Below the pieces are notes generated by a model. It saw only the letters and a program-made list of their open reading frames with translations. It was not told the origin of the DNA and did no database searches. From Chryseobacterium binzhouense (GTDB taxonomy: Bacteria > Bacteroidota > Bacteroidia > Flavobacteriales > Weeksellaceae): DNA of 64,000 nt. Both the position numbers and the translations under genes were made by a program. Below are positions 1-64,000 of this stretch, piece by piece. The stretch covers positions 310,001 through 374,000 of the forward strand of contig NZ_VKOG01000002.1 of the NCBI RefSeq assembly GCF_007474545.1, written 5' to 3'. How positions within the stretch are numbered: the first letter of the stretch is position 1; each line of letters starts with the position of its first letter.

Positions 1-1
1 T

Positions 2-115
2 TCAAATGCTTTTTTACAAGCCAATTTTGAGCAACCTGAACAATCAACATTAGAATACGATAATTGCGAAGACTGTAAATATTTGCCCGAAATAGGCTAC
101 ATTCACTATTTATAA
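2..115 (+). CDS. C-terminal end of an unidentified protein (5' end outside window)
   Basis: An open frame runs in from the left edge and stops with TAA at 113-115, giving a 37-residue tail that contains C-E-D-C and ends I-H-Y-L. I do not recognise the family. The Cys pair would suit a metal-related protein, but that is only a guess from context. An element shared with other genes of the region begins seven bases after the stop, so the next gene starts a new transcription unit. Confidence 0.45.
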   Translation, partial: SNAFLQANFEQPEQSTLEYDNCEDCKYLPEIGYIHYL

Positions 116-121
116 GACAGT

Positions 122-160
122 AACCAGTAAATCTCGTAAATCTATCAAAGAATATTACAA
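122..160 (+). promoter_or_regulatory. Direct-repeat regulatory element, site 1
   Basis: One of seven copies of a 39-bp element. The first half reads AACCAGTAAATCTCGTAA and the second, 21 bp further on, TATCAAAGAATATTACAA. A -7-like box TACTTTTA begins at 183, which is 61 bp after the element start. The other functional copies show the same distance. It lies upstream of the Fur-family gene. Confidence 0.7.
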
Positions 161-228
161 GATGGAATAAAATCGACTTCTATACTTTTACATTGGATTT
201 ATTAGCTCATTTAATCCATAAAAGCAAG

Positions 229-678
229 ATGAAAAGTTTAGAAGAAAGGTTAGAAAAAAGAAGTATAAAACCAACATCAGTTAGATTATTAATTTTTCAG
301 ACAATGTCTGAATTTAAAAAAGCATTTAGCCTGACCGATTTGGAAACGGAACTAGAGACGGTAAATAAATCTACTATTTTTAGGACCTTGACCCTTTTTC
401 ATGACAACTTACTCATTCATACGATCGATGATGGTTCCGGCTCAATGAAATATTCAATTTGTAGTGATTCATGTATGTGCAATGTAGGTGACCTACATGT
501 ACATTTCAACTGTAACCGCTGTAAGAATACTTTTTGTCTTGAAAGTATTGCTATTCCACCGATTCAGCTGCCAGATAGTTTTTTATTGGAAAGTATAAAT
601 TTTGTAATGAAGGGAATGTGTAATGAGTGTTCGAGATTTTTTAAGAAACAAATAACTCCAAATAAAACCGCATTTTAA
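229..678 (+). CDS. Fur-family metal-responsive transcriptional regulator
   Basis: A 149-residue protein with an N-terminal winged helix-turn-helix (about 10-80, containing S-T-I-F-R-T-L) and a C-terminal metal-binding part. The latter carries the Fur-family pattern H-V-H-F-N-C-x-x-C around residue 100 and a second C-x-x-C near 135. I chose the ATG at 229 because the frame upstream opens only with TTG at 193, inside the predicted promoter. As a family member it should be a dimeric DNA-binding sensor of a divalent metal, but the metal (Zn, Fe or Mn) cannot be read from the sequence. It is first in the efflux region, has the direct-repeat element in its promoter and is followed by its own terminator. 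The 19-bp palindrome before the RND pump is a plausible target. Confidence 0.85.
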   Translation: MKSLEERLEKRSIKPTSVRLLIFQTMSEFKKAFSLTDLETELETVNKSTIFRTLTLFHDNLLIHTIDDGSGSMKYSICSDSCMCNVGDLHVHFNCNRCKNTFCLESIAIPPIQLPDSFLLESINFVMKGMCNECSRFFKKQITPNKTAF

Positions 679-680
679 AA

Positions 681-708
681 AACAGCCATATGTAAATATG
701 GCTGTTTT
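681..708 (+). terminator. Rho-independent terminator after the Fur-family gene
   Basis: AACAGCCATAT (681-691) and ATATGGCTGTT (696-706) form an 11-bp stem with a 4-base loop, followed by T residues. Confidence 0.8.
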
Positions 709-711
709 GCA

Positions 712-748
712 TTTGCAACCAGGTTCCCAAATACTACAGCTAATTTTG
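712..748 (+). promoter_or_regulatory. AACCAGGTT operator/promoter, copy 1
   Basis: TTTGCAACCAGGTTCCCAAA starts at 712 and holds the 9-bp dyad AACCAGGTT. A textbook -7 box TAATTTTG lies at 741-748. The same block with identical 29-bp start-to-start spacing occurs at 9009-9045 before the Zn/Cd ATPase. The dyad lies between TTTG and the -7 box across a longer than usual spacer (25 bp), as in MerR-type promoters. The regulator is unknown. Confidence 0.65.
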
Positions 749-773
749 TTGTGTAAAAATTCATAATATAGAT

Positions 774-1181
774 ATGGAAAATAGATATAATAATAACTCG
801 AAAATAAAATCAGGTTACGTAGATAACCCAGATTTTGAGGTAAAAAAAATTGAATGTGTAGTTTCTGAAAAAGAAACAATGTATACCTATACATCAATAC
901 TTCAATCTATGTCATCACACCCTATAGCAAGAGCTATTTTTAAAGTGTTGCCATCTGTACAATTATCAGACTATAGAATTGAAAAAGTTGAAGAAATACA
1001 AGGAGGAATTAAAGGTTTTATTGATAATCATGAAGTAATTATTGGAAATCTTGAATTGATGAAATGTTACGATTTTTATTATGATGAAAGCTTGAATCAT
1101 ATCAATGAAAAGGTGATTCTTGTAATGATAGATGATAGATATACAGGCTGCTTTATAATGAAAGAGGTGTTAAATGACTAA
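774..1181 (+). CDS. Free-standing P1B-type ATPase nucleotide-binding (N) domain
   Basis: A 135-residue protein that matches only the ATP-binding N domain of heavy-metal P-type ATPases. It has the diagnostic S-S-H-P-I-A-R-A-I segment near residue 45 and the G-G-I-K-G-F...I-I-G-N segment near 75-90. The catalytic DKTGT is absent (the N-terminus reads S-K-I-K-S-G-Y), there are no membrane helices, and the chain stops where the N domain would return to the P domain. It therefore cannot transport by itself. The frame is clean, with an ATG, a stop and its own promoter of the same design as the full ATPase gene at 9108. It could be a decoy, a regulator or a nucleotide sensor, or a neatly trimmed remnant of a duplicated ATPase gene. 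Confidence 0.7.
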   Translation: MENRYNNNSKIKSGYVDNPDFEVKKIECVVSEKETMYTYTSILQSMSSHPIARAIFKVLPSVQLSDYRIEKVEEIQGGIKGFIDNHEVIIGNLELMKCYDFYYDESLNHINEKVILVMIDDRYTGCFIMKEVLND

Positions 1182-1257
1182 ATTTATTTTAAATAAATTG
1201 CTAATTACATAATCTTTTATAGATTTCATTCATGAGAAAAATAACTTATTTGTTAAG

Positions 1258-1287
1258 TTGAGTGCTATTATATTTTTTGTAAGTTTG
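1258..1287 (+). promoter_or_regulatory. Flavobacterial promoter for the Cys-rich protein gene
   Basis: TTG at 1258-1260 and TAAGTTTG at 1280-1287, separated by 19 bp, match the Bacteroidota -33/-7 consensus. This argues against a coding start at 1258 and for the GTG at 1339. Confidence 0.65.
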
Positions 1288-1338
1288 TACCGACTTATTG
1301 GATGGATTATCAATCAATTAAAGTTTAAAATTAGAGAG

Positions 1339-1680
1339 GTGAAAATATTTGTATTTATATTCAGTGTTTATATGTTAGGGATGTCAATACTTCCCTGCAC
1401 AGACGCTTTGTATGAATGTACAGCAAATAACAACCAGTTAGTAGAAATTGGACTATCACATGAAGATAATCATAAAACGGAACACAAAGATTTTTGTAGT
1501 CCTTTTTGTTCTTGCCAATGTTGTGGAACCATTACTGTAGCTATTTCGGATTTCAACATAACCGAAGTAGTATCCCCAAAACTTAAATTGAACGCTAAAC
1601 AAAAGGTTTCTCTTAGAAATGTAAATCTCTATTCCCAATACTCCGGGAGCATATGGCAACCGCCAAAGATTAATGTTTAA
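1339..1680 (+). CDS. Small Cys-rich exported protein, DUF6660-like
   Basis: A 113-residue protein with an N-terminal hydrophobic segment (K-I-F-V-F-I-F-S-V-Y), then a proline-cysteine pair and a cluster C-S-P-F-C-S-C-Q-C-C in mid-chain. This pattern fits my memory of DUF6660, small Bacteroidota proteins beside metal efflux or TonB genes. The name comes from memory, not a search. I chose the GTG at 1339 because it follows a purine-rich AGAGAGG and because the frame upstream overlaps a good promoter. The Cys cluster could bind copper or another soft metal in the envelope. It precedes the RND pump gene in the same orientation. Confidence 0.6.
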   Translation: MKIFVFIFSVYMLGMSILPCTDALYECTANNNQLVEIGLSHEDNHKTEHKDFCSPFCSCQCCGTITVAISDFNITEVVSPKLKLNAKQKVSLRNVNLYSQYSGSIWQPPKINV

Positions 1681-1753
1681 AAAGTAATTACTAGTCTTTT
1701 CTCTTGCGCTTGTGAAGAATATTTCTTCGTGTGCGTCAGTAAAAATTATTGTA

Positions 1754-1772
1754 CTATCATTTTAAATGATAG
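1754..1772 (+). promoter_or_regulatory. 19-bp palindromic operator upstream of the RND pump gene
   Basis: CTATCATTT-T-AAATGATAG is a perfect 9-1-9 inverted repeat, the size of a Fur-type box. It lies directly before a -7-like TATACTTT at 1781-1788, and the coding start follows at 1810. A partial half of the direct-repeat element (TCAGTAAAAATTAT) sits at 1736-1749 but at the wrong spacing. The nearby Fur-family protein is the obvious candidate regulator, by inference. Confidence 0.6.
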
Positions 1773-1809
1773 AAATCGTATATACTTTAAATATTAATAC
1801 TAATCAAAA

Positions 1810-4800
1810 ATGTTAGATAACATAATTAAATTCAGTATCAAGAATAAGCTCATTATTGGAGTAATGACTTTGCTGCTGATAATATGGGGCGTATGGAGTG
1901 CTACAAAACTTCCTATAGATGCCCAGCCTGATATTACAAATAATCAGGTACAAGTTATAACTCTATGTCCTACTCTAGCGGGGCAGGAAGTTGAACAATT
2001 AGTTACATTTCCAGTAGAGCAAAGTATTGTCAATCTTCCTGATGTGGAAGAGATACGAAGTATTTCCCGTTTTGGACTTTCAGTCGTTACCGTTGTTTTT
2101 AAGGATGAAGTAGACATCTACTTTGCTAGACAACTGGTTAATGAGAAATTGAAAGAAGCTGAGGAGCAAATTCCTGAGGGTGTAGGCACACCGGAACTAT
2201 CCCCTGTTAGCACTGGCTTAGGTGAAGTGTATCAGTATATACTACATCCTAAAAAAGGTAGCGAAGACAAATATACCGCTATGGATCTGAGAACAATGCA
2301 AGATTGGATTGTTGCTCGTCAACTATATGGAACACCAGGAATTGCTGAAATCAATAGCTTTGGAGGGCTGCTGAAGCAGTATGAAGTTTCTGTCAATCCA
2401 GATCGTTTAAGAGCTATGGATGTGAGTATTTCCGAAATATTTTCTGCATTGGAAACTAATAACCAAAATACAGGAGGTGCATATATTGACAAGAAACCCA
2501 ATGCATATTTTATTAGAGGTGTAGGTTTGGTAAACACACTTGAAGATGTAGGGAATATTGTTGTAAAGAATATTTCAGGAGTTCCTATACTGGTAAAAGA
2601 TGTAGCAGAAGTACGTTTTGGTAATGCCATTCGTTACGGTGCGCTCACCTACAACGGAGAGGTAGATGCTGTGGGAGGAATCGTCATGATGCTCAAAGGA
2701 GAAAACAGTGCCAAAGTGGTAGAACGTATTAAGGAGAAAATTCCGACAATACAACAATCTCTACCAGACGATATCGTTATCGAACCTTATCTCGACAGAA
2801 CAGACCTTGTTGGACGTGCCATAGATACGGTTGAGAAAAATCTTATAGAGGGAGCTTTAATTGTAATTTTTGTCTTAATTCTGTTTCTAGGTAATTTAAG
2901 AGCTGGTTTAATTGTCGCTTCTGCTATTCCTTTGTCAATGCTATTTGCATTAGGTATGATGAGATTGTTTGGAGTGAGTGCCAATCTGATGAGTTTAGGA
3001 GCTATAGACTTTGGTTTGATTGTGGATGGTTCTTTGATTGTAGTGGAAGCAACAATGCATCATCTAGGGCTTAGAAAATCAAATAAGAGACTTACACAGG
3101 GAGAAATGGATGAAGAAGTGTTCGATTCTGCAAGAAAAATACGTACAAGTGCGGCTTTCGGAGAAATCATCATTCTTATTGTATACATCCCAATATTAAC
3201 ATTAGTAGGGATCGAAGGAAAAATGTTTACACCAATGGCTCAAACAGTCAGTTTTGCAATTATTGGAGCTTTAATTCTTTCATTCACCTATATCCCTATG
3301 ATGAGTGCACTGTTCTTGTCAAAGAAACCTATCACAAAAAAGAACCTGTCAGATAAAATGATGGATTTCTTAAACAAAGTGTATCAGCCCCTTTTAGAAA
3401 AAGCTATTAGATTAAAATATGTAGTGATAGGATCAGCGGTAGGTTTATTTGCAATCAGCTTATTCTTATTTTCCCGAATGGGTGGTGAATTCTTACCGAA
3501 ACTAGGTGAAGGAGATTTTGCAATGCATTGTATTCTACCTCAAGGGACTTCTTTAAGTCAAAGTTTGGAGACATCTATGCAAGCGTCTCGAATTCTGAAA
3601 GAATTTGACGAAGTTAAAATGGTGGTAGGAAAAACAGGTGCCGGTGAGATACCTACTGATCCGATGCCTCCGGAGGCTACAGATTTAATGGTCATTCTTA
3701 AGCCACAAAAAGAATGGAAAGAAAAAAAATCTTATGATGAGCTTTCAAACGAAATGATGGAAAAACTAGAAAGTATCCCAGGGGTTTTCTTTGAAGCTAA
3801 TCAGCCTATTCAGATGAGATTCAATGAATTAATGACGGGGATTCGTCAGGATGTGGCAGTGAAAATTTTTGGAGAAAATCTGGATTCTCTATTGGTGTAT
3901 GCTAATAAAGTTAATACTATAGTACAGACAATTCCGGGAGCGACTGCGCCACAAGTAGAAAGAGTGGATGGACTCCCTCAAATCAACATTGATTATGATC
4001 GGGCGAGAATTGCCAACTATGGTTTAAAAATTCAAGATATTAATGACATTGTGAGTACTGCCTTTGCAGGAAAAGCAGCAGGTGTAGTATATGAAAATGA
4101 GCGAAAATTCGATCTGGTAGTTCGTCTGGACAATGAGCACAGAACCTCTATAGAAGATGTAAGTAATCTATTCATACCAACGCCTAGTGGAGAACAAATT
4201 CCGCTTTCTCAAGTAGCTGATGTCAACTATAAATTAGGTCCAGCACAAATAAGCCGTGAAGACGGAAAACGTCGTATATATGTTGGCTTTAACGTTCAGG
4301 GAAGAGATGTTGCAAGTGTGGTGAAAGATATTCAAGACAAACTCGCTCAAGAAGTGAAACTTCCGAGCGGCTACTATGTAACGTATGGTGGTCAATTTGA
4401 AAATTTACAAAAAGCAAGCGATCGTTTACTCATCGCAGTGCCGATCTCACTTCTTCTAATATTTGTACTTCTTTACTTTACATTCCGTTCACTTAAAGAA
4501 GCGGCACTTGTATATGCTGCAATACCTATGAGTGCCATAGGTGGAGTATTTGCATTGTTGTTGAGAGATATGCCATTTAGTATTTCAGCCGGAGTTGGTT
4601 TTATTGCTTTGTTCGGTGTGGCGGTACTAAACGGAATCGTACTTATAGCAACATTCAATAGGTTAGAAAAAGAAGGTTGGGATGACATAGTTGCACGGGT
4701 AATTGAAGGAACCAAAACAAGGTTACGTCCTGTTCTAATGACGGCATCTGTTGCCAGTTTAGGTTTTCTTCCTATGGCTTTAAGTACCAGTGCGGGAGCT

Positions 4801-6165
4801 GAAGTACAAAAACCTCTTGCTACCGTAGTAATTGGCGGGCTGATTTCAGCTACAGCATTAACACTCTTTGTTCTTCCGCTACTGTATTTGGTATTTATGA
4901 AAACAAATAAAGCAATGAATAATAATAAAATTAAATCGATAACTCCAATAATATTATTGGGCATATTTTTAGGTCTCTCACAAAATATTCAAGCACAAGA
5001 TATTTCCGCAGATAAAGCTGTCCGAATTGCATTAGAAAATAATTCAGGAATTAAATCTAAAGATTTAGACGTAAGGGCAGCTGAAAGTCTGAAACGAACA
5101 GCTTATGAATTACCGAAAACCGAACTAAATATTCAATACGGAAATAACGAAGGATTTGAATATAATGATGGAGTTATGATTTCTCAAAACATTCCTTTTC
5201 CCACACTATTTGGAGCAAAAAAGGATCTTATTAAAGAAGAAATTAAAAGCAAAGAATGGGCAAAGGCTCTTTCAGAAAATGAATTAAAGAAGCAAGTACG
5301 TACCTATTATTATCAGTTGGAGTATCTTGAAAATAATGCTAAAAAACTTCAATACCTTGATAGCATTTATCTTGATTTTATAAGAGTAGCTAACTTGCGA
5401 TATAAGACTGGTGATATTGGTAAAATTGATGTAAGTACAGCAAACACTAAACGAGGTGAAATCAACCTTCTTGCTCAACAAAATGAGGTATTAAGAAAAA
5501 ATGCATACCTGAATTTAAAAAATCTAATGCAGATTGAGGAGGATTTCACCATCGAAAAAGCACTAGAATATAAGCCTGTATTTATAAGTGACATAATAGA
5601 TAATGATGCTGTTAGGAATCATCCAAGTATTCAATCTCTGTATCAAGAAGCACTTGTTGCTGAAAAAAGTAAAAAGGTAGAAAGAGCGAATGGATTGCCA
5701 GACTTTACTTTAGGTTACAGCAATATCTCATTGATTGGTGAACATAGCAAAAATGGTGTAGAAAAGTTTTATGGAAGAGGTCAAAGATTTGGATTTGTCG
5801 ATGTAGGAATTTCTATTCCAATTTTTACAACCACAAGATCAAGGGTTCGTTCGTTGGAAATTCAAAAAGAATCTGCAGAAATGAATGCGCAATGGCAGGA
5901 AAATGTTTTGAAAACAGAAATGAAAAATGCCATGACTCAATATGAGCAAAATGTGAGTCAGTTTAATTATTTTATTGAACAGGCAATTCCGAATGCAGAA
6001 GAAATTATAAATGCTTCACGTTTGGGATATAGCACAGGAGACCTTTCTTATGTAGAATATCTGTATGCCGTTCAAACAGCTACTGATACCTATTTAAACT
6101 ATCTTAAAAGTATACAGCAAATAAATGAATCTGTGATTGTTATCTATTCATTAACAAATAAATAA
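1810..6165 (+). CDS. czcA: CzcA/CusA-type heavy-metal RND pump fused to a TolC-like outer-membrane channel
   Basis: A 1451-residue fusion. Residues 1 to about 1032 are a complete HME-RND inner-membrane pump, and residues about 1036-1451 are an outer-membrane efflux protein with the paired helical repeats of TolC. The transmembrane-4 motif reads G-A-I-D-F-G-L-I-V-D-G near 397-407 with a Glu at 413. This D-F-G...D-G...E form is, from memory, typical of CzcA-like divalent-cation pumps rather than the Cu/Ag pump CusA. The junction contains a signal-peptide-like hydrophobic stretch ending Q-A-Q, so cleavage could free the channel. Such fusions are well known in Bacteroidota. The adaptor gene starts 5 bp downstream, so the whole tripartite system is one operon. 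Expected substrates are Co, Zn or Cd. Confidence 0.9.
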   Translation: MLDNIIKFSIKNKLIIGVMTLLLIIWGVWSATKLPIDAQPDITNNQVQVITLCPTLAGQEVEQLVTFPVEQSIVNLPDVEEIRSISRFGLSVVTVVFKDEVDIYFARQLVNEKLKEAEEQIPEGVGTPELSPVSTGLGEVYQYILHPKKGSEDKYTAMDLRTMQDWIVARQLYGTPGIAEINSFGGLLKQYEVSVNPDRLRAMDVSISEIFSALETNNQNTGGAYIDKKPNAYFIRGVGLVNTLEDVGNIVVKNISGVPILVKDVAEVRFGNAIRYGALTYNGEVDAVGGIVMMLKGENSAKVVERIKEKIPTIQQSLPDDIVIEPYLDRTDLVGRAIDTVEKNLIEGALIVIFVLILFLGNLRAGLIVASAIPLSMLFALGMMRLFGVSANLMSLGAIDFGLIVDGSLIVVEATMHHLGLRKSNKRLTQGEMDEEVFDSARKIRTSAAFGEIIILIVYIPILTLVGIEGKMFTPMAQTVSFAIIGALILSFTYIPMMSALFLSKKPITKKNLSDKMMDFLNKVYQPLLEKAIRLKYVVIGSAVGLFAISLFLFSRMGGEFLPKLGEGDFAMHCILPQGTSLSQSLETSMQASRILKEFDEVKMVVGKTGAGEIPTDPMPPEATDLMVILKPQKEWKEKKSYDELSNEMMEKLESIPGVFFEANQPIQMRFNELMTGIRQDVAVKIFGENLDSLLVYANKVNTIVQTIPGATAPQVERVDGLPQINIDYDRARIANYGLKIQDINDIVSTAFAGKAAGVVYENERKFDLVVRLDNEHRTSIEDVSNLFIPTPSGEQIPLSQVADVNYKLGPAQISREDGKRRIYVGFNVQGRDVASVVKDIQDKLAQEVKLPSGYYVTYGGQFENLQKASDRLLIAVPISLLLIFVLLYFTFRSLKEAALVYAAIPMSAIGGVFALLLRDMPFSISAGVGFIALFGVAVLNGIVLIATFNRLEKEGWDDIVARVIEGTKTRLRPVLMTASVASLGFLPMALSTSAGAEVQKPLATVVIGGLISATALTLFVLPLLYLVFMKTNKAMNNNKIKSITPIILLGIFLGLSQNIQAQDISADKAVRIALENNSGIKSKDLDVRAAESLKRTAYELPKTELNIQYGNNEGFEYNDGVMISQNIPFPTLFGAKKDLIKEEIKSKEWAKALSENELKKQVRTYYYQLEYLENNAKKLQYLDSIYLDFIRVANLRYKTGDIGKIDVSTANTKRGEINLLAQQNEVLRKNAYLNLKNLMQIEEDFTIEKALEYKPVFISDIIDNDAVRNHPSIQSLYQEALVAEKSKKVERANGLPDFTLGYSNISLIGEHSKNGVEKFYGRGQRFGFVDVGISIPIFTTTRSRVRSLEIQKESAEMNAQWQENVLKTEMKNAMTQYEQNVSQFNYFIEQAIPNAEEIINASRLGYSTGDLSYVEYLYAVQTATDTYLNYLKSIQQINESVIVIYSLTNK

Positions 6166-6170
6166 ACAAA

Positions 6171-7499
6171 ATGAAAGTCAATATAATAAAAGTAACATCG
6201 GTGTTAAGTATTATTCTAGCATCCTTATTTTTGATATCATGTGGAGGTAAAGAGCATAAAGAAGGAGATGGACATGACCACTCTACTTCCCAAGAATCAT
6301 CAAAAGAAAGTCACTCAGAAGAGGCTGAAAATATAGCAACGTTAACTGAAGACCAGATAAAGACGGCAGGAATTGAATTAGGAAGTATTGAGCAAAAGTC
6401 TCTAACGGCATCTTTAAAAGCCATCGGTAAACTTCGGGTTCCGAATAAGAGCAAAGCTAATGCAACTTCCTTGTTTGGTGGAGTTATTAAAACCTTAACT
6501 GTTGAACTTGGTGATTATGTAAGAAAAGGTCAGGTGATTGCAACTATCTCTAACCCTCAGTTTGTTCAGTTACAAGAAGAATACTCTTCCATCCAAAGCA
6601 GAATAACGTTTGCAGAACAAGAGTTAGAGCGTCAGAGAGAGTTGAACGAAGGAAATGCAGGAGCTAAAAAGAACTTACAAAATGCTACTGCAGAATTAAG
6701 TACTCTAAAAGCTAGAAAAGCTTCATTACAGCAACAAATTCAGATGATGGGAATTAACCCCAACAATATTGCTAATAATAATTTTCGTTCAAGTCTAACG
6801 GTAACAAGTCCAATTGATGGTACCATCAGTGATGTATTTGCAAAAATTGGAAGTTATGTGGACGTTTCCTCGCCTATTGTTGAAATTATTAATAATAGCT
6901 CTATTCATTTAGATTTACAGGTTTTTGAAAAAGATCTTCCATTAATCAAGGTAGGACAGAAAATTAACTTCACTATTACTAATAATCCGCAAAAAAGCTA
7001 TGCCGCTAAAGTAACTACTATAGGATCATCTTTTAGTGGAGAAAGTAAATCAATTGCTGTTCATAGTGAAATTATTGGAGACAAATCAGGTTTAATAGAT
7101 GGAATGAATATCACTGGGCTCGTAAGTCTTGATGATGTGTTGACTTCTGCTGTTCCAAATGAGGCAATTGTGGAAGCGGATGGTAAATACTACATATTTA
7201 TTAAGACAGATAAGGAACCGGAAGAACATAATGAGGGAGGTCATGACGATCATGGTCATGGTCATGATGAAGGAGAAGCAACACATGGGCATAAAAATGA
7301 AAAAGAAGCTTCTGAGCATGCTACCCAAGCAGCACAGAAATTGAATTTTGAAAAAATTGAAGTAGCAAAGGGTACTTCAAACATGGGATATACAGCTATT
7401 ACTCCGGTTAAAGAGATTCCACAAAATGCTCAGATTGTAACTAAAGGTGCTTTTTTTATTAATGCTAAGCTTAGTAATACAGGTGGTCATAGCCATTAA
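6171..7499 (+). CDS. czcB: Efflux RND periplasmic adaptor lipoprotein, CzcB-like
   Basis: A 442-residue membrane-fusion protein. The signal ends in a lipobox (L-I-S-C, Cys24), followed by a His-rich stretch, a biotinyl-lipoyl-like domain (about 90-120), a helical hairpin (about 130-190) and beta-barrel domains. A second His/Asp/Glu-rich insert (about 345-375) has repeated G-H and D-H pairs, which suits Zn, Co or Cd binding. It should link the inner-membrane pump to the channel. It lies 5 bp after the pump gene and 18 bp before the next gene, and so is in the same operon. Confidence 0.9.
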   Translation: MKVNIIKVTSVLSIILASLFLISCGGKEHKEGDGHDHSTSQESSKESHSEEAENIATLTEDQIKTAGIELGSIEQKSLTASLKAIGKLRVPNKSKANATSLFGGVIKTLTVELGDYVRKGQVIATISNPQFVQLQEEYSSIQSRITFAEQELERQRELNEGNAGAKKNLQNATAELSTLKARKASLQQQIQMMGINPNNIANNNFRSSLTVTSPIDGTISDVFAKIGSYVDVSSPIVEIINNSSIHLDLQVFEKDLPLIKVGQKINFTITNNPQKSYAAKVTTIGSSFSGESKSIAVHSEIIGDKSGLIDGMNITGLVSLDDVLTSAVPNEAIVEADGKYYIFIKTDKEPEEHNEGGHDDHGHGHDEGEATHGHKNEKEASEHATQAAQKLNFEKIEVAKGTSNMGYTAITPVKEIPQNAQIVTKGAFFINAKLSNTGGHSH

Positions 7500-7517
7500 C
7501 ATAATTTAAAAAAAATC

Positions 7518-8921
7518 ATGAAAAATAATTTTGATGTAATCATTATCGGATCTGGACCAGGTGGCTATGTAACCGCAATCCGTTGTGCTCAATTAGGCTT
7601 AAAAACAGCTATTATCGAAAAATATGCAGTACTTGGAGGAACTTGTCTAAATGTAGGATGTATTCCTTCAAAAGCAATGTTAGACAGTTCTGAGCGGTAC
7701 CATGAAATCAAGGATAACGTAAATGTTCATGGGATCTCTGTTGATAATTTGCAAGTTGATTTGGAAAAAATGATTGCCAGAAAAGCAGATGTTGTTTCTA
7801 AAATAAACGGCGGTGTAAGTTATCTGATGAAGAAGAATAAGGTTGAAGTATTTCAGGCAACGGGATCTTTTGTGGATAAAAACACCATTCTTCTGAAATC
7901 CGAAAACGAAGAAAAAACAATTACCGGTAAAAATATCATTATAGCGACGGGCTCTAAGCCCGCTTCGCTTCCGGGAATTGACATTGATAAAAAAAGAATC
8001 ATCAGTTCTACCGAAGCGTTGGTTTTAAAAGAAATTCCGAAACATCTTATCGTAGTTGGTGGTGGTGTAATCGGAATGGAATTAGGTTCGGTTTACGCAA
8101 GATTAGGAAGCAAAGTAACCGTACTTGAATATACAGGAGGAATACTTCCGAGTATGGACAAAAAAATGGGAGTCGAACTTCAAAAATCTTTAAAAAAGAA
8201 TTTAGGTTTTGAATTTTTGCTAAATCATAAAGTTACCGGAGCAACCAATAATGGTGATAATGTAACCGTTACTGCCGAAGATAAAAACGGTAATACCGTA
8301 GCAATTGAAGGGGATTATTGTCTAATGGCAATAGGTAGAAAACCTTATACAACAGGTTTAGGTTTGGAAAATGTTGGAGTTGAATTGACTCCACGCGGAC
8401 AGGTTGCCACCGATAGCAATCTTGAAACCAATGTAAAAGGAATCTATGCCATCGGTGATGTTGTTGTAGGACCTATGCTTGCTCACAAAGCGTCTGAAGA
8501 AGGTGTTTATGTGGCAGAAATCATCGCTGGGCAAAAACCTCACATTGATTATAATTTAATTCCTGGAATTGTTTATACCAGTCCTGAAGTTTCAAGTGTA
8601 GGGAAAACCGAAGAAGAGCTGAAAACTGAAGGGAAAAATTACAAAGTAGGACAATTTCCTTTTTCTGCATCAGGAAGAGCTATCACAAGTGGTAAAACAG
8701 AGGGTATTGCAAAAGTCTTGACAGATGCGGAAACGGATGAAATTTTAGGTTTTCACATTATTGGTGAAAGAGCCTCTGATTTAATAGGTGAACCGACTGT
8801 AGCAATGGCATTCAGAGCTTCAGCAGAAGATATTGCACGCATTTCGCACGGGCATCCAACGTATTATGAAAACTTGCGTGAAGCTTGCCTTGATGTTGAT
8901 AAGATAGCTATTCATATTTAA
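7518..8921 (+). CDS. lpdA: Dihydrolipoyl dehydrogenase-like flavoprotein (copy 1)
   Basis: A 467-residue class I pyridine nucleotide-disulfide oxidoreductase: FAD motif G-S-G-P-G-G at 11-16, redox disulfide Cys43/Cys48 in G-T-C-L-N-V-G-C, a second nucleotide motif V-G-G-G-V-I-G near 180 and a C-terminal H-P-T-Y-Y-E active-site segment. The family oxidises dihydrolipoamide with NAD+ as E3 of 2-oxo-acid dehydrogenases. No E1 or E2 gene is nearby. The gene starts only 18 bp after the efflux adaptor, so it is probably co-transcribed with the pump. A role in thiol repair under metal stress is inference. A second copy lies at 13374. Confidence 0.88.
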   Translation: MKNNFDVIIIGSGPGGYVTAIRCAQLGLKTAIIEKYAVLGGTCLNVGCIPSKAMLDSSERYHEIKDNVNVHGISVDNLQVDLEKMIARKADVVSKINGGVSYLMKKNKVEVFQATGSFVDKNTILLKSENEEKTITGKNIIIATGSKPASLPGIDIDKKRIISSTEALVLKEIPKHLIVVGGGVIGMELGSVYARLGSKVTVLEYTGGILPSMDKKMGVELQKSLKKNLGFEFLLNHKVTGATNNGDNVTVTAEDKNGNTVAIEGDYCLMAIGRKPYTTGLGLENVGVELTPRGQVATDSNLETNVKGIYAIGDVVVGPMLAHKASEEGVYVAEIIAGQKPHIDYNLIPGIVYTSPEVSSVGKTEEELKTEGKNYKVGQFPFSASGRAITSGKTEGIAKVLTDAETDEILGFHIIGERASDLIGEPTVAMAFRASAEDIARISHGHPTYYENLREACLDVDKIAIHI

Positions 8922-8931
8922 ATGAAAATTT

Positions 8932-8973
8932 TACAAGCCTTAATGTTTTTTTAGTAGCAAATTAAGGCTTGTA
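8932..8973 (+). terminator. Terminator of the czc-lpd operon
   Basis: TACAAGCCTTAAT (8932-8944) pairs with ATTAAGGCTTGTA (8961-8973), a 13-bp stem with a 16-base loop. A T-rich stretch follows. Confidence 0.65.
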
Positions 8974-9008
8974 TCAGTTTTTCGGGGAGTCTGAAAAGCA
9001 GTTTTGTA

Positions 9009-9045
9009 TTTGCAACCAGGTTCCCAAATTTAGATTATAATTTTG
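9009..9045 (+). promoter_or_regulatory. AACCAGGTT operator/promoter, copy 2
   Basis: TTTGCAACCAGGTTCCCAAA starts at 9009 and TAATTTTG lies at 9038-9045. Block and spacing are identical to 712-748. The flanks also resemble each other over roughly 55 bp. It drives the Zn/Cd/Co ATPase gene. Confidence 0.7.
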
Positions 9046-9107
9046 CTGTACAAATAGGAATTAGTTAAAAACGACTACTAATACAGTTTACTAAAAAAAT
9101 AATAATT

Positions 9108-11297
9108 ATGTCAAAAATATGTTGCAGCACCGATGATGGTGGCCTGGATCTTACGGGTAAAAAACCGCACAAACATAAATATGATACTCAAGGTAATCAG
9201 TTGTGTTGTGTGAAAACAGAAAAAATTTATAAAAATGCCGGTGCGGCAGATTTGTTGAAAGATGCCAATCACGACGATCACGACCATAGTGGACACGATC
9301 ATGGAGATGGTGATGGACACGATCACGGTAGCCACGACGATCATGACCACAGCGGACACAATCACGGAAAGAAAAAAGGCGGACACGATCATAGCGATGG
9401 CGACGGGCACGACCATAGCCACGATTTAGAAGATAAAACAGCTCTTCAGTTGTTTACTCCGGCAATCATTTCATTGGTATTGCTATTGGTAGCCATTGGT
9501 TTTGATAATTACTTTCCACAAACTTGGTTTACGGGTTGGGTAAGGATTATTTGGTATGTAGTTGCTTATATTCCAGTAGGTTTACCTGTTATTAAAGAAG
9601 CGATTGAAAGTATTCGTTACAAAGATTTCTTTTCAGAGTTTTTCCTAATGAGTATAGCCACTATTGGTGCATTCGCTATTGGGGAATATCCAGAAGGTGT
9701 TGCAGTAATGTTGTTTTACGCCGTAGGTGAAGTGTTTCAAACACTGGCTGTATCAAGGGCAAAAGGCAATATCAAAGCACTATTAGACCAAAGACCTGAC
9801 GAAGTTACTGTTTTAAAGGACGGAAAAGCAACCATTATTCAAGCAGAAGATGCGAATATTGGCGATATTATCCAGCTAAAGCCTGGAGAAAAAGTAGGAT
9901 TAGATGGTGAATTGGAGTCAGAAACGGGATCTTTTAACACGGCTGCCTTAACAGGAGAAAGTAAGCCGGATACCAAATCAAAAGGTGAAACGGTACTGGC
10001 AGGAATGATTAATTTGAATACAGTTAGTCAGATAAAAGTTACAACAGCTTACACGGACAGTAAACTGAGTAAGATTCTGGAAATGGTTCAGGATGCAACT
10101 GCACAAAAAGCACCTACCGAATTATTCATTCGAAAATTTGCAAAAGTATATACACCTATTGTTACTTTCCTTGCTATCGGAATTGCATTGTTACCAGCAT
10201 TGTTTGTTTCCGAGTATGTGTTCAGTGAATGGTTGTATCGTGCTTTAGTATTTCTTGTTATTTCCTGTCCTTGTGCCTTGGTTATTTCTATTCCACTAGG
10301 TTATTTTGGAGGTATAGGAGCTGCGAGTCGCAATGGAATCTTGTTTAAAGGATCCAATTATCTTGACATTCTAGCCAGTGTTAAGAATGTGGTGATGGAT
10401 AAAACAGGAACAATGACAGAAGGTGTTTTTAAGGTTCAGGAAGTGATTTTAAAACCTGAATTTGACAAAACTGAAATTCTGAATTTGGTAAACGCGATAG
10501 AAAGCCATAGCACACATCCTGTTGCGACAGCTATCTATAATTATGTCGGTGAAATAGATAATAATATCAAGCTAGAAAATACCGAGGAAATAGCCGGTCA
10601 TGGTTTAAAAGCGACTGTAAATGGTAAAGAATTACTGGTAGGTAACTTCAAATTATTAGATAAGTTTAATATTAACCATGATGCTGATACCGCAAATATT
10701 GTTTATACCGTAATTGCAATAGCATATGGCGGAAAATTCGTGGGTTATTTGACCATTTCCGATAGTATTAAGGTAGATGCTAAGATTACAATAGACAAGT
10801 TGCGTAGTATTGGTGTAAGAGCAGTTATGCTAAGTGGAGACAAGAGCGCTGTAGTCGAACATGTAGCTGGACAATTGGGGATTGATAGTGCCTACGGAGA
10901 TTTATTACCGGAAGACAAAGTAAGTAAGGTTAAAGAAATAAAATCCAGAAATGGCAGTGTAGCTTTTGTTGGAGACGGTGTAAATGATGCGCCTGTTATT
11001 GCGTTGAGTGATGCTGGGATTGCAATGGGAGGATTAGGTAGTGATGCCGCTATTGAAACTGCTGATGTTGTCATTCAGGATGATATGCCGTCTAGAATTC
11101 CAATGGCTATTAACATCGGTAAGCAGACCAAGAAAATTGTTTGGCAGAATATTATTTTAGCCTTCGGGGTTAAAGCAGTTGTTCTTATTCTTGGTGCAGG
11201 CGGGCTGGCTACCATGTGGGAAGCCGTATTTGCAGATGTAGGTGTAGCTTTATTAGCTATTCTAAATGCGGTTCGAATTCAAAAGATGAAGTTCTAA
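9108..11297 (+). CDS. zntA: Zn/Cd/Co/Pb-type P1B ATPase with His-rich N-terminus
   Basis: A 729-residue metal-exporting P-type ATPase. The N-terminus has two C-C pairs and a long His/Asp/Gly-rich stretch (about 53-105) in place of a classical HMA domain. Further on are the C-P-C membrane motif at 387-389, the phosphorylated Asp431 in D-K-T-G-T, the S-T-H-P nucleotide-binding motif near 470 and G-D-G-V-N-D-A-P near 622-629. The CPC motif with the His-rich tail fits export of divalent cations from the cytoplasm. It has its own operator-bearing promoter and a strong terminator, and so is a single-gene unit. Confidence 0.9.
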   Translation: MSKICCSTDDGGLDLTGKKPHKHKYDTQGNQLCCVKTEKIYKNAGAADLLKDANHDDHDHSGHDHGDGDGHDHGSHDDHDHSGHNHGKKKGGHDHSDGDGHDHSHDLEDKTALQLFTPAIISLVLLLVAIGFDNYFPQTWFTGWVRIIWYVVAYIPVGLPVIKEAIESIRYKDFFSEFFLMSIATIGAFAIGEYPEGVAVMLFYAVGEVFQTLAVSRAKGNIKALLDQRPDEVTVLKDGKATIIQAEDANIGDIIQLKPGEKVGLDGELESETGSFNTAALTGESKPDTKSKGETVLAGMINLNTVSQIKVTTAYTDSKLSKILEMVQDATAQKAPTELFIRKFAKVYTPIVTFLAIGIALLPALFVSEYVFSEWLYRALVFLVISCPCALVISIPLGYFGGIGAASRNGILFKGSNYLDILASVKNVVMDKTGTMTEGVFKVQEVILKPEFDKTEILNLVNAIESHSTHPVATAIYNYVGEIDNNIKLENTEEIAGHGLKATVNGKELLVGNFKLLDKFNINHDADTANIVYTVIAIAYGGKFVGYLTISDSIKVDAKITIDKLRSIGVRAVMLSGDKSAVVEHVAGQLGIDSAYGDLLPEDKVSKVKEIKSRNGSVAFVGDGVNDAPVIALSDAGIAMGGLGSDAAIETADVVIQDDMPSRIPMAINIGKQTKKIVWQNIILAFGVKAVVLILGAGGLATMWEAVFADVGVALLAILNAVRIQKMKF

Positions 11298-11310
11298 CTA
11301 AGAAGCTAGA

Positions 11311-11340
11311 CTGCCGCAAGAAATCTTGCGGCAGTTTTTT
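11311..11340 (+). terminator. Strong rho-independent terminator after the P-type ATPase gene
   Basis: CTGCCGCAAGA and TCTTGCGGCAG form an 11-bp perfect stem (11311-11334) followed by a T run. The hairpin overlaps the TTG at 11326 that would otherwise extend the next gene. Confidence 0.92.
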
Positions 11341-11361
11341 TATCCTAAAAATATTTGTGAA

Positions 11362-13254
11362 ATGGCTAAAAAACAATCACAATCTTCATTAAGCGAAGTA
11401 CATAATTCTGTAGACACGACTGTTCCTGGTCAATCTCGCTGGCGAAGAGTTTTGGCTTTTTTTGGACCGGCTTATCTTGTCAGTGTTGGATATATGGATC
11501 CGGGCAACTGGGCAACAGGCTTGGCCGGTGGTAGCCAATTTGGCTACTCATTACTCTGGGTTTTAGTAATGAGTAGTATTATGGGCTTGTTGCTACAAAG
11601 CTTGTCTGCAAGGTTAGGGATCGTTCGAAATAGAGATTTGGCTCAAGCAAACCGGGAAACTTATCCTAAGAAGGTCAATTTTGTATTATATATACTTGCT
11701 GAAGTCGCTATTGTTGCGACAGACCTTGCAGAAATATTGGGGATGGCAATTGGTTTACAGTTGCTCACGGGAATGCCTTTGATTTGGGGTGTTGCTATTA
11801 CAGCCTTGGATACATTCCTGTTGATGACTTTGCAAAAATGGGGAATGCGCAAGCTCGAAGCCTTTATCATCGGTTTGATATTCGTTATAGGAATGTCGTT
11901 TCTTGTACAAATATGGGTAGCTGACCCTAATGTAGATGAAATTGCAACAGGACTGATACCACATATACAGAATGATACTGCATTGTACATTGCTATCGGT
12001 ATTATCGGTGCAACGGTAATGCCACATAATTTATACCTACACTCTGCACTGGTGCAGACACGTAAATTTAATCGTGATGCTGCCAGTATCAAAAAAGCAA
12101 TTAAGCTCAATTTTTGGGATAGTGCCATTGCTCTAAATATGGCATTGCTTGTAAATGCAGCTATATTAATTCTTGCCGCTACAGTTTTTTATAAAACCGG
12201 ACGTTCCGACGTGGCAGAGCTAAAGCAGGCTTATGAATTATTGCCACAGCACCTCGGAAGCGATTTTACAGCAAAACTATTTGCTGTAGCTTTGATTGCT
12301 GCCGGACAAAGCAGTACCATTACGGGTACGCTTGCCGGACAAATAGTAATGGAAGGTTATCTACGCTTTCGAATGAACCCTTTGTTGCGAAGACTTATCA
12401 CAAGGTTACTTGCCATAGTTCCGGCGGCTTTGGTAATTCTCATTAATGGTGAGGGGAATGTCGATAGCCTGCTTATCTTTAGCCAGGTAGTGTTAAGTAT
12501 GCAATTAGGCTTTGCGGTCATTCCTCTTATTCATTTTGTAAGCGATAAAAAGACAATGGGCAAATTTGCCATCAAGCCCGTAATAAAAATAGCGGCTTGG
12601 ATTATAACCGTCGTACTGGTATATCTCAACTCCAAACTATTGGTAGAAGAGGCTATCACTTTCTTTGCTACTTCAGGTAATATAGTCTGGAAAGGATTAA
12701 TCATTTTGGGTGGGATTGGTTTTATGATCTTGTTGGCATATACCACATTATATCCTTTGTTTAGCAGAAAAGCGTTTTGTGAAATAACACCGCATGATAA
12801 ACCTGAACCTTTGCTATTAAAATCTTATGCTTCATTTAATAAAATTGCCATTACTGTCGATTTCAAACAACTTGACCAAAAGGTTATCAACTATGCTATT
12901 ACACAAGGTGGAAAAGATTGTACCTATACACTTATACACGTTGTAGAAAGTGTTGCCTCTGCCTCCCATCTTCAAGATAGTACAGATGAAGAAACGATAA
13001 AAGATCGCGAATTTTTGGACGAATATGTAAAGCAACTACAACAACAAGGCTATCATGTAGAAGCAAAGCTTGGCTTTGGAAAAACAGCCGACAGCATTGG
13101 AGAGATTGTAAATAAATCCGGGGCAGAGCTTATTGTAATGGGTGCACATGGGCATAAAGGATTAAAAGATCTATTGTATGGTGCAACGATAAATCAAGTA
13201 CGCCATTTAGTAAAAATCCCAGTACTGGTTATTCCAGCAATAAAAGACAATTAG
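11362..13254 (+). CDS. mntH: Nramp divalent metal transporter fused to a universal-stress domain
   Basis: A 630-residue protein. Residues about 25-460 are an Nramp carrier with D-P-G-N at 46-49 and the helix-6 M-P-H-N-L segment, the family's metal-coordinating signatures. Residues about 490-630 form a UspA domain whose nucleotide-binding loop reads G-A-H-G-H-K-G-L. The carrier imports Mn2+ or Fe2+ with protons, and the Usp domain may report ATP or stress status. I chose the ATG at 11362 because an upstream TTG lies inside the terminator hairpin. A metal importer among exporters could replace Mn or Fe lost during toxic-metal stress, which is inference. Confidence 0.9.
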   Translation: MAKKQSQSSLSEVHNSVDTTVPGQSRWRRVLAFFGPAYLVSVGYMDPGNWATGLAGGSQFGYSLLWVLVMSSIMGLLLQSLSARLGIVRNRDLAQANRETYPKKVNFVLYILAEVAIVATDLAEILGMAIGLQLLTGMPLIWGVAITALDTFLLMTLQKWGMRKLEAFIIGLIFVIGMSFLVQIWVADPNVDEIATGLIPHIQNDTALYIAIGIIGATVMPHNLYLHSALVQTRKFNRDAASIKKAIKLNFWDSAIALNMALLVNAAILILAATVFYKTGRSDVAELKQAYELLPQHLGSDFTAKLFAVALIAAGQSSTITGTLAGQIVMEGYLRFRMNPLLRRLITRLLAIVPAALVILINGEGNVDSLLIFSQVVLSMQLGFAVIPLIHFVSDKKTMGKFAIKPVIKIAAWIITVVLVYLNSKLLVEEAITFFATSGNIVWKGLIILGGIGFMILLAYTTLYPLFSRKAFCEITPHDKPEPLLLKSYASFNKIAITVDFKQLDQKVINYAITQGGKDCTYTLIHVVESVASASHLQDSTDEETIKDREFLDEYVKQLQQQGYHVEAKLGFGKTADSIGEIVNKSGAELIVMGAHGHKGLKDLLYGATINQVRHLVKIPVLVIPAIKDN

Positions 13255-13264
13255 AAAAACCAGA

Positions 13265-13303
13265 AATCAGTAAAAATTATAAATTAAACAAAAAATCGTA
13301 CAA
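13265..13303 (+). promoter_or_regulatory. Direct-repeat regulatory element, site 2
   Basis: Halves AATCAGTAAAAATTATAA and AAACAAAAAATCGTACAA are 21 bp apart. A -7-like TAGCTTTA starts at 13326, which is 61 bp from the element start. The downstream gene is the second lipoamide dehydrogenase (13374). Confidence 0.7.
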
Positions 13304-13373
13304 TAACCGTAAACGTTATTTTGAATAGCTTTAAAGAAAGATTTAATAAAGTTTAACCGTAAAAAGTAATGCT

Positions 13374-14786
13374 ATGACATATGATGTAATTATTTTAGGA
13401 AGTGGTCCAGGAGGCTATGTAGCAGCTATTAGAGCTTCACAATTGGGGCTTAAAACAGCCATTGTAGAAAGGGAAAGCCTAGGAGGAATTTGCTTAAACT
13501 GGGGCTGTATTCCTGCAAAGGCTTTAATGAAATCTGCAGAAGTATTTGAATATCTTGCTCATGCAGAAAACTATGGAGCAAAGGTAGATGGGTATTCTGC
13601 AGATTTTGCTGCCATTATAAAACGAAGCCGCGGTGTTGCTGACAAAATGAGTAAAGGCGTTCAGTTTCTGATGAGAAAGAATAAAATTGATGTCATTAGC
13701 GGTGTTGGTAAAGTTATCTCCAAAAATGAAATAACTGTTAAAGGATCAGATGGAAAAACAGCAACTTATCAGGCAAAATACATCGTTCTTGCTACAGGTG
13801 CACGAGCTAGAGAATTGCCAAATCTTCCAATAGATGGCAAAAAAATCATTGGCTATCGTGAGGCAATGGTATTACCTGAACAACCCAAATCCATTATCAT
13901 TGTGGGAAGTGGAGCCATAGGTGTAGAATTTGCCTATTTCTATAACAGTATAGGTACTAAAGTGACTGTTGTGGAATACTTGCCTCGTATTGTTCCTGTG
14001 GAAGATGAAGATATTTCGAAAGAATTGGAAAAAGCATTTAAGAAAAAAGGAATTGAAATAATTACCAATGCTTCTGTAGAAAAAGCAGATGTTTCAGCTA
14101 CAGGAGTAAAAGCTACAATTAAAAAGACGGATGGTAGTGGCGAACAGGTATTGGAAGCGGATATACTGTTAAGTGCTGTAGGCATTGTAACAAATCTTGA
14201 AAATATTGGTATTGAAGAGTTAGGGATTAAAACAGAGCGTGGAAAAGTGCTGGTAGATGAAGGGTGTAAAACCAATATAGATAATATATATGCAATCGGC
14301 GATATTATTCCTGGTCCTGCGTTGGCTCACAAAGCGATGAAAGAAGCTGTAATTTGTGCCGAAGCTATAGCTTTTAAAGAAAGTAAATACGACCATCAAC
14401 CAACGCCTTTAGATTACGGAAATATGCCAGCATGTACCTACACCGGACCTGAAATTGCTTCGGTTGGTCTAACCGAAAAGCAGGCACGTGAGGCGGGAAT
14501 GGATATTAAAGTAGGTAAATTTCCATTGATGGCAAGTGGTAAAGCGAGTGCAGTAGGTGCTACTGATGGTTTTGTAAAAGTGATTTTTGATGCCAAGTAT
14601 GGAGAATGGATTGGAACGCATATGATTGGCTATAATGTAACGGAGTTGATAGCTCAAACCACAACTGCGCGTAAATTGGAAACAACATGGCACGAGCAAT
14701 TGGATACTATCTTTCCACATCCAACTATGAGTGAAGCCATAAAAGATGCTATTGAAGATGCCTTAGGTGAGGCAATACATCTATAA
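13374..14786 (+). CDS. lpdA: Dihydrolipoyl dehydrogenase-like flavoprotein (copy 2)
   Basis: A 470-residue flavoprotein disulfide reductase: FAD motif G-S-G-P-G-G at 9-14, redox pair Cys40/Cys45 in G-I-C-L-N-W-G-C, NAD motif V-G-S-G-A-I-G near 178 and C-terminal H-P-T-M-S-E. It is clearly divergent from the copy at 7518, so this is not a recent duplication. No dehydrogenase-complex partner is adjacent. The regulatory element in its promoter ties it to the metal regulon. Possible roles are normal E3 activity or thiol/metal reductase activity. The family is certain, the physiological role is not. Confidence 0.88.
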   Translation: MTYDVIILGSGPGGYVAAIRASQLGLKTAIVERESLGGICLNWGCIPAKALMKSAEVFEYLAHAENYGAKVDGYSADFAAIIKRSRGVADKMSKGVQFLMRKNKIDVISGVGKVISKNEITVKGSDGKTATYQAKYIVLATGARARELPNLPIDGKKIIGYREAMVLPEQPKSIIIVGSGAIGVEFAYFYNSIGTKVTVVEYLPRIVPVEDEDISKELEKAFKKKGIEIITNASVEKADVSATGVKATIKKTDGSGEQVLEADILLSAVGIVTNLENIGIEELGIKTERGKVLVDEGCKTNIDNIYAIGDIIPGPALAHKAMKEAVICAEAIAFKESKYDHQPTPLDYGNMPACTYTGPEIASVGLTEKQAREAGMDIKVGKFPLMASGKASAVGATDGFVKVIFDAKYGEWIGTHMIGYNVTELIAQTTTARKLETTWHEQLDTIFPHPTMSEAIKDAIEDALGEAIHL

Positions 14787-14830
14787 ATAAATACAAAATA
14801 CTTTTAAATTTATCTTTAAATTGATTGATT

Positions 14831-14905
14831 ATGAAAAACAGACTAAACTGTTGGAAGTGTGTACTGTTACTGTCTTCACTTCTCGGATTGTTGATACAGA
14901 TCTAA
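14831..14905 (+). CDS. Candidate 24-residue membrane peptide
   Basis: ATG at 14831 opens a 24-codon frame ending TAA at 14903-14905. The product has a C-W-K-C motif followed by a Leu-rich hydrophobic segment and a basic N-terminus, like a tiny single-span membrane peptide. It sits between lpdA copy 2 and a terminator. I saw no clear ribosome-binding site, and short frames arise by chance, so this is tentative. Confidence 0.25.
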   Translation: MKNRLNCWKCVLLLSSLLGLLIQI

Positions 14906-14930
14906 AATCCAGATTTGGTAATTTTTAAGA

Positions 14931-14955
14931 AGGCAGATATTTTCATCTGCCTTTC
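14931..14955 (+). terminator. Terminator after lpdA copy 2
   Basis: AGGCAGAT (14931-14938) and ATCTGCCT (14945-14952) form an 8-bp stem followed by TTCTTC. Confidence 0.65.
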
Positions 14956-14978
14956 TTCTATCTATTAATTCAATTATT

Positions 14979-15012
14979 AAAAAAGTCACGGAATATAAAA
15001 CGTGACTTTTTT
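14979..15012 (-). terminator. Bidirectional terminator below osmC
   Basis: AAAAAAGTCACG pairs with CGTGACTTTTTT around a 10-base loop. It has A and T runs on both sides, so it can serve the minus-strand osmC gene and plus-strand read-through. Confidence 0.8.
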
Positions 15013-15035
15013 AATAAGAATAAACGAAATTAGTC

Positions 15036-15446
15036 TTAATTTAGAGTGGCTACTAGTGAAACTTCTAATTTATAAGCTTTTCCTACCGGACACATAGCTT
15101 TTGCTTGTTCTGCATAGTTTAAAAATTCTTCTTCATTTAAACCTGATATTTTTGCATTTAGCACCAAATCAGAGTTCGTAATATCGAAGCTGGTTGCTGT
15201 TATTGTACAAGATGTTTCTAAAGATTCTGCCTCAATCCCTTTGCTTGTAAGTATATAGTTTAACGTCATTGTATAACATGCAGCGTGTGCTGCGGCCATC
15301 AATTCTTCTGGATTTGTAGCGGTATTTTCTCCTTCAGATTTATTGTGTTTAAAAACACTGCTTCCAATGGCTGAATGTGCTGCATCGAAATTACCGCTTC
15401 CATTTTTAAAATTACCTTGCCACTTAGCTGTTACTTTTGCTTTCAT
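15036..15446 (-). CDS. osmC: OsmC-family peroxiredoxin
   Basis: A 136-residue protein of the OsmC/Ohr family, which reduces organic hydroperoxides with a thiol pair. The two catalytic cysteines are Cys57 in H-A-A-C-Y-T and Cys118 in A-M-C-P-V-G. The N-A-T-N-P-E-E-type segment before the first Cys fits the OsmC branch. The gene has its own flavobacterial promoter. It follows the AraC gene in the same direction with a 104-bp gap. Peroxide defence beside copper resistance makes sense, because copper drives radical chemistry. Confidence 0.9.
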   Translation of the reverse strand: MKAKVTAKWQGNFKNGSGNFDAAHSAIGSSVFKHNKSEGENTATNPEELMAAAHAACYTMTLNYILTSKGIEAESLETSCTITATSFDITNSDLVLNAKISGLNEEEFLNYAEQAKAMCPVGKAYKLEVSLVATLN

Positions 15447-15472
15447 TTTTAAATTTGTTTTAAATTACTTGA

Positions 15473-15503
15473 CAAAATTACTATCTAAAAAACGTGTCAT
15501 CAA
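15473..15503 (-). promoter_or_regulatory. Flavobacterial promoter of osmC
   Basis: On the minus strand TTG lies at 15503-15501 and TAATTTTG at 15480-15473, separated by 20 bp. The match to the -33/-7 consensus is full, 26 bp before the coding start. Confidence 0.65.
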
Positions 15504-15550
15504 TGCATATACTTCATTCTTAATAGGACTTTTTTCCTTTAACGAACACT

Positions 15551-16378
15551 TTAAATAGCGTTTCGGAAAGAAAGAGGTGGCAGACCCGTTTGAGATTTGA
15601 AAAATCGCACAAAATAGGAGTAGTCTTCATACCCGAGATAATCAGCAATTTCTTTAATGCTTAAGGTTGTATTGGCAAGTAACCTTTTAGCCTGAAGAAT
15701 AATTCTTTGCTTAATAATGATGCTTGGTGCTACCTGTTTTTCAGATACAATTTTTTTATTGAGGTTTTTAGGTGTGATGTTCAGCATATTTGCATAGTCA
15801 GAGACATTATGGTTCTTTCGATAATGAAGCTCTACCAATTGGCTGAATTTTCTGGCTAACTCCTTATCATATGAAACGATTTGACTGTCATTATTTGATT
15901 TTATCAAAGTCCTGGTTGCTGAAATGATTATTTGCTTGATGTATGTTTTTATCATTTCTTCAGCCCAAAAATCTTTTTTATTAATCTCTTTTTTTACAGA
16001 AGATATTAGTTTTAGGAAAAGGATGTCCAGATTCGTCGACAAATTTAGATAAGGTTGCTCGAATACATTATCAAAAAGGAGCCCGTCACAGGCAAGCTCT
16101 TTATCATGGAAAGCTATGCAATAAAAATCAGGATTGAAATAAATTAGATTTCCTCTAGATTCCTTGGATATTTGAAAATGCTGACCAATACTGAAGAAAA
16201 GCAAGGCGTTTTCTGTAAAGCTGTACTCTACGAAATCTACGGTAATGCTACCGTTTTTCTCCATATAAATGATTTTATAGTGGTCTTCCAGCAGCGTATT
16301 GCTATTTATCTTATTTTCAGATTTATTATCAAAATCCAGATATCCTATCGATTGTCTTTTATTTAATCCGGCATCCAT
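15551..16378 (-). CDS. AraC-family transcriptional regulator
   Basis: A 275-residue regulator with a C-terminal double helix-turn-helix. The second unit is clear in S-I-K-E-I-A-D-Y-L-G-Y and Y-F-V-R-F-F-K. The N-terminal cupin-like part should sense a ligand. I chose the ATG at 16378 because the longer frame begins with TTG and lacks support. It lies in the middle of the metal region. Members of this family bind two direct repeats on one helix face, which is the design of the seven elements found here, so it is the best candidate to bind them (inference). Its own upstream region shows no such element. A control role for osmC or hpd is possible. Confidence 0.88.
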   Translation of the reverse strand: MDAGLNKRQSIGYLDFDNKSENKINSNTLLEDHYKIIYMEKNGSITVDFVEYSFTENALLFFSIGQHFQISKESRGNLIYFNPDFYCIAFHDKELACDGLLFDNVFEQPYLNLSTNLDILFLKLISSVKKEINKKDFWAEEMIKTYIKQIIISATRTLIKSNNDSQIVSYDKELARKFSQLVELHYRKNHNVSDYANMLNITPKNLNKKIVSEKQVAPSIIIKQRIILQAKRLLANTTLSIKEIADYLGYEDYSYFVRFFKSQTGLPPLSFRNAI

Positions 16379-16421
16379 TTTTTCTCTATCTATGAATATT
16401 TGTTCCAACCTTTGTCCCAAT

Positions 16422-16452
16422 AACAAAGCCCTATTTTTTTTAGGGCTTTGTA
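16422..16452 (-). terminator. Hairpin between hpd copy 1 and the AraC gene
   Basis: AACAAAGCCCTA pairs with TAGGGCTTTGTA around a loop of T residues. It probably ends hpd transcription before the AraC gene. The T tract on the minus strand is weak. Confidence 0.5.
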
Positions 16453-16481
16453 TATATTAAACTAAAATTACACATTATACA

Positions 16482-17642
16482 TTACAAGGTACCTCTGCGT
16501 TCCTGTTCTCTTTCAATTGATTCAAAAAGAGCTTTGAAGTTTCCAGCACCAAAACCTCTAGCTCCCATTCTTTGAATAATTTCGAAAAAGAATGTAGGTC
16601 TATCCTGAATAGGTTTTGTAAATATTTGTAACAAATAACCTTCTTCGTCAGCATCTATCAGAATTCCCAGTTTTTGCAATTCATTTAAATCTTCTTTGAA
16701 ATTTTCGGCATGAGCTTTGATGCGATCAGGGATGGCATCATAATATGCCTGTGGCGGAACGGACAGGAACTCGACACCTCTTTTTTTCATTTCTTCTACC
16801 GTTTTAATAATATCATCGGTAGCCAAAGCTAAATGCTGTACTCCGGCGTCTTCATAAAAATCCAAGTACTCTTCTATTTGAGAACGCTTTTTACCTTCAG
16901 CTGGCTCGTTGATAGGGAACTTAATTCTTCCATTACCATTTGCCATAACCTTTGACATCAGGGCAGAATATTCAGTAGAAACCTGTTTATCGTCAAAAGA
17001 TAAGAAATTAACAAATCCCATTACATCTTCAAACCATTTTACCCATGTATCCATTTCGTTCCATCCTACATTTCCAACCATATGATCAATAAATTTCAGA
17101 CCAACAGGTTCCGGATTATAGTCTGATTCCCATTTCGTAAATCCAGGTAAAAAGATTCCTTTGTAATTTTTACGTTCTGTAAACATAAAAACCGTTTCAC
17201 CATATACAAAAACACCCGCTTGTATTGCTTCTCCATTTTCATCTTTAGTAACGGTAGGCTCCATAAATGGCTTAGCTCCACGTTTGGTAGTTTCTTCAAA
17301 TGCACTTTTGGCATCCTCCACCCATAAAGCAACTACTTTTATTCCGTCTCCATGTTTTTTCACGTGTTCCCCGATTGGAGAAGAAGAGTTAAGTGCAGTG
17401 GTCAATACAATACGGATCTTGTCTTGTTTTACCACATAGGATACCTTGTCTTTTACTCCGGTCTCTAATCCTGCATAAGCTTCAGATTGGAATCCATAAG
17501 CCGTTTTGTAATAATGCGCTGCCTGAAGAGCATTACCTACATAAAATTCTACATAATCAGTTCCTAATAGTGGAAGAAAGTCTTGTGCTCCTTCAAATAT
17601 TTTTTCTAAACCGTATTCAACGCTTTTTAATTTATTTGTCAT
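16482..17642 (-). CDS. hppD: 4-hydroxyphenylpyruvate dioxygenase (copy 1)
   Basis: A 386-residue non-haem Fe(II) enzyme converting 4-hydroxyphenylpyruvate to homogentisate in tyrosine breakdown. The iron ligands sit in I-D-H-M-V-G-N, V-Q-H-L-A-L-A-T and F-F-E-I-I-Q, and the C-terminal G-F-G-A-G-N-F-K-A-L-F helix is complete. The protein is highly similar to copy 2 at 40326, with long shared stretches, but has its own start region. Here it stands alone among metal genes without the rest of the pathway. It may be a regular paralogue caught in the region or a contributor to homogentisate/pyomelanin formation under metal stress. The latter is speculation. Confidence 0.9.
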   Translation of the reverse strand: MTNKLKSVEYGLEKIFEGAQDFLPLLGTDYVEFYVGNALQAAHYYKTAYGFQSEAYAGLETGVKDKVSYVVKQDKIRIVLTTALNSSSPIGEHVKKHGDGIKVVALWVEDAKSAFEETTKRGAKPFMEPTVTKDENGEAIQAGVFVYGETVFMFTERKNYKGIFLPGFTKWESDYNPEPVGLKFIDHMVGNVGWNEMDTWVKWFEDVMGFVNFLSFDDKQVSTEYSALMSKVMANGNGRIKFPINEPAEGKKRSQIEEYLDFYEDAGVQHLALATDDIIKTVEEMKKRGVEFLSVPPQAYYDAIPDRIKAHAENFKEDLNELQKLGILIDADEEGYLLQIFTKPIQDRPTFFFEIIQRMGARGFGAGNFKALFESIEREQERRGTL

Positions 17643-17837
17643 TGTTTTTTATTTTTATAATATGATTTTGATACATGATTTGTGTACACTGGATGAAGTG
17701 TAGTTGTATTTAGAACTTGTATCCCAGCTATAACATAGCACGATGCAAAACCGAAAGAAAGGTTTTGATAGACATTTTATAATTAGTTAGTGTTATTCTT
17801 TGGTAAATGTATTTCACTTATTTATAACAAACATTAT

Positions 17838-17876
17838 AATCAGTAAAAGTCATAAAACAAACCAGAAATATTACAA
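17838..17876 (+). promoter_or_regulatory. Direct-repeat regulatory element, site 3 (distal of a tandem pair)
   Basis: Halves AATCAGTAAAAGTCATAA and AAACCAGAAATATTACAA. The copy lies exactly 60 bp upstream of site 4 and has no -7 box of its own. It may be an auxiliary site or the product of a local duplication. Confidence 0.7.
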
Positions 17877-17897
17877 GTGGAACTATTTTTGGTAAAT

Positions 17898-17936
17898 AAT
17901 CAGTAAATGTCATAAATCAAACAAAGAATATCACAA
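17898..17936 (+). promoter_or_regulatory. Direct-repeat regulatory element, site 4
   Basis: Halves AATCAGTAAATGTCATAA and AAACAAAGAATATCACAA. The -7-like GAACTTTG begins at 17959, 61 bp from the element start and 22 bp after its end. It serves the first HMA gene. Confidence 0.78.
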
Positions 17937-17999
17937 CCAATATTACCTGTTATCTTATGAACTTTGTACTCAAGAAATACAATTAAAAAGTTCAAAACA

Positions 18000-18221
18000 A
18001 TGGAAAGCAAAAACCTTCAATTCAAGACAAACCTTAACTGTGGTAACTGTGTTGCTAAAGTACAGGGTGATTTAGATAGCGCTAATGGTATCAGCGAATG
18101 GAATGTAGATACTGCAAATAGTGATAAAATCCTTACGGTAAAATCAGAAGGAATTAGCGAAGACGAAATCGTTACAATTATTAAGAAAAAAGGGTTTAAA
18201 GCCGAACCTATTTCACAATAA
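18000..18221 (+). CDS. HMA-domain copper chaperone (copy 1)
   Basis: A 73-residue protein that is a single heavy-metal-associated domain of ferredoxin-like fold. The usual M-x-C-x-x-C loop appears as L-N-C-G-N-C at residues 14-19, so the Met is replaced by Leu. I chose the ATG at 18000 because the longer frame would begin inside the promoter. It should bind Cu(I) in the cytoplasm and pass it on. It is very similar to the copy at 23581. It lies 40 bp before the DUF3347 gene, a likely two-gene unit ended by the hairpin at 18717. Confidence 0.85.
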   Translation: MESKNLQFKTNLNCGNCVAKVQGDLDSANGISEWNVDTANSDKILTVKSEGISEDEIVTIIKKKGFKAEPISQ

Positions 18222-18261
18222 TATAATAAGCAATTCATTAATCATAAAAAAGAGATAAAAA

Positions 18262-18705
18262 ATGAAAAAGTTAATAATAGCAATAACCGTAATGTTGTTT
18301 GGATTTTCTGCTTTTGCACAAAACACAAGCAATCTGTTAAACAGTTACATCAGTGTAAAAAACGCTTTAGTAAGTAGTGATAGCAAAGCAGCGAGCACCG
18401 CAATTTCGGTTTTCAACGATGCAGTAAAAGGTGAAGATAATTTTTCACAGAAAACCGATCTGTTAAAAGCTACAGAAAAATTAAACAAGGCTGGAAACAA
18501 TATTGAAAAGCAAAGAGCAGCTTTTAACGATGTTTCTACTATAATGTGGAAACTGGTAAAGTCGTCCGATAAAGTAAGTCAACCTGTTTATTATCAGTAT
18601 TGTCCTATGAAAAAAGCATATTGGTTGAGCAAAGAGAAAGATATTAAAAATCCTTATTATGGTTCATCAATGCTTACTTGTGGTAAAGTTGCAGAAACTA
18701 AATAA
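18262..18705 (+). CDS. Secreted DUF3347-domain protein, putative periplasmic copper-binding
   Basis: A 147-residue protein with a signal peptide (cleavage after A-F-A, about residue 19), a helical region and a C-terminal DUF3347 signature: Y-Y-Q-Y-C-P-M, then K-N-P-Y-Y-G-S-S-M-L-T-C-G. The Cys/Met-containing ends suit copper binding. DUF3347 domains are commonly found on CusB-like adaptors and near copper genes, but their biochemical role is not well established. A terminator follows, so the multicopper oxidase gene may be transcribed partly separately. Confidence 0.82.
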   Translation: MKKLIIAITVMLFGFSAFAQNTSNLLNSYISVKNALVSSDSKAASTAISVFNDAVKGEDNFSQKTDLLKATEKLNKAGNNIEKQRAAFNDVSTIMWKLVKSSDKVSQPVYYQYCPMKKAYWLSKEKDIKNPYYGSSMLTCGKVAETK

Positions 18706-18716
18706 TAAAAACCTTT

Positions 18717-18745
18717 AAGGCATTGCTCAGTGAACAATGCCTTTT
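18717..18745 (+). terminator. Terminator between the DUF3347 and multicopper oxidase genes
   Basis: AAGGCATTG (18717-18725) and CAATGCCTT (18735-18743) form a 9-bp stem followed by TT. Read-through could still feed the oxidase gene, because no clean promoter is visible in between. Confidence 0.7.
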
Positions 18746-18775
18746 AATCTTTGTATAACCAATGCGATTTTTAAA

Positions 18776-21136
18776 ATGAATAATAAAAAATTTCTTCACA
18801 AAAAGTTGTTGCTGCTAACTCTGTTAGCGCTCTTCATATCACAGGTCGGTATAGCCCAAAAAGTAGTACGTTACGATTTGTATGTAAAAGATACCATCGT
18901 AAACTATGCAGGCAAAGAAAAAAGAGCAATCGCTGTAAATGGGCAAATACCAATGCCAACACTTGAATTTACTGAAGGCGATACGGCAGAAATAGTGTTA
19001 CATAATCAACTTAAAGAAAGTACCTCATTGCATTGGCACGGATTATTTCTGCCCAATAAAGAAGATGGCGTTCCTTTTTTAACGCAAATGCCCATTGAAC
19101 CTGGTGAAACCTTTACGTATCGTTTCCCTATTATTCAAACGGGAACGCATTGGTATCATTCTCATTCAGGATTGCAAGAGCAGATTGGTATGTATGGGAG
19201 CTTTATCATGCATAAGAAAGCTGATGATAAAACATTTAGAAAAGGGATTGACGATTTGCCAGAAGTACCAATAATGTTAAGCGAATGGACAAATCTAAAG
19301 CCAGAAAACGTTCATCGCATGTTACATAATGCAAGCGACTGGTTTGCTATACAAAAAGGAGCTACTCAAAGTTATGCAGAAGCCATTAGAAGCGGCAATT
19401 TCAAAACGAAATTGAAAAATGAATGGAAACGTATGATGGCAATGGATGTAAGTGATGTGTATTATGATAAAGTATTGATGAATGGAAACCATTTGACAGA
19501 TTTGAAGTCGATAGATGGCAAACCTCTGAAAGCAGGTGATAAAGTACGTTTGCGTATTTCTAATGGTGGTGCATCGTCTTACTTTTGGTTGCGATATGCA
19601 GGTGGAAAAATGACTGTAGTAGCAAGTGATGGTAACGATGTAGAACCTGTAGATGTAGACCGATTAATTATTGCTGTATCAGAAACATATGATGTAGTCG
19701 TTACAATTCCTGAAGATGGCAAAGCCTTTGAATTTATGGCTACTACTGAAGATAGAACGCAATCTACCAGTTATTTCATTGGTAATGGAGAAAGAGAAAA
19801 GGTGGGAGAAATGCCACGTCTCAAGTATTTTGAAGGAATGAAGATGATGAATGATATGATGAAGATGAATGGCGACCTTGATGATATGGGTATGAATATG
19901 AGTTGGAATCAAATGGATATGAATGTAGTAATGTATCCAGAGATTACAGGTGCAGAAAAGAAGAAAGGAAAGAAAATGGACGAAGCTATGGATCATAGCA
20001 AAATGGATCATGGAACTATGAACATGAAGCAAAGTGCTGAAAAAACCGATCATAGTAAAATGAACCATGGTGAGATGGGTATGGATGAAGATCCAAATCG
20101 CTATAATGCGAATGCATTAAGCGAGATTGTTACGCTTAATTACGCCATGCTGAAATCCCCAAATAATACTGAATTGCCCAAAAATGCACCAGTAAAAGAA
20201 TTGAAGTTTACATTGACTGGAAATATGAACCGTTATGTATGGAGCATGGATGATAAAGTACTATCTGAGAGCGATAAAATACCTGTAAAGAAAGGAGAAG
20301 TATTGCGCATTACACTCTATAATAATTCAATGATGCGACATCCCATTCACTTACACGGATTCGATTTTAGATTACTAAACGATAAAGGAGAAAACGCTCC
20401 GATGAAAAACATCATTGACATTATGCCGATGGAAACCGATACCATTGAATTCCTCGCAAATGAAGAAGGTGATTGGTTTTTTCATTGTCATATATTGTAT
20501 CACATGATGGCAGGTATGAACAAAGTTTTTGCTGTGGGTGATTATGAAAACCCTTATCTACCCAATAAGGATAAAGCCTATAAAATGTTACAGCGTGAAA
20601 GTAATATGATCCATTTTATGGCTCAGAATGATTTTGCGACCAATGGTAATGACGGTGAAATGATGTTTATGAATGCTCGATATAGTTTGGGTACAGAATG
20701 GAGATTAGGTTACAATGATATGCACGGTTACGAAGTGGAAACTCATTTTGGTCGTTATATAGGAAAAATGCAATGGTTGATGCCTTTTATTGGTTTCGAC
20801 TGGCGTTATCGTAAAATGGGGATGGATGAGCATGAAAAAAATCTTTTTGGACAAGTAAATAAAAAAGATAAACGAGGAGCATTTAGTCTTGGTGTTATGT
20901 ATACCTTACCTATGTTGGTTAATGTACAAGCGGAGGTATATCACGATGGTATTTTTCGTGTTTCGCTAATGCGAGAGGATATACCTCTTTCCAAAAGATT
21001 GCGAGCAGGGTTTATGGTAAATACGGATATGGAATATATGGCAGATTTGCGATATATCCTTACAAGACATATCGGTGTGAGAACACATTATGATAGCGAT
21101 ATGGGCTTTGGAGTAGGTTTGTCAGTTAATTATTAA
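18776..21136 (+). CDS. copA: Multicopper oxidase (CopA-like) with C-terminal barrel-like extension
   Basis: A 786-residue exported protein: signal peptide, then three cupredoxin domains with all copper motifs (H-W-H-G near 85, H-W-Y-H-S-H near 128, H-P-I-H-L-H-G near 525 and H-C-H-I-L-Y-H-M-M-A-G-M near 575). A Met/His-rich insert (about 360-440, with repeated M-D-H and K-M motifs) should hold extra Cu(I). It oxidises Cu(I) to Cu(II) in the periplasm. The last 170 residues or so are beta-rich with regular aromatics, end in G-V-G-L-S-V-N-Y and resemble a CopB-type outer-membrane barrel part. I chose the ATG at 18776 because it begins a proper signal peptide. Confidence 0.9.
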   Translation: MNNKKFLHKKLLLLTLLALFISQVGIAQKVVRYDLYVKDTIVNYAGKEKRAIAVNGQIPMPTLEFTEGDTAEIVLHNQLKESTSLHWHGLFLPNKEDGVPFLTQMPIEPGETFTYRFPIIQTGTHWYHSHSGLQEQIGMYGSFIMHKKADDKTFRKGIDDLPEVPIMLSEWTNLKPENVHRMLHNASDWFAIQKGATQSYAEAIRSGNFKTKLKNEWKRMMAMDVSDVYYDKVLMNGNHLTDLKSIDGKPLKAGDKVRLRISNGGASSYFWLRYAGGKMTVVASDGNDVEPVDVDRLIIAVSETYDVVVTIPEDGKAFEFMATTEDRTQSTSYFIGNGEREKVGEMPRLKYFEGMKMMNDMMKMNGDLDDMGMNMSWNQMDMNVVMYPEITGAEKKKGKKMDEAMDHSKMDHGTMNMKQSAEKTDHSKMNHGEMGMDEDPNRYNANALSEIVTLNYAMLKSPNNTELPKNAPVKELKFTLTGNMNRYVWSMDDKVLSESDKIPVKKGEVLRITLYNNSMMRHPIHLHGFDFRLLNDKGENAPMKNIIDIMPMETDTIEFLANEEGDWFFHCHILYHMMAGMNKVFAVGDYENPYLPNKDKAYKMLQRESNMIHFMAQNDFATNGNDGEMMFMNARYSLGTEWRLGYNDMHGYEVETHFGRYIGKMQWLMPFIGFDWRYRKMGMDEHEKNLFGQVNKKDKRGAFSLGVMYTLPMLVNVQAEVYHDGIFRVSLMREDIPLSKRLRAGFMVNTDMEYMADLRYILTRHIGVRTHYDSDMGFGVGLSVNY

Positions 21137-21156
21137 TATTAACAACAAATGGAAAT

Positions 21157-21192
21157 AAAAACGGTTATTACATTACGTCATAACCGTTTTTT
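21157..21192 (+). terminator. Strong terminator after the multicopper oxidase gene
   Basis: AAAAACGGTTAT and ATAACCGTTTTT form a 12-bp stem with an 11-base loop, followed by more T. Confidence 0.9.
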
Positions 21193-21212
21193 ATTTTACA
21201 CAAGTACGGAAT

Positions 21213-21251
21213 AATCAGTAAACCTCATAAATCAAACAAGAAATATCACAA
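21213..21251 (+). promoter_or_regulatory. Direct-repeat regulatory element, site 5
   Basis: Halves AATCAGTAAACCTCATAA and AAACAAGAAATATCACAA. The -7-like CAATTTTG begins at 21274, 61 bp from the element start. It serves the MFS gene. Confidence 0.78.
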
Positions 21252-21301
21252 CAAGAAGATTAAACTAATTTGACAATTTTGTATTGTAAATTTTTAAGAT
21301 T

Positions 21302-22498
21302 ATGACAGCTAAAATAAAATGGAATAATGTATATCTCTTGTTTTTATCACAAGCATTATTTCAGACCGCATCGATATTAGTCATTACACTTTCAGGAATT
21401 GTAGGAATGGTTATGGCTTCTGATAAAAACATGTCAACCATTCCAGTTGCGATGATTACAGTTGGCGCAGCAGCTATGATGATTCCAGCGTCAATAATTA
21501 TTAAAAATTTAGGTCAAAGGAAAGCCTTTATGATTGGAACATTGATAGGCGTTCTTGCTGGCTTAGTTTCTTGGTATGGAATTGTTCAGAATTCGTTCTG
21601 GATTTTTGCTATTGGAAATATGTTGATTGGCGCTTATCAAGGGTTTTCACAGTATTATCGTTTTGCGGCTGCAGATTCTGTGCCGGATAATGCAAAGAGT
21701 AAAGCCATTTCTTTTGTGATTGCCGGAGGTGTCGTTGCAGCATTTGCGGGACCTAATTTGGCAAGATTTACACAGCATTTGGGAAGCGTGCCTTATGCAT
21801 ATTCTTTTTTTTCTATTGTACTTTTAAGTGTCTTGGCATTTGGAGTAGTTTCGTTACTTAAATTTCAAGCAAAGCCGGTAGCTCGAAATAATGAATCTTT
21901 AAAAAAAGGTCGTTCATTAAAAGAAATCTTCAAAAGTAAAGATGCCGTTTTAGCTGTGCTTTCATCAGCTACAGCATTTGCGGTGATGGGAATGTCTATG
22001 ACGGTTACGCCTATTGCAATGCATGGTTTCGGTCATAGTTCTGATGATTCGGCAACTGTAATTCAATGGCATGTGTTAGGTATGTTTTTGCCTTCATTTT
22101 TTACAGGCATCCTCATTCAGAAATTTGGAGTTTATAAAATCATTACAACTGGATTGTTGATTTTGTTTCTCTATATTTTCATTGCTCTTTCTGGTACCGA
22201 TTTTACACATTTCGTATCAGCATTATTTATTGTTGGTTTAGGTTGGAACTTCTTGTTTATTGGTGGATCCGCATTATTAACAAAAGTATATAGACCTGAA
22301 GAGAAAGAAAAAACACAAGCATTTCATGACTTCACGGTTTTTGCAGTAATCAGTATTGCCAGTTTTTTTGCAGGAAGTTTATTTAATAATTGGGGCTGGA
22401 ATGGCATTAATATTGTTTTAATTCCAATGCTTCTTATTACATTAATTGCGGTAATTAAAATTATAATGACAAATAAGAGCGCGCACGAGAATCAGTAA
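21302..22498 (+). CDS. MFS transporter, substrate unknown
   Basis: A 398-residue membrane protein with about 12 hydrophobic helices and the major facilitator layout: a short basic loop K-N-L-G-Q-R-K-A-F after helix 2 and a longer charged central loop (about 190-215). The substrate cannot be read from the sequence. Its place in the copper module and the shared element suggest a metal- or stress-related role, such as efflux of a metal complex, but this is inference. Its stop codon overlaps element site 6. Confidence 0.85.
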   Translation: MTAKIKWNNVYLLFLSQALFQTASILVITLSGIVGMVMASDKNMSTIPVAMITVGAAAMMIPASIIIKNLGQRKAFMIGTLIGVLAGLVSWYGIVQNSFWIFAIGNMLIGAYQGFSQYYRFAAADSVPDNAKSKAISFVIAGGVVAAFAGPNLARFTQHLGSVPYAYSFFSIVLLSVLAFGVVSLLKFQAKPVARNNESLKKGRSLKEIFKSKDAVLAVLSSATAFAVMGMSMTVTPIAMHGFGHSSDDSATVIQWHVLGMFLPSFFTGILIQKFGVYKIITTGLLILFLYIFIALSGTDFTHFVSALFIVGLGWNFLFIGGSALLTKVYRPEEKEKTQAFHDFTVFAVISIASFFAGSLFNNWGWNGINIVLIPMLLITLIAVIKIIMTNKSAHENQ

Positions 22499-22529
22499 AA
22501 ATCACAATTATCTTCCAAAAAATCGTAAC
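22490..22529 (+). promoter_or_regulatory. Direct-repeat regulatory element, site 6 (degenerate)
   Basis: The first half AATCAGTAAAAATCACAA is intact. The second is weaker and appears shifted by about 2 bp. The -7-like GAACTTTG begins at 22551, again 61 bp away. The element overlaps the stop codon of the MFS gene. Confidence 0.6.
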
Positions 22530-22617
22530 TAATAAAAACGAAATAATAAGGAACTTTGTAATTAGAAAAGAATCAAGTTATAATATCAAAATAATTAACG
22601 TTTTTCTTAAAAATATT

Positions 22618-23475
22618 ATGAATACACAACATCAATCCAGCAGCGAAAATATATTTATTTGCCCTATGCACCCAGAAGTCAAAGGGAATAAAGGTGATAA
22701 ATGTTCAAAATGTGGAATGAATTTAGTTCCAGAAAATAAAGGAACAGCAAAACATTTTGATGTGATTATATCTTCTGAACCTGAAGTTATTGAAGCAGGG
22801 AAATCGACGCAGTTTAAAATCATTGTAAAGAACGAAGATAAAGTTGTGTCATTAGAAGAAGTACATGAAATGAAAATGCATCTTCTAGTTGTGAATGAAG
22901 AACTAACTTGGTTTGACCATATCCATCCCATTGAACAAGAAGACGGTTCTTATCTTATTGATGAAATATTTCCAACTGCTGGGGACTACTTATTTTTTGT
23001 AGATTATAAGCCTGAGAACGAGGAAGGGAATGTTTACAAACATTCGTTAAATGTAGTAGGAAATACTACAGAAATAGCACAGTTAGATACAAATGCAAAA
23101 TTTGAATCAGAATCAGATGGCTACACAGCTAGAATATTGAATGGAGCAGATTTGAAAACAAATACAAGTCAGCCATTGCAATTTGAGATTCTAAAAGATG
23201 GCAACAAGATCAATGACGATGAATTGCAAAACTATTTAGGAGCAAAAGCTCATATTGTAATGATTAGCCAAGCTGAAAAAGAATTTTTGCATATTCACCC
23301 AATGTCTAATGAAAGTTATCAGATTTATGCAGAAACACTAATCAAGAAACCAGGTTTATATAGAATGTGGATGCAATTTAAGATTAGTAATAAAGTGCAC
23401 ACTGTAGATTTTACGGTACATGTTGCTGAGGGTAACAAAACGAGCGAAGGTCATAATCATCATCACAAACACTAA
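22618..23475 (+). CDS. Heavy-metal-binding-domain protein with YtkA-like repeats
   Basis: A 285-residue protein. The N-terminus carries the heavy-metal-binding motif C-P-M-H-P-E...C-S-K-C-G-M-N-L (about 15-40), usually seen on CusB-like adaptors and copper ATPases. Two beta-rich YtkA-like segments follow (about 45-135 and 150-270), each with H-I-H-P-type motifs, and the chain ends H-N-H-H-H-K-H. No signal peptide is visible. It is probably a metal buffer or delivery protein. It has its own promoter with a regulatory element. Confidence 0.75.
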   Translation: MNTQHQSSSENIFICPMHPEVKGNKGDKCSKCGMNLVPENKGTAKHFDVIISSEPEVIEAGKSTQFKIIVKNEDKVVSLEEVHEMKMHLLVVNEELTWFDHIHPIEQEDGSYLIDEIFPTAGDYLFFVDYKPENEEGNVYKHSLNVVGNTTEIAQLDTNAKFESESDGYTARILNGADLKTNTSQPLQFEILKDGNKINDDELQNYLGAKAHIVMISQAEKEFLHIHPMSNESYQIYAETLIKKPGLYRMWMQFKISNKVHTVDFTVHVAEGNKTSEGHNHHHKH

Positions 23476-23479
23476 AAAA

Positions 23480-23518
23480 AATCAGTAAAAATCGTAAATC
23501 AAACAAGGAATATCATAA
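23480..23518 (+). promoter_or_regulatory. Direct-repeat regulatory element, site 7
   Basis: Halves AATCAGTAAAAATCGTAA and AAACAAGGAATATCATAA. The -7-like GACTTTTG begins at 23540, 60 bp from the element start. It serves the second HMA gene. Confidence 0.78.
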
Positions 23519-23580
23519 TAAAAAAAATAAGAAAATACAGACTTTTGTAATATAAATATACATTATAAATAAATTAAAAA

Positions 23581-23802
23581 ATGGAAAATAAAGAATTTCA
23601 ATTCAAGACAAACCTTAATTGTGGAGGATGTGTATCGAAAGTAAAAGCAGATTTTGACAGTGCGGAAGGTATCTGTGAATGGAATGTAGATACAGCTAAT
23701 AATGATAAAATCTTAACTGTAAAATCAGAAGGAATTACAGAAGATGAGATCATCGCTATCGTTAAGAGAAAAGGATTTAAAGCAGAACCTTTAGCAGAGT
23801 AA
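23581..23802 (+). CDS. HMA-domain copper chaperone (copy 2)
   Basis: A 73-residue single HMA domain, clearly a duplicate of the one at 18000: most positions agree, including L-N-C-G-G-C in the metal loop and the C-terminal K-G-F-K-A-E-P. It has its own copy of the regulatory element, so gene and promoter were probably duplicated together. It should bind Cu(I) or another soft metal in the cytoplasm. Two terminators follow, and it is the last metal gene before the RteC gene. Confidence 0.85.
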   Translation: MENKEFQFKTNLNCGGCVSKVKADFDSAEGICEWNVDTANNDKILTVKSEGITEDEIIAIVKRKGFKAEPLAE

Positions 23803-23837
23803 TTTATCACTCTATATTTTATCCTGAGAGTGATAAA
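23803..23837 (+). terminator. Hairpin after HMA copy 2
   Basis: TTTATCACTCT and AGAGTGATAAA form an 11-bp stem around a 13-base loop, directly after the stop codon. Confidence 0.6.
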
Positions 23838-23877
23838 GGATGGTATTCTTTTAAATAATTATACTATCGCAATTTAA

Positions 23878-23921
23878 AATGAGGTAATTTATTGTAGGAT
23901 GCCTGCAATTATTACCTCATT
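23878..23921 (+). terminator. Second terminator before the RteC gene
   Basis: AATGAGGTAAT and ATTACCTCATT form a stem across a T/G-rich loop, followed by TTATTTTTT. Confidence 0.7.
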
Positions 23922-23963
23922 TTATTTTTTATGCCAGTTTTTAAATTTAAAATCCTTGTTTTA

Positions 23964-24794
23964 ATGATAGATTATTGCCATTCTTTGATGAATGAATTGG
24001 ATGATAGAATAACTGAACTGACTTACGAGCATAGCAATAACTCGTTAGAGTTGTATGAAAATGCTATTGTATTAGTTTTACAAAGGCTTGATTCGGCAAA
24101 GGAATATGTCAAGAAAAAAGGATTCAAAGATGAAGATGAAGAAATATTCTTTTTCAAACAACTTAAACCTCAGTTAGTTTCAAAATTGATATATTTAAAT
24201 TCTATATATAAAATTGAAACAAAACGGCCCAGAGGAGGTGATAAAATTATTAAACAATATCTCAATTTTGAGCTTAGTAAGATCAAGCGTTTTTTTGATG
24301 CTAATTTGGAATTTTATAAATACTACAGAACTAATAGCACCCATTTAGATAAAAAATACTTTATCAGAGGAAATCATGATATAAAATTAAGCTTAGATAC
24401 TTATTATTTTGAAGCAGATCATAAATTTGCAACCTCACACGATTATAAAGTAGCTAAAATTATTGCCAACGATTTAATACAGGTATATCTTGAAGACCAA
24501 TTGAATAGCAATAATAAAAAACATATATCAAAAAATTTAAGTTTAAATTGGACTGGTAGTAAAACAGCTTTGGTTGAGTTAATCTATTCTCTACATTCCA
24601 ATGGTTCAATTGAAAATGGTAATATTGATATTAAGGTTATAGCAAAAACATTTGAGAATATGTTTAATATTGATTTAGGAGACTTCTATCATTCTTATTT
24701 AGAATTAAAAGGAAGGAAGATAAATCGAACCAAATTTCTCGATAGTCTTCGCGATGCACTTATCAAAAGAATGGATGAGCAGGACGAAAAATGA
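23964..24794 (+). CDS. rteC: RteC-family protein of conjugative transposons
   Basis: A 276-residue protein with the hallmarks I know from RteC: E-I-F-F-F-K-Q-L-K-P near 57-66, a Tyr-rich E-F-Y-K-Y-Y-R segment near 120, and a C-terminal helix-turn-helix region with K-T-A-L-V-E-L-I-Y near 200 and R-T-K-F-L-D-S-L near 255. In CTnDOT, RteC activates excision genes. I prefer the ATG at 23964 because the ATG at 23931 lies only 10 bp after the terminator hairpin, but the longer form remains possible. Its presence says the metal region belongs, or once belonged, to an integrative conjugative element. No integrase or transfer gene is in the window. Confidence 0.82.
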   Translation: MIDYCHSLMNELDDRITELTYEHSNNSLELYENAIVLVLQRLDSAKEYVKKKGFKDEDEEIFFFKQLKPQLVSKLIYLNSIYKIETKRPRGGDKIIKQYLNFELSKIKRFFDANLEFYKYYRTNSTHLDKKYFIRGNHDIKLSLDTYYFEADHKFATSHDYKVAKIIANDLIQVYLEDQLNSNNKKHISKNLSLNWTGSKTALVELIYSLHSNGSIENGNIDIKVIAKTFENMFNIDLGDFYHSYLELKGRKINRTKFLDSLRDALIKRMDEQDEK

Positions 24795-25234
24795 AAACAG
24801 AGTTTAAATGTGTGACATTTCATACACTAAATGAAGTTATGTATGTATAGTTATATAAAAATTAAATGCTGTAAATACAATTTACTAAATTATTACCAAT
24901 AACATTTTTAGCGTTTATAGAACTCATATTATTTGCAAATACTGATTAAATTAATCTTTTATGCTTTAAAATTGTCTTATAATTTTAATTAAAGTATTGG
25001 CATAGAGTTTTTTATAAATTATTTCGAAATTTTCGCAACGAAATTGTTGCTTTGTATTACTATAAATGCATATTTTTGCACCGTTAATAAAAAAAGATAA
25101 AGTTCATTTACTTGAATTTTCTATGATATTAAAAGTCAATATCGGACAACAACAGTTTTAAATCATTAACAAAATGGTTCGAAAATTGTCCCGACAGGAC
25201 GACAGTTTTCGATAATTTTCTCAAAATTACAAAT
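24795..25234. other. 440-bp AT-rich region with a promoter and inverted repeats before tRNA-Arg
   Basis: No gene is seen. A full-consensus promoter, TTG at 25047-25049 with 21 bp to TATTTTTG at 25071-25078, points toward the tRNA and probably drives it. An imperfect inverted repeat around 25180-25211 (CGAAAATTGTC and GACAGTTTTCG) lies just before the tRNA. It could be a regulatory hairpin or part of an element end. Confidence 0.55.
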
Positions 25235-25308
25235 GGGTGCGTAGCTCAGCTGGATAGAGCATCTGCCTTCTAAGCAGACGGTCAAAGGTTCGAATCCTTT
25301 CGCGCTCA
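25235..25308 (+). tRNA. tRNA-Arg (anticodon TCT)
   Basis: A 74-nt cloverleaf: acceptor GGGTGCG pairs with CGCGCTC, the anticodon stem TCTGC/GCAGA encloses CTTCTAA (anticodon TCT), and the T arm is AAAGG-TTCGAAT-CCTTT. No CCA is encoded. A terminator follows closely. It may mark the chromosome side of the accessory region. Confidence 0.93.
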
Positions 25309-25320
25309 CTTGATTATCAA

Positions 25321-25355
25321 AGAGTTACAGAATTCCCATCTGTAACTCTTTTTAT
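25321..25355 (+). terminator. Terminator after tRNA-Arg
   Basis: AGAGTTACAGA and TCTGTAACTCT form an 11-bp perfect stem followed by TTTTTATTT. Confidence 0.88.
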
Positions 25356-25606
25356 TTGCACATAATTTGCAAGTTTTCCTTGACTAATAATAGTTGCAAA
25401 CAGTTTATTTTAGTTTCTTGGAAACTACGTGAAGAGTAATTTTGGTGTCACTAATCTTTGGAACACCTGTTATGATTTTTCAATCATTTGCAATATGTTT
25501 TTTCTACAACAATAAACGATAACAAGATTATCTTACCCTCGTTTTTATAAATTAAATTTTCAAAATTGAATATCACTAAATCTGAAACAACCCACAACTA
25601 GAAACT
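25356..25606. other. Non-coding stretch after the tRNA-Arg terminator
   Basis: I see no gene, RNA or clear repeat in these 251 bases. They are AT-rich and lead into a decayed gene on the minus strand. Confidence 0.5.
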
Positions 25607-26144
25607 TTATTTTTGCCAGTCTTGTTTATTTATTTTGAAAAAATCGACCTGCATTTTTCCATATAAACTGGTATTTATTTTATTCATTCCCATTCTCAAT
25701 GCAACTTTCTTTGAATCTTCATTATCTACATGGATAAATTGAATATAGTTGTTCAATTAACTTTTTTTCAAAAGCAAAATCTCTGCATTTTGATGCGGCT
25801 TCAATTGCGTAACCTAATTTTCTGTGTTGAGGGAGAATGGAATACGCAACTTCAATTTCTGTCTGTCCATCAATATCTCTTACCAACAATCCTGCCTGCC
25901 CAATTATTTTGTTTGTCTTTTTATCAATTAATATATTCTGCCCTCCTAAATCTTTTTCATAACGATTGAAAGTTAATTCAAACCAATATGAACATCGTTC
26001 ATCAGCTGTGTTTAAATAATCCATTCCTAAATATTTTGACGTGTTTTCATCCTCGAAAAGTTCTTTCCAAATATTAAAATCTTCCTTCTTTAGTTTTCTA
26101 AACTTAAGTCTTTCAGTCTCCTGATTTTCTAATAATAATTTCAT
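25607..26144 (-). pseudogene. Frameshifted GNAT acetyltransferase
   Basis: The first 140 residues are a GNAT enzyme (family start E-T-E-R-L-K-F-R, core I-I-G-Q-A-G, acetyl-CoA loop Q-H-R-K-L-G-Y-A), ending early at 25722. In another frame the missing C-terminus continues to a stop at 25607-25609: I-H-V-D-N-E-D-S-K-K-V-A-L-R-M-G-M is the usual GNAT ending. A net shift of one base near 25735-25745 breaks the gene. The intact protein would be about 178 residues, the usual family length. Confidence 0.75.
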
Positions 26145-26149
26145 AAAAT

Positions 26150-27288
26150 TTATTTTAAATACGAATTAATAATATGTTTTCCAATAATTAACTGTTGAAT
26201 CTGGCTTGTTCCTTCAATAATTTCTAATGATTTTACATCCCTGAACAGTCTTTCAACAGGATATTCAGAACAGTACCCTTGGGCTCCCAAAATCTGAATG
26301 GCGTCTGATGCCACCTCACAAGCAATTTTAGAAGTATAATATTTAGCAAGTGTTGCCTGTATACTATAGTCTTCATCTTTTTCCATTCGCAATTTTGCAG
26401 CTTCTATACACATTAATCTTGCAGCATTTAACTTTACTGCCGCATCAGCTATCATTCCTTTAATTAATTGATGTTCTGATATTTTTTCTCCAAATTGGTA
26501 TCTCTCATCCGAGTATATTGTCATTTCTTCTAATGCTGCTTGTGCAACAGCAAGTCCTCCCCATGCACTTGAATATCTACCCCAATCCAAGGCATAATTT
26601 GCAACGAAATCAAACCCGGCACCCTCTTTTCCCAATAAAGCATTTGACGGTATTTCAACATCATTGAAAAATATTGAGGCCATATGGGAACCTCTGTTGC
26701 CCATCAAATTCTTAATTTCTTCAGTTTTTATTTTTGGATTGTTTGATTCTATAATAAATGCAGAAATAGCTTCATTTTCATTTTTTGCAAATACAAGGAA
26801 TAAGTCAGCAATTCCTGCAAAAGAGATCCACTTCTTATTTCCTGAAATAACATATCCGTTCTCAGTTTTCCTATATTGACAAATGATTCCTCTGGCATCA
26901 CTCCCATTTTTAGGTTCTGATAGTGCAAAAGCTGCAATTTTCTCGCCTGATGCTATTAAAGGAAGCCAACATTTCTTTTGTTCTTCTGTCCCAAATCTCA
27001 AAATTGATTCTCCTACCAATGTAGAGTGTACCGTAAAAAGTGTTCGAAATGAAGAGCTACTTTTCCCACTTCTTCCGTTATTCTCCCCAATATCATACAA
27101 TCTACTCCCAATCCGCCATATTCAGCAGGAAAACGAATTCCGAAATATTTTTTTTCTCACAACATCCTGATAATTTCTCTATCAATACTTTGGTTAATAT
27201 CTATGTCTTTTGCCTTGGGTTTGATGTAATCATTTACAAATGTTTTGAAATCTTCAATCACATTCTCTTGAGCAGTAATATTAATCAT
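26150..27288 (-). pseudogene. Acyl-CoA dehydrogenase, broken by a stop and a frameshift
   Basis: The 316-residue C-terminal frame holds the FAD and substrate parts of an acyl-CoA dehydrogenase (A-F-A-L-S-E-P-x-x-G-S-D, W-I-S-F-A, and a C-terminal Q-I-L-G-A-Q-G-Y and E-I-I-E-G-T-S segment). The N-terminus lies upstream in another frame from an ATG at 27288 and contains F-G-I-R-F-P-A-E-Y-G-G-L-G. It has an in-frame TGA near 27166 and a one-base loss in an A run near 27068. The gene begins 5 bp upstream of the acetyltransferase start, suggesting a former biosynthetic operon. Confidence 0.78.
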
Positions 27289-27295
27289 TCTTTTA

Positions 27296-27711
27296 TTATT
27301 TTAATTGACACAGAATTCCTGCAAAATCATACACATATTCTGAACTTGAGCCTAATTCCAAAACATTATATCCGTTTTCTGTCATTATATTCTTTAAATC
27401 ATTTTTAGATAATAACTCTCTGTATCCTCTATTAAGTTCCGGATGTAATTCGTAATAAACAAGTGTAAGATATGTATCTTCCGGAACTAAAATTAGAATA
27501 TAACCATTTTCTTTAAGGAACGTATGGTGCATTTTCATTAGCTCTTTTTTATTTTCAAAATGTTCTATAAGACCAAAACTACAAACAATATCGAATTTAG
27601 CATCAAGTTTTGATGGCAGATCAAATAAATCTGACTGAATATATTCTAAGTTTTGATTTTCTGTTCCGTGGGCTAAAAATTTTGGCAACAATACCCAAAT
27701 TACACTATTTT
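27296..27711 (-). pseudogene. Headless SAM-dependent methyltransferase fragment
   Basis: The frame contains the middle and end of a class I methyltransferase (D-I-V-C-S-F-G-L-I-E-H-F and G-Y-I-L-I-L-V-P-E) but lacks the N-terminal glycine-rich SAM-binding motif. It has no ATG; the frame opens with TTG and runs back into the end of the next gene upstream. It is probably the remnant of the same operon as the two decayed genes beside it, cut by a deletion at about 27,700-27,715. Confidence 0.68.
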
Positions 27712-28001
27712 TAATCTTTAAGGTTTACATCTCCAATGCTACCTAAGCGAACTTCTATATCTTCAAAATCAGTTTTAAATTTAGAGTCCCTGAACTTAGT
27801 CAGATTAATCACTCTTTCTAAAGTCACAATAAAATTTGATTGTGCGAATTCAGAAAGTTCGTCAATTTCTTCAAAAGGAATCTTACTTGCGTTTATTCTA
27901 CATGTGTAGACATCATCATTATAATGTAAAATTACAATTTTATTCATGTATATTTTAAGTACATCAATAGGCAAGAAATAATTATAATCGACATTTTTCA
28001 T
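27711..28001 (-). CDS. Hypothetical protein, 96 residues
   Basis: I do not recognise this protein. It is mixed alpha/beta in appearance, soluble and acidic, without a signal peptide or Cys. It starts with ATG and is divergent from the gene at 28019 with only 17 bp between the starts. It lies inside the decayed tRNA-to-tRNA patch and may be a recent arrival. Confidence 0.5.
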   Translation of the reverse strand: MKNVDYNYFLPIDVLKIYMNKIVILHYNDDVYTCRINASKIPFEEIDELSEFAQSNFIVTLERVINLTKFRDSKFKTDFEDIEVRLGSIGDVNLKD

Positions 28002-28018
28002 CTTAAAATTTTTAAATT

Positions 28019-28276
28019 ATGGAATACCAAATATATACAAAAAAACAAATAACTAAATCAGTACGCTATCCAAAGAAAATAAAATCCGATAACCCATTTA
28101 CAAGCTATGATATTACAGGGTTAGAAGCGGGCAAAATAAATCTAAATGATTTAAAGTCTGTGAAGTGGAACAATTTAATTTCACAAATACCTGAATCAAA
28201 AATGACAGAGCTAAACAAAACAGGTAAAACAGCTTTTACTGTCGTAACAACTCAAACTGTCGTACTAAAAAAATAA
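28019..28276 (+). CDS. Hypothetical protein, 85 residues
   Basis: I do not recognise this protein. It is Lys/Thr/Asn-rich and soluble, with no membrane segment. It is divergent from the 96-residue gene, so the two share a promoter region of 17 bp that is barely long enough, and one of the starts may be further in. The bases after it up to the tRNA-Met carry GTTGTACC twice (about 28350-28370), with no other signal. Confidence 0.45.
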   Translation: MEYQIYTKKQITKSVRYPKKIKSDNPFTSYDITGLEAGKINLNDLKSVKWNNLISQIPESKMTELNKTGKTAFTVVTTQTVVLKK

Positions 28277-28437
28277 AAGACTATCTAAAATTTATCAGGT
28301 AAAAATTTTTACCATAATAATCCAGTTTAAACCATTTAAACCGCAAAATGTTGTACCTATGTTGTACCCAAGTTTAAAGCACAAAAAAACTCTCTGGAAA
28401 AAGAGAGTTAAATCACTGAAAATCAGCTTGTTATTTG

Positions 28438-28511
28438 TAGCGAAGACGGGAATTGAACCCGTGACCTCAGGGTTATGAATCCTGCGCTCTAACCAACTGA
28501 GCTACCTCGCC
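28438..28511 (-). tRNA. tRNA-Met (anticodon CAT)
   Basis: On the minus strand a 74-nt cloverleaf: acceptor GGCGAGG pairs with CTTCGCT (including G-T pairs), the D arm GCTC/GAGC is complete, the anticodon loop is TTCATAA and the T arm is CGGG-TTCAATT-CCCG. The last pair of the anticodon stem is an A-C mismatch. CAT can be elongator or initiator Met or the Ile2 precursor, and I lean to elongator Met. Confidence 0.9.
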
Positions 28512-28555
28512 GTTTTGGTGGTGCAAATATAGAAAATATTTACAACTCTCCAAAA

Positions 28556-29842
28556 TTATTTTAACTTAAAATATTCCAAAACATCTCCTACATGATTGGG
28601 CTTACTGATAATCTTATTGTTAGCATCTAAAATAAAATAACTAGGCGTAGCATGAATATTATATTTTTCAGCAACACTACTGTTCCAACCTCTTAATTCA
28701 GAATCATTGATCCATGGAAATGCAGCAATTTTTGATGTATAAGAATTCTTATCTGTATCTAACGATAAACCGATAATCTCTACTTTTTTTGCCTGTAAAT
28801 CTTTATAAACTTTAAGGAGCTGCGGCAGCTCATTTTCACAATGAGAACAGGTAGATGACCAAAAAACAATTACCTTTTTATCTGCTTTTACATCTGCAAT
28901 GGTTTTTAATTTAGTATTTACAGGTGAATGAAATGTATAATTAGGAAAAACAGCACCCAGATCTGTATCAGAATTAGATTTAATAGTAGAAGCCAGACGA
29001 TCGTTAATTGTACATTTCAAATTTTTAGCTAGACTGAGATACTTGTTTTTATACTCAGTCATATCATAAGCATCAAAGATATCAATTAGTTCAGATAAAA
29101 CCGTCTGACCTCTTGGAGTTTCAACATTCAGTTTATTGATCATCTGATCTACGGATGAGTTAATATTATTATTCCCACCAACATTCAAATAAGATACAAG
29201 AACAGGCCGCAGTAATGATGAAGACTCAAGCATGTCACCCGACTTGTCTATAAAATTAATGATCTCTTCCTGACTTACTTTTTTTGTCATATCATTAGAC
29301 AAAAATTTATTGTAATTGGTATTATAATAATGTATAAAAGGATGTTTTGCCTGATCTATAGCGGTATTAGTTCCGGAAAGCTTTTCCATTTCTTTGATCA
29401 AAGCTGTCCCAAACTCAGTATTATCTTTATAATATTCTTTAATCTGAACTAAAGCAGGCAGTATGAGTTCTTTTTTTTGAGAATACTCCTGTATATTGCT
29501 CATCAATTCGTTGGCTTCATCTTTATATTGAATATTCTGAATCTTAGTATCTTTCGTTTCAATCTTTATATTTACATCCTTATTCTCAGAAATAAATGTG
29601 ACTGAATTATTGGTGTTCGGAAAATAAACTTTCATCATTCCTACATATTTTTTAGGATATTTAAAAAGCCATGAGTTATTTTTGACTTTCTCTTTTGTAA
29701 TCACAATATCCTTAGAACCGTTTAAAGTATATAAGATAGCCTCCGTTTCATTAAAATTTTGCTGTGACTCAATATATACAGAAAACTGTGCTTTGGCGAG
29801 AGCTGCCATAATAAAACCTGATAATAAAAAGATTTTTTTCAT
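28556..29842 (-). CDS. Secreted TlpA-like thioredoxin-fold protein
   Basis: A 428-residue exported protein: signal peptide (cleavage after A-K-A, about residue 18), a long N-terminal alpha/beta region of the type found in Bacteroidota TlpA relatives, and a C-terminal thioredoxin domain (about 290-428) with redox motif C-S-H-C in F-W-S-S-T-C-S-H-C. It probably reduces disulfides in the periplasm. It is the last of three secreted-protein genes on the minus strand, separated from the next one by a terminator. Confidence 0.85.
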   Translation of the reverse strand: MKKIFLLSGFIMAALAKAQFSVYIESQQNFNETEAILYTLNGSKDIVITKEKVKNNSWLFKYPKKYVGMMKVYFPNTNNSVTFISENKDVNIKIETKDTKIQNIQYKDEANELMSNIQEYSQKKELILPALVQIKEYYKDNTEFGTALIKEMEKLSGTNTAIDQAKHPFIHYYNTNYNKFLSNDMTKKVSQEEIINFIDKSGDMLESSSLLRPVLVSYLNVGGNNNINSSVDQMINKLNVETPRGQTVLSELIDIFDAYDMTEYKNKYLSLAKNLKCTINDRLASTIKSNSDTDLGAVFPNYTFHSPVNTKLKTIADVKADKKVIVFWSSTCSHCENELPQLLKVYKDLQAKKVEIIGLSLDTDKNSYTSKIAAFPWINDSELRGWNSSVAEKYNIHATPSYFILDANNKIISKPNHVGDVLEYFKLK

Positions 29843-29853
29843 ACTGTAAAAAT

Positions 29854-29880
29854 AAAAAAAGTCTCTGATTATTCAGAGAC
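29854..29880 (-). terminator. Terminator upstream of the TlpA-like gene
   Basis: On the minus strand GTCTCTGA and TCAGAGAC form a stem with a 4-base loop followed by a T run. It ends the T9SS/small-protein unit before the TlpA-like gene. Confidence 0.85.
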
Positions 29881-29902
29881 ATTACCTTATTTTAATATTA
29901 TT

Positions 29903-30118
29903 TTATATTTTTTGAACTTTATTTTTGAGTAATGCGTAAACTATAATAAAAATTGCAACAATTCCTAAAATAGTTTGATACATATCAATTGGTGTAGCTG
30001 GAGGGTCGCATGGATCTCCAGGAAAACAAGGAACACCAGGACCGTTGGATTGCGCATTAATTAAACCATAAACCACGATTAATAACGCGAGTAATACTTT
30101 CTTGTATAATAATTTCAT
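29903..30118 (-). CDS. Small exported membrane protein with a Pro/Cys-rich centre
   Basis: A 71-residue protein: signal peptide ending I-N-A-Q, a short Pro/Gly/Cys segment (P-C-F-P-G-D-P-C-D-P-P-A-T-P-I-D), then one membrane helix and a basic end. I recall similar small proteins as common in Chryseobacterium beside T9SS cargo genes. Their function is unknown to me. It starts 8 bp after the T9SS gene ends, and so is co-transcribed. Confidence 0.7.
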   Translation of the reverse strand: MKLLYKKVLLALLIVVYGLINAQSNGPGVPCFPGDPCDPPATPIDMYQTILGIVAIFIIVYALLKNKVQKI

Positions 30119-30125
30119 AGTTTCG

Positions 30126-32147
30126 TTATTTAATTAATATTTTAGCTGTTACAATTGTAGAATCATTACCTACAACTCTCACGATATAATTAGCTTTAAC
30201 TGTTGAGTCAAGCTTTATTATAAAGTCAGAATCAGCTTTAACAGATTTTTGGGAAATAACAAGCTTACCACTTGCATCAAAAACTTCTACTGAAGCAGAC
30301 TTCCATGCAGGATCAAAGCGAACTATGTAATTTTCAATGCCAGGATTATAAGTCACCAGCGTTCTGGATTTAATATTATTTTCTTGCGTGTTCAACGAGC
30401 CATTCGTTTGTGGCGTTCCATAGTAAAGACCGAAATTAGAACCATTAACAGGAATAATATCTCCCTGATTAATCTGAACCGGCTGACCGCTCGTTCCAAC
30501 ATTATAATAGAAACCTTTACCACTAGATAACAAATGCGTTCCATTAGGAACAAGATGTGTATCATCTCTTAACTCAAACTTTAACGATGCTACATTAGAT
30601 CCAAAAATACTTAAATCAATTCTTTTACCTAAATAGTTTGTTTCATTGGCCTCATTGATGTATAATCTGTAAGCAGAGGAAAAGTTAGAATCTATTCCAC
30701 CATTTACACTTTCTTCAAAAGTTTGAATGATAGCATTAGTATTGGTTACTGCCTGTACTGATGCAATATTTGGATTTTGAATATTTCCTGTTGTGAAATG
30801 TGGTGCTACCACATAATAAGTCTCACCAATTTGATTTCCTGCGGCATCTAACGCTAAAACACCCAGTTGTTTCATTACTCCGGTATTATTATTTTTTGCT
30901 GCAGTTACAGAATAGGAAACATTTTCTGCTCTTGGTGTACTGCTAAATCTTCTTAGATTATCAAAATCAAGTTGTTGAGATGTACCATCACGAAGTTTTA
31001 TTTTAAACGTACCTAAAGGCTTTATTACAAGCGCATTAAAAGAACCTGCAGGTTTTCCCGAAACAGGATCAAAGCTTACCATTTGGAGACCTGCATAATT
31101 TGCTGTAGTACCTGAAGTTGAATTAAAAACAACATTTTGAGGATCAACAGCTATACCATAAATATTTGTCAGGGCATTGTTATCACCTACAGCTGCACCG
31201 GTAGTAGTTTCATCAAAACCAATCAAAGATAAATCTATATTGGTAAGAAAAGGATTGGAAAACTGATAAGTATTTCTACCCCAGGTGGAAGTCCAAGCAG
31301 GCGAAGTATCAAATGCATCAAAAATATAAGTATTATATCTTTCCTGATAAATATTTCTGTTGATACCACCAGCTCCAAATGCAATCGCTGTACTAGGCGG
31401 AGTCAGACTAACTCTGTTAGCACCTGTTATACCATCTGCAAAAGGTTTTCCCCTAAGTGTACGGAGTAAAGTGGGGTCCATCAGAGCGGTACCCATAGTA
31501 TAGTATGCTGTTCTGTCTGTAAGGTTTGTTGAGTTTGCAGATGAAATATTAATTGCAATACCTGGCTGACTAGCGCTCGTTATAGGAGCTGTAGGAATAA
31601 TAGAACCATCCCATCTTAAATTTTGATTGCTCCATTTTAAAACTTCTCTTCCGCTCCATCTTGTAGAATTAAACATGCTCGTTCCGTTCCCAAAATCAGT
31701 ACTTAAAGACTCGAAACTTTTTTCCATAAAAGGAATACCCATTTGTTGATAAGCGCCATGCTTAGTTGCCGCATATTCTTTATCAACAATACCGGTAATT
31801 GCAGACTGAGCAAAACCTCTTATAAAAAGCTGACCATAAGGAGAGGTTACAGGACTTGCAGGATTGTTAATCTTGATTACAATATTACCTCCGTTTACTT
31901 TATCAATAGGAGTTGGATCATTGGTAATAGTTTTTAAAACATCGGAACTACCATTACCCTGAACCATCATGTTACCATAAAGTTCTATCTTTCCACTACC
32001 TTTGGTTTGCAGACCTCCGCCATTGTAAACCAAGGTACCGTTGCTTACATACATATTTGCTGTATTATCAACGTGCAATAGTACTGTCTGCGCCTGAACA
32101 GATAAACTAACTGCTAAAAGACCAATAGTTAATAAATTTTTTCTCAT
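30126..32147 (-). CDS. Type IX secretion (T9SS) cargo protein
   Basis: A 673-residue protein with a signal peptide (cleavage after V-Q-A) and a long beta-rich, Asn/Thr/Gly-rich body without a recognisable enzyme domain. The C-terminal sorting domain (about 595-673) has V-E-V-F-D-A-S-G-K-L-V and N-Y-I-V-R-V. It should be exported by the type IX machinery and anchored at or released from the cell surface. It probably has a structural or adhesive role, with no direct evidence. Confidence 0.82.
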   Translation of the reverse strand: MRKNLLTIGLLAVSLSVQAQTVLLHVDNTANMYVSNGTLVYNGGGLQTKGSGKIELYGNMMVQGNGSSDVLKTITNDPTPIDKVNGGNIVIKINNPASPVTSPYGQLFIRGFAQSAITGIVDKEYAATKHGAYQQMGIPFMEKSFESLSTDFGNGTSMFNSTRWSGREVLKWSNQNLRWDGSIIPTAPITSASQPGIAINISSANSTNLTDRTAYYTMGTALMDPTLLRTLRGKPFADGITGANRVSLTPPSTAIAFGAGGINRNIYQERYNTYIFDAFDTSPAWTSTWGRNTYQFSNPFLTNIDLSLIGFDETTTGAAVGDNNALTNIYGIAVDPQNVVFNSTSGTTANYAGLQMVSFDPVSGKPAGSFNALVIKPLGTFKIKLRDGTSQQLDFDNLRRFSSTPRAENVSYSVTAAKNNNTGVMKQLGVLALDAAGNQIGETYYVVAPHFTTGNIQNPNIASVQAVTNTNAIIQTFEESVNGGIDSNFSSAYRLYINEANETNYLGKRIDLSIFGSNVASLKFELRDDTHLVPNGTHLLSSGKGFYYNVGTSGQPVQINQGDIIPVNGSNFGLYYGTPQTNGSLNTQENNIKSRTLVTYNPGIENYIVRFDPAWKSASVEVFDASGKLVISQKSVKADSDFIIKLDSTVKANYIVRVVGNDSTIVTAKILIK

Positions 32148-32217
32148 TGTATCTATTTTTTTGTGTTATACAATATTCCCTGCAAAGATATGATTTTTTT
32201 TAAATAAAAAACCAAAT

Positions 32218-33405
32218 TTATTTATTAATCAGAATATTATCTTTATTTAATACAATTTCATCCTGTTCACCTACAGTAAACATATAGTCTTCTAAAACCT
32301 TCTCTGTAGTTCCTCTCAAGCCTCTTGCTCCAAGACCTTTTTCTATTGTTTCTTCTACAATGGTTTCTATTGCCTCATCAGTGAATACCAGTTTTGTTTC
32401 GTCCATTTTAAATAATTCTACAAATTGATTTACAATAGAATTTTTTGGTTCCTTCATAATCCTGATCATCGTTTCTTTTGTGAGTTTTTCCAAATATGTG
32501 ATGATCGGGAATCTTCCGAGCAACTCAGGAATCAAACCAAACGAACGCAAATCAACTGCATTAAGATTTCTTAACACATACTCATCTTCATCAATCTTGT
32601 TTATTTTTTCTGCACTGAAACCAATCGCCTGCTTATTCATTCTTCTTTCGATAATTTCTTTGATGCCGTCAAAAGCACCACCTGCAATAAATAAAATATT
32701 CTGAGTATTAACCTGAATATATTTCTGATCAGGATGCTTTCTTCCTCCCTGCGGCGGGACATTGACAATACTTCCCTCCAAGAGCTTTAGTAAACCCTGT
32801 TGCACACCTTCCCCAGAAACATCTCTTGTAATACTCGGATTGTCTGATTTTCTGGCAATTTTATCAATTTCATCAATAAATACAATTCCTTTTTCAGCTT
32901 TCTCTACATCATAATCTGCAACCATCAAAAGTCTGGAAAGTATACTTTCTACATCTTCACCCACATATCCTGCCTCAGTAAGAATGGTAGCATCTACGAT
33001 ACAGAACGGCACATTCAGCTCTCTTGCAATAGTTTTTGCCAAAAGCGTCTTACCCGTTCCTGTTTCTCCAATCATAATAATATTGGACTTTTCCAGTTCC
33101 ACTTCTCTGTTTTCCTCTTTTGCATGAAGCAGTCTCTTATAATGATTATAGACCGCAATTGCGAGCTGCTTTTTTGCCTGATCCTGTCCTATCACATACA
33201 AATCAAGAAATTCTTTTATTTCTTTTGGCTTTTTAAGCTCATCAATACTTTCAGCCGGAGAATAACCTCCCGTGGAAACATTATCTTTCACAATAGCATG
33301 CGCCTGTTCTATACAGTTTTCGCAAATAAAGCCGTTCTGTCCTGAAATAAGCATTTGCACCTCATTTCTTTTTTTACCACAGAAAGAACATTGGTTTGGA
33401 TTCAT
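32218..33405 (-). CDS. clpX: ClpX, ATP-binding unfoldase of the ClpXP protease
   Basis: A 395-residue AAA+ unfoldase: an N-terminal C4 zinc finger (C-S-F-C...C-E-N-C), Walker A G-E-T-G-T-G-K-T near 113-120, Walker B V-F-I-D-E-I-D, sensor motifs and the R-G-L-R-G C-terminal segment. It feeds tagged proteins to ClpP, which is not encoded in this window. The length is normal. It is on its own transcription unit, ahead of the T9SS gene. Confidence 0.96.
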
Positions 33406-33428
33406 TTTTATAATATGTTATTAAAGAA

Positions 33429-33453
33429 AGTCGTAAAAAATTTCTTTTTTACG
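33429..33453 (-). terminator. Terminator between the HIT gene and clpX
   Basis: GTCGTAAAAAA and TTTTTTACGAC form an 11-bp stem around a 3-5-base loop, giving T runs on either strand. Confidence 0.75.
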
Positions 33454-33465
33454 ACCTTTATGATA

Positions 33466-33855
33466 TTAGGAATTAATTATTAAATTTTGTATTTCAGAAT
33501 ACTCTTCAGCTGATAACTTTAGCCGTTCGTTTTTGAAATTCATATCCTCTACAGTATTCAGTGGTACAAGATGTATATGTGCATGAGGTACTTCCAAACC
33601 CACGACAGCAACACCTACCCTTACACATGGAATCGCCTTTTTAACCTTTTTTGCTACATTTTGGGCAAATAACCAGAGATTTTTATAATCTTCAGAATCC
33701 AGATCAAAGATAAGATCCACTTCTTTTTTAGGTACTACCAAAGTATGACCTTTTACCAGAGGCATTACATCCAAAAAAGCAATAAAATGTTCATTTTCTG
33801 CAATTTTATAAGCCGGAATTTCACCGTTGATAATTTTAGTAAAAACTGAGCTCAT
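33466..33855 (-). CDS. HIT-family nucleotide hydrolase
   Basis: A 129-residue histidine-triad protein with the catalytic H-A-H-I-H-L-V-P near residue 95. The family cleaves nucleoside phosphoramidates or similar AMP derivatives. It lies 16 bp downstream of greA, and the greA-HIT pair is a familiar arrangement in flavobacteria. The length is normal. Confidence 0.93.
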   Translation of the reverse strand: MSSVFTKIINGEIPAYKIAENEHFIAFLDVMPLVKGHTLVVPKKEVDLIFDLDSEDYKNLWLFAQNVAKKVKKAIPCVRVGVAVVGLEVPHAHIHLVPLNTVEDMNFKNERLKLSAEEYSEIQNLIINS

Positions 33856-33871
33856 TTTTTCTGAAATAGTA

Positions 33872-34342
33872 TTACAAAGTTATGTCTAATATTTCAAAAG
33901 ACAATTTATTACCGTTAGGAAGTACAATTTCAGCTGTTTCTCCGATTACTTTACCCAAAAGTCCTTTGGCTATGGGAGTATTTACAGAAATTTTACCGCT
34001 TTTCAGGTCACTTTCATTATCCGGAACCAAAGTAAAAACCTGCTCCTTTTTTGTATCGTTATTTTTCAGTTTTACTGTTGTCAGAATCGAAACCTTTGAG
34101 GTATCCAGCTGGCTTTCATCAATAATTTTAGAAGTAGAAATGATATCTTTCAATTTTGAAATTCTCATTTCCAGCATGCCCTGCGCTTCTTTTGCAGCAT
34201 CATATTCAGCATTCTCAGACAAGTCACCTTTATCTCTGGCTTCCGCAATCTGCTGGGTAATTTTAGGTCTTTCGATAGTTTCCAACTGCTCCAGTTCTGC
34301 TTTCATTTTATCCAATCCTTCCTTTGTTACATAGCTTGCCAT
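33872..34342 (-). CDS. greA: Transcription elongation factor GreA
   Basis: A 156-residue protein of standard length: an N-terminal coiled-coil hairpin (about 10-75, with E-N-A-E-Y-D-A-A-K at the tip) and a C-terminal FKBP-like domain ending in N-G-x-K-L-S-F-E-I. It rescues backtracked RNA polymerase by stimulating transcript cleavage. It is the first gene of the greA-HIT unit. Confidence 0.96.
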   Translation of the reverse strand: MASYVTKEGLDKMKAELEQLETIERPKITQQIAEARDKGDLSENAEYDAAKEAQGMLEMRISKLKDIISTSKIIDESQLDTSKVSILTTVKLKNNDTKKEQVFTLVPDNESDLKSGKISVNTPIAKGLLGKVIGETAEIVLPNGNKLSFEILDITL

Positions 34343-34377
34343 AATCTTTAAAATTTTATTTTATTATAAAAAAATTA

Positions 34378-34393
34378 TCCGACATTTGTCGGA
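34378..34393. promoter_or_regulatory. Palindrome in the greA / lipoprotein divergent region
   Basis: TCCGACA-TT-TGTCGGA is a 7-2-7 perfect inverted repeat between divergent greA and the lipoprotein gene. It could be an operator or a leader hairpin, with no direct support for either. Confidence 0.4.
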
Positions 34394-34451
34394 CAATGTT
34401 TTTGCTTGTTAATCGTTATTGTTTTACAAATATATAAAAATTTATATTCAA

Positions 34452-34910
34452 ATGAAAAAAAGTTTCTCAATTGCATCAATTTTCATCTTATTGGCATTCA
34501 GCTTTTTAAATATAAACTCATGTAGCAATCGGGACGACACGGTAAGCTGTTTTCCATTGACGCCTATTAACGTAAGCTTAAACCTGAATCTTGCAGGTTA
34601 CAACAATCTGAACTTCGTTGGAGGGTGGATTTATGTGAACGAGCAGCAAGCCGGCACAAGAGGTTTAATTGTAGTAAGAACAGCCGACGCTCCCGCATCT
34701 TTTAAGGTATATGACAGAAATGCACCTCACATTTGCCCAGATAACAACACCACTCTTGAGGTAAAAGACAATATAAGTATTGTATGTCCTAAAGACAATG
34801 CCACATGGATATTACTGAGCGGACAGCCAACCTCCGGATCATCTCTTCCTCCAAAAACATATTTCTGGAATTATGATGCTTCTACCAAAAATTTAACTTT
34901 ATATAATTAA
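34452..34910 (+). CDS. Lipoprotein with a degenerate Rieske fold
   Basis: A 152-residue lipoprotein (lipobox ending N-S-C). The mid-part follows the Rieske pattern: F-K-V-Y-D-R-N-A-P-H-I-C-P and, about 20 residues on, I-V-C-P-K-D-N-A-T-W, then L-L-S-G-Q-P and a final beta strand. The first Cys and second His expected for the 2Fe-2S cluster are replaced (Ala and Asp), so a normal cluster is unlikely. I chose the ATG at 34452, which opens a proper lipoprotein signal. The next gene starts 1 bp after the stop, so the two are co-translated. Confidence 0.7.
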   Translation: MKKSFSIASIFILLAFSFLNINSCSNRDDTVSCFPLTPINVSLNLNLAGYNNLNFVGGWIYVNEQQAGTRGLIVVRTADAPASFKVYDRNAPHICPDNNTTLEVKDNISIVCPKDNATWILLSGQPTSGSSLPPKTYFWNYDASTKNLTLYN

Positions 34911-34911
34911 G

Positions 34912-35361
34912 ATGAGAGTTGTTGTACAAAGAGTAACTGAAGCTAGTGTAAAAGTTAACGAAGAAGTTGTCGGTAAAATAGATAGCGGTCTGATGCTTCT
35001 CGTTGGTATTGACGAAAATGATGACAAACCTGATGCTGAGTGGCTCGTTCAAAAAATTCTGAATCTGAGAATTTTTGGAGACGATGATGGAAAACTCAAT
35101 CTTTCCGTGCTTGATACAAAAGGAGAAATTTTATGCATAAGCCAATTTACACTGATTGCAGATTACAAGAAAGGCAACCGTCCTTCTTTTATAAAAGCAG
35201 CAAAACCAGATCAGGCGGTTCCGCTTTTTGATTATTTTAAAAATGAACTTAAAAAATCGCACCTTAAAGTAGAAAGCGGAATTTTCGGAGCCGATATGAA
35301 AGTTTCTTTAATCAATGACGGACCCGTAACTATTATAATGGATTCTCAAACCAAACAATAA
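34912..35361 (+). CDS. dtd: D-aminoacyl-tRNA deacylase
   Basis: A 149-residue enzyme with the two Dtd signatures S-Q-F-T-L and N-D-G-P-V-T-I. It hydrolyses D-amino acids and glycine from mischarged tRNAs. The length is normal. It is coupled to the degenerate Rieske lipoprotein by a 1-bp gap, although no functional link is obvious. Confidence 0.95.
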   Translation: MRVVVQRVTEASVKVNEEVVGKIDSGLMLLVGIDENDDKPDAEWLVQKILNLRIFGDDDGKLNLSVLDTKGEILCISQFTLIADYKKGNRPSFIKAAKPDQAVPLFDYFKNELKKSHLKVESGIFGADMKVSLINDGPVTIIMDSQTKQ

Positions 35362-35566
35362 AATATATCTTTATTTACTAGGCTAAAGATCTCTTTTAAT
35401 CAATGGATTAAATTTATCAAATATACTCTTAGGAGCATCTTTTAATACCACATCAACCGTAATTTCACTAAAAAAATATAAATACCAAAAACAAATACCA
35501 CTTTTATTGTTTTTTATATTTCTTTTGTTTTAACTTTATCATACCAAAAAACAAAAGCTAAATAAT

Positions 35567-36451
35567 ATGAAAAACGTTTGTCTTTCTGCAATATTTATAA
35601 TGTTTTTTTGCATTATAGATGCACAAGTGGGAATAAATACCGAAACTCCTAAATCCACACTTCACATCCAAAAGGTAACAGATCTTAAATTTCCTGATGG
35701 CGTTATCCCACCAAGGATTTCCGGAGATTCATTAAGATTAAAAGCTTCAGCTTATGGTTCTGCACAAAATGGAGCCATCGTTTATGTAACAAGTCCCATT
35801 ACAAATACGGGTGACAATGAACCGAAAACACAAGATGTAAAAACCACCGGTCTTTTTGTATATGATGCTTACTACACCCATCCGAACAGTACGTTGGGCA
35901 TATGGAACAAAATGCCTTCCAGTGAAAACACACCATCAAGCAGTGTATACGCAGCAAAATTTTCAGGCAATCTTTCTTTAATAAACGTAAATCTAAGCCT
36001 TTTTTCGAGCGCTTTCTATTATATCCCTTTAAGTGCAAATTCCACCAATGTTAATACAGAAATCACTACCAATCAGGTTTCCAACAATGAATATATTGCT
36101 CCATCTGACGGTTTTTATCACATTAATTACAGTTTTAGAATTGGGCAGGGAATTTCTGCAGAACTATTATCGAATTTACCGGGAATTGCGATTACCAAGA
36201 CAGCAGGATCCACAACATCTTTATTGGATTACCGGCAATTTGGAGGAGTAAATCTACTTAATCTTCAGCTGCCATTTCCGCTGAATGGCGTTACCATTGC
36301 TGTAAATATTACTCTTACACAAGGGCAGATCAGCCATATTTATCAGCTGAAAGCAGGAGATCGGTTACGGTTTGGTTTGGTACAGGGAGGATTAAACGTG
36401 GGACTTCTTACGGATAAATCGGCAGAAATTTCGGTTTTTAAACTACGGTAA
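35567..36451 (+). CDS. Secreted flavobacterial surface protein, C1q/fibre-like
   Basis: A 294-residue exported protein with a signal peptide, followed at once by V-G-I-N-T-E-T-P-K-S-T-L-H-I, a start I know from many flavobacterial cell-surface proteins with tail-fibre or C1q-like ends. The C-terminal half is beta-rich (about 130-290), as in C1q/TNF folds. The function is unknown. A 205-bp AT-rich gap before it holds no gene. Confidence 0.65.
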   Translation: MKNVCLSAIFIMFFCIIDAQVGINTETPKSTLHIQKVTDLKFPDGVIPPRISGDSLRLKASAYGSAQNGAIVYVTSPITNTGDNEPKTQDVKTTGLFVYDAYYTHPNSTLGIWNKMPSSENTPSSSVYAAKFSGNLSLINVNLSLFSSAFYYIPLSANSTNVNTEITTNQVSNNEYIAPSDGFYHINYSFRIGQGISAELLSNLPGIAITKTAGSTTSLLDYRQFGGVNLLNLQLPFPLNGVTIAVNITLTQGQISHIYQLKAGDRLRFGLVQGGLNVGLLTDKSAEISVFKLR

Positions 36452-36504
36452 TTTTTATTAGAGCCAACATTAATTCTGCATGCCAATTACAAACAACATA
36501 AAAC

Positions 36505-36900
36505 TCACATAACCAGCTCCTCAAAAAGCTTATGAAATGTTTCGTTGAGGTTTTTAGATTTTCCCGGATGAGGTCTTGAAGTCTGAACAACGGAACTCCG
36601 AACCGCAGTTAACCATCTGAAACGTTCGGGAATATCCAGCATTGCGATAGGACCACCCTCTTTTTTACCGTCAGCAATATTCTCGAAACTCTTCAGATTT
36701 TCTAAAACATCATTGTAATCAAGCTTACTTCGCATCAGCCTGAATTTATCAGGACACAGATAAAATCGTGACTGAATGTATTTTTCTTTTTTTGAAAACA
36801 AGATCAAACCAATATTGAAAAACTCTTCTCTTTCAACTTTCGGAACTAGCCTTATTACTGCATATTCATATATTTTATCTTCCTGCATTTTTGGCTTCAT
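36505..36900 (-). CDS. DUF3037 protein
   Basis: A 131-residue protein with the DUF3037 signature Y-E-Y-A-V-I-R-L-V-P near residue 10 and F-F-N-I-G-L-I-L-F-S near 26. The biochemical role is unknown. Its start overlaps the end of the HipA-like kinase gene by 26 bp, so the two are translationally coupled. Confidence 0.85.
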   Translation of the reverse strand: MKPKMQEDKIYEYAVIRLVPKVEREEFFNIGLILFSKKEKYIQSRFYLCPDKFRLMRSKLDYNDVLENLKSFENIADGKKEGGPIAMLDIPERFRWLTAVRSSVVQTSRPHPGKSKNLNETFHKLFEELVM

Positions 36901-37648
36901 TTAAAAAAATTAAGGAATTTTCTAATCTTGTCTTTAGAAAATTAAAATAAATCTCACGGATTTCATCGGGATTTTCTTCCGCATCATCCCAATGCAGCCA
37001 ATCCTGCGGAATAGTATTCACAATATCCCGAAAAATCTGATCATTCAGAACCTGATGCGCAAATTGATCTGCTTCATCAAGCTTAACAGCCTGAGGAAGC
37101 AAAACATGATCCTTTACATATTTGAATGGTGTTTTTGCAGCGGCATCAAAGTTTTGCCAAGAGTGATGAAAGTAAAACGAAGCTCCGTTATCAATGACCC
37201 AAAGCTCTTTATGCCACATCAAAAGATTGGTGTTTTTAAAAGTCCGGTCTATATTGGTGATAAAGGCATCAAACCATACAATTTTTGACGCTAAAAGAGG
37301 ATCTATCCGAACGGCAGGATCATAAGCAATTGAACCTGAAAGATAATGAAGACCCAAATTGAGACCTTCAGAAAATTTTAGTAAATCCTGAATTTCTTCA
37401 TCAGCTTCAGCTCTTCCGAAATCCACATCCAGATAAGCAAATACAAGTTCAGGAATAGGAAGCCCCAAAGCTTCAGCAATTTTACCTCCCAACAGTTCAG
37501 AAATCAGCATTTTGACCCCATGACCAGCACCACGAAATTTCAAAACATACTTAAAATCATCATCAGCCTCAGCCAAAGCAGGAAGAGACCCTCCCTCTCT
37601 AAGCGGGAGGATGTATCTCATCACTGTTACTGTACGTAAATTATTCAT
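36875..37648 (-). CDS. HipA-like kinase
   Basis: A 257-residue protein related to the HipA kinase fold: a catalytic loop F-D-A-F-I-T-N-I-D-R-T-F-K-N-T-N near 134-149 and a metal-binding D-N-G-A-S-F near 160. The N-terminal HipA subdomain is absent and no HipB-type repressor is nearby; DUF3037 is the partner instead. I chose the ATG at 37648 because the frame upstream opens only with TTG. The substrate is unknown and could be a tRNA synthetase-like target or a different molecule. Confidence 0.8.
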   Translation of the reverse strand: MNNLRTVTVMRYILPLREGGSLPALAEADDDFKYVLKFRGAGHGVKMLISELLGGKIAEALGLPIPELVFAYLDVDFGRAEADEEIQDLLKFSEGLNLGLHYLSGSIAYDPAVRIDPLLASKIVWFDAFITNIDRTFKNTNLLMWHKELWVIDNGASFYFHHSWQNFDAAAKTPFKYVKDHVLLPQAVKLDEADQFAHQVLNDQIFRDIVNTIPQDWLHWDDAEENPDEIREIYFNFLKTRLENSLIFLNEAKNAGR

Positions 37649-37663
37649 TAAAATATTCAACAG

Positions 37664-38485
37664 CTATTTAATTAAAATCTTCCAGGCTTCATCAATTTTA
37701 TTTTCCAGCAATAGTTTCTGGGCAATAAGATGAATATTGTCATCTGAATGGCAGTTTTCAGAAGGCAAAACCTCAACATTCGCAAGCATTCCCAAATCAT
37801 TTCCTGTGAATATCTTACTGAGCTTTACCGAATCCGGAAGCCGATCAAACCCTATCCCTTTTGTAACCAATGGCTTAGGAACTTCAAAAAGATTATTTTC
37901 ATTGTTTCTGGAATACCAATTGCTGCCTAATCTTGCAACCATATCCAATTTTGCCTGATCAAGATTACCATTTTCATCAAGATATTCTTCACGGATATGA
38001 ATTTTCATTACTTCACAAATCACAAGATTTCCCGCTCCACCCTGATCTCCGAGAGCTTTAACTTCTAAGACTTTGCACTCAAAATTAACAGGACATTCTG
38101 CAATTAATTTAGGTTGTACCCAATCTGCATCTTTCATGGTAAGACCAGATTTTATAAATTCGTTTACATTATCTCCATATTCTGTTGAAGCCAGAGAAAT
38201 CTGCTGTACGATCGGGAAATTTACAGTTCCTATAACAACTTCGGATGTTTCCAAGACGTTTTCCAAAGTGTGTTTTGTGGTATTATCACGAACTCTTCTG
38301 GATGGAGAAAAAATCAAAACCGGTGGAACCGTACTGAACATGTTGAAAAAACTGAAAGGCGACAGATTAGGATTTCCTTCTTTATCAATGGTTGAAGCCA
38401 ATGCAATAGGACGCGGCGAAACAGCAGTCTGCATAACAGTTTGTAATTGCACGGGAGTTATTTCTGATGGAATAAGTGTTTTCAT
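37664..38485 (-). CDS. Flavin reductase-like FMN-binding protein
   Basis: A 273-residue protein with a flavin-reductase-type split-barrel domain (about 15-195): the S-P-F-S-F-F-N-M-F region and G-T-V-N-F-P near 90 are typical. It probably binds FMN. It lies downstream of fumarylacetoacetase on the same strand. I recall this association in flavobacterial tyrosine-degradation loci, but its enzymatic role there is unclear. I chose the ATG at 38485 over an upstream TTG. Confidence 0.82.
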   Translation of the reverse strand: MKTLIPSEITPVQLQTVMQTAVSPRPIALASTIDKEGNPNLSPFSFFNMFSTVPPVLIFSPSRRVRDNTTKHTLENVLETSEVVIGTVNFPIVQQISLASTEYGDNVNEFIKSGLTMKDADWVQPKLIAECPVNFECKVLEVKALGDQGGAGNLVICEVMKIHIREEYLDENGNLDQAKLDMVARLGSNWYSRNNENNLFEVPKPLVTKGIGFDRLPDSVKLSKIFTGNDLGMLANVEVLPSENCHSDDNIHLIAQKLLLENKIDEAWKILIK

Positions 38486-38512
38486 TACCAATTAAATTTC
38501 TTGACACATAAG

Positions 38513-39760
38513 TTAAACCGCAGGAATAATCTTACCTGAAACTTCACCGAAACCAACTCTTACGCCATCTTTTTCAGCCCAGGCTTTCATTGTCACTGTG
38601 TCATTATCATTAATGAATTTTCTCTCTTCACCATTGTTTAATGTTATTGGATTTTGTCCTCTCCACGTTAATTCCAGCATAGAACCGAAAGATTTTGGAT
38701 CGCTTCCCGAGATTGTTCCGCTTGCATACATGTCACCCACTTCTAAATTGCAACCGTTTACCGTATGATGCGCCAATTGCTGCGTCATATTCCAGTACAT
38801 GAATTTATAATTGCTTTCCGAGATTAAATTATCATCTCCATTTTCAGGTTTAATATATACTTCCAGATTAATATCGTAATTTTTGTCACCTTCAAATTTC
38901 AAGTAATCTAAAACTTCAGGTTCCTGAGTTGGAGAAGCGGTTCTAAATGGCTCCAACGCTTCAAGAGTTACAACCCACGGAGAGACTGACGAGCCGAAAT
39001 TTTTAGCTAAAAAAGGTCCTAGCGGAACATATTCCCAAGATTGAATATCCCGCGCCGACCAATCATTGAAAACAACCATTCCAAAAATAGCGTCTTCCGC
39101 ATCTTTAGTGGAAATACTTTCGCCCATTTCCGTATTTTTATTGATAATGAAAGCCATTTCCAGCTCAAAATCCAATTGCTGACAAGGTCCGAAAAAAGGT
39201 TTATCCGCATCCGCAGGTTTCATCTGACCTTTCGGACGGTTTATTTCTGTCCCGGAAACTACAATAGATGAAGCTCTGCCATGATAACCTACCGGAAGAT
39301 GTTTCCAGTTGGGAAGCAATGCATTGGCAGGATCTCTGAACATTTTACCTACATTGGTAGCATGTTCTATACTGCTGTAAAAGTCGGTGTAATTCGGAAC
39401 ATGCACAGGCATCATCATTTTTACCTCATCCAGATTATAAAAAGCCTCTTCTATTGTTTTTTCGTCTTTAGACAAAATAGAGCCTTCGTTCAATAATTCC
39501 TGAATCTTGAGTCGAACCGCATTGGTAATCGGTTTTCCCAATTCAATAAACTCATTTAAAGTATACGCTTCAAAAACATTATCAACAAGACCTTCTATTT
39601 CTTCAAAATAGCCTAAATCGTACAATGTCGCAAGATCAATAACCTGATCTCCGATTCTTGTGCAGCATGCAATGAATTCTTTATTGAAAACCGCTACGCC
39701 AAATGGGATATTGTGTATAGAAAAATCTGACTCTGAGGAATATTCTACAAATGATTTCAT
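38513..39760 (-). CDS. fahA: Fumarylacetoacetase
   Basis: A 415-residue hydrolase that cleaves fumarylacetoacetate to fumarate and acetoacetate, the last step of tyrosine degradation. It has the N-terminal SH3-like domain and the metal-binding catalytic core: D-F-Y-S-S-I-E-H-A near 127 and F-E-L-E-M-A-F near 200. The length matches the family. It lies close to hppD copy 2. Homogentisate dioxygenase and maleylacetoacetate isomerase are not in the window. Confidence 0.94.
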   Translation of the reverse strand: MKSFVEYSSESDFSIHNIPFGVAVFNKEFIACCTRIGDQVIDLATLYDLGYFEEIEGLVDNVFEAYTLNEFIELGKPITNAVRLKIQELLNEGSILSKDEKTIEEAFYNLDEVKMMMPVHVPNYTDFYSSIEHATNVGKMFRDPANALLPNWKHLPVGYHGRASSIVVSGTEINRPKGQMKPADADKPFFGPCQQLDFELEMAFIINKNTEMGESISTKDAEDAIFGMVVFNDWSARDIQSWEYVPLGPFLAKNFGSSVSPWVVTLEALEPFRTASPTQEPEVLDYLKFEGDKNYDINLEVYIKPENGDDNLISESNYKFMYWNMTQQLAHHTVNGCNLEVGDMYASGTISGSDPKSFGSMLELTWRGQNPITLNNGEERKFINDNDTVTMKAWAEKDGVRVGFGEVSGKIIPAV

Positions 39761-39799
39761 AATTTTTTAAATTTTAAGATCAAAAAAACTGATCTGTTT

Positions 39800-40258
39800 T
39801 TATTTTTTTGAATATGCTTTTTCATCAATCCATCTTTCACGGGAATTGATGTCTATAAGATAAAGAATTTCTTTTTGTTTGGTAAGAAGTAAAGTTTTGG
39901 TAACGGGAATAGGAATTTTTTTGTTTTCCAGTTTGTCTGCACGCAGCGAAACGATATTCTTCTTTCTTAAAATATCCCCGCTGAAAACATTAGAGCTGGT
40001 TTCGCCCGTAGATTTATCATCAAACATTTCTACATATGTTGCATCTTTGCCTTTAATAACGATAAAATTTCTTTCCGTGTGATCGGGAAAATCTTTTATC
40101 AGGACAAATTTTCTGTTATCAACGCTGAGGTTTTCAAGATTTTGATTAATTCCTCTTTTTTCTTCAAGCAGGGTAAGAATATCATTAATCGCTCCATAGT
40201 TTTGGGCATTAAATGCAAAACCTGTCAGCAAAAATATTCCAATAAAAATTTTTCTCAT
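39800..40258 (-). CDS. Hypothetical exported protein, 152 residues
   Basis: The protein has a signal peptide (cleavage near F-N-A-Q) and a soluble, Lys/Asp-rich mature part without recognisable motifs. It lies between fahA and hppD copy 2 on the same strand, so it may be co-transcribed with the tyrosine pathway. I do not recognise the family. Confidence 0.65.
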   Translation of the reverse strand: MRKIFIGIFLLTGFAFNAQNYGAINDILTLLEEKRGINQNLENLSVDNRKFVLIKDFPDHTERNFIVIKGKDATYVEMFDDKSTGETSSNVFSGDILRKKNIVSLRADKLENKKIPIPVTKTLLLTKQKEILYLIDINSRERWIDEKAYSKK

Positions 40259-40325
40259 CTAAGTTGGTATTAAAAAAGTTTTGTCAAGATCTGCATCCTG
40301 ACAAAACTTAATATTGTAAATAAAA

Positions 40326-41456
40326 TTAAAGATTACCTCTTCTTTCCTGCTCTCTTTCCAAAGCTTCAAACAACGCTTTGAAATTTCCAGCTCCGAAACT
40401 TTGTGCGCCATGTCTTTCAATAATTTCGAAAAACAAAGTCGGACGGTCTTCTACCGGCTTCGTAAAAATCTGAAGCAGATAGCCTTCTTCATCATGATCA
40501 ATTAAGATACCAAGATCCTGTAATTTTTTTAAATCTTCATCAATATGCCCTACTCTTTCCGGAACCATTTCATAATACGCTTCCGGCGGTGCAGAAAGAA
40601 ACTCCACTCCTCTTTTCTTCAATTCCGTAACTGTATGAATGATATCTTTGGTTGCTACTGCAATATGCTGCACTCCTTCTCCTTCATAGAAATCAAGATA
40701 TTCTTCTACCTGAGATTTCTTTTTACCTTCCGCAGGTTCGTTAATAGGAAATTTTGCATACCCGTTACCGTTTGACATAACTTTAGACATCAATGCAGAA
40801 TATTCTGTATTAATTTGTTTATCGTCAAAAGAAAGAATGTTTACAAATCCCATTACTTTTTCGTACCACTCTACTGTAGGAATCATTCTGTCCCAACCTA
40901 CATTTCCTACACAGTGATCTACGTAAAGCAAACCAGCATCCTCCGGCTGATAATCACTTTCCCATTTTTCATATCCAGGTATGAATGCTCCGTTGTAATT
41001 TTTTCTTTCCACAAACATGTGAACCGTCTCACCGTATGTATAAATTCCTGACATTCTTACTTCACCATGCTCGTCAGTCAATGTAACTGGTTCCAAATAG
41101 GGCTTTCCACCTCTTTTTGTAGTTTCTTCAAATGCAGAATAAGCGTCATCAACCCAAAGTGCCAAAATCTTCACCCCGTCACCATGCTTTTTTACATGCT
41201 CACAAATTGGAGAATCAGATTTTAATCCTGTTGTAAGAATCAATCTGATTTTTCCCTGCTGAAGAACATAAGAAGCGCGATCTCTCACTCCTGTTTCCGG
41301 TCCTGCATACGCAAGAGACTGAAATCCGAAAGCAGTTTTATAAAAATGCGCAGCCTGCTTTGCATTCCCAACGTAAAATTCAATATAATCGGTACCGTTG
41401 ATTGGCAAAAAATTTTCTGCCTGAGCAATTTTCTCGGCAAATGTGAGTGTTGACAT
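40326..41456 (-). CDS. hppD: 4-hydroxyphenylpyruvate dioxygenase (copy 2)
   Basis: A 376-residue Fe(II) dioxygenase producing homogentisate. Iron ligands lie in V-D-H-C-V-G-N, V-Q-H-I-A-V-A-T and F-F-E-I-I-E-R, with the complete C-terminal helix Q-S-F-G-A-G-N-F-K-A-L-F. It sits in the tyrosine pathway context (fumarylacetoacetase 0.6 kb downstream), so this is probably the housekeeping copy. The copy at 16482 is highly similar. Confidence 0.94.
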   Translation of the reverse strand: MSTLTFAEKIAQAENFLPINGTDYIEFYVGNAKQAAHFYKTAFGFQSLAYAGPETGVRDRASYVLQQGKIRLILTTGLKSDSPICEHVKKHGDGVKILALWVDDAYSAFEETTKRGGKPYLEPVTLTDEHGEVRMSGIYTYGETVHMFVERKNYNGAFIPGYEKWESDYQPEDAGLLYVDHCVGNVGWDRMIPTVEWYEKVMGFVNILSFDDKQINTEYSALMSKVMSNGNGYAKFPINEPAEGKKKSQVEEYLDFYEGEGVQHIAVATKDIIHTVTELKKRGVEFLSAPPEAYYEMVPERVGHIDEDLKKLQDLGILIDHDEEGYLLQIFTKPVEDRPTLFFEIIERHGAQSFGAGNFKALFEALEREQERRGNL

Positions 41457-41661
41457 ATTTTCTATTTTTTACTTTTATTTTGTCTGCAAATTACAAAATT
41501 CTGAGAAATAATAAGTAATTAGAACTAATCAATGAATTATTATTAAATTAACAACAAAGCAAAGAGTTCATTTAAGTAAATTTAAGTTTATACAAATTAT
41601 AATAAAAAAATCTACATTTGTAATGGAAGACAGATGTTGAAGAGAAACTATTTCGATTTAC

Positions 41662-41687
41662 AAAAGCCGTAATTATTTACGGCTTTT
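41662..41687. terminator. Bidirectional terminator at the end of the 259-residue protein gene
   Basis: AAAAGCCGTAA and TTACGGCTTTT form an 11-bp stem with a 4-base loop. It overlaps the stop codon of the minus-strand gene, and T-rich flanks lie on the plus side. Confidence 0.75.
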
Positions 41688-42465
41688 ATTTTTTATTATT
41701 CAATCTTCCGGCATCAGGATTATAATTATCCCAAATTTTCCACTCATCATTAATTTTACGAATAAAATAAATCTGAGTATTAAGCTGATTGACAAAATGT
41801 TCTTCGCCTGAACCCGTCCTGAAAAGCAAATTCCAGAATTCCTGAGCTTCCAGTATTTTTTTATCTGGCTCATCGGTAAGAATATTGATATCAAAAACTT
41901 CATAATTTGAACGGTTATTCTTGGTCACCAATTCAAATTCTCTTTCACAGAGTTCTCTGCTGAAATTGGATGCCCTTTCTAAGAATGGAGAATTGTCAAA
42001 TACAAGATCCTTAAACAGCTCCAGTTTCAAAACAGGAAAATTTTTGTAAAGCTCAAACACCGAAGAACAATATTGATATACAATATGTTTAGTAAAATTG
42101 TTTTTATGATGAGTTTCCGATACCTTTACTGATTCACGATAATGCTGAATGTAGGCGTTGAGATTTTTAAAGCCTAAAAATATACAAATCTTATCCAGAG
42201 TTTTTAAAAAACGAAGATCATTGTGTGTTTTTTCGTCGTATTCATTTTCAAAAAATCTTTGCAATGTAACGTGAGAAATTGTATTTCCCAACTCGAACTT
42301 TTTTTGATCTCTCAATTCTTCGGAAGTCGCCAATTCATCTTTTATAATTTCAGATAAGATCACAAAATGGCTTCTTTTCCATCCTGAAGTATTTCCCAAA
42401 ACTGAATTAGACACCTTAGAATGCTTAAGAATATCTTCCTTTATGGAATTATATATTGTTTTCAA
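41686..42465 (-). CDS. Conserved-looking hypothetical protein, 259 residues
   Basis: I do not recognise a named family. The N-terminal third contains I-S-H-V-T-L-Q-R-F-F-E-N-E-Y and R-F-L-K-T-L-D-K-I-C-I-F-L-G, a pattern I associate with flavobacterial proteins of DNA-binding appearance (two helices resembling a helix-turn-helix). The C-terminal part looks like a small alpha/beta domain. There is no signal peptide. The frame opens with TTG and has no better start, so the true N-terminus is uncertain. Confidence 0.6.
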   Translation of the reverse strand: MKTIYNSIKEDILKHSKVSNSVLGNTSGWKRSHFVILSEIIKDELATSEELRDQKKFELGNTISHVTLQRFFENEYDEKTHNDLRFLKTLDKICIFLGFKNLNAYIQHYRESVKVSETHHKNNFTKHIVYQYCSSVFELYKNFPVLKLELFKDLVFDNSPFLERASNFSRELCEREFELVTKNNRSNYEVFDINILTDEPDKKILEAQEFWNLLFRTGSGEEHFVNQLNTQIYFIRKINDEWKIWDNYNPDAGRLNNKK

Positions 42466-42569
42466 TTATGTTTTTTTTAGAAATTGCTATTAGCAAAAAT
42501 ACTGCCACAGCCATAGTTATACCACAATATACTAAATACATCTAACTAAAATGATTTTTTTATGAATTT

Positions 42570-43844
42570 TTATGAATTAAATCTTTCATAAGCTGCTCTT
42601 TCAAGCATTTCTCTGTCATCTGGATGCGCTATACTGATCAATTCCTGCGCTCTCTGACGAAGATTTTTTCCATATAAATACGCTGTACCATATTCTGTAA
42701 CAACATAATGAATATGACCCCGGGTTGTAACCACACCTGCTCCCGGTTTAAGAAAAGGAACAATCCTTGAAACTCCTTTCTTTGTTCTTGATGTAATTGC
42801 AATAATTGGTTTGCCATCTTCACTCAGTGCAGCACCTCTCATAAAATCCATCTGACCGCCAATTCCGCTATACTGCATTGTTCCGATAGAATCTGCACAG
42901 ACCTGTCCTGTAAGATCTATTTCTATGGCAGAGTTGATGGCAACCATCTTATTATTCCTCATGATATTGATCGGAAAATTGACTGTACTTACATCATCAA
43001 ACGAAAAAACAGTATTATCATCTACATAATCATATAACTTTCTTGTCCCAAAACAGAAACTTGTTATTGTCTTATTGTCATTATAGCCTTTATATTTATT
43101 ATTGATAACATCATTCTGAATTAAATCTATCACGCCATCACTCAGCATTTCCGTATGAATTCCGAGATCTTTATGATTTCCAAGACATTTCAAAACAGCA
43201 TCCGGAATAGTTCCGATCCCCATTTGTAAAGTTGATCTGTCTTCTATGAGTTCAGCCACATTTTTTCCTACAAGCATTTCTTCGGCTCCTACTTTTGCTC
43301 CATAATCTACTGTAGGAAGTTCTTCTTCGTGCCATACCAGTTTATGAATTCTGCTAATGTGAATCATTCCGTCACCGTGCGTTCTGGGCATAAGAGGATT
43401 TACAACCGCTACAATTATTTTTGCCGTGTCTACCGCTGCTCTAGCTACATCTACAGAAGTTCCGAGGGTACAAAAACCATGTTTATCGGGAGGTGAAACG
43501 GTAATAAGTGCAACATCCAGCGGTAAAATATTTTTTCTGAATAAAATCGGAATTTCACTTAAAAAAACAGGCACAAAATCTCCTCTGTCAGAATTCACAG
43601 CATCACGTACCGGAGAAGAAACAAAAAGTGAGTTTACAAAAAATTTACCTTTATACTGAGGTTTTGCAATCTCTACATTTCCCTGCTGTGTAATGGAAAC
43701 CATTTCTACATTTTCAAGACGATGGGACTGCCTCGCCAATTCGTCAATTAAATAATTTGGTGTACAGGCGCTTCCGTGAAAGAAAACACGGTTCCCGCTT
43801 TTTATCGTATAAATTGCTTCTTCTGCACTGATATAATTATACAT
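42570..43844 (-). CDS. Acetyl-CoA hydrolase/transferase family CoA transferase
   Basis: A 424-residue class I CoA transferase with two alpha/beta halves. The conserved C-terminal segment G-I-G-G-Q-M-D-F-M-R-G-A is visible near 330, along with the middle H-T-E-M-L-S-D-G-V-I-D-L segment. Related enzymes move CoA between acetate and 4-hydroxybutyrate, succinate or propionate; the exact substrate cannot be read. It is a single-gene unit. Confidence 0.9.
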   Translation of the reverse strand: MYNYISAEEAIYTIKSGNRVFFHGSACTPNYLIDELARQSHRLENVEMVSITQQGNVEIAKPQYKGKFFVNSLFVSSPVRDAVNSDRGDFVPVFLSEIPILFRKNILPLDVALITVSPPDKHGFCTLGTSVDVARAAVDTAKIIVAVVNPLMPRTHGDGMIHISRIHKLVWHEEELPTVDYGAKVGAEEMLVGKNVAELIEDRSTLQMGIGTIPDAVLKCLGNHKDLGIHTEMLSDGVIDLIQNDVINNKYKGYNDNKTITSFCFGTRKLYDYVDDNTVFSFDDVSTVNFPINIMRNNKMVAINSAIEIDLTGQVCADSIGTMQYSGIGGQMDFMRGAALSEDGKPIIAITSRTKKGVSRIVPFLKPGAGVVTTRGHIHYVVTEYGTAYLYGKNLRQRAQELISIAHPDDREMLERAAYERFNS

Positions 43845-43942
43845 ACTTATTTGTTTTGATGATTCTCAGATTTAAAGATACTTCATATTATTTGTAAAAA
43901 AGACCTGTTTTACAAAGATTTTTATCATATTTCGTGAAAACA

Positions 43943-43972
43943 AAAAACCAAATGCAGCGCATCTGGTTTTAT
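43943..43972 (-). terminator. Terminator after gpsA
   Basis: AAAACCA-x-ATGC and GCAT-x-TGGTTTT form a hairpin with one internal mismatch, about 20 bp beyond the gpsA stop on the minus strand. Confidence 0.6.
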
Positions 43973-43992
43973 AAGATTAAAATTATATTTTA

Positions 43993-45033
43993 TCAATTGA
44001 GCTTTGCCGTGAGCTTTTTATATTGCTTTTCAGCATTTTTGCCTTCATACAGAATTCCGTAAATGGTATCAATAATAGGAAGCTTCAAGCCTTTTTCTTT
44101 TGCCGTCTTATAGATAGAATCTGCTGCATAATATCCTTCTGCGACCATGTTCATAGACTGTATTGCTGATTTCACAGTATAGCCTTTCCCGATGAGGTTA
44201 CCTAGATTTCTATTCCTCGAAAATAATGAATACGCCGTCACAAGCAAATCGCCGAGATAGGCACTTTCATTCACATCTCTTGGAGCTTCATAAATTGCTT
44301 CCAGAAAAATTTCCATTTCGCGGATGGCATTAGAAACAAATACTGCCGTAAAATTGTCTCCATAACCCAAACCACTGGCAATACCTGCACCAATCGCAAA
44401 AATATTTTTGAGAATTGCACTATACTCATTCCCCAAAATATCTTTACTGGAATGAACTTTAATAAAGTCTGAGTTGAAAATATCTACCAGCTTCTGAGAC
44501 ACCTCATCTTCTACTGTTGCCAAAGTAAGATAAGAAAGTCTTTCCATCGCAACCTCCTCTGCATGACATGGTCCCGCAATAACTGCCTGATTTCTAAAAC
44601 CTATCTGAAATTCTTCTTTAAGGTAATGTGCCACTACATCATTTACTTTCGGAATAATACCTTTAATAGCCGATACAAATATTTTATCCCTGTAATCGCA
44701 TTTCATTTTATCCAGTGTATCCGACAGATAAATGGAGGGAGTTGCCAGAACTACAATATCACACGACGATACCAACTCGTTGATGTCTGTTGTAAGCTTT
44801 AAACTTTTCAAATTAAAATTTACTGCCGTAAGATAAGTAGGATTGTGACCTCTGAGTTCTATTGCTCCTTTTACAAATTCGTTTCTTACACACCAATGAA
44901 CGGTTTTACAGTTCTCAACCAGCATTTTCACGATTGCCGTTGCAAAACTTCCGCTCCCTACAACTCCAACAGCCACATCATTTTTAGATTTCTTACCCGT
45001 TGTACTGTCTGAATTATTTTTCTTTTTAGCCAT
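43993..45033 (-). CDS. gpsA: NAD(P)-dependent glycerol-3-phosphate dehydrogenase
   Basis: A 346-residue enzyme that reduces dihydroxyacetone phosphate to sn-glycerol 3-phosphate for phospholipid synthesis. The Rossmann motif reads V-G-V-V-G-S-G-S-F-A-T near 22-32, a catalytic Lys lies in S-A-I-K-G, and L-K-N-I-F-A-I-G-A-G-I is near 208. The first 18 or so residues are a Lys/Ser/Asn-rich extension not essential to the fold. The length is normal. Confidence 0.94.
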   Translation of the reverse strand: MAKKKNNSDSTTGKKSKNDVAVGVVGSGSFATAIVKMLVENCKTVHWCVRNEFVKGAIELRGHNPTYLTAVNFNLKSLKLTTDINELVSSCDIVVLATPSIYLSDTLDKMKCDYRDKIFVSAIKGIIPKVNDVVAHYLKEEFQIGFRNQAVIAGPCHAEEVAMERLSYLTLATVEDEVSQKLVDIFNSDFIKVHSSKDILGNEYSAILKNIFAIGAGIASGLGYGDNFTAVFVSNAIREMEIFLEAIYEAPRDVNESAYLGDLLVTAYSLFSRNRNLGNLIGKGYTVKSAIQSMNMVAEGYYAADSIYKTAKEKGLKLPIIDTIYGILYEGKNAEKQYKKLTAKLN

Positions 45034-45256
45034 AATGAAGATGTGAACTGCAAATATATTAAAACCGTAACATATAAAAACTTTATTTACCTATAAAACC
45101 GCTGGCTTAATGAAAAAGGTTACATTCAACACAATTAAAATTATAAAATTGCGTTTATATCTCTTGTTGTTCAAATTTTATTTAAGAATCATCATAAAAA
45201 TATATTTTTAATTAAATTTGCCATCTTAAAACCTTTATTAAATTCTAAAAAAGAAA

Positions 45257-46246
45257 ATGAAGAAATTTTTAAGCAGCAAAAAGAAAGTAACCTTTACTTT
45301 AGGAAGTTTACTATTGATCGTTTTTGCACAAAGCATCTTTATTGCTAGATTATTTTCCGAAAAAGACGATAAGAATTATGAAGTGAACCTTGTGAAAATC
45401 AATACCGAGAAAGACAGTATAGATTACCTGAAAATGAAATCGGATCTTGGCTTGGTAGACAAAACAATTACTCAGCTTAACTCTTTTCTTAAAGCAAAAA
45501 ATATAACAAACGAAAAGCTGATGGTACTTGATCAGGACAGTATTTCAAATTCAATTTATCTGGCTAAACAAACCAACCGATACAGCCAGTATCTGATGGA
45601 TCTTCAGAAAAAGCTGATGTACGTTCCTTTGGGAATGCCAAGTGAAGGATATATTTCTTCCAACTTTGGAATCAGAAAAAATCCCATTCCTTACAAAACA
45701 GTGTATGCTTCAGTAAAACCTGAATCTGCAGCAAATGTTACCGCATCTGCTCCTAAACCGGAAATAAAAGCTGAACCTGTTGAAAAAACCATTGAACTGA
45801 CTGACAGCTACGGAAATAAAAGAGAAGTAAAGGTAATGGTAACTCCGAAAACTAATACAGCTGCCACTACAGCTCCAGCTATTGCTAAAAACCCAGTACA
45901 ATCTGCTAATAATGCTCCCGCAGAAGCTGATCAAATGCAGTTTCATAAAGGACTGGATATTGCTCTGCCATCCGGTTCAGATGTAAAAGCAACCGCAGCT
46001 GGAACGGTCATTTTTTCAGGGCAGAAAAGCGGATATGGAAATTGTGTAATCATTTCTCACGGTAACGGCTTAGCAACTCTTTACGGACACCTTTCCCAAC
46101 TTGTCGCTAAAACCAATGACAAAGTAAAAGTGGGGCAGGTTATTGCAAAATCCGGAAATTCGGGACGTTCTACGGGACCTCATTTACATTATGAAGTTCA
46201 TAAAAATAATACTCCTGTGAATCCCAAATTATTTATGAATATGTAA
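45257..46246 (+). CDS. M23-family peptidoglycan hydrolase
   Basis: A 329-residue membrane-anchored protein: an N-terminal hydrophobic segment (about 10-30), a helical stem, a Pro/Ala/Lys-rich linker (about 150-225) and a C-terminal zinc metallopeptidase domain with zinc ligands in H-K-G-L-D and H-L-H-Y-E. Such enzymes cut peptide cross-links in the wall, and the coiled stem suggests an EnvC-like or divisome role. A strong terminator follows. Confidence 0.9.
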   Translation: MKKFLSSKKKVTFTLGSLLLIVFAQSIFIARLFSEKDDKNYEVNLVKINTEKDSIDYLKMKSDLGLVDKTITQLNSFLKAKNITNEKLMVLDQDSISNSIYLAKQTNRYSQYLMDLQKKLMYVPLGMPSEGYISSNFGIRKNPIPYKTVYASVKPESAANVTASAPKPEIKAEPVEKTIELTDSYGNKREVKVMVTPKTNTAATTAPAIAKNPVQSANNAPAEADQMQFHKGLDIALPSGSDVKATAAGTVIFSGQKSGYGNCVIISHGNGLATLYGHLSQLVAKTNDKVKVGQVIAKSGNSGRSTGPHLHYEVHKNNTPVNPKLFMNM

Positions 46247-46274
46247 CGAGTACAAAATAAGAGTATAACTTATA

Positions 46275-46308
46275 AACGTCGAAACCTTGGTTTCGACGTT
46301 TTTTTTAT
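46275..46308 (+). terminator. Strong terminator after the M23 peptidase gene
   Basis: AACGTCGAAACC and GGTTTCGACGTT form a 12-bp stem with a 2-base loop and an 8-T tail. Confidence 0.93.
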
Positions 46309-46332
46309 CAGATCAATTTATCTTAAACCATT

Positions 46333-46983
46333 TTAATAGGCAGCTGTAAAACGTTCACGAATATGATTATTCTGCTCCAGTTCATCTACCAAGACCACCG
46401 CTACATCTTCCACAGAAAGTATACTTCTGCCATTTTCGTCAAAGACAGGATTTTCAAGCCCGGTTCGGTATGTTCCGGTTCTTACTCCTGCAGTTCCCTG
46501 ATGCATTTCGATTGCAGGACTAAAAAAAGTCCAGTCCAAAGTCTCGTTTTCTTTAATTTTATTGAGATAATCTCTTGCCGCTGTTGCCCCCGGTTTAATA
46601 TCAGAAGGAAAATTTTCACTATCTACCAACTGCTGCCCATCAATGTACAAACTACCTGCTCCGCCTACCGTAATAAATCTTTTAACTCCCGACATTTCTA
46701 CTGCCTTTTCTATATTAACTGAACCATTTAAGAAATCATCATAAAGGTTAGGATTCGTCCAGCCTGCATTAAAAGCATTGATTACCGCATCATTGCCTTT
46801 AAGATTTTCAACAAGAGCTTCAATATTATTTACATCAACACTTTTGGCGGTCACATTTTCATTTTGCTTAACCTTTGAAGCATCTCTTACAATAGCTTCT
46901 ACTTTATAACCTCTGTTTTCGAGTTCTTTTACAACCTGAGTTCCTACAAAACCGGTCGCTCCTATTACTGCTACTTTTTTCAT
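46333..46983 (-). CDS. NAD(P)-binding Rossmann protein, atypical short-chain dehydrogenase
   Basis: A 216-residue protein with G-A-T-G-F-V-G at 8-14 and V-I-N-A-F-N-A-G near 70, as in the NmrA-like/SDR-a group. These reduce or sense NAD(P)H. No catalytic Y-x-x-x-K is obvious. The Rrf2-family gene lies directly upstream on the same strand, and a shared operator motif occurs before both genes, so it is probably Rrf2-controlled. Confidence 0.85.
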   Translation of the reverse strand: MKKVAVIGATGFVGTQVVKELENRGYKVEAIVRDASKVKQNENVTAKSVDVNNIEALVENLKGNDAVINAFNAGWTNPNLYDDFLNGSVNIEKAVEMSGVKRFITVGGAGSLYIDGQQLVDSENFPSDIKPGATAARDYLNKIKENETLDWTFFSPAIEMHQGTAGVRTGTYRTGLENPVFDENGRSILSVEDVAVVLVDELEQNNHIRERFTAAY

Positions 46984-46998
46984 GTGATTAATTATTAA

Positions 46999-47020
46999 TT
47001 GTAATAAAATTTGTTACATT
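46999..47020 (-). promoter_or_regulatory. Rrf2 operator candidate before the SDR gene
   Basis: TGTAA-N9-TTACA dyad, 18 of 22 bases identical to the site at 47479-47500 that precedes the Rrf2 gene. Confidence 0.6.
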
Positions 47021-47035
47021 TTTAAATAAAATTTT

Positions 47036-47446
47036 TTAACTGAACTGATCAGTAAAATCTTTTAAGGATTTCGTTTCTAAAAACTGAAGCACCAAATCAT
47101 TTGTCTCTTCAAAAAGACAATTTAATTTGGCATTAATATCTTTACCTACAGAACATGCAGGATTTGGATTAAGATTTTTTTTACCCAGAACTTCAGAGTT
47201 TTTAACAGCCGTATAAATTTCAGAAAGGCTTATTTCAGAAGCACTTTTTGACAACTGACTCCCTCCAATTTTACCTTGACGGCTTATAATTAAACCAGCA
47301 TCTTTTAACACGCCAATTTCTTTTCGTACCATTACAGGATTAATATTAATGCTGCCCGCAATCCAATCAGAAGTAAGAAACTCCTGAGGAAATTTTGACA
47401 AAATCGTCATGATATGTACTGCAGTTGCAAATCTTGTATTATTCAT
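47036..47446 (-). CDS. Rrf2-family transcriptional regulator
   Basis: A 136-residue winged helix-turn-helix repressor: family start around residue 8 (T-A-V-H-I-M-T-I-L), recognition region P-V-M-V-R-K-E-I-G, then G-G-S-Q-L-S-K. There are two Cys in the protein (P-A-C-S-V-G and L-N-C-L-F), fewer than the three that bind an Fe-S cluster in IscR/NsrR, so a thiol-based sensor is more likely. The operator motif upstream suggests it represses itself and the next gene. Confidence 0.88.
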   Translation of the reverse strand: MNNTRFATAVHIMTILSKFPQEFLTSDWIAGSININPVMVRKEIGVLKDAGLIISRQGKIGGSQLSKSASEISLSEIYTAVKNSEVLGKKNLNPNPACSVGKDINAKLNCLFEETNDLVLQFLETKSLKDFTDQFS

Positions 47447-47478
47447 CTCTGATGCTGCAAATGTAACACAATTTTAAA

Positions 47479-47500
47479 TTGTAACAAAATAAATTACATT
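47479..47500 (-). promoter_or_regulatory. Rrf2 operator candidate before the Rrf2 gene
   Basis: TGTAA-N9-TTACA dyad matching 46999-47020. A further TGTAACA lies about 17 bp to the left (47462). Confidence 0.6.
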
Positions 47501-47511
47501 AAAATAAACAA

Positions 47512-47538
47512 AAAACCATCTGATATACAAATGGTTTT
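47512..47538 (-). terminator. Terminator after the FKBP gene
   Basis: AAAACCAT and ATGGTTTT form an 8-bp stem around an 11-base loop, just beyond the FKBP stop on the minus strand. Confidence 0.55.
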
Positions 47539-47554
47539 AATGATATTCTACCGA

Positions 47555-47989
47555 TTATTTGATGTCAAGCAACTCCACAATAAATACCAAAGTACTGTTG
47601 GGACCAATCTCTTTACTGATCTGCTGATCTCCGTAAGCCAAATGAGGCGGAATGATAAGTTTCCACTTGCTTCCGACAGACATTAACTGTAATGCTTCCG
47701 TCCATCCTTTAATTACTTTATTTAAAGGAAATGATGCTGGTGTACCTCTTTTCACCGAGCTGTCAAATACCTTCCCTGCAATAGTTGTTCCGTGATAATG
47801 ACATTTCACCATAGATTTCGGTCCGGGTTTTTCGCCATCTCCTTCTGTTATAATTTCGTACTGTAAACCGCTTGGCAATTGTACCACCGATTCTCTTTTT
47901 CCGTATTCAAGCATATATTCCTGACCTTCTTTCAGGTTTTTTTCTGCCAATTCTTTTTTACGTTTAAATAACATATCTGCTACTCCCAT
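47555..47989 (-). CDS. FKBP-type peptidyl-prolyl isomerase
   Basis: A 144-residue isomerase with a short helical lead (about 1-35) and a complete FKBP domain: V-K-C-H-Y-H-G-T, G-K-V-F-D-S-S and I-P-P-H-L-A-Y-G-D-Q. There is no signal peptide, so it acts in the cytoplasm as a folding helper. Confidence 0.93.
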   Translation of the reverse strand: MGVADMLFKRKKELAEKNLKEGQEYMLEYGKRESVVQLPSGLQYEIITEGDGEKPGPKSMVKCHYHGTTIAGKVFDSSVKRGTPASFPLNKVIKGWTEALQLMSVGSKWKLIIPPHLAYGDQQISKEIGPNSTLVFIVELLDIK

Positions 47990-48100
47990 ATTTTTTTATT
48001 GCAAAGATATGGTTTAAGATTGGAAGCTGAACAAGAGCTGCAATAGTAATAAAAAAGACTCTACCGAAATAAAGCCTTAATTTATAATGAATTTAGAATA

Positions 48101-49126
48101 TTAAAGTTTTTCAATTTTCTTGTCAGGAAATAAAACTGATGCAAGAACCGATATCAGCAAAACTCCTCCAACGATTCCCAAAGAAACAGGAGACGGAATG
48201 TGAAACCACGGAGCAATCAACATTTTAACACCGATGAAAGACAAAATCACCGCCAAACCATAAGGCAGTTTGCTAAACATGTGAATAAAATTTGCCAATA
48301 GAAAATAAAGAGATCTCAACCCTAAAATAGCAAAAATATTTGACGTATAAAGGATAAAAGGATCTTTAGAAATTGCAAAAATTGCAGGAATAGAATCTAC
48401 TGCAAAAAGAACATCTGTAAATTCAATTACCGCCACAACTACCAAAAGCGGCGTTGCCATTTTTATCCCGTTTTGAACCGTGAAAAATTTGTCACCGTCA
48501 TAATTATCCGAAACCTTCCAAAATCGTTTAATCAGTCTCGCACCTGCTGTATTACTGTAATCTTCATCTTCATCATCATCTCCACCACCCCAGGATTTTA
48601 TTCCTGCGTAAACCAGAAACAATCCGAACAAAGTCATCACTACATTAATTTTTACAGGATATCCGAAAATATTCATTTCAGGCAGATAGGTTAAGTTAAT
48701 CAATCCAACACCTGCAAAAATGAAGATTGCCCTGAAAATCAATGCCCCGATAATCCCCCAGAAAAGAACCTTATGATGAAGATGTTTCGGAACTTTGAAA
48801 AAACCGAAAACCAAGATAAATACGAATAGGTTATCAACCGAAAGCGCTTTTTCAATCCAATAGGCAGCCTGGTATTGCGTAAATTTCTCTATCGCTATTT
48901 CGTGGCTTCCGGGACCCATATCAGAATTGTAAACCCAATATACCACTCCTGAAAACACCATAGACAGCGAGATCCATACAACAGACCATATAGTCGCTTC
49001 TTTAGAAGAAACTTCATGACTCTTTTTGTTAAAAACTCCTAAATCAAGTAGCAGCATAACGATAACCGTTACGGCAAATCCCCATACCAAACCGGGATGA
49101 AGATCTAAAATATTCTGATGATCCAC
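48101..49126 (-). CDS. terC: TerC-family membrane protein
   Basis: A 341-residue protein with about 9 membrane segments and the TerC/Alx signature F-T-D-V-L-F-A-V-D-S-I-P-A near 220-232, with acidic residues inside the membrane. Relatives export Mn2+ or act in tellurite resistance. The start is a GTG at 49126. It sits 0.1 kb downstream of the TelA gene on the same strand. A short acidic loop (D-D-D-E-D-E-D) lies between helices. Confidence 0.92.
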   Translation of the reverse strand: MDHQNILDLHPGLVWGFAVTVIVMLLLDLGVFNKKSHEVSSKEATIWSVVWISLSMVFSGVVYWVYNSDMGPGSHEIAIEKFTQYQAAYWIEKALSVDNLFVFILVFGFFKVPKHLHHKVLFWGIIGALIFRAIFIFAGVGLINLTYLPEMNIFGYPVKINVVMTLFGLFLVYAGIKSWGGGDDDEDEDYSNTAGARLIKRFWKVSDNYDGDKFFTVQNGIKMATPLLVVVAVIEFTDVLFAVDSIPAIFAISKDPFILYTSNIFAILGLRSLYFLLANFIHMFSKLPYGLAVILSFIGVKMLIAPWFHIPSPVSLGIVGGVLLISVLASVLFPDKKIEKL

Positions 49127-49234
49127 TTAAAAAAATTTATTGTAAAAAATTAACATTCGTAAAGATACAGCTATTACAGTATTTTCATTAAAAAAATATA
49201 AATTACATATCAAATTTGATCAGCCTGGATTTAA

Positions 49235-50362
49235 TCAGTTACTTTTAATTATTGATTTAAGCTCTTTTTCTAAAGTTTCAAGATCCTGATCAAGCTTTCT
49301 GCGGTTTTCATTTCCCTGCTTCTGGATAGCTTTAACTTCATTAAGAGTATTGATCAGCAAAGAAGTAGTTTCTCTTAAACTTTCAGCTGAAATAATGGTT
49401 TTCTCATTAGCTCGGGCAACATTTTTAGAATTTTCATTTAAACGTTCCGCATTTTTCTTAAGAATTTTTTCAGTTGTAGAAGAAACCTTTTGCTGAATTT
49501 CAATATTTTGCTGCTGCCGGTGCATAGCAACAGCTAAGGAAAGCTGATTTTTCCATACAGGTAGTGTAGTATTGAGTATTGTCTGTGCTTTCTCAGCAAT
49601 TGAAATATTGTTGTTTTGTACTAATCTTATTTGAGGAAGGGATTGCAACAAAATAAAACGTACTACCTTTAAATCCGCAAGCCTCCTGTCTAATCTTAAG
49701 ATAAAATCTCTTTTATCAGCTATCTGATAATCAGCATAATTTTGCAAATTCAATTCCATTCCCGAAAGTTCATCATTTGCTTTACGCATCCTTATATAAC
49801 CTGCAATAATAAGTTCTTCAATGGCTTTAATTGAATTTATATTGCTATCAAAAATATTTTGTAAAACCGCATTATCTTTAGTGGAGATAATGATTCCAGC
49901 GTTTACTTTTTGGGAAATCCGTTCAATATTGTTGGTAATTTTATCATATTTAGCAAAAATATTATCAACCTCAGTGAAAATTTTACTCATAAATGGCAGT
50001 CTACCAAGCAAGCTTTTTACTTTATTCCCCTGCAATTCATCAATATCAATATAATTTAACTCTATTAAAAGATTATTGATTAATTCCCCAATTTCTCCTG
50101 AGTTTGATTTACGCACATTTGTTAAAAAACTGTCGCTTTGATTTGCCAGCAATTTCTGAAGCTCAGAACCATAATTCACTACAGAAGAAGCGCTTTTCTC
50201 ATCAATAGAATCTGCTACTTTTCCATATTTTTTGAGATCTTCATCTGTTAAATGACCCAAATCTACGTTTCCTTCTCTATCAACTACAAGCATTTGATAA
50301 TTATCCGTTTCTTTATTGCTGCTATGTAATATATTGCTAAATTGTTTTTCTTCGTTTTCCAT
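49235..50362 (-). CDS. telA: Toxic anion resistance protein TelA
   Basis: A 375-residue, mostly helical, soluble protein of the TelA family, named for tellurite and toxic-anion resistance. The core L-P-F-M-S-K-I region, the long coiled-coil helices and the Q-x-x-L-S-L-A-V stretch near 280 fit. The molecular role remains poorly known, and it is usually part of stress-related clusters. It is followed by terC on the same strand, and the large stress operon lies nearby. Confidence 0.88.
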   Translation of the reverse strand: MENEEKQFSNILHSSNKETDNYQMLVVDREGNVDLGHLTDEDLKKYGKVADSIDEKSASSVVNYGSELQKLLANQSDSFLTNVRKSNSGEIGELINNLLIELNYIDIDELQGNKVKSLLGRLPFMSKIFTEVDNIFAKYDKITNNIERISQKVNAGIIISTKDNAVLQNIFDSNINSIKAIEELIIAGYIRMRKANDELSGMELNLQNYADYQIADKRDFILRLDRRLADLKVVRFILLQSLPQIRLVQNNNISIAEKAQTILNTTLPVWKNQLSLAVAMHRQQQNIEIQQKVSSTTEKILKKNAERLNENSKNVARANEKTIISAESLRETTSLLINTLNEVKAIQKQGNENRRKLDQDLETLEKELKSIIKSN

Positions 50363-51216
50363 GATTTATATTTTAATAGTAGTAACAGTGACTACACAAT
50401 ACAAGCAGTAAGTTACATAAATTTTCAATTACATAAGCAAAAAAACTGTTATTAAATAGGATTTTTTTCATTAACTAATCAAAATTTAAATCATCAAAAC
50501 GAAATTAAAATAAATTCAAAAATAAATACCATTTAATAAATATACCATAAAATAAAATTGCAAAAAAACAACACCTAAAAGAGAACTTAAATTAAGATAT
50601 TATCACACTTGTGGTAATAAAAATATTAATAAGACACCATCTTTTAACATTTCTTGATAAATCAAACAAAACTTAAAAAAACATCAACTAAAATAACTAA
50701 TAGAAACAATATAAAAATAACAAAACACTATTCAAAAAAAAGAATAAATATATATGATCTAAAATAAATTAATTATTGTTACATATTTAATAAAACAGAA
50801 AAATAGTTTGTAACTCCTGTTTTTTTTTATAAATTTGACACAAGTAATACCTAATAACCCTGAAACAAATAAGATTTTAAATCTTACAGCTAAATACAAT
50901 CATAACCATCTTGAGTTGCTTTAATTGAATAATTTAACTCACAAAATTTAGATTATATTTAATTATCATGGGAATTGCAGCGTACTGCAAATGGTGTACT
51001 ATTTTACAACCACACCGATCACAAAACACAAATTGCTGAAAATCAAAATTTTACAGTTGAATGCAAATTTAATATTGTAAAGTAATGATACAGCTTTAAT
51101 AAATTATCTTTTAATAATTAAAAGATAATTCACTTTTCCCTATTACAAAGCTCTCATAATCACTTCTTTACTATATTAAATACGATTAATTTAAAAATAA
51201 TTAGTTTTTAATAAAA
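50363..51216. other. 854-bp gene-poor AT-rich region
   Basis: No convincing gene is seen. On the plus strand a consensus promoter (TTTG at 50807-50810, 19 bp, TAAATTTG at 50830-50837) starts a leader of about 370 nt before the next gene. A perfect 29-bp palindrome with arms AATTATCTTTTAAT lies at 51102-51130. A short open stretch at 50963-51085 has no start codon. Confidence 0.55.
51102..51130. repeat. Perfect 14-1-14 palindrome
   Basis: Arms AATTATCTTTTAAT and ATTAAAAGATAATT enclose a single A. It lies 86 bp upstream of the first HTH gene and could be an operator or a leader hairpin. Confidence 0.6.
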
Positions 51217-51636
51217 ATGTTATATAAAAATATCCACATAGGGAAGTACATCAAAGAAATGGTAGCAAACAAAGAAATTTCTTTGGAACGAATCTGCAAT
51301 TTTTTGGGAAAAGATGAAGATTTTGTAGAAAAAGTATATGAAAGTCCATCAATAGACACCGACATTCTTTTAAGATGGAGCAAACTTCTTGAATTTGATT
51401 TTTTCAGATTGTATACTTCACACCTCATTCTGTATGCTCCTCCTTCTGCAGCCAACAAGAAAACGGATAAAAAAAACGACACCACTCCTAAATTCAGAAA
51501 AAATATTTATACGCAGGAGATTAAAGATTTTATTCTGGGAAGAATAGAATCCGGCGAAATGACTCAGGCAGAAGTAATCAAAGAATATTCAATTCCGAAA
51601 AGCACGCTGCACCGCTGGATTCTGAAAAAAAGTTAA
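51217..51636 (+). CDS. Helix-turn-helix protein, transposase-like (first of a pair)
   Basis: A 139-residue protein whose N-terminal half (I-G-K-Y-I-K-E-M-V ... L-L-R-W-S-K-L-L) looks like a small helical DNA-binding domain. The C-terminal half ends in an IS3 OrfA-like helix-turn-helix (G-E-M-T-Q-A-E-V-I-K-E-Y and S-T-L-H-R-W). No catalytic transposase domain or terminal repeat is seen. I recall such proteins as frequent in Chryseobacterium genomes. It may be domesticated. Confidence 0.6.
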   Translation: MLYKNIHIGKYIKEMVANKEISLERICNFLGKDEDFVEKVYESPSIDTDILLRWSKLLEFDFFRLYTSHLILYAPPSAANKKTDKKNDTTPKFRKNIYTQEIKDFILGRIESGEMTQAEVIKEYSIPKSTLHRWILKKS

Positions 51637-51663
51637 CACCAACAATCAAACTATAGTATTCTT

Positions 51664-51990
51664 ATGAGACCAAATTACAATAAGATCTATCAGGATCTTT
51701 TGAAAATGCAGTATCCTGAAAAACTGGAATGTCCGAAAGTAAGGGAACAGCTTACGAGACTAGATTCTACCGAAGAAATTTTAAAGCTTAATGAAAAGAT
51801 TTTCAAACCCACAAAAGAAACAGCAAAAACCAATCAACAGCTTAAAACGTATGATAAAAAAACTATGCTGAAGTTGTTAAGTTACCAAAAAAAACATGAT
51901 TTATCTACCAGTTTCATGTCCAGAAAATACAAAATCAGTCGGACAACTTTTTCAAAATGGAAAAAAATTCTTGAAAGTGAACTGGCTTAA
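51664..51990 (+). CDS. Helix-turn-helix protein (second of a pair)
   Basis: A 108-residue basic protein with a C-terminal helix-turn-helix (D-L-S-T-S-F-M-S-R-K-Y and S-R-T-T-F-S-K-W), similar in design to the end of the gene just upstream. The two genes are 27 bp apart and probably co-transcribed. A bidirectional terminator follows. Confidence 0.6.
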   Translation: MRPNYNKIYQDLLKMQYPEKLECPKVREQLTRLDSTEEILKLNEKIFKPTKETAKTNQQLKTYDKKTMLKLLSYQKKHDLSTSFMSRKYKISRTTFSKWKKILESELA

Positions 51991-52000
51991 TTTAAAAAAA

Positions 52001-52030
52001 AATACTACGTAAAAAACGTAGTATTTTTTT
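52001..52030. terminator. Bidirectional terminator between convergent genes
   Basis: AATACTACGT and ACGTAGTATT form a 10-bp stem with A and T runs on both sides. It serves the HTH pair and the large ATPase gene. Confidence 0.85.
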
Positions 52031-52032
52031 TA

Positions 52033-55000
52033 TTAATCCTTCTTTAAAACATCTTTTATCCCATCCAATCCTTCGCTGAACTGAGCCAGTAAAGCCACAA
52101 TCTGAGTCATTCTGTCGTTTTCTCCCAGACCTTTTATCATTTTATTCTTAACAAAGGTCTTTTTGATTTCTTCCCATCGCAGTTTTTCATCTTCGGAAAT
52201 CAAAGCCATCAGTTCTTTTAACTTCAGCATATTGGCTTCAGCTCCGGTTGTTAAAGTCTGAGATTCGTTCTGATAATGATTTAGAACCATTTGCGTGACT
52301 TCTTCTTCTTTTAATATTGGCTGAATCTGGGAAATCAGCTTATTCATATTTCGGTAAGAACCCTGGAGTTTGAAAGACGGTTCGTTTCTGTATTCATCAG
52401 ACATTGCCGCAGAAGCGATGTATTGTTTATTGACTTTTAAAACAACATCTCTTACTTTCAGAGTATTTTCGAGCACTTTTCTGAAATCTGAAATTTCATT
52501 TGAACTGAAATTACCAATCAGATCTACATTCGGAGAATTGGTTTGAATACTGTTGTATAAGTTATACAGATTTTCCATCCCTTGATTGGTCATTCGTGTG
52601 AAATAATCATTGGACATCAATGCATTTTCAATTAAACTTAAATCAAACAATTCTGTTTTGCTGCCAGAAATTTCTCCCAAATTATACGTATCAGAACGGT
52701 TTGCCAACATATCCGGAATTCTGAATTTCTCACCGCTTTCTGTATAAGGATTCCCCGCCATGACAAGGCAAAACCTTTTGGATCGTAAATCGTACGTTTT
52801 ACTTTCTCCGTTATAAATTCCCTCAATTTTTCTCTGTCCGTCTGCCAAAGAAATGAATTTCTGCAAAAACTCAGGATTACAATGCTGAATATCATCCAGA
52901 TAAAGCATCACATTATCCCCCATTTCCAAAGCTAGATTCAGCTTTTCGAGTTCCTGTTTTGCGCCGGCATTTTTTGCTTCATTCGGATCAGTAGAAACAA
53001 TATCATGACCGATTGAAGGACCGTTGATTTTCATAAAAACCAATCCCATTCGATCTGCCATGTATTCCATCAAGGTTGTTTTTCCGTAACCCGGAGGTGA
53101 AACCAAAAGCAACATTCCCATTCTGTCGGTACGTTTGTCGTTTCCTACTGTACCTAATTGCTTGGCTAAATTGGCTCCGATCAAAGGAAAATAAACTTCG
53201 CTGATTAATCTGTTTCTCACAAACGAACTTAACACCTGAGATTTGAAAGTATCAATTTTTAAAGCTTTCTTTTTATCATTGACCCATTTTGCCTTCAATT
53301 CCTGAAGCCGTTTGTATTTCGGAACAATAACCTCATTAAAATTAGATAAACGGGAACTGAATTCATAATAATTTAAAGCATAATCGGCATCTTTTTCCAA
53401 TGATTTTAATTCTTTGAGAACTGTTTCGTAAGAAATGTGAAGAACATTTTTAGCATCAAAATTCTGCGTTACAAAGAATACGGCAGCTTCTTTCTTAATA
53501 TCATCTTCAACCTTTGATTCTGAATTAAACAAAAAGGCATTCAAAGCACTCTCAGCAATAGAAAAACAGGCTGCAGGATATTTTTTCAAAGCATTCAGCT
53601 GATCAATAAATTCTAAATCTTTTCCTTTTTCTTTCAGATCTCTTAAAAATGATTCATATAAAAGACCTGCTTTTTCAGAAACTAAAAATACTGATTTGTT
53701 TTCTCTTTTCAGATAGATGGCAGCATTGAGATAATTTACTTCAGCAAAAAGCTGATTATTCTGAGCAAATAATTTTATTTCATTGGACAATTCTTCATTC
53801 AGATATTGAAAACCTTTATCTGTTGTAAAAGATTTTGAAATTAAATTTGCTGCTTCAAACTGCTTTTGGTAATATTCTTTTCTTTCTGGGTTCAAAAAAT
53901 ACCAGAACAACTGCGCCAACGCTCTTTCGGAAGGCGTAAACTGCATCAATCCCAGTTCGTTGTGCATCTGCTGAAGTTTTGAAACAATCGTCAATGCATC
54001 ATCATCATGAATCCCTTTCACCAAACCTTCTCCAAAATGCTCCGTCATAAACTGCTGAACAGCATTTCGGTTTTGCTCTTCGGTATTGATGTTTTTATTT
54101 TGAGAAAAGACATTCCAAGCCAGATATTCAAAACGTTTCACCTTTTGATTTTCAGAAATATATTCCTGATTCCAAACCTCTTTGTACTCTGCAACGGCTT
54201 CAAAATTTAAAGGCTCATAAAATGCAGTTCCTGTCAAGTGATAATAATACTGTGCATTTCTCATCACCAAAGTCAGATCTAATTTCTGACGGTTTACGGC
54301 AAATTTATAATCACCTAAAGCAATGACATTGTCTCCATCTGCATAAATTTCCTTTTTATCTTTCAGTTTTCTTACGGATTCCTGCTGTGAAGTTTTCAGT
54401 AAAGTCTGAATTTCTTCCGCTTTTGCAGAATCTTCCATTTCCATAAGCTGTCGTGAAATATCACGTACCTTTTCCACCATCAAATCGGTTGCAAAATAGC
54501 CATTGATTTCATTTTCAGAATCAAATGATTCGGATTTTGTCTGAACAGATTTTAAAATCCGTTGTGCAGAATCGTACAAACTCTGAGTGCGCTTATTTCT
54601 GGATTCCGTTAACTGAACTCTTTTATTTTGAAAATGCCCGTAAACTTCTTCTCTTTTTTCTTCAATTTTACGGATAAATTCTTCAAAATCAACGAATTTC
54701 GTTTCCATTTCTTCTAACTGAATGGAAAGCTTTGTTAAATATTCATCGCATTTTTCAGGACTTTGAGACAACTCCATAAAATTTATTACCGACTGATCAA
54801 ACAATGTCATTTGCGCCTGAAAGTCAGCAGATAATTCTTTTCCTGAAATTTCTCTTTTTCTTTTTGAAAGTTCCAGTCTTTCCTGATTCAGTCTTGCAAA
54901 AATCACTGAAATATTTTCAATGATCTGAGTAGACTGTGACGTGTCTTCAATTTTTAAATTATTGACAATATCTACCAAAAGTTCAAGCTGCCCGGAAAGA

Positions 55001-56844
55001 TTATTAATTTCCTCCTCAATTGTTTTGGCATCAATCGCTTTCTGTAAACTGATGATATTTTCAGAAATCTGCTGCGCTCTGTTCTGATACGGAAGCAGCG
55101 CATCATCCTGAAGAAGGAAATTCACACAGGCATTAGAAAGCTCTTCCGATCTTTCAGCCAAAGCTTTTTCCAAAGAATCAAGCACCGCTGCATCTACATA
55201 TTTTAAATCTCGCGCTCCGGTAATTTCACCACGCAAGGCTCTGATTGTAGAAAGCATATCAATATATTCAGTGAGCTGAGAATAATTGATTCTTTTGGTG
55301 TCATCTAAGGTTTTTTCAGATGCTGCTTTTATTTTTTCAACAGCTTCAGCCGTATTTTTCTTCTGCTCAAGTACTTTTTCATACTCATTAATGGCAGAAT
55401 GAGCAATTTTTCTGATTTCCTTTAAAGGCTGATCTAAATTCTGAACTTCATCGTCACCCAGAAAATAATACGCATCTAAAATTGTAGTAGAAAGTTTTAC
55501 AATATCATCATACAATCCGCTATAAGAATCTTTCTTATTCAGTAAAGTGATCAATTCCTGACTTTCTGCCATTACTCTTACAATATCTTTATTCCCGATT
55601 TTGTAAAGAAGCGTATCAGATTTTTCTGTATTCGGCTGCAATTCTTTTGAATACGGAGTCTGCCAGATTTGAGCTAAATGATGTTTCGTCGTTTCTACAC
55701 TTTCCCGCAGATAAATCAGTTTTCCCTCATTTAAAATTGAAAAACCACTGCAACGGATAGGCGTTTCTATAGTCTGGGTAATGATATTGTACGAAATCAG
55801 CTGATAATTATTGGTTTTATCATCATAAAAGACATACATAAAATTCTCACCATTTGGCTCCTGAATCGTTTTCAGGTAATGAAGCCTGTTGACATCCTGA
55901 GAAATCACCTTCAAACCTCCTGTCTGCAATGCATAACCATTCGAGAAAAGCACACCTTGGTTTTCCGGAAGCAAAACCGCAGAATGCTTCAGTGTATCTA
56001 CTCTTGAAACTTTCTTTTCTTTATGATTATAAATGAAATACCGTTCTGTTTCCTGATACGGTTTTATTTTAAACAAAACCAGATTATCCAAATCACAAAA
56101 ATGGATTTCAGCATCATCCAGATTTTGATCCTTGTGAATAACATCTTCCGAATAAATTCCTTTTCCGGTGTCGGTGTTGTCTTCAACTTTTATGGTAATA
56201 TCGCCGTGAAGAGATTCCACAAAGACTTTATCTGCCAAAGAAACGTGCGGAAATTTCCCGGTACGCTGCATATCTCTGGTTGCTTTTGTCCACACAAAAC
56301 CATGTTGCGGAGGATAGGTAACTTCCGAAGCACTTCTGGAATCTACATACACCAGTTGGTCTTCTTTAATCAGCCATTTGAATGCTTTAATATCCGAAGT
56401 ACTTTCTGATAACTGGAAAACCATATACAAATAGTTTTCGGTAAAGTGGAAGCGGACAAAAAAGGTGTTTCTGTAATATTTATAGAGATTTTTAAATTCT
56501 TCAATGAAAATTTCATCTGCAATCAAAGAAATATCCTTTGGCTCGAATCGTTTATTATTAATGGAATATACTGAAAAAACATCGGAAATATTGATTTCCG
56601 TCTGCAGACCTAAGTGAGCATTTGAACCAAAAATCAATGTATTTTTTAAAGAAAAAATATCTTTGGCAATACAGTTGTGTTCGGTAGAAATTCTCTCATT
56701 GGCAATCAACGAAAAATCTACACCTCCGAAAATTTCTTTACGGTTTTCGTTCAGTTTTTGAAGCCTCTGAATAAGATCATTTTTCTGTTCGTTCAGACGA
56801 TTCTGTATGATTTCGTATGTCCCTGAATTTAATTGTTCTGACAT
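52033..56844 (-). CDS. Giant AAA+ ATPase, 'DNA repair ATPase' family (DUF3686-like)
   Basis: A 1603-residue protein: an N-terminal beta-rich region (about 1-420), long coiled coils (about 470-830), another helical part, and a C-terminal AAA+ module with Walker A S-P-P-G-Y-G-K-T near 1248 and Walker B V-M-L-Y-L-D-D near 1308. I recall the layout as that annotated 'DNA repair ATPase'; the repair role itself is not well proven. It is the last gene of a five-gene minus-strand operon with YbjN-like, PspA, YqiJ-like and flotillin proteins. It may work at the membrane as a stress-responsive remodelling machine. Confidence 0.8.
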   Translation of the reverse strand: MSEQLNSGTYEIIQNRLNEQKNDLIQRLQKLNENRKEIFGGVDFSLIANERISTEHNCIAKDIFSLKNTLIFGSNAHLGLQTEINISDVFSVYSINNKRFEPKDISLIADEIFIEEFKNLYKYYRNTFFVRFHFTENYLYMVFQLSESTSDIKAFKWLIKEDQLVYVDSRSASEVTYPPQHGFVWTKATRDMQRTGKFPHVSLADKVFVESLHGDITIKVEDNTDTGKGIYSEDVIHKDQNLDDAEIHFCDLDNLVLFKIKPYQETERYFIYNHKEKKVSRVDTLKHSAVLLPENQGVLFSNGYALQTGGLKVISQDVNRLHYLKTIQEPNGENFMYVFYDDKTNNYQLISYNIITQTIETPIRCSGFSILNEGKLIYLRESVETTKHHLAQIWQTPYSKELQPNTEKSDTLLYKIGNKDIVRVMAESQELITLLNKKDSYSGLYDDIVKLSTTILDAYYFLGDDEVQNLDQPLKEIRKIAHSAINEYEKVLEQKKNTAEAVEKIKAASEKTLDDTKRINYSQLTEYIDMLSTIRALRGEITGARDLKYVDAAVLDSLEKALAERSEELSNACVNFLLQDDALLPYQNRAQQISENIISLQKAIDAKTIEEEINNLSGQLELLVDIVNNLKIEDTSQSTQIIENISVIFARLNQERLELSKRKREISGKELSADFQAQMTLFDQSVINFMELSQSPEKCDEYLTKLSIQLEEMETKFVDFEEFIRKIEEKREEVYGHFQNKRVQLTESRNKRTQSLYDSAQRILKSVQTKSESFDSENEINGYFATDLMVEKVRDISRQLMEMEDSAKAEEIQTLLKTSQQESVRKLKDKKEIYADGDNVIALGDYKFAVNRQKLDLTLVMRNAQYYYHLTGTAFYEPLNFEAVAEYKEVWNQEYISENQKVKRFEYLAWNVFSQNKNINTEEQNRNAVQQFMTEHFGEGLVKGIHDDDALTIVSKLQQMHNELGLMQFTPSERALAQLFWYFLNPERKEYYQKQFEAANLISKSFTTDKGFQYLNEELSNEIKLFAQNNQLFAEVNYLNAAIYLKRENKSVFLVSEKAGLLYESFLRDLKEKGKDLEFIDQLNALKKYPAACFSIAESALNAFLFNSESKVEDDIKKEAAVFFVTQNFDAKNVLHISYETVLKELKSLEKDADYALNYYEFSSRLSNFNEVIVPKYKRLQELKAKWVNDKKKALKIDTFKSQVLSSFVRNRLISEVYFPLIGANLAKQLGTVGNDKRTDRMGMLLLVSPPGYGKTTLMEYMADRMGLVFMKINGPSIGHDIVSTDPNEAKNAGAKQELEKLNLALEMGDNVMLYLDDIQHCNPEFLQKFISLADGQRKIEGIYNGESKTYDLRSKRFCLVMAGNPYTESGEKFRIPDMLANRSDTYNLGEISGSKTELFDLSLIENALMSNDYFTRMTNQGMENLYNLYNSIQTNSPNVDLIGNFSSNEISDFRKVLENTLKVRDVVLKVNKQYIASAAMSDEYRNEPSFKLQGSYRNMNKLISQIQPILKEEEVTQMVLNHYQNESQTLTTGAEANMLKLKELMALISEDEKLRWEEIKKTFVKNKMIKGLGENDRMTQIVALLAQFSEGLDGIKDVLKKD

Positions 56845-56855
56845 ATTTTGAGATA

Positions 56856-56883
56856 TTAGATGTTAGATGCTAGATTTTAGACT
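56856..56883. repeat. Short imperfect heptamer repeat
   Basis: About four imperfect TTAGATG-type units in tandem, just upstream of the giant ATPase start and within the operon gap. Confidence 0.45.
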
Positions 56884-56939
56884 ATCATCGTATTAAAATG
56901 CTTTAAACATACATTTAACTGCTTAAATGGCTTGTTTAA

Positions 56940-56978
56940 AAACTCTCAAAGTATCAGTAAATCATACAATGAGAGTTT
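56940..56978 (-). terminator. Hairpin between the flotillin and ATPase genes
   Basis: AAACTCTCA and TGAGAGTTT form a 9-bp stem around a 21-base loop. It could attenuate read-through into the ATPase gene. Confidence 0.4.
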
Positions 56979-57022
56979 CAGATATATAGTGAGTGTTTTG
57001 TACGCTCCTGAAAAATTAAATC

Positions 57023-59032
57023 TTATTTAATCGGTTTTTGATCTACCCCTAAATGTTTTGCCATATCCATCGCTCTGGACAGAAGACCTTTTTCCTGTTG
57101 ATCTGCAACGCCATTTAGTTTAAAAATAAGACTTGCAATGCTCATGTTTTTAATATCTTCTGAAGAAATATTGTATTTATCAACCATTCCCATCACTTTT
57201 CCGATGATATTTTCTCCATCACCCAAAAGATTTTCTTTCACTAAAGTTGCGTTTTCGCTGTGGCTGATAAATTTATCCAAACCTTTACCCGCAGAAACCT
57301 GACGAACTACATTATCAAAGAAAGTATTATCACCGCCTACAATATCAATTTTTGCAGATTTGAAGGCTTCCGCCAAAACTCCTGCCTGAGCTTGTGCAAT
57401 ATCTTTCTGAATTGAAATTTGAGCAAGTTCCACTTCTTTTTCTTTTGCTAGAGTCAATCTGAATTCTTCGTGATCTTTTCCTGCATCATTCAGTTTTTTC
57501 ATCGCTTCAGCTTTTTCGGTTATTCCAGCTGCTTCAGCTAAAGCTTTTTCTTTGATAACCTCCGCCTGAGCAATTCCTTCTTTCTTGATAGCATCTGCTT
57601 TTTTCTCAATCACTACTGCTTCTACGATTCCCTGTCTTTCTGCTGCATCTGCTTTTGCATGAAGAACCTGCGCTTCAGATAAACCAACGGTAGCTTCTTC
57701 TTTCGCTTTTGCATCGGCAATAATTTTACGTGCTTCAGCCTCTTTTTCAGCAGCATCACGTTTAGCCTGTGCTTCAATTACATATTTCTGAGCATCTTTT
57801 TCAGCAGCTAATTTTCTTGCTTCTGCAGCTCTTGTTTCCTGAATAAGTTTCTTCTCAGCTTCCTGAGTTGCCAAAGTAATTTCTACCTGTTTCGTTCTGT
57901 CAGCTGTTTTGAAAGCTTCCAAATCTTTAATGGTTTGCTGCTCTTCTACAACGGTTTTTTCCATCGTTAAACGCTCACGAATCGCATCCTGAATATTTTT
58001 CTTTTCGAGTTCAATCGCTTTTTCTTTTTCAATCTGAGCTAATGAAACAATTCTTTCTCTTTCTGTTGCTTCAAGCATTTTATCTTTCTGCACTCTTTCA
58101 GTTTCTACCAAATCGGCACGCTCTTTATTCTTAGCGGCTATAACAACCTGTCTCAGCTTATTTTCTTCAGCAATCTGAAGCTTTTCTTCTGTTGCAATGC
58201 GAACCGTTTCGTATTTCAGTCTTTCTTCTTCATTAACCTTTAATATTTCAGCATTTTCACGGGCTTTAATATTGGCAACTTCTCTTTTTTGAGATTCTTC
58301 TTTTTCCGCTAATTGTTTTTCAAGCTCCAGAATCGCTTCACGAGCTTCAACATTCTGCTTTGTGATCGTTTTTTCTTCGTCTCGGCGAACCTGATTGGCT
58401 TTAATATTTTGATTAGCTGTTAATTCGGTAATTTTTTTAATCCCTTCAGAATCAAGAATATTGTCTTTATCTAAATTTTCGATTTTAGTCTGCTCTAAGA
58501 AATCAATCGCACAGTCATCCAGAACATAACCGTTTAAATCTGTTCCGATGATATCTAAAATTTCCTGACGAAACTCGCTTCTTGCTTCGTAAAGCTCGAT
58601 AAATTCAAACTTTTTACCAACGGTTTTTAAGGCTTCAGAAAATTTAGCTTCAAATAATTCTCTCAACGTATTGATATCAGAAGCTCTTTGACATCCGATG
58701 GTCTGACCAACATTTACAATATCATCAACCGATTTATTAACTCTGATAAAGAAAGCCACCTGAATATCGGCTCTCATATTGTCTTTACAGATTAATCCCG
58801 CTCTTCCTTCTCTGGCAATTTCAAGTTTTTTTACTGAAATATCCATAGACTCCATTCGGTGAATGACCGGAATTACGATTCCCGCATTGAAGAACACTTT
58901 TGTACCTCCGTAACCTGTTCTTAAAATAACGATTCCCTGAACGGTTTTTTTGTACATGGATAAAATCCAGAAAATTAGTCCAATGGAAGCTATCGCAATG
59001 ATAACAATTCCTGCAATTAAAGTTGTGTTCAT
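57023..59032 (-). CDS. Flotillin/SPFH-domain protein, YqiK-like
   Basis: A 669-residue membrane protein: one N-terminal membrane helix (about 4-26), an SPFH/Band-7 domain (about 30-200) and a very long Ala/Glu/Lys-rich coiled coil (about 205-520) with a flotillin-type end. Flotillins form oligomers that organise membrane microdomains. The YqiJ-like gene upstream fits the YqiJ-YqiK pairing known from Escherichia coli. It lies in the middle of the stress-like operon. Confidence 0.9.
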   Translation of the reverse strand: MNTTLIAGIVIIAIASIGLIFWILSMYKKTVQGIVILRTGYGGTKVFFNAGIVIPVIHRMESMDISVKKLEIAREGRAGLICKDNMRADIQVAFFIRVNKSVDDIVNVGQTIGCQRASDINTLRELFEAKFSEALKTVGKKFEFIELYEARSEFRQEILDIIGTDLNGYVLDDCAIDFLEQTKIENLDKDNILDSEGIKKITELTANQNIKANQVRRDEEKTITKQNVEAREAILELEKQLAEKEESQKREVANIKARENAEILKVNEEERLKYETVRIATEEKLQIAEENKLRQVVIAAKNKERADLVETERVQKDKMLEATERERIVSLAQIEKEKAIELEKKNIQDAIRERLTMEKTVVEEQQTIKDLEAFKTADRTKQVEITLATQEAEKKLIQETRAAEARKLAAEKDAQKYVIEAQAKRDAAEKEAEARKIIADAKAKEEATVGLSEAQVLHAKADAAERQGIVEAVVIEKKADAIKKEGIAQAEVIKEKALAEAAGITEKAEAMKKLNDAGKDHEEFRLTLAKEKEVELAQISIQKDIAQAQAGVLAEAFKSAKIDIVGGDNTFFDNVVRQVSAGKGLDKFISHSENATLVKENLLGDGENIIGKVMGMVDKYNISSEDIKNMSIASLIFKLNGVADQQEKGLLSRAMDMAKHLGVDQKPIK

Positions 59033-59252
59033 ATTTTTTTAGTTTATTATTTTTATTGTGTTTTTGTTAATTTATTAAATGCAAATGCGCAATATTTAAT
59101 ATTATTTAGTCTATTTTCGTTCAAAAAGATTTACCTACACTGGATTTCCGGCAAATATATTTCAAACATTTGTGATTCCAAATCAATTAAAGAATCATTT
59201 CCAGGATATAGCTGAAAATCATTATAAAAAAAGTAAGCATGACTTGTTGTTT

Positions 59253-59894
59253 TTAAAAGCGGATTTCTGTAGCTACGTAATAAAATTTCTTTTGAGGATC
59301 TTCATCCACTATAATAACGGTGGTTCCGTGTTCTATTCTTTCACCGTCTTTACTTTTTACCATCAGTGTCATAGGATCACTCCCGATAAAAACTTCCAGT
59401 ATTCCTATTTTTTGGTCTTGAATGGTTGATTTCATCCTACCTTCTCTTCCCAGAAAATCGTGCGCTTTTTCACCTTTATGGTTAATTTCCCTGAAAAAGG
59501 GATTTAATGGTTTCAGAATAATTTTTGTTGCCAAAATACTGATCAAGAAAGCAGGAATTACCATCAAAACAGCCATCCAAAAACCAGGTGAAATAAAAAC
59601 CTCAACATAAAAAGAAGCCAGCCATGTAAAAAACAGCGAAATCGTTAAAAAATAGGTCACCGGAACAATATCAAGATTCAGAAATTTTAAAAATTGAATC
59701 CTAGCAGAAGGATCTTCAGGAACATATACATCTCCATCCGGAGTTTCTACATCAAAATCAGCATCTATACCGACATCAATATCCAAACCTGTAATGATGG
59801 TAAAAAGCCAGTAGATAACCGCCAAAATAAGCAGCACACTCAAAACAGTATTTACCGGAGTAAAAGCAATATGTAAAAATTCCTGAAAGGTCAT
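59253..59894 (-). CDS. YqiJ-like membrane protein with OB-fold end
   Basis: A 213-residue protein with three or four membrane segments (about 12-36, 78-100 and 105-128) and a soluble C-terminal part (about 140-213), beta-rich and OB-like, as in NfeD/YqiJ proteins that pair with SPFH proteins. A 220-bp gap without a gene separates it from flotillin. It is transcribed with the neighbours upstream (3-bp gap to PspA). Confidence 0.82.
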   Translation of the reverse strand: MTFQEFLHIAFTPVNTVLSVLLILAVIYWLFTIITGLDIDVGIDADFDVETPDGDVYVPEDPSARIQFLKFLNLDIVPVTYFLTISLFFTWLASFYVEVFISPGFWMAVLMVIPAFLISILATKIILKPLNPFFREINHKGEKAHDFLGREGRMKSTIQDQKIGILEVFIGSDPMTLMVKSKDGERIEHGTTVIIVDEDPQKKFYYVATEIRF

Positions 59895-59897
59895 ATT

Positions 59898-60599
59898 TTA
59901 GCCTTTTTTAAGTGTATTTTTTAATTTCTGCAGAGCGCTCTCTGCTTCTCCGTCTGTATTTTTCAACAAATCATCAATCTCCTCATCTACCGTCTTCCCG
60001 GTTTTCGCCAATTCAGAATACGCTTCTGCCACCGCTTCCTGCTGAACCACTCGGTCTTTTAGTTTTTCCAGCATTGAAACTGCACTGCTGCTGTCAATCT
60101 GAGTCATTTTTCGGTTGATATCTCTTGTAGCCTCACTTACCTGCACTCTCGCCTCCAAGGTACGCAGTTCGTTTTCCCATTTGGAAATATTAGATTTCAG
60201 CTGATTAATGTTGGTCTGCATTTTTTCACATTCTTGCTGCAGCTTTTCGGTTTCAGTTTTTAAAACTTCAGCCCTTTTCTGTGATTCATTTTGCTTCTTC
60301 AAAGCTTCTTTTGCAAGACGGTCGCCTTCCGAAACTTCAATTTCCCCTTTTTCAGATTTCTGGACCAGCAAGACTGCTTTTGCGTAATAATCTCCCGCAG
60401 AATGATCTTTTGCTTCCGCTTCGTTTTTTTTACGGATTGAAAGCGCTTTCAGCTGAGCCAAAGCTTCAAGACTTTCCGCAAGCTGATCTTTCATATCAGC
60501 AATTCCGGCTTCTGTAAGCTTTATAGGATCTTCAAAATTTTCTAATGCCGAACTGACTTCAGCTTTTCCTATTGCATATAATCTTTTAAAAATATTCAT
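59898..60599 (-). CDS. pspA: PspA/IM30-family protein
   Basis: A 233-residue protein, almost entirely coiled coil, with the PspA/Vipp1 layout (N-terminal K-R-L-Y-A-I-G-K-A-E and long helices up to 210). The family binds stressed inner membranes, forms ESCRT-III-like assemblies and protects the proton-motive force. It is next to a YqiJ/flotillin pair, so a membrane-protection role of the whole operon is likely. Confidence 0.9.
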   Translation of the reverse strand: MNIFKRLYAIGKAEVSSALENFEDPIKLTEAGIADMKDQLAESLEALAQLKALSIRKKNEAEAKDHSAGDYYAKAVLLVQKSEKGEIEVSEGDRLAKEALKKQNESQKRAEVLKTETEKLQQECEKMQTNINQLKSNISKWENELRTLEARVQVSEATRDINRKMTQIDSSSAVSMLEKLKDRVVQQEAVAEAYSELAKTGKTVDEEIDDLLKNTDGEAESALQKLKNTLKKG

Positions 60600-60612
60600 A
60601 TTTTGATTTTTA

Positions 60613-61014
60613 TTATTTACTCATTTTTATCATTTCGCTATTGAACTCCCCGACCAAAATCCCTAAAGAATTAATTGAAGCCATTACTTCATTTTGCGCC
60701 ATATTATCCGTAGGCAACGTATCACGGAAAATCACTTTTTTCCCGGAATGATCCAGAACAAATGCCCCATGTACAATATCCCTGTTTTTTTGAAGCAAGG
60801 TGCGGTACATTGTTTCTGTGGGATTTTTAATTTCAAAAAGAAACTGTTCCATAATTAATATTGAATCTGAAACAATCAGAATCATGTTCTTGATTCCGTT
60901 AGATTCTTTCTCAATAATCAGTACTTTTTGATTTTCATCCTCAAAACTTATGTTAAATTCATAATCTAACAACCATTCTTTAACCTTATTAAATATTTTA
61001 TTCTTTTCGCTCAT
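60613..61014 (-). CDS. YbjN-like / type III-chaperone-fold protein
   Basis: A 133-residue alpha/beta protein whose spacing (helix, four-stranded sheet, C-terminal helix) fits the YbjN or T3S-chaperone-like fold; I have no motif-level proof. It is the first gene of the operon and its start is 13 bp before the PspA gene's upstream end. It may act as an adapter for the other members. Confidence 0.65.
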   Translation of the reverse strand: MSEKNKIFNKVKEWLLDYEFNISFEDENQKVLIIEKESNGIKNMILIVSDSILIMEQFLFEIKNPTETMYRTLLQKNRDIVHGAFVLDHSGKKVIFRDTLPTDNMAQNEVMASINSLGILVGEFNSEMIKMSK

Positions 61015-61042
61015 ATTCCATGCGTTTTAGCTTTTAGATAAG

Positions 61043-61116
61043 CAAAAGTAATAAATTTTTTACAATTTGCAAATATTTTTAGCAAAATTTTCCATTAATA
61101 AACTTATATTTGCAAA
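61043..61116. promoter_or_regulatory. Divergent promoter region with two TTTGCAAA boxes
   Basis: Minus strand: TTTG at 61073-61070, 19 bp, TACTTTTG at 61050-61043, driving the five-gene operon. Plus strand: TATATTTG at 61105-61112 for the XRE gene. TTTGCAAA palindromes at 61066-61073 and 61109-61116 overlap the -33 of one promoter and the -7 of the other, the layout expected of operators for the XRE protein. Confidence 0.6.
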
Positions 61117-61129
61117 AAAGATTAGACTT

Positions 61130-61756
61130 ATGAGTTTTTTTGGAACAAATATTAAGAAGATCAGACAAGTTAAAGGGTTAAGCCAAAAGGCCTTCGCAGA
61201 TTTATTCGAGTTAAATCGCGGTGTAATAAGTGCTTACGAAGAAGGAAGAGCAGAACCAAAAATTGATACACTTCTAAAAGTTGCCCATTATTTTAATCTG
61301 GACATCAACGATTTCCTGACAAAACCACTACAGGTAAACAATCTTGTAAGCGGATCAGTCATTGACACGCTCATGTTTTCGCCAATTGAAGAATTTAGTA
61401 AGCTAAACAATACTGTTAAAAATTTAGCAGAAAATACCGATCAAGTCCATATTTTGCAAAAAATATTAGCAAAAATTGATTTAATATTTGAGTTCAAAGA
61501 AAAGAAACAGCTTATTTCTAATTACAATATCGGAGATTTTCTATTTCTCATTAAAACAGATCTCCAGTCTGAAAAACCCGAAACACTCGTTACATTACAA
61601 GGAGAAAACCTTCAGTACCTTTCTGAAATTCCTGAAGAAAAATGGCAGAAAACCGAAGTCTATAAAGTCGCAGGTTATATTTCTTTTGAACAAAAAAATA
61701 TACTTGCTGACATTCTGAGCAGGATTGAGGTTTTAGAAAAGAGTCTGAAAAATTAA
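61130..61756 (+). CDS. XRE-family transcriptional regulator
   Basis: A 208-residue protein with a classical N-terminal helix-turn-helix (about 8-62: G-L-S-Q-K-A-F-A-D-L-F and S-A-Y-E-E-G-R-A-E-P-K) and a C-terminal alpha-helical part of unknown function. I chose the ATG at 61130 because the region before it is promoter sequence. It is divergent from the stress operon and its likely operators overlap both promoters, so it probably represses both. Confidence 0.85.
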   Translation: MSFFGTNIKKIRQVKGLSQKAFADLFELNRGVISAYEEGRAEPKIDTLLKVAHYFNLDINDFLTKPLQVNNLVSGSVIDTLMFSPIEEFSKLNNTVKNLAENTDQVHILQKILAKIDLIFEFKEKKQLISNYNIGDFLFLIKTDLQSEKPETLVTLQGENLQYLSEIPEEKWQKTEVYKVAGYISFEQKNILADILSRIEVLEKSLKN

Positions 61757-61825
61757 TCTGGAAAATAATTCATTTTAAACCTGAATTAAATTATTTGTTT
61801 AAAACGAATATTCGGCAAATAATTA

Positions 61826-63958
61826 TCAGGCTTCGTGTTTAGTCTTCTGATAAGTAAAATGGTTGATCAGTATTCTGATTTCATTAAATTCAAAATCTTT
61901 CGGTAAAGCATTTTTCCATTCATTGAGACTTTCATAGGAATTTTGAGAAAATTCTTTTTCGAAAGCTTTAATTTTATCTGAAGTGATGATTCTGGAAATA
62001 TCCAGCAAACCCTGTTCAGCAAATTTAGCCAAATGACCCAGAACTGTTTCTTTTACTAAACCTCTTTCTAAGGCAATTTCAGAAACTGTTTTTCCTTCTT
62101 CAAATAATTGAAAAGTAAGAACCTGAGAAGGAACTTTAGCTATTTTCATGCTTACTTCTTTATTGTTTTTCTCATCAAGAAGTTTTACATCCAAAAGATG
62201 GCTCTCTTTTAATCCATTCAGATAATCTTCAATATCTTCAAGCCAGCTTCTGATTTCCTCGTTGTATTGTTTAAGTCCTTTTACACCCTTAATTTCAGCA
62301 TAAAAATCCTTTAACGGACTGAAAATTTTATTATTGATTTCACTGAAAAAGAAATTAACCGCACCTTTGGATTTATTCTCAATTTCGATCCATTCTTCTT
62401 TTTCCTGAATAAACAGGCTGACTTTCTGAAAAATAATCCGCTCCAGTTTTTCAAAAATTTTGCTGAGGTTCTGAGTTTCATGCTTAAGCTGCAGGTAGAG
62501 CTGATTCGCTTTTACCCGATCAATACTTTTGTTGACCAAAGACAAATTATTCCACTGCTCCACTTCTTTCATCAACCACTGACAATCTAATGTCCGAAGA
62601 AGTTTTCTGATGGCATAATCGTATTTTTCCTGATTCAGTATTGTTTCCACATGATCATTGGCATGGGTATCACCTTGAAATTTTAAAATTCTGTTATCTT
62701 TAAAAATAACTTCAGGAGTAATTTTTGATTTTAAAACAATTCCCTCCAAAGTTCGGCAGCGAGACAAAGCAACATACACCTGCCCTGCAGTAAAACTTTT
62801 ACCAGCATCTATAATAACTTTATCGAAGGTAAGTCCCTGACTTTTATGAATCGTAACTGCCCAAGCCAATTTTATCGGAAACTGCTCAAAACTTCCCAAA
62901 ACTTCCTCTCTGATCATTTTATCAGAATCAAGAGAGTATTTTTTTTGTTCCCAGACTTCACGCTTTACCGTAATTTCTCTTTCGCTGCCTTCCAGAATAA
63001 CTTTTATCTCGTTTTCTTCCAAAGCCGAAATTTCACCAAGCTTACCGTTGTAATATTTTTTATCGCCTGAAATATCATTTCGGATAAACATAATCTGAGC
63101 TCCGACTTTCAGCTCAAGAAACTGATCATTGGGAAACTGATTTTCTTTAAACTCACCAAAAAGCTTAGCTTCGTAAATTCCCGGTGTGAGATTGATCTCT
63201 TTCAGTTTTTCCTGATTGATATCGTCTGCCATTTTGTTGTGAGAACAAAGGTAAACGTAAGGTTCTTCACCTGATTCAAAATCAGGAGTGTATCTTTTGT
63301 TTAATTCTTCAAAATCAATATTAGCAACATCACCATCTCTAATTGCATTTAAAATTTCAAGGAAATGCTCGTCAGTCTGCCGATATACCTTCGTGAGCTC
63401 AATTGTAAGCAAAGGAATTTCTTTAATGGCGATACTATCGAAGAAAAAGGGAGAATTGTAAAACATTTTAAGCACATGCTCGTCTCTCACAACAGGTGGA
63501 AGCTGGTACAAATCTCCGATGAACAACATCTGAACCCCGCCAAATTGCTGATTATTTCTGCGGATAAACCTGAGAGAAAAGTCCATCATATCCAAAACAT
63601 CTGCCCGAAGCATAGAAACCTCATCAATAATGATCACTTCAACTTCTCTCAAAAGTTTAAGTTTATCTTTACGATATTTAAAATGCTGCTGAAGATCAAC
63701 AATATTATTGGCTATATTACTGTCTATGCGATCTGTAGTCGGTAAAAAAGTACGCAACGGAAGACCAAACATAGAATGAATGGTTACTCCGCCTGCATTG
63801 ATGGCAGCAATTCCGGTAGGAGCTACTACGATATGCTTTTTTTTCGTTTTTTTTACAAATTCGTTAAGAAATGTGGTCTTACCAGTTCCAGCTTTTCCAG
63901 TAAGAAAAACGCTTCTGCTGGTAAATTCTATTAATTCAAAAAAATGATTGTTCATCAT
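61826..63958 (-). CDS. Pif1-like DNA helicase with C-terminal HTH_40
   Basis: A 710-residue superfamily 1 helicase: Walker A G-K-A-G-T-G-K-T near 22-29, Walker B I-I-D-E-V-S-M-L near 113, later helicase motifs including A-W-A-V-T-I-H-K-S-Q-G-L, and a C-terminal winged-helix HTH_40 (F-E-E-G-K-T-V-S-E-I-A ... V-L-G-H-L). Such proteins work in recombination or replication-fork repair. I chose the ATG at 63958 because the longer frame opens with TTG. It converges with the XRE gene. Confidence 0.9.
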   Translation of the reverse strand: MMNNHFFELIEFTSRSVFLTGKAGTGKTTFLNEFVKKTKKKHIVVAPTGIAAINAGGVTIHSMFGLPLRTFLPTTDRIDSNIANNIVDLQQHFKYRKDKLKLLREVEVIIIDEVSMLRADVLDMMDFSLRFIRRNNQQFGGVQMLFIGDLYQLPPVVRDEHVLKMFYNSPFFFDSIAIKEIPLLTIELTKVYRQTDEHFLEILNAIRDGDVANIDFEELNKRYTPDFESGEEPYVYLCSHNKMADDINQEKLKEINLTPGIYEAKLFGEFKENQFPNDQFLELKVGAQIMFIRNDISGDKKYYNGKLGEISALEENEIKVILEGSEREITVKREVWEQKKYSLDSDKMIREEVLGSFEQFPIKLAWAVTIHKSQGLTFDKVIIDAGKSFTAGQVYVALSRCRTLEGIVLKSKITPEVIFKDNRILKFQGDTHANDHVETILNQEKYDYAIRKLLRTLDCQWLMKEVEQWNNLSLVNKSIDRVKANQLYLQLKHETQNLSKIFEKLERIIFQKVSLFIQEKEEWIEIENKSKGAVNFFFSEINNKIFSPLKDFYAEIKGVKGLKQYNEEIRSWLEDIEDYLNGLKESHLLDVKLLDEKNNKEVSMKIAKVPSQVLTFQLFEEGKTVSEIALERGLVKETVLGHLAKFAEQGLLDISRIITSDKIKAFEKEFSQNSYESLNEWKNALPKDFEFNEIRILINHFTYQKTKHEA

Positions 63959-64000
63959 CAGCAAAATTACGAAAAAGAGTTTAGGGAATAAATTTTGATT

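Follow-up and report, generated by a model that had tools for sequence, protein, structure and literature searches.

Activators of the AraC/XylS family (AraC and MelR type) recognize half-sites arranged as tandem direct repeats beside the core promoter and use a cupin as sensor domain. Copper-responsive control of copA and chaperone genes is exerted by CueR, a MerR-type regulator, and by CsoR, both acting at inverted-repeat sites. The archaeal TRASH-domain copper regulators (CopT/CopR type), fusions of a metal-binding and an HTH domain, are encoded next to copA and differ from the protein described below in metal domain, HTH family, and phylum. In the part of the open-access literature covered by our search no description of such a regulon as the present one, nor of any one-component copper regulator of Bacteroidota, was found, in line with the initial annotation, which knew of none.

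The 39-bp element repeated in the window (the whole analysed stretch of Chryseobacterium binzhouense DNA, 64,000 nucleotides) is very probably the operator of a copper regulon, bound by an activator in which an HMA domain is joined to an AraC domain (HMA-AraC) and of which HmaAraC1 is the main island copy. With AraC/XylS proteins this regulator shares the C-terminal AraC-type HTH domain and, if it binds as proposed, tandem direct-repeat half-sites by the core promoter; it is unlike them in its sensor, a copper-chaperone-like HMA domain of ~65 aa within a protein of just ~187 aa, and in a promoter with the -7 box TAnnTTTG, which is that of Bacteroidota, in place of -10. It is also unrelated to CueR and CsoR, and the C. 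binzhouense genome gave no match to the CsoR family (PF02583) at E ≤ 1e-5 or to CueR (TIGR02044) at E ≤ 1e-20.

Structure and Distribution of the Element

The initial annotation had placed seven elements of two 18-bp halves at 122, 13265, 17838, 17898, 21213, 22490, and 23480, and all seven were confirmed at these starts as direct repeats with a 21-bp period. The first-listed family of an unguided repeat search comprised six of them and one poor member (61%) at 23548. With leave-one-out matrices six elements scored 32.8–50.6 against 11.3–13.5 for the best non-site per test, while the degenerate element at 22490, when left out, scored 11.1 against 14.1 for the best non-site and is not distinguishable by its own score alone. 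Similarity within the element peaks at lag 21 among lags 5–31 (0.60); the direct-repeat match at this lag was 0.54 versus 0.345 in shuffled sequence, and the best inverted match, located in the first half and the linker, was 0.47 versus 0.275. When half-site matrices were applied with the gap left free from -6 to +29, the 3-bp linker that gives the 21-bp period was found in 120 of 121 half-site pairs from 80 related loci. These loci are the best of 453 regulator relatives; selected by regulator similarity, and in many cases representing copies of related islands, they are not independent. The spacer is variable and the flank of the element unconserved (0.20 and 0.17 bits per column).

In the 3.6-Mb genome the pattern with three mismatches allowed gave nine forward, no reverse, and no backward-control matches, and the element model gave 17 matches at E ≤ 0.01, the next appearing only at E = 0.3. 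The random spread against which the initial annotation had advised a genome scan was not seen, 16 of the 17 matches being on one contig and 15 of these inside 45 kb. Of nine further elements beyond the window, eight are within 21 kb upstream of it. One site, C9:447197, stands beside a copA gene, 113 kb from the island. The match at C12:51371 is probably due to chance, as it is weak and falls inside a 731-aa ORF.

Element-Bearing Genes

All elements and target genes of the window lie on the forward strand. Element 1 (122–160) precedes a Fur-family regulator gene (226–678; PF01475, E = 5.7e-7) with a -7-like box at 183–190 (TACTTTTA), and an element stands before Fur also in L256, L259, and L261. 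Element 2 (13265–13303; -7-like box 13326–13333, TAGCTTTA) is upstream of a second dihydrolipoyl dehydrogenase (Lpd2, 13374–14786; TIGR01350 above cut-off); no element was found before the Lpd2 homologue of L257. Elements 3 (17838–17876) and 4 (17898–17936) form a doublet with starts 60 bp apart, of which the upstream member has no -7 box of its own and the promoter-proximal one is followed by a box at 17959–17966 (GAACTTTG); a doublet at 60–61 bp recurs in L257, L258, L260, and L262. Behind it runs a set of genes (18000–21136) for a 73-aa HMA protein (18000–18221), a DUF3347 protein (18262–18705; PF11827, E = 1.9e-11), and a multicopper oxidase (18737–21136), which matches TIGR01480 copper_res_A at E = 2.3e-119 with 399.5 bits, below the cut-off of 478.95.

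Element 5 (21213–21251; -7-like box 21274–21281, CAATTTTG) precedes an MFS transporter gene (21302–22498; PF07690, E = 3.9e-28), as in L257, L258, and L260. Element 6 (22490–22528) has a degenerate second half and overlaps the MFS stop codon, with a box at 22551–22558 (GAACTTTG); its counterparts are intact in the same three related islands, and it lies before the gene of a heavy-metal-binding-domain (HMBD) protein (22618–23475; PF19335, E = 4.1e-10). Element 7 (23480–23518), where TTTG starts at offset 64, one base nearer than usual, is upstream of a second 73-aa HMA protein (23581–23802), paralogous to that at 18000–18221, and has counterparts in L257, L258, L260, and L262.

Among 167 targets classified by reading there were 72 copA genes, 61 small HMA proteins, 12 azurin-like proteins, and 7 DUF326 proteins. 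The earlier proposal of a metal or copper regulon is supported. Most targets read as copper genes, but not all, the exceptions being Lpd2 and two MFS genes. Its naming of Fur and the HMBD protein as targets holds for close relatives of the island, where the element is kept, but not for the more distant homologues scanned. Matches to Fur turned up in 54 of 296 genomes and to the HMBD protein in 4 of 296; the 29 other Fur loci and 3 other HMBD loci scanned from these, with ~1.5-kb flanks, contained no element. A 26-aa Cys-rich ORF behind L011:3402 had no second case among the loci compared.

Promoter Geometry

The -7-like boxes noted in the initial annotation are present at six window sites, ~61 bp after the element start. 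In 109 distinct promoters of relatives TTTG begins at offset 65 in 97 cases and at offset 64 in another 6 (103 of 109 together), and A at offset 62 with T at offset 65 is invariant (109/109). The downstream half falls roughly at the position of a -33 box, 22 bp ahead of the TAnnTTTG-like -7 box. The elements are described as putative operators with the geometry of activator-dependent promoters, and this geometry, together with direct repeats on one helix face, agrees with what had been suggested before; that they serve activation is read from the geometry.

The Proposed HMA-AraC Regulator

The HmaAraC1 gene is located at C9:288080–288640 (L010:16080–16640), ~22 kb upstream of the window. The protein, of ~187 aa, begins with an HMA domain resembling copper chaperones (MVCNRC) and ends with an AraC-type HTH domain; HTH_18 (PF12833) and PF00165 were both detected in 84 of 84 members of the family. 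The N-terminal domain is recognized by Pfam HMA (PF00403) at E ≤ 0.01 in just 9 of 84 members when single sequences are used, while its profile matches CopZ and the domains of copper ATPases, with E values starting at 6e-12, and in profile comparison the HMA domains of the same genome (94%). At E ≤ 0.1 the domain had 23 matches among solved structures, and every one of them bears the name of a copper P-type ATPase, a copper chaperone, or a heavy-metal-binding protein. The motif MVCxRC is present in 132 of 144 regulators, and in the remaining 12 SxxC replaces CxxC. In plasmid records (15 of 194 matches listed) the family is annotated as generic AraC, helix-turn-helix, or response regulator, or not at all.

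The genome contains four full-length HMA-AraC members and one HTH-only copy. A divergent paralogue, HmaAraC2 (C9:303187–303747), has elements in its own promoter region and is therefore probably itself under control of the regulon. With several paralogues present, the assignment of copies to sites is tentative.

Linkage of Element and Regulator

In 77 of the 80 best loci 169 elements with a score above 18 were found, 165 of them on the regulator strand; a reversed-matrix control over 926,875 bp gave none at this threshold and two at threshold 12. Only L077, L089, and L094 had no element above 18. In C. binzhouense an element overlaps the regulator stop codon, ahead of copA, and 65 of the 80 loci have an element whose start is no more than 12 bp from the stop of the regulator gene; in 63 of those 65 the ORF that follows encodes a P-type ATPase with CPC. 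Exactly two target classes, copA and the 73-aa HMA protein, stand behind an HmaAraC1-type gene in 32 of the 80 loci.

In a sample of 247 genomes not selected via the regulator, elements at E ≤ 0.01 occurred in 18, and 16 of these also encode the regulator; among the strongest 12 matches outside the own genome (E ≤ 0.002) 10 have a regulator gene no more than 5 kb away. The two element-bearing genomes without the regulator at E ≤ 1e-15 (G238 and G196) have single weak matches, with E = 0.0016 and 0.0049. The regulator family, CxxC and SxxC types pooled, was present at E ≤ 1e-15 in 119 of the 247 genomes, and 103 of these 119 had no element at E ≤ 0.01. The element score behind the regulator drops with regulator divergence (Spearman 0.75 for 130 CxxC-type regulators, shared ancestry included), and none of 130 upstream controls exceeded 12 bits. 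Only 5 of 43 CxxC-type regulators below 60% identity reach more than 12 bits with the 39-bp matrix; behind the stop of distant CxxC regulators some 21-bp period is seen, lag 21 ranking first, alone or in a tie, in 15 of 49, with a mean of 8.71 versus 7.92 in shuffled sequence (sd 0.19). For the SxxC type the period is not clear (8.75 versus 8.16, sd 0.30; best or tied in 2 of 12), and a single one of these 12, L158, has an element-like downstream score above 12. The pairing of element and HMA-AraC is common to many bacteria of the phylum Bacteroidota.

Proposed Mechanism and Alternative Explanations

We infer that Cu(I) would bind at the MxCxxC site of the HMA domain and that two protomers, as the rigid repeat suggests, would each occupy one of the 18-bp halves, next to each other and on one helix face. 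With the downstream half near the -33 position, 22 bp before the -7 box, the protein would recruit RNA polymerase by a class II contact. Copper sensing, DNA binding, and activation by HMA-AraC are all predicted in this manner. The genes induced would be those of copA, small HMA chaperones, azurin-like cupredoxin, DUF326 protein, multicopper oxidase, and CDF, and on this island also Fur, MFS, HMBD, and Lpd2.

The AraC-family protein of the window itself (15551–16426, reverse strand) had been proposed as the reader of the elements; in this proposal the family was probably right and the protein very probably was not. It is indeed AraC-type and is found within the island of some relatives (G298, G300, and G305), but no homologue at E ≤ 1e-30 exists in 13 of 36 element-bearing genomes, including G299 with 12 elements, and it is more than 60% identical in only 5 of the 36. 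In the 247-genome sample minus the own genome its listed homologues are on other contigs than the elements or more than 200 kb off, and G002 has strong elements without it; in NCBIfam it comes closest to HpaA, with a score below the cut-off, and its neighbours are ORFs read as HPPD and OsmC. It was rejected on this absence and poor linkage, and such a role is hardly credible, as the element tracks HMA-AraC instead. That HmaAraC2 or the HTH-only AraC protein (L011:6189–6593) is the main reader rather than HmaAraC1 seems unlikely: both genes are on the island, the elements in the divergent promoter region of HmaAraC2 recur in L256, L259, and L261, and the HTH-only gene follows an element-bearing small HMA gene; however, it is at the stop of HmaAraC1-type genes that elements stand in the 65 loci, and behind this type that the exact pair of copA and 73-aa HMA is found in the 32, other paralogues there being uncounted.

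A regulator of another family (Fur/Zur, MerR, or a response regulator) is a very unlikely reader, despite the fact that a Fur-family gene sits in the cluster and is itself a target, because the element is a direct repeat, unlike the inverted-repeat sites of Fur and MerR, and the 29 other Fur loci scanned are free of it. The elements are also A-rich, periodic, and placed between cargo genes of a mobile element, as bent A-tract DNA or a recombination site gathering cargo would be; but the distance to the -7 box is fixed in 103 of 109 distinct promoters, with a variable spacer and unconserved flank, and an element stands off the island at copA, which makes a structural or mobile repeat instead of an operator practically negligible as an explanation.

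If HMA-AraC is the reader, it may well be, with a slight preference on our side, that a one-component HMA/AraC fusion sensor, possibly loaded by small HMA chaperones under its own induction, governs the copper response in much of Bacteroidota, and that the island copies are a self-contained regulon which takes its sensor and a dozen promoters along as it moves from one order to another. With a protein family, a putative 39-bp operator of exact promoter geometry, and a list of targets, binding and copper response lend themselves to direct testing.

Island Context

The regulon looks like the cargo of an integrative conjugative element. On the left side (L010) an RteC-like ORF and ORFs for a coupling protein, topoisomerase, and excisionase were recognized by reading and not by family search, and the right-hand margin of the metal cargo encodes an RteC-family protein (23931–24794, forward strand; PF09357, E = 2.1e-85), which we take to be a mark of Bacteroidota conjugative elements. 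RteC at the cargo edge and the ORFs read as conjugation-type suggest a possible likeness to CTnDOT-like elements; unlike CTnDOT, whose cargo is an antibiotic-resistance module, the island carries a metal regulon together with the sensor for it. Reading of four further genomes, recorded as Allomuricauda, Ferruginibacter, Flavobacterium, and Paenimyroides, showed close relatives of this island that contain the same elements; two of the records are metagenome-assembled and less sure in assignment. RteC is found at the same position in L257, L258, L260, and L262.

Elements and extent of the cluster

All seven 39-bp elements of the initial annotation were recovered at the positions where it had placed them, and its reading of two halves 21 bp apart was borne out by a half-to-half similarity that is highest at lag 21. 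In leave-one-out scoring six of the seven stand far above background, and the degenerate copy at 22490 fails by itself (11.1 vs 14.1). The genome-wide scan that it had proposed (3.61 Mb, pattern with up to 3 mismatches) gave 9 matches forward and none either in reverse or for the control. A sequence model built from 15 sites (A1, R1) found 17 matches at E ≤ 0.01 in the same genome, the next being only at 0.3; 16 of them are on contig 9 (C9), and the remaining match falls within an ORF on contig 12 and is probably due to chance. Fifteen of the contig 9 matches are the model's own sites, found by construction, while the sixteenth, C9:447197, is outside the model and is located directly 3' of a 78%-identical regulator gene and 5' of a second P-type ATPase gene (HMA and CPC motifs).

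The window starts within the element cluster, and eight further elements lie upstream (C9:288639-303132), where they precede copA, a CDF transporter, a DUF326 protein, a stretch holding a 26-aa Cys-rich ORF and an MFS gene, an azurin-like cupredoxin, and a 79-aa HMA protein, and include a divergent pair between HmaAraC2 (C9:303187-303747) and an 88-aa ORF. To the left of the cluster are ORFs reading as conjugation genes and an RteC-like protein, and the right side is closed by RteC (23931-24794). The cluster is taken as the cargo of a putative integrative conjugative element. A tRNA-Arg gene (25235-25309) just past the right-hand RteC is a possible integration site of the mobile element. In the window, a CzcA-like RND pump (1810-6165) reads as a one-ORF fusion with a TolC-like outer-membrane part, and a 135-aa ORF (774-1181), having no Pfam match at E ≤ 0.001, reads like a P-type ATPase piece; in three related loci (L256, L259, and L261) its homologues separate Fur from the next metal genes.

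Linkage of the element to an HMA-AraC regulator

The search with HmaAraC1, an AraC-family regulator with an N-terminal HMA domain encoded about 22 kb upstream of the window (C9:288080-288640), gave 453 relatives, and locus analysis was confined to the best 80. Elements scoring >18 were present in 77 of 80 loci (reversed matrix, 0), starting ≤12 bp from the regulator stop in 65 and ≤250 bp in 70, and in 63 of the 65 loci with an element at the regulator stop the next ORF was a P-type ATPase with CPC. These loci were picked by regulator likeness and are mutually non-independent; the 247-genome sample is less biased. There the element occurred at E ≤ 0.01 in 18 genomes, 16 of them with the regulator, compared with 119 regulator-bearing genomes in the full set of 247. 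Of the 12 matches at E ≤ 0.002 outside the own genome, 10 had a regulator gene no more than 5 kb away, and in four of these the end of the regulator match was ≤10 bp from the element. As to the other two, G238 lacks the regulator at the limit used, and the regulator of G065 has its position outside the matches listed.

In this sample 103 of the 119 regulator-bearing genomes had no element at E ≤ 0.01, which fits divergence, because the downstream element score drops as regulator identity drops (Spearman 0.75, n = 130, shared ancestry left in). Downstream scores >12 bits were found in 72/81 regulators at ≥75% identity, 4/6 at 60–75%, and 5/43 at <60%.

The element had initially been assigned to a different AraC protein as its reader, that of the window (15551-16426, minus strand), which is present in the islands of relatives G298 (96%), G300 and G301 (both 93%), and G305 and G306 (both 66%). 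That assignment is not supported: whole-genome search of 36 genomes, hand-picked from those behind the 80 loci, found elements in all 36 (1–14 each), and the window AraC is absent at E ≤ 1e-30 from 13 of them, including G299 with 12 elements.

Promoter geometry

The two halves of the 15 own sites show a conservation of 1.27 and 1.04 bits per column; the linker has 0.89, the -7 box 0.83, the spacer 0.20, and the upstream flank 0.17. The 169 elements of the 80 related loci represent 109 distinct promoters. TTTG begins at offset 65 in 97 of these and at offset 64 in 6; offsets 62 (A) and 65 (T) never vary. The box behind the element matches TAnnTTTG, the Bacteroidota -7 consensus, and the end of the second half sits at the expected -33 box position; the median distance from element to ORF start is 56 bp (167 of 169 elements with an ORF). 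The doublet 17838/17898 (60 bp) has its sole -7 box 3' of the second member and is found in four related islands.

Targets and copper as the likely signal

Behind the elements lie 167 ORFs, whose names come from reading their sequences and from resemblance to genes of the own island; they comprise copA (72, one cut short), 73-aa (42) and 81-aa (19) HMA proteins, azurin-like (12), DUF326 (7), CDF (4), and TetR-like (4) ORFs, multicopper oxidases (2), and singletons (5). Given this mostly copper-type list, copper is the likely signal of the regulon, as judged from target genes. Fur, MFS, and HMBD appear to have been added on the island: their genes are preceded by elements in close island relatives, and none were found at the distant Fur and HMBD homologues scanned. 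Behind the element at L011:3402 in the own island the 26-aa Cys-rich ORF, which ends in DCCCHC, begins at the expected target position (L011:3402-3560); a second instance was not found among the loci examined.

Of the 247 genomes, 74 have a CsoR-family protein, and eight of these also carry the HMA-AraC regulator (a list comparison with kinship left in). CueR-like proteins reach E ≤ 1e-20 in 30 of the 247, without any exceeding the family cut-off. At the limits used, both are absent from the own genome. No published description of an HMA-AraC copper regulator was found in full-text searches of mostly open-access literature, which is weak evidence for novelty.

The regulator protein

HmaAraC1 (L010:16080-16640), the likely reader of the elements, is a 187-aa protein with the AraC HTH in its C-terminal part. 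As a single sequence the N-terminal part gave a weak CopZ match, and its profile from 26 relatives retrieved 23 PDB sequences at E ≤ 0.1 (best 6e-12), all 23 named copper ATPases, copper chaperones, or heavy-metal-binding proteins; profile comparison of this part with HMA domains of the own genome gave 94%. MVCxRC is conserved in 132 of 144 regulators, and the 12 MVSxRC regulators form one group with support 85/72 in a tree of 124 whose bootstrap is not settled. In the regulators with SxxC for CxxC (L145, L146, L148, L149, L155, L157, L158, L170, L175, L183, L185, and L186) the first downstream ORFs read unlike copA, and the group perhaps reflects a change of signal.

The own island also encodes an HTH-only AraC protein (L011:6189-6593), 37% identical to the C-terminal part of HmaAraC1, directly 3' of a separate small HMA gene (L011:5847-6086) that has the element; the two are possibly a split sensor and DNA-binder. 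In another genome of the same class (L154/L206, G122:C86) a Fur-family gene is located directly 3' of an HMA-AraC gene, and this gene order is an independent connection between Fur and HMA-AraC.
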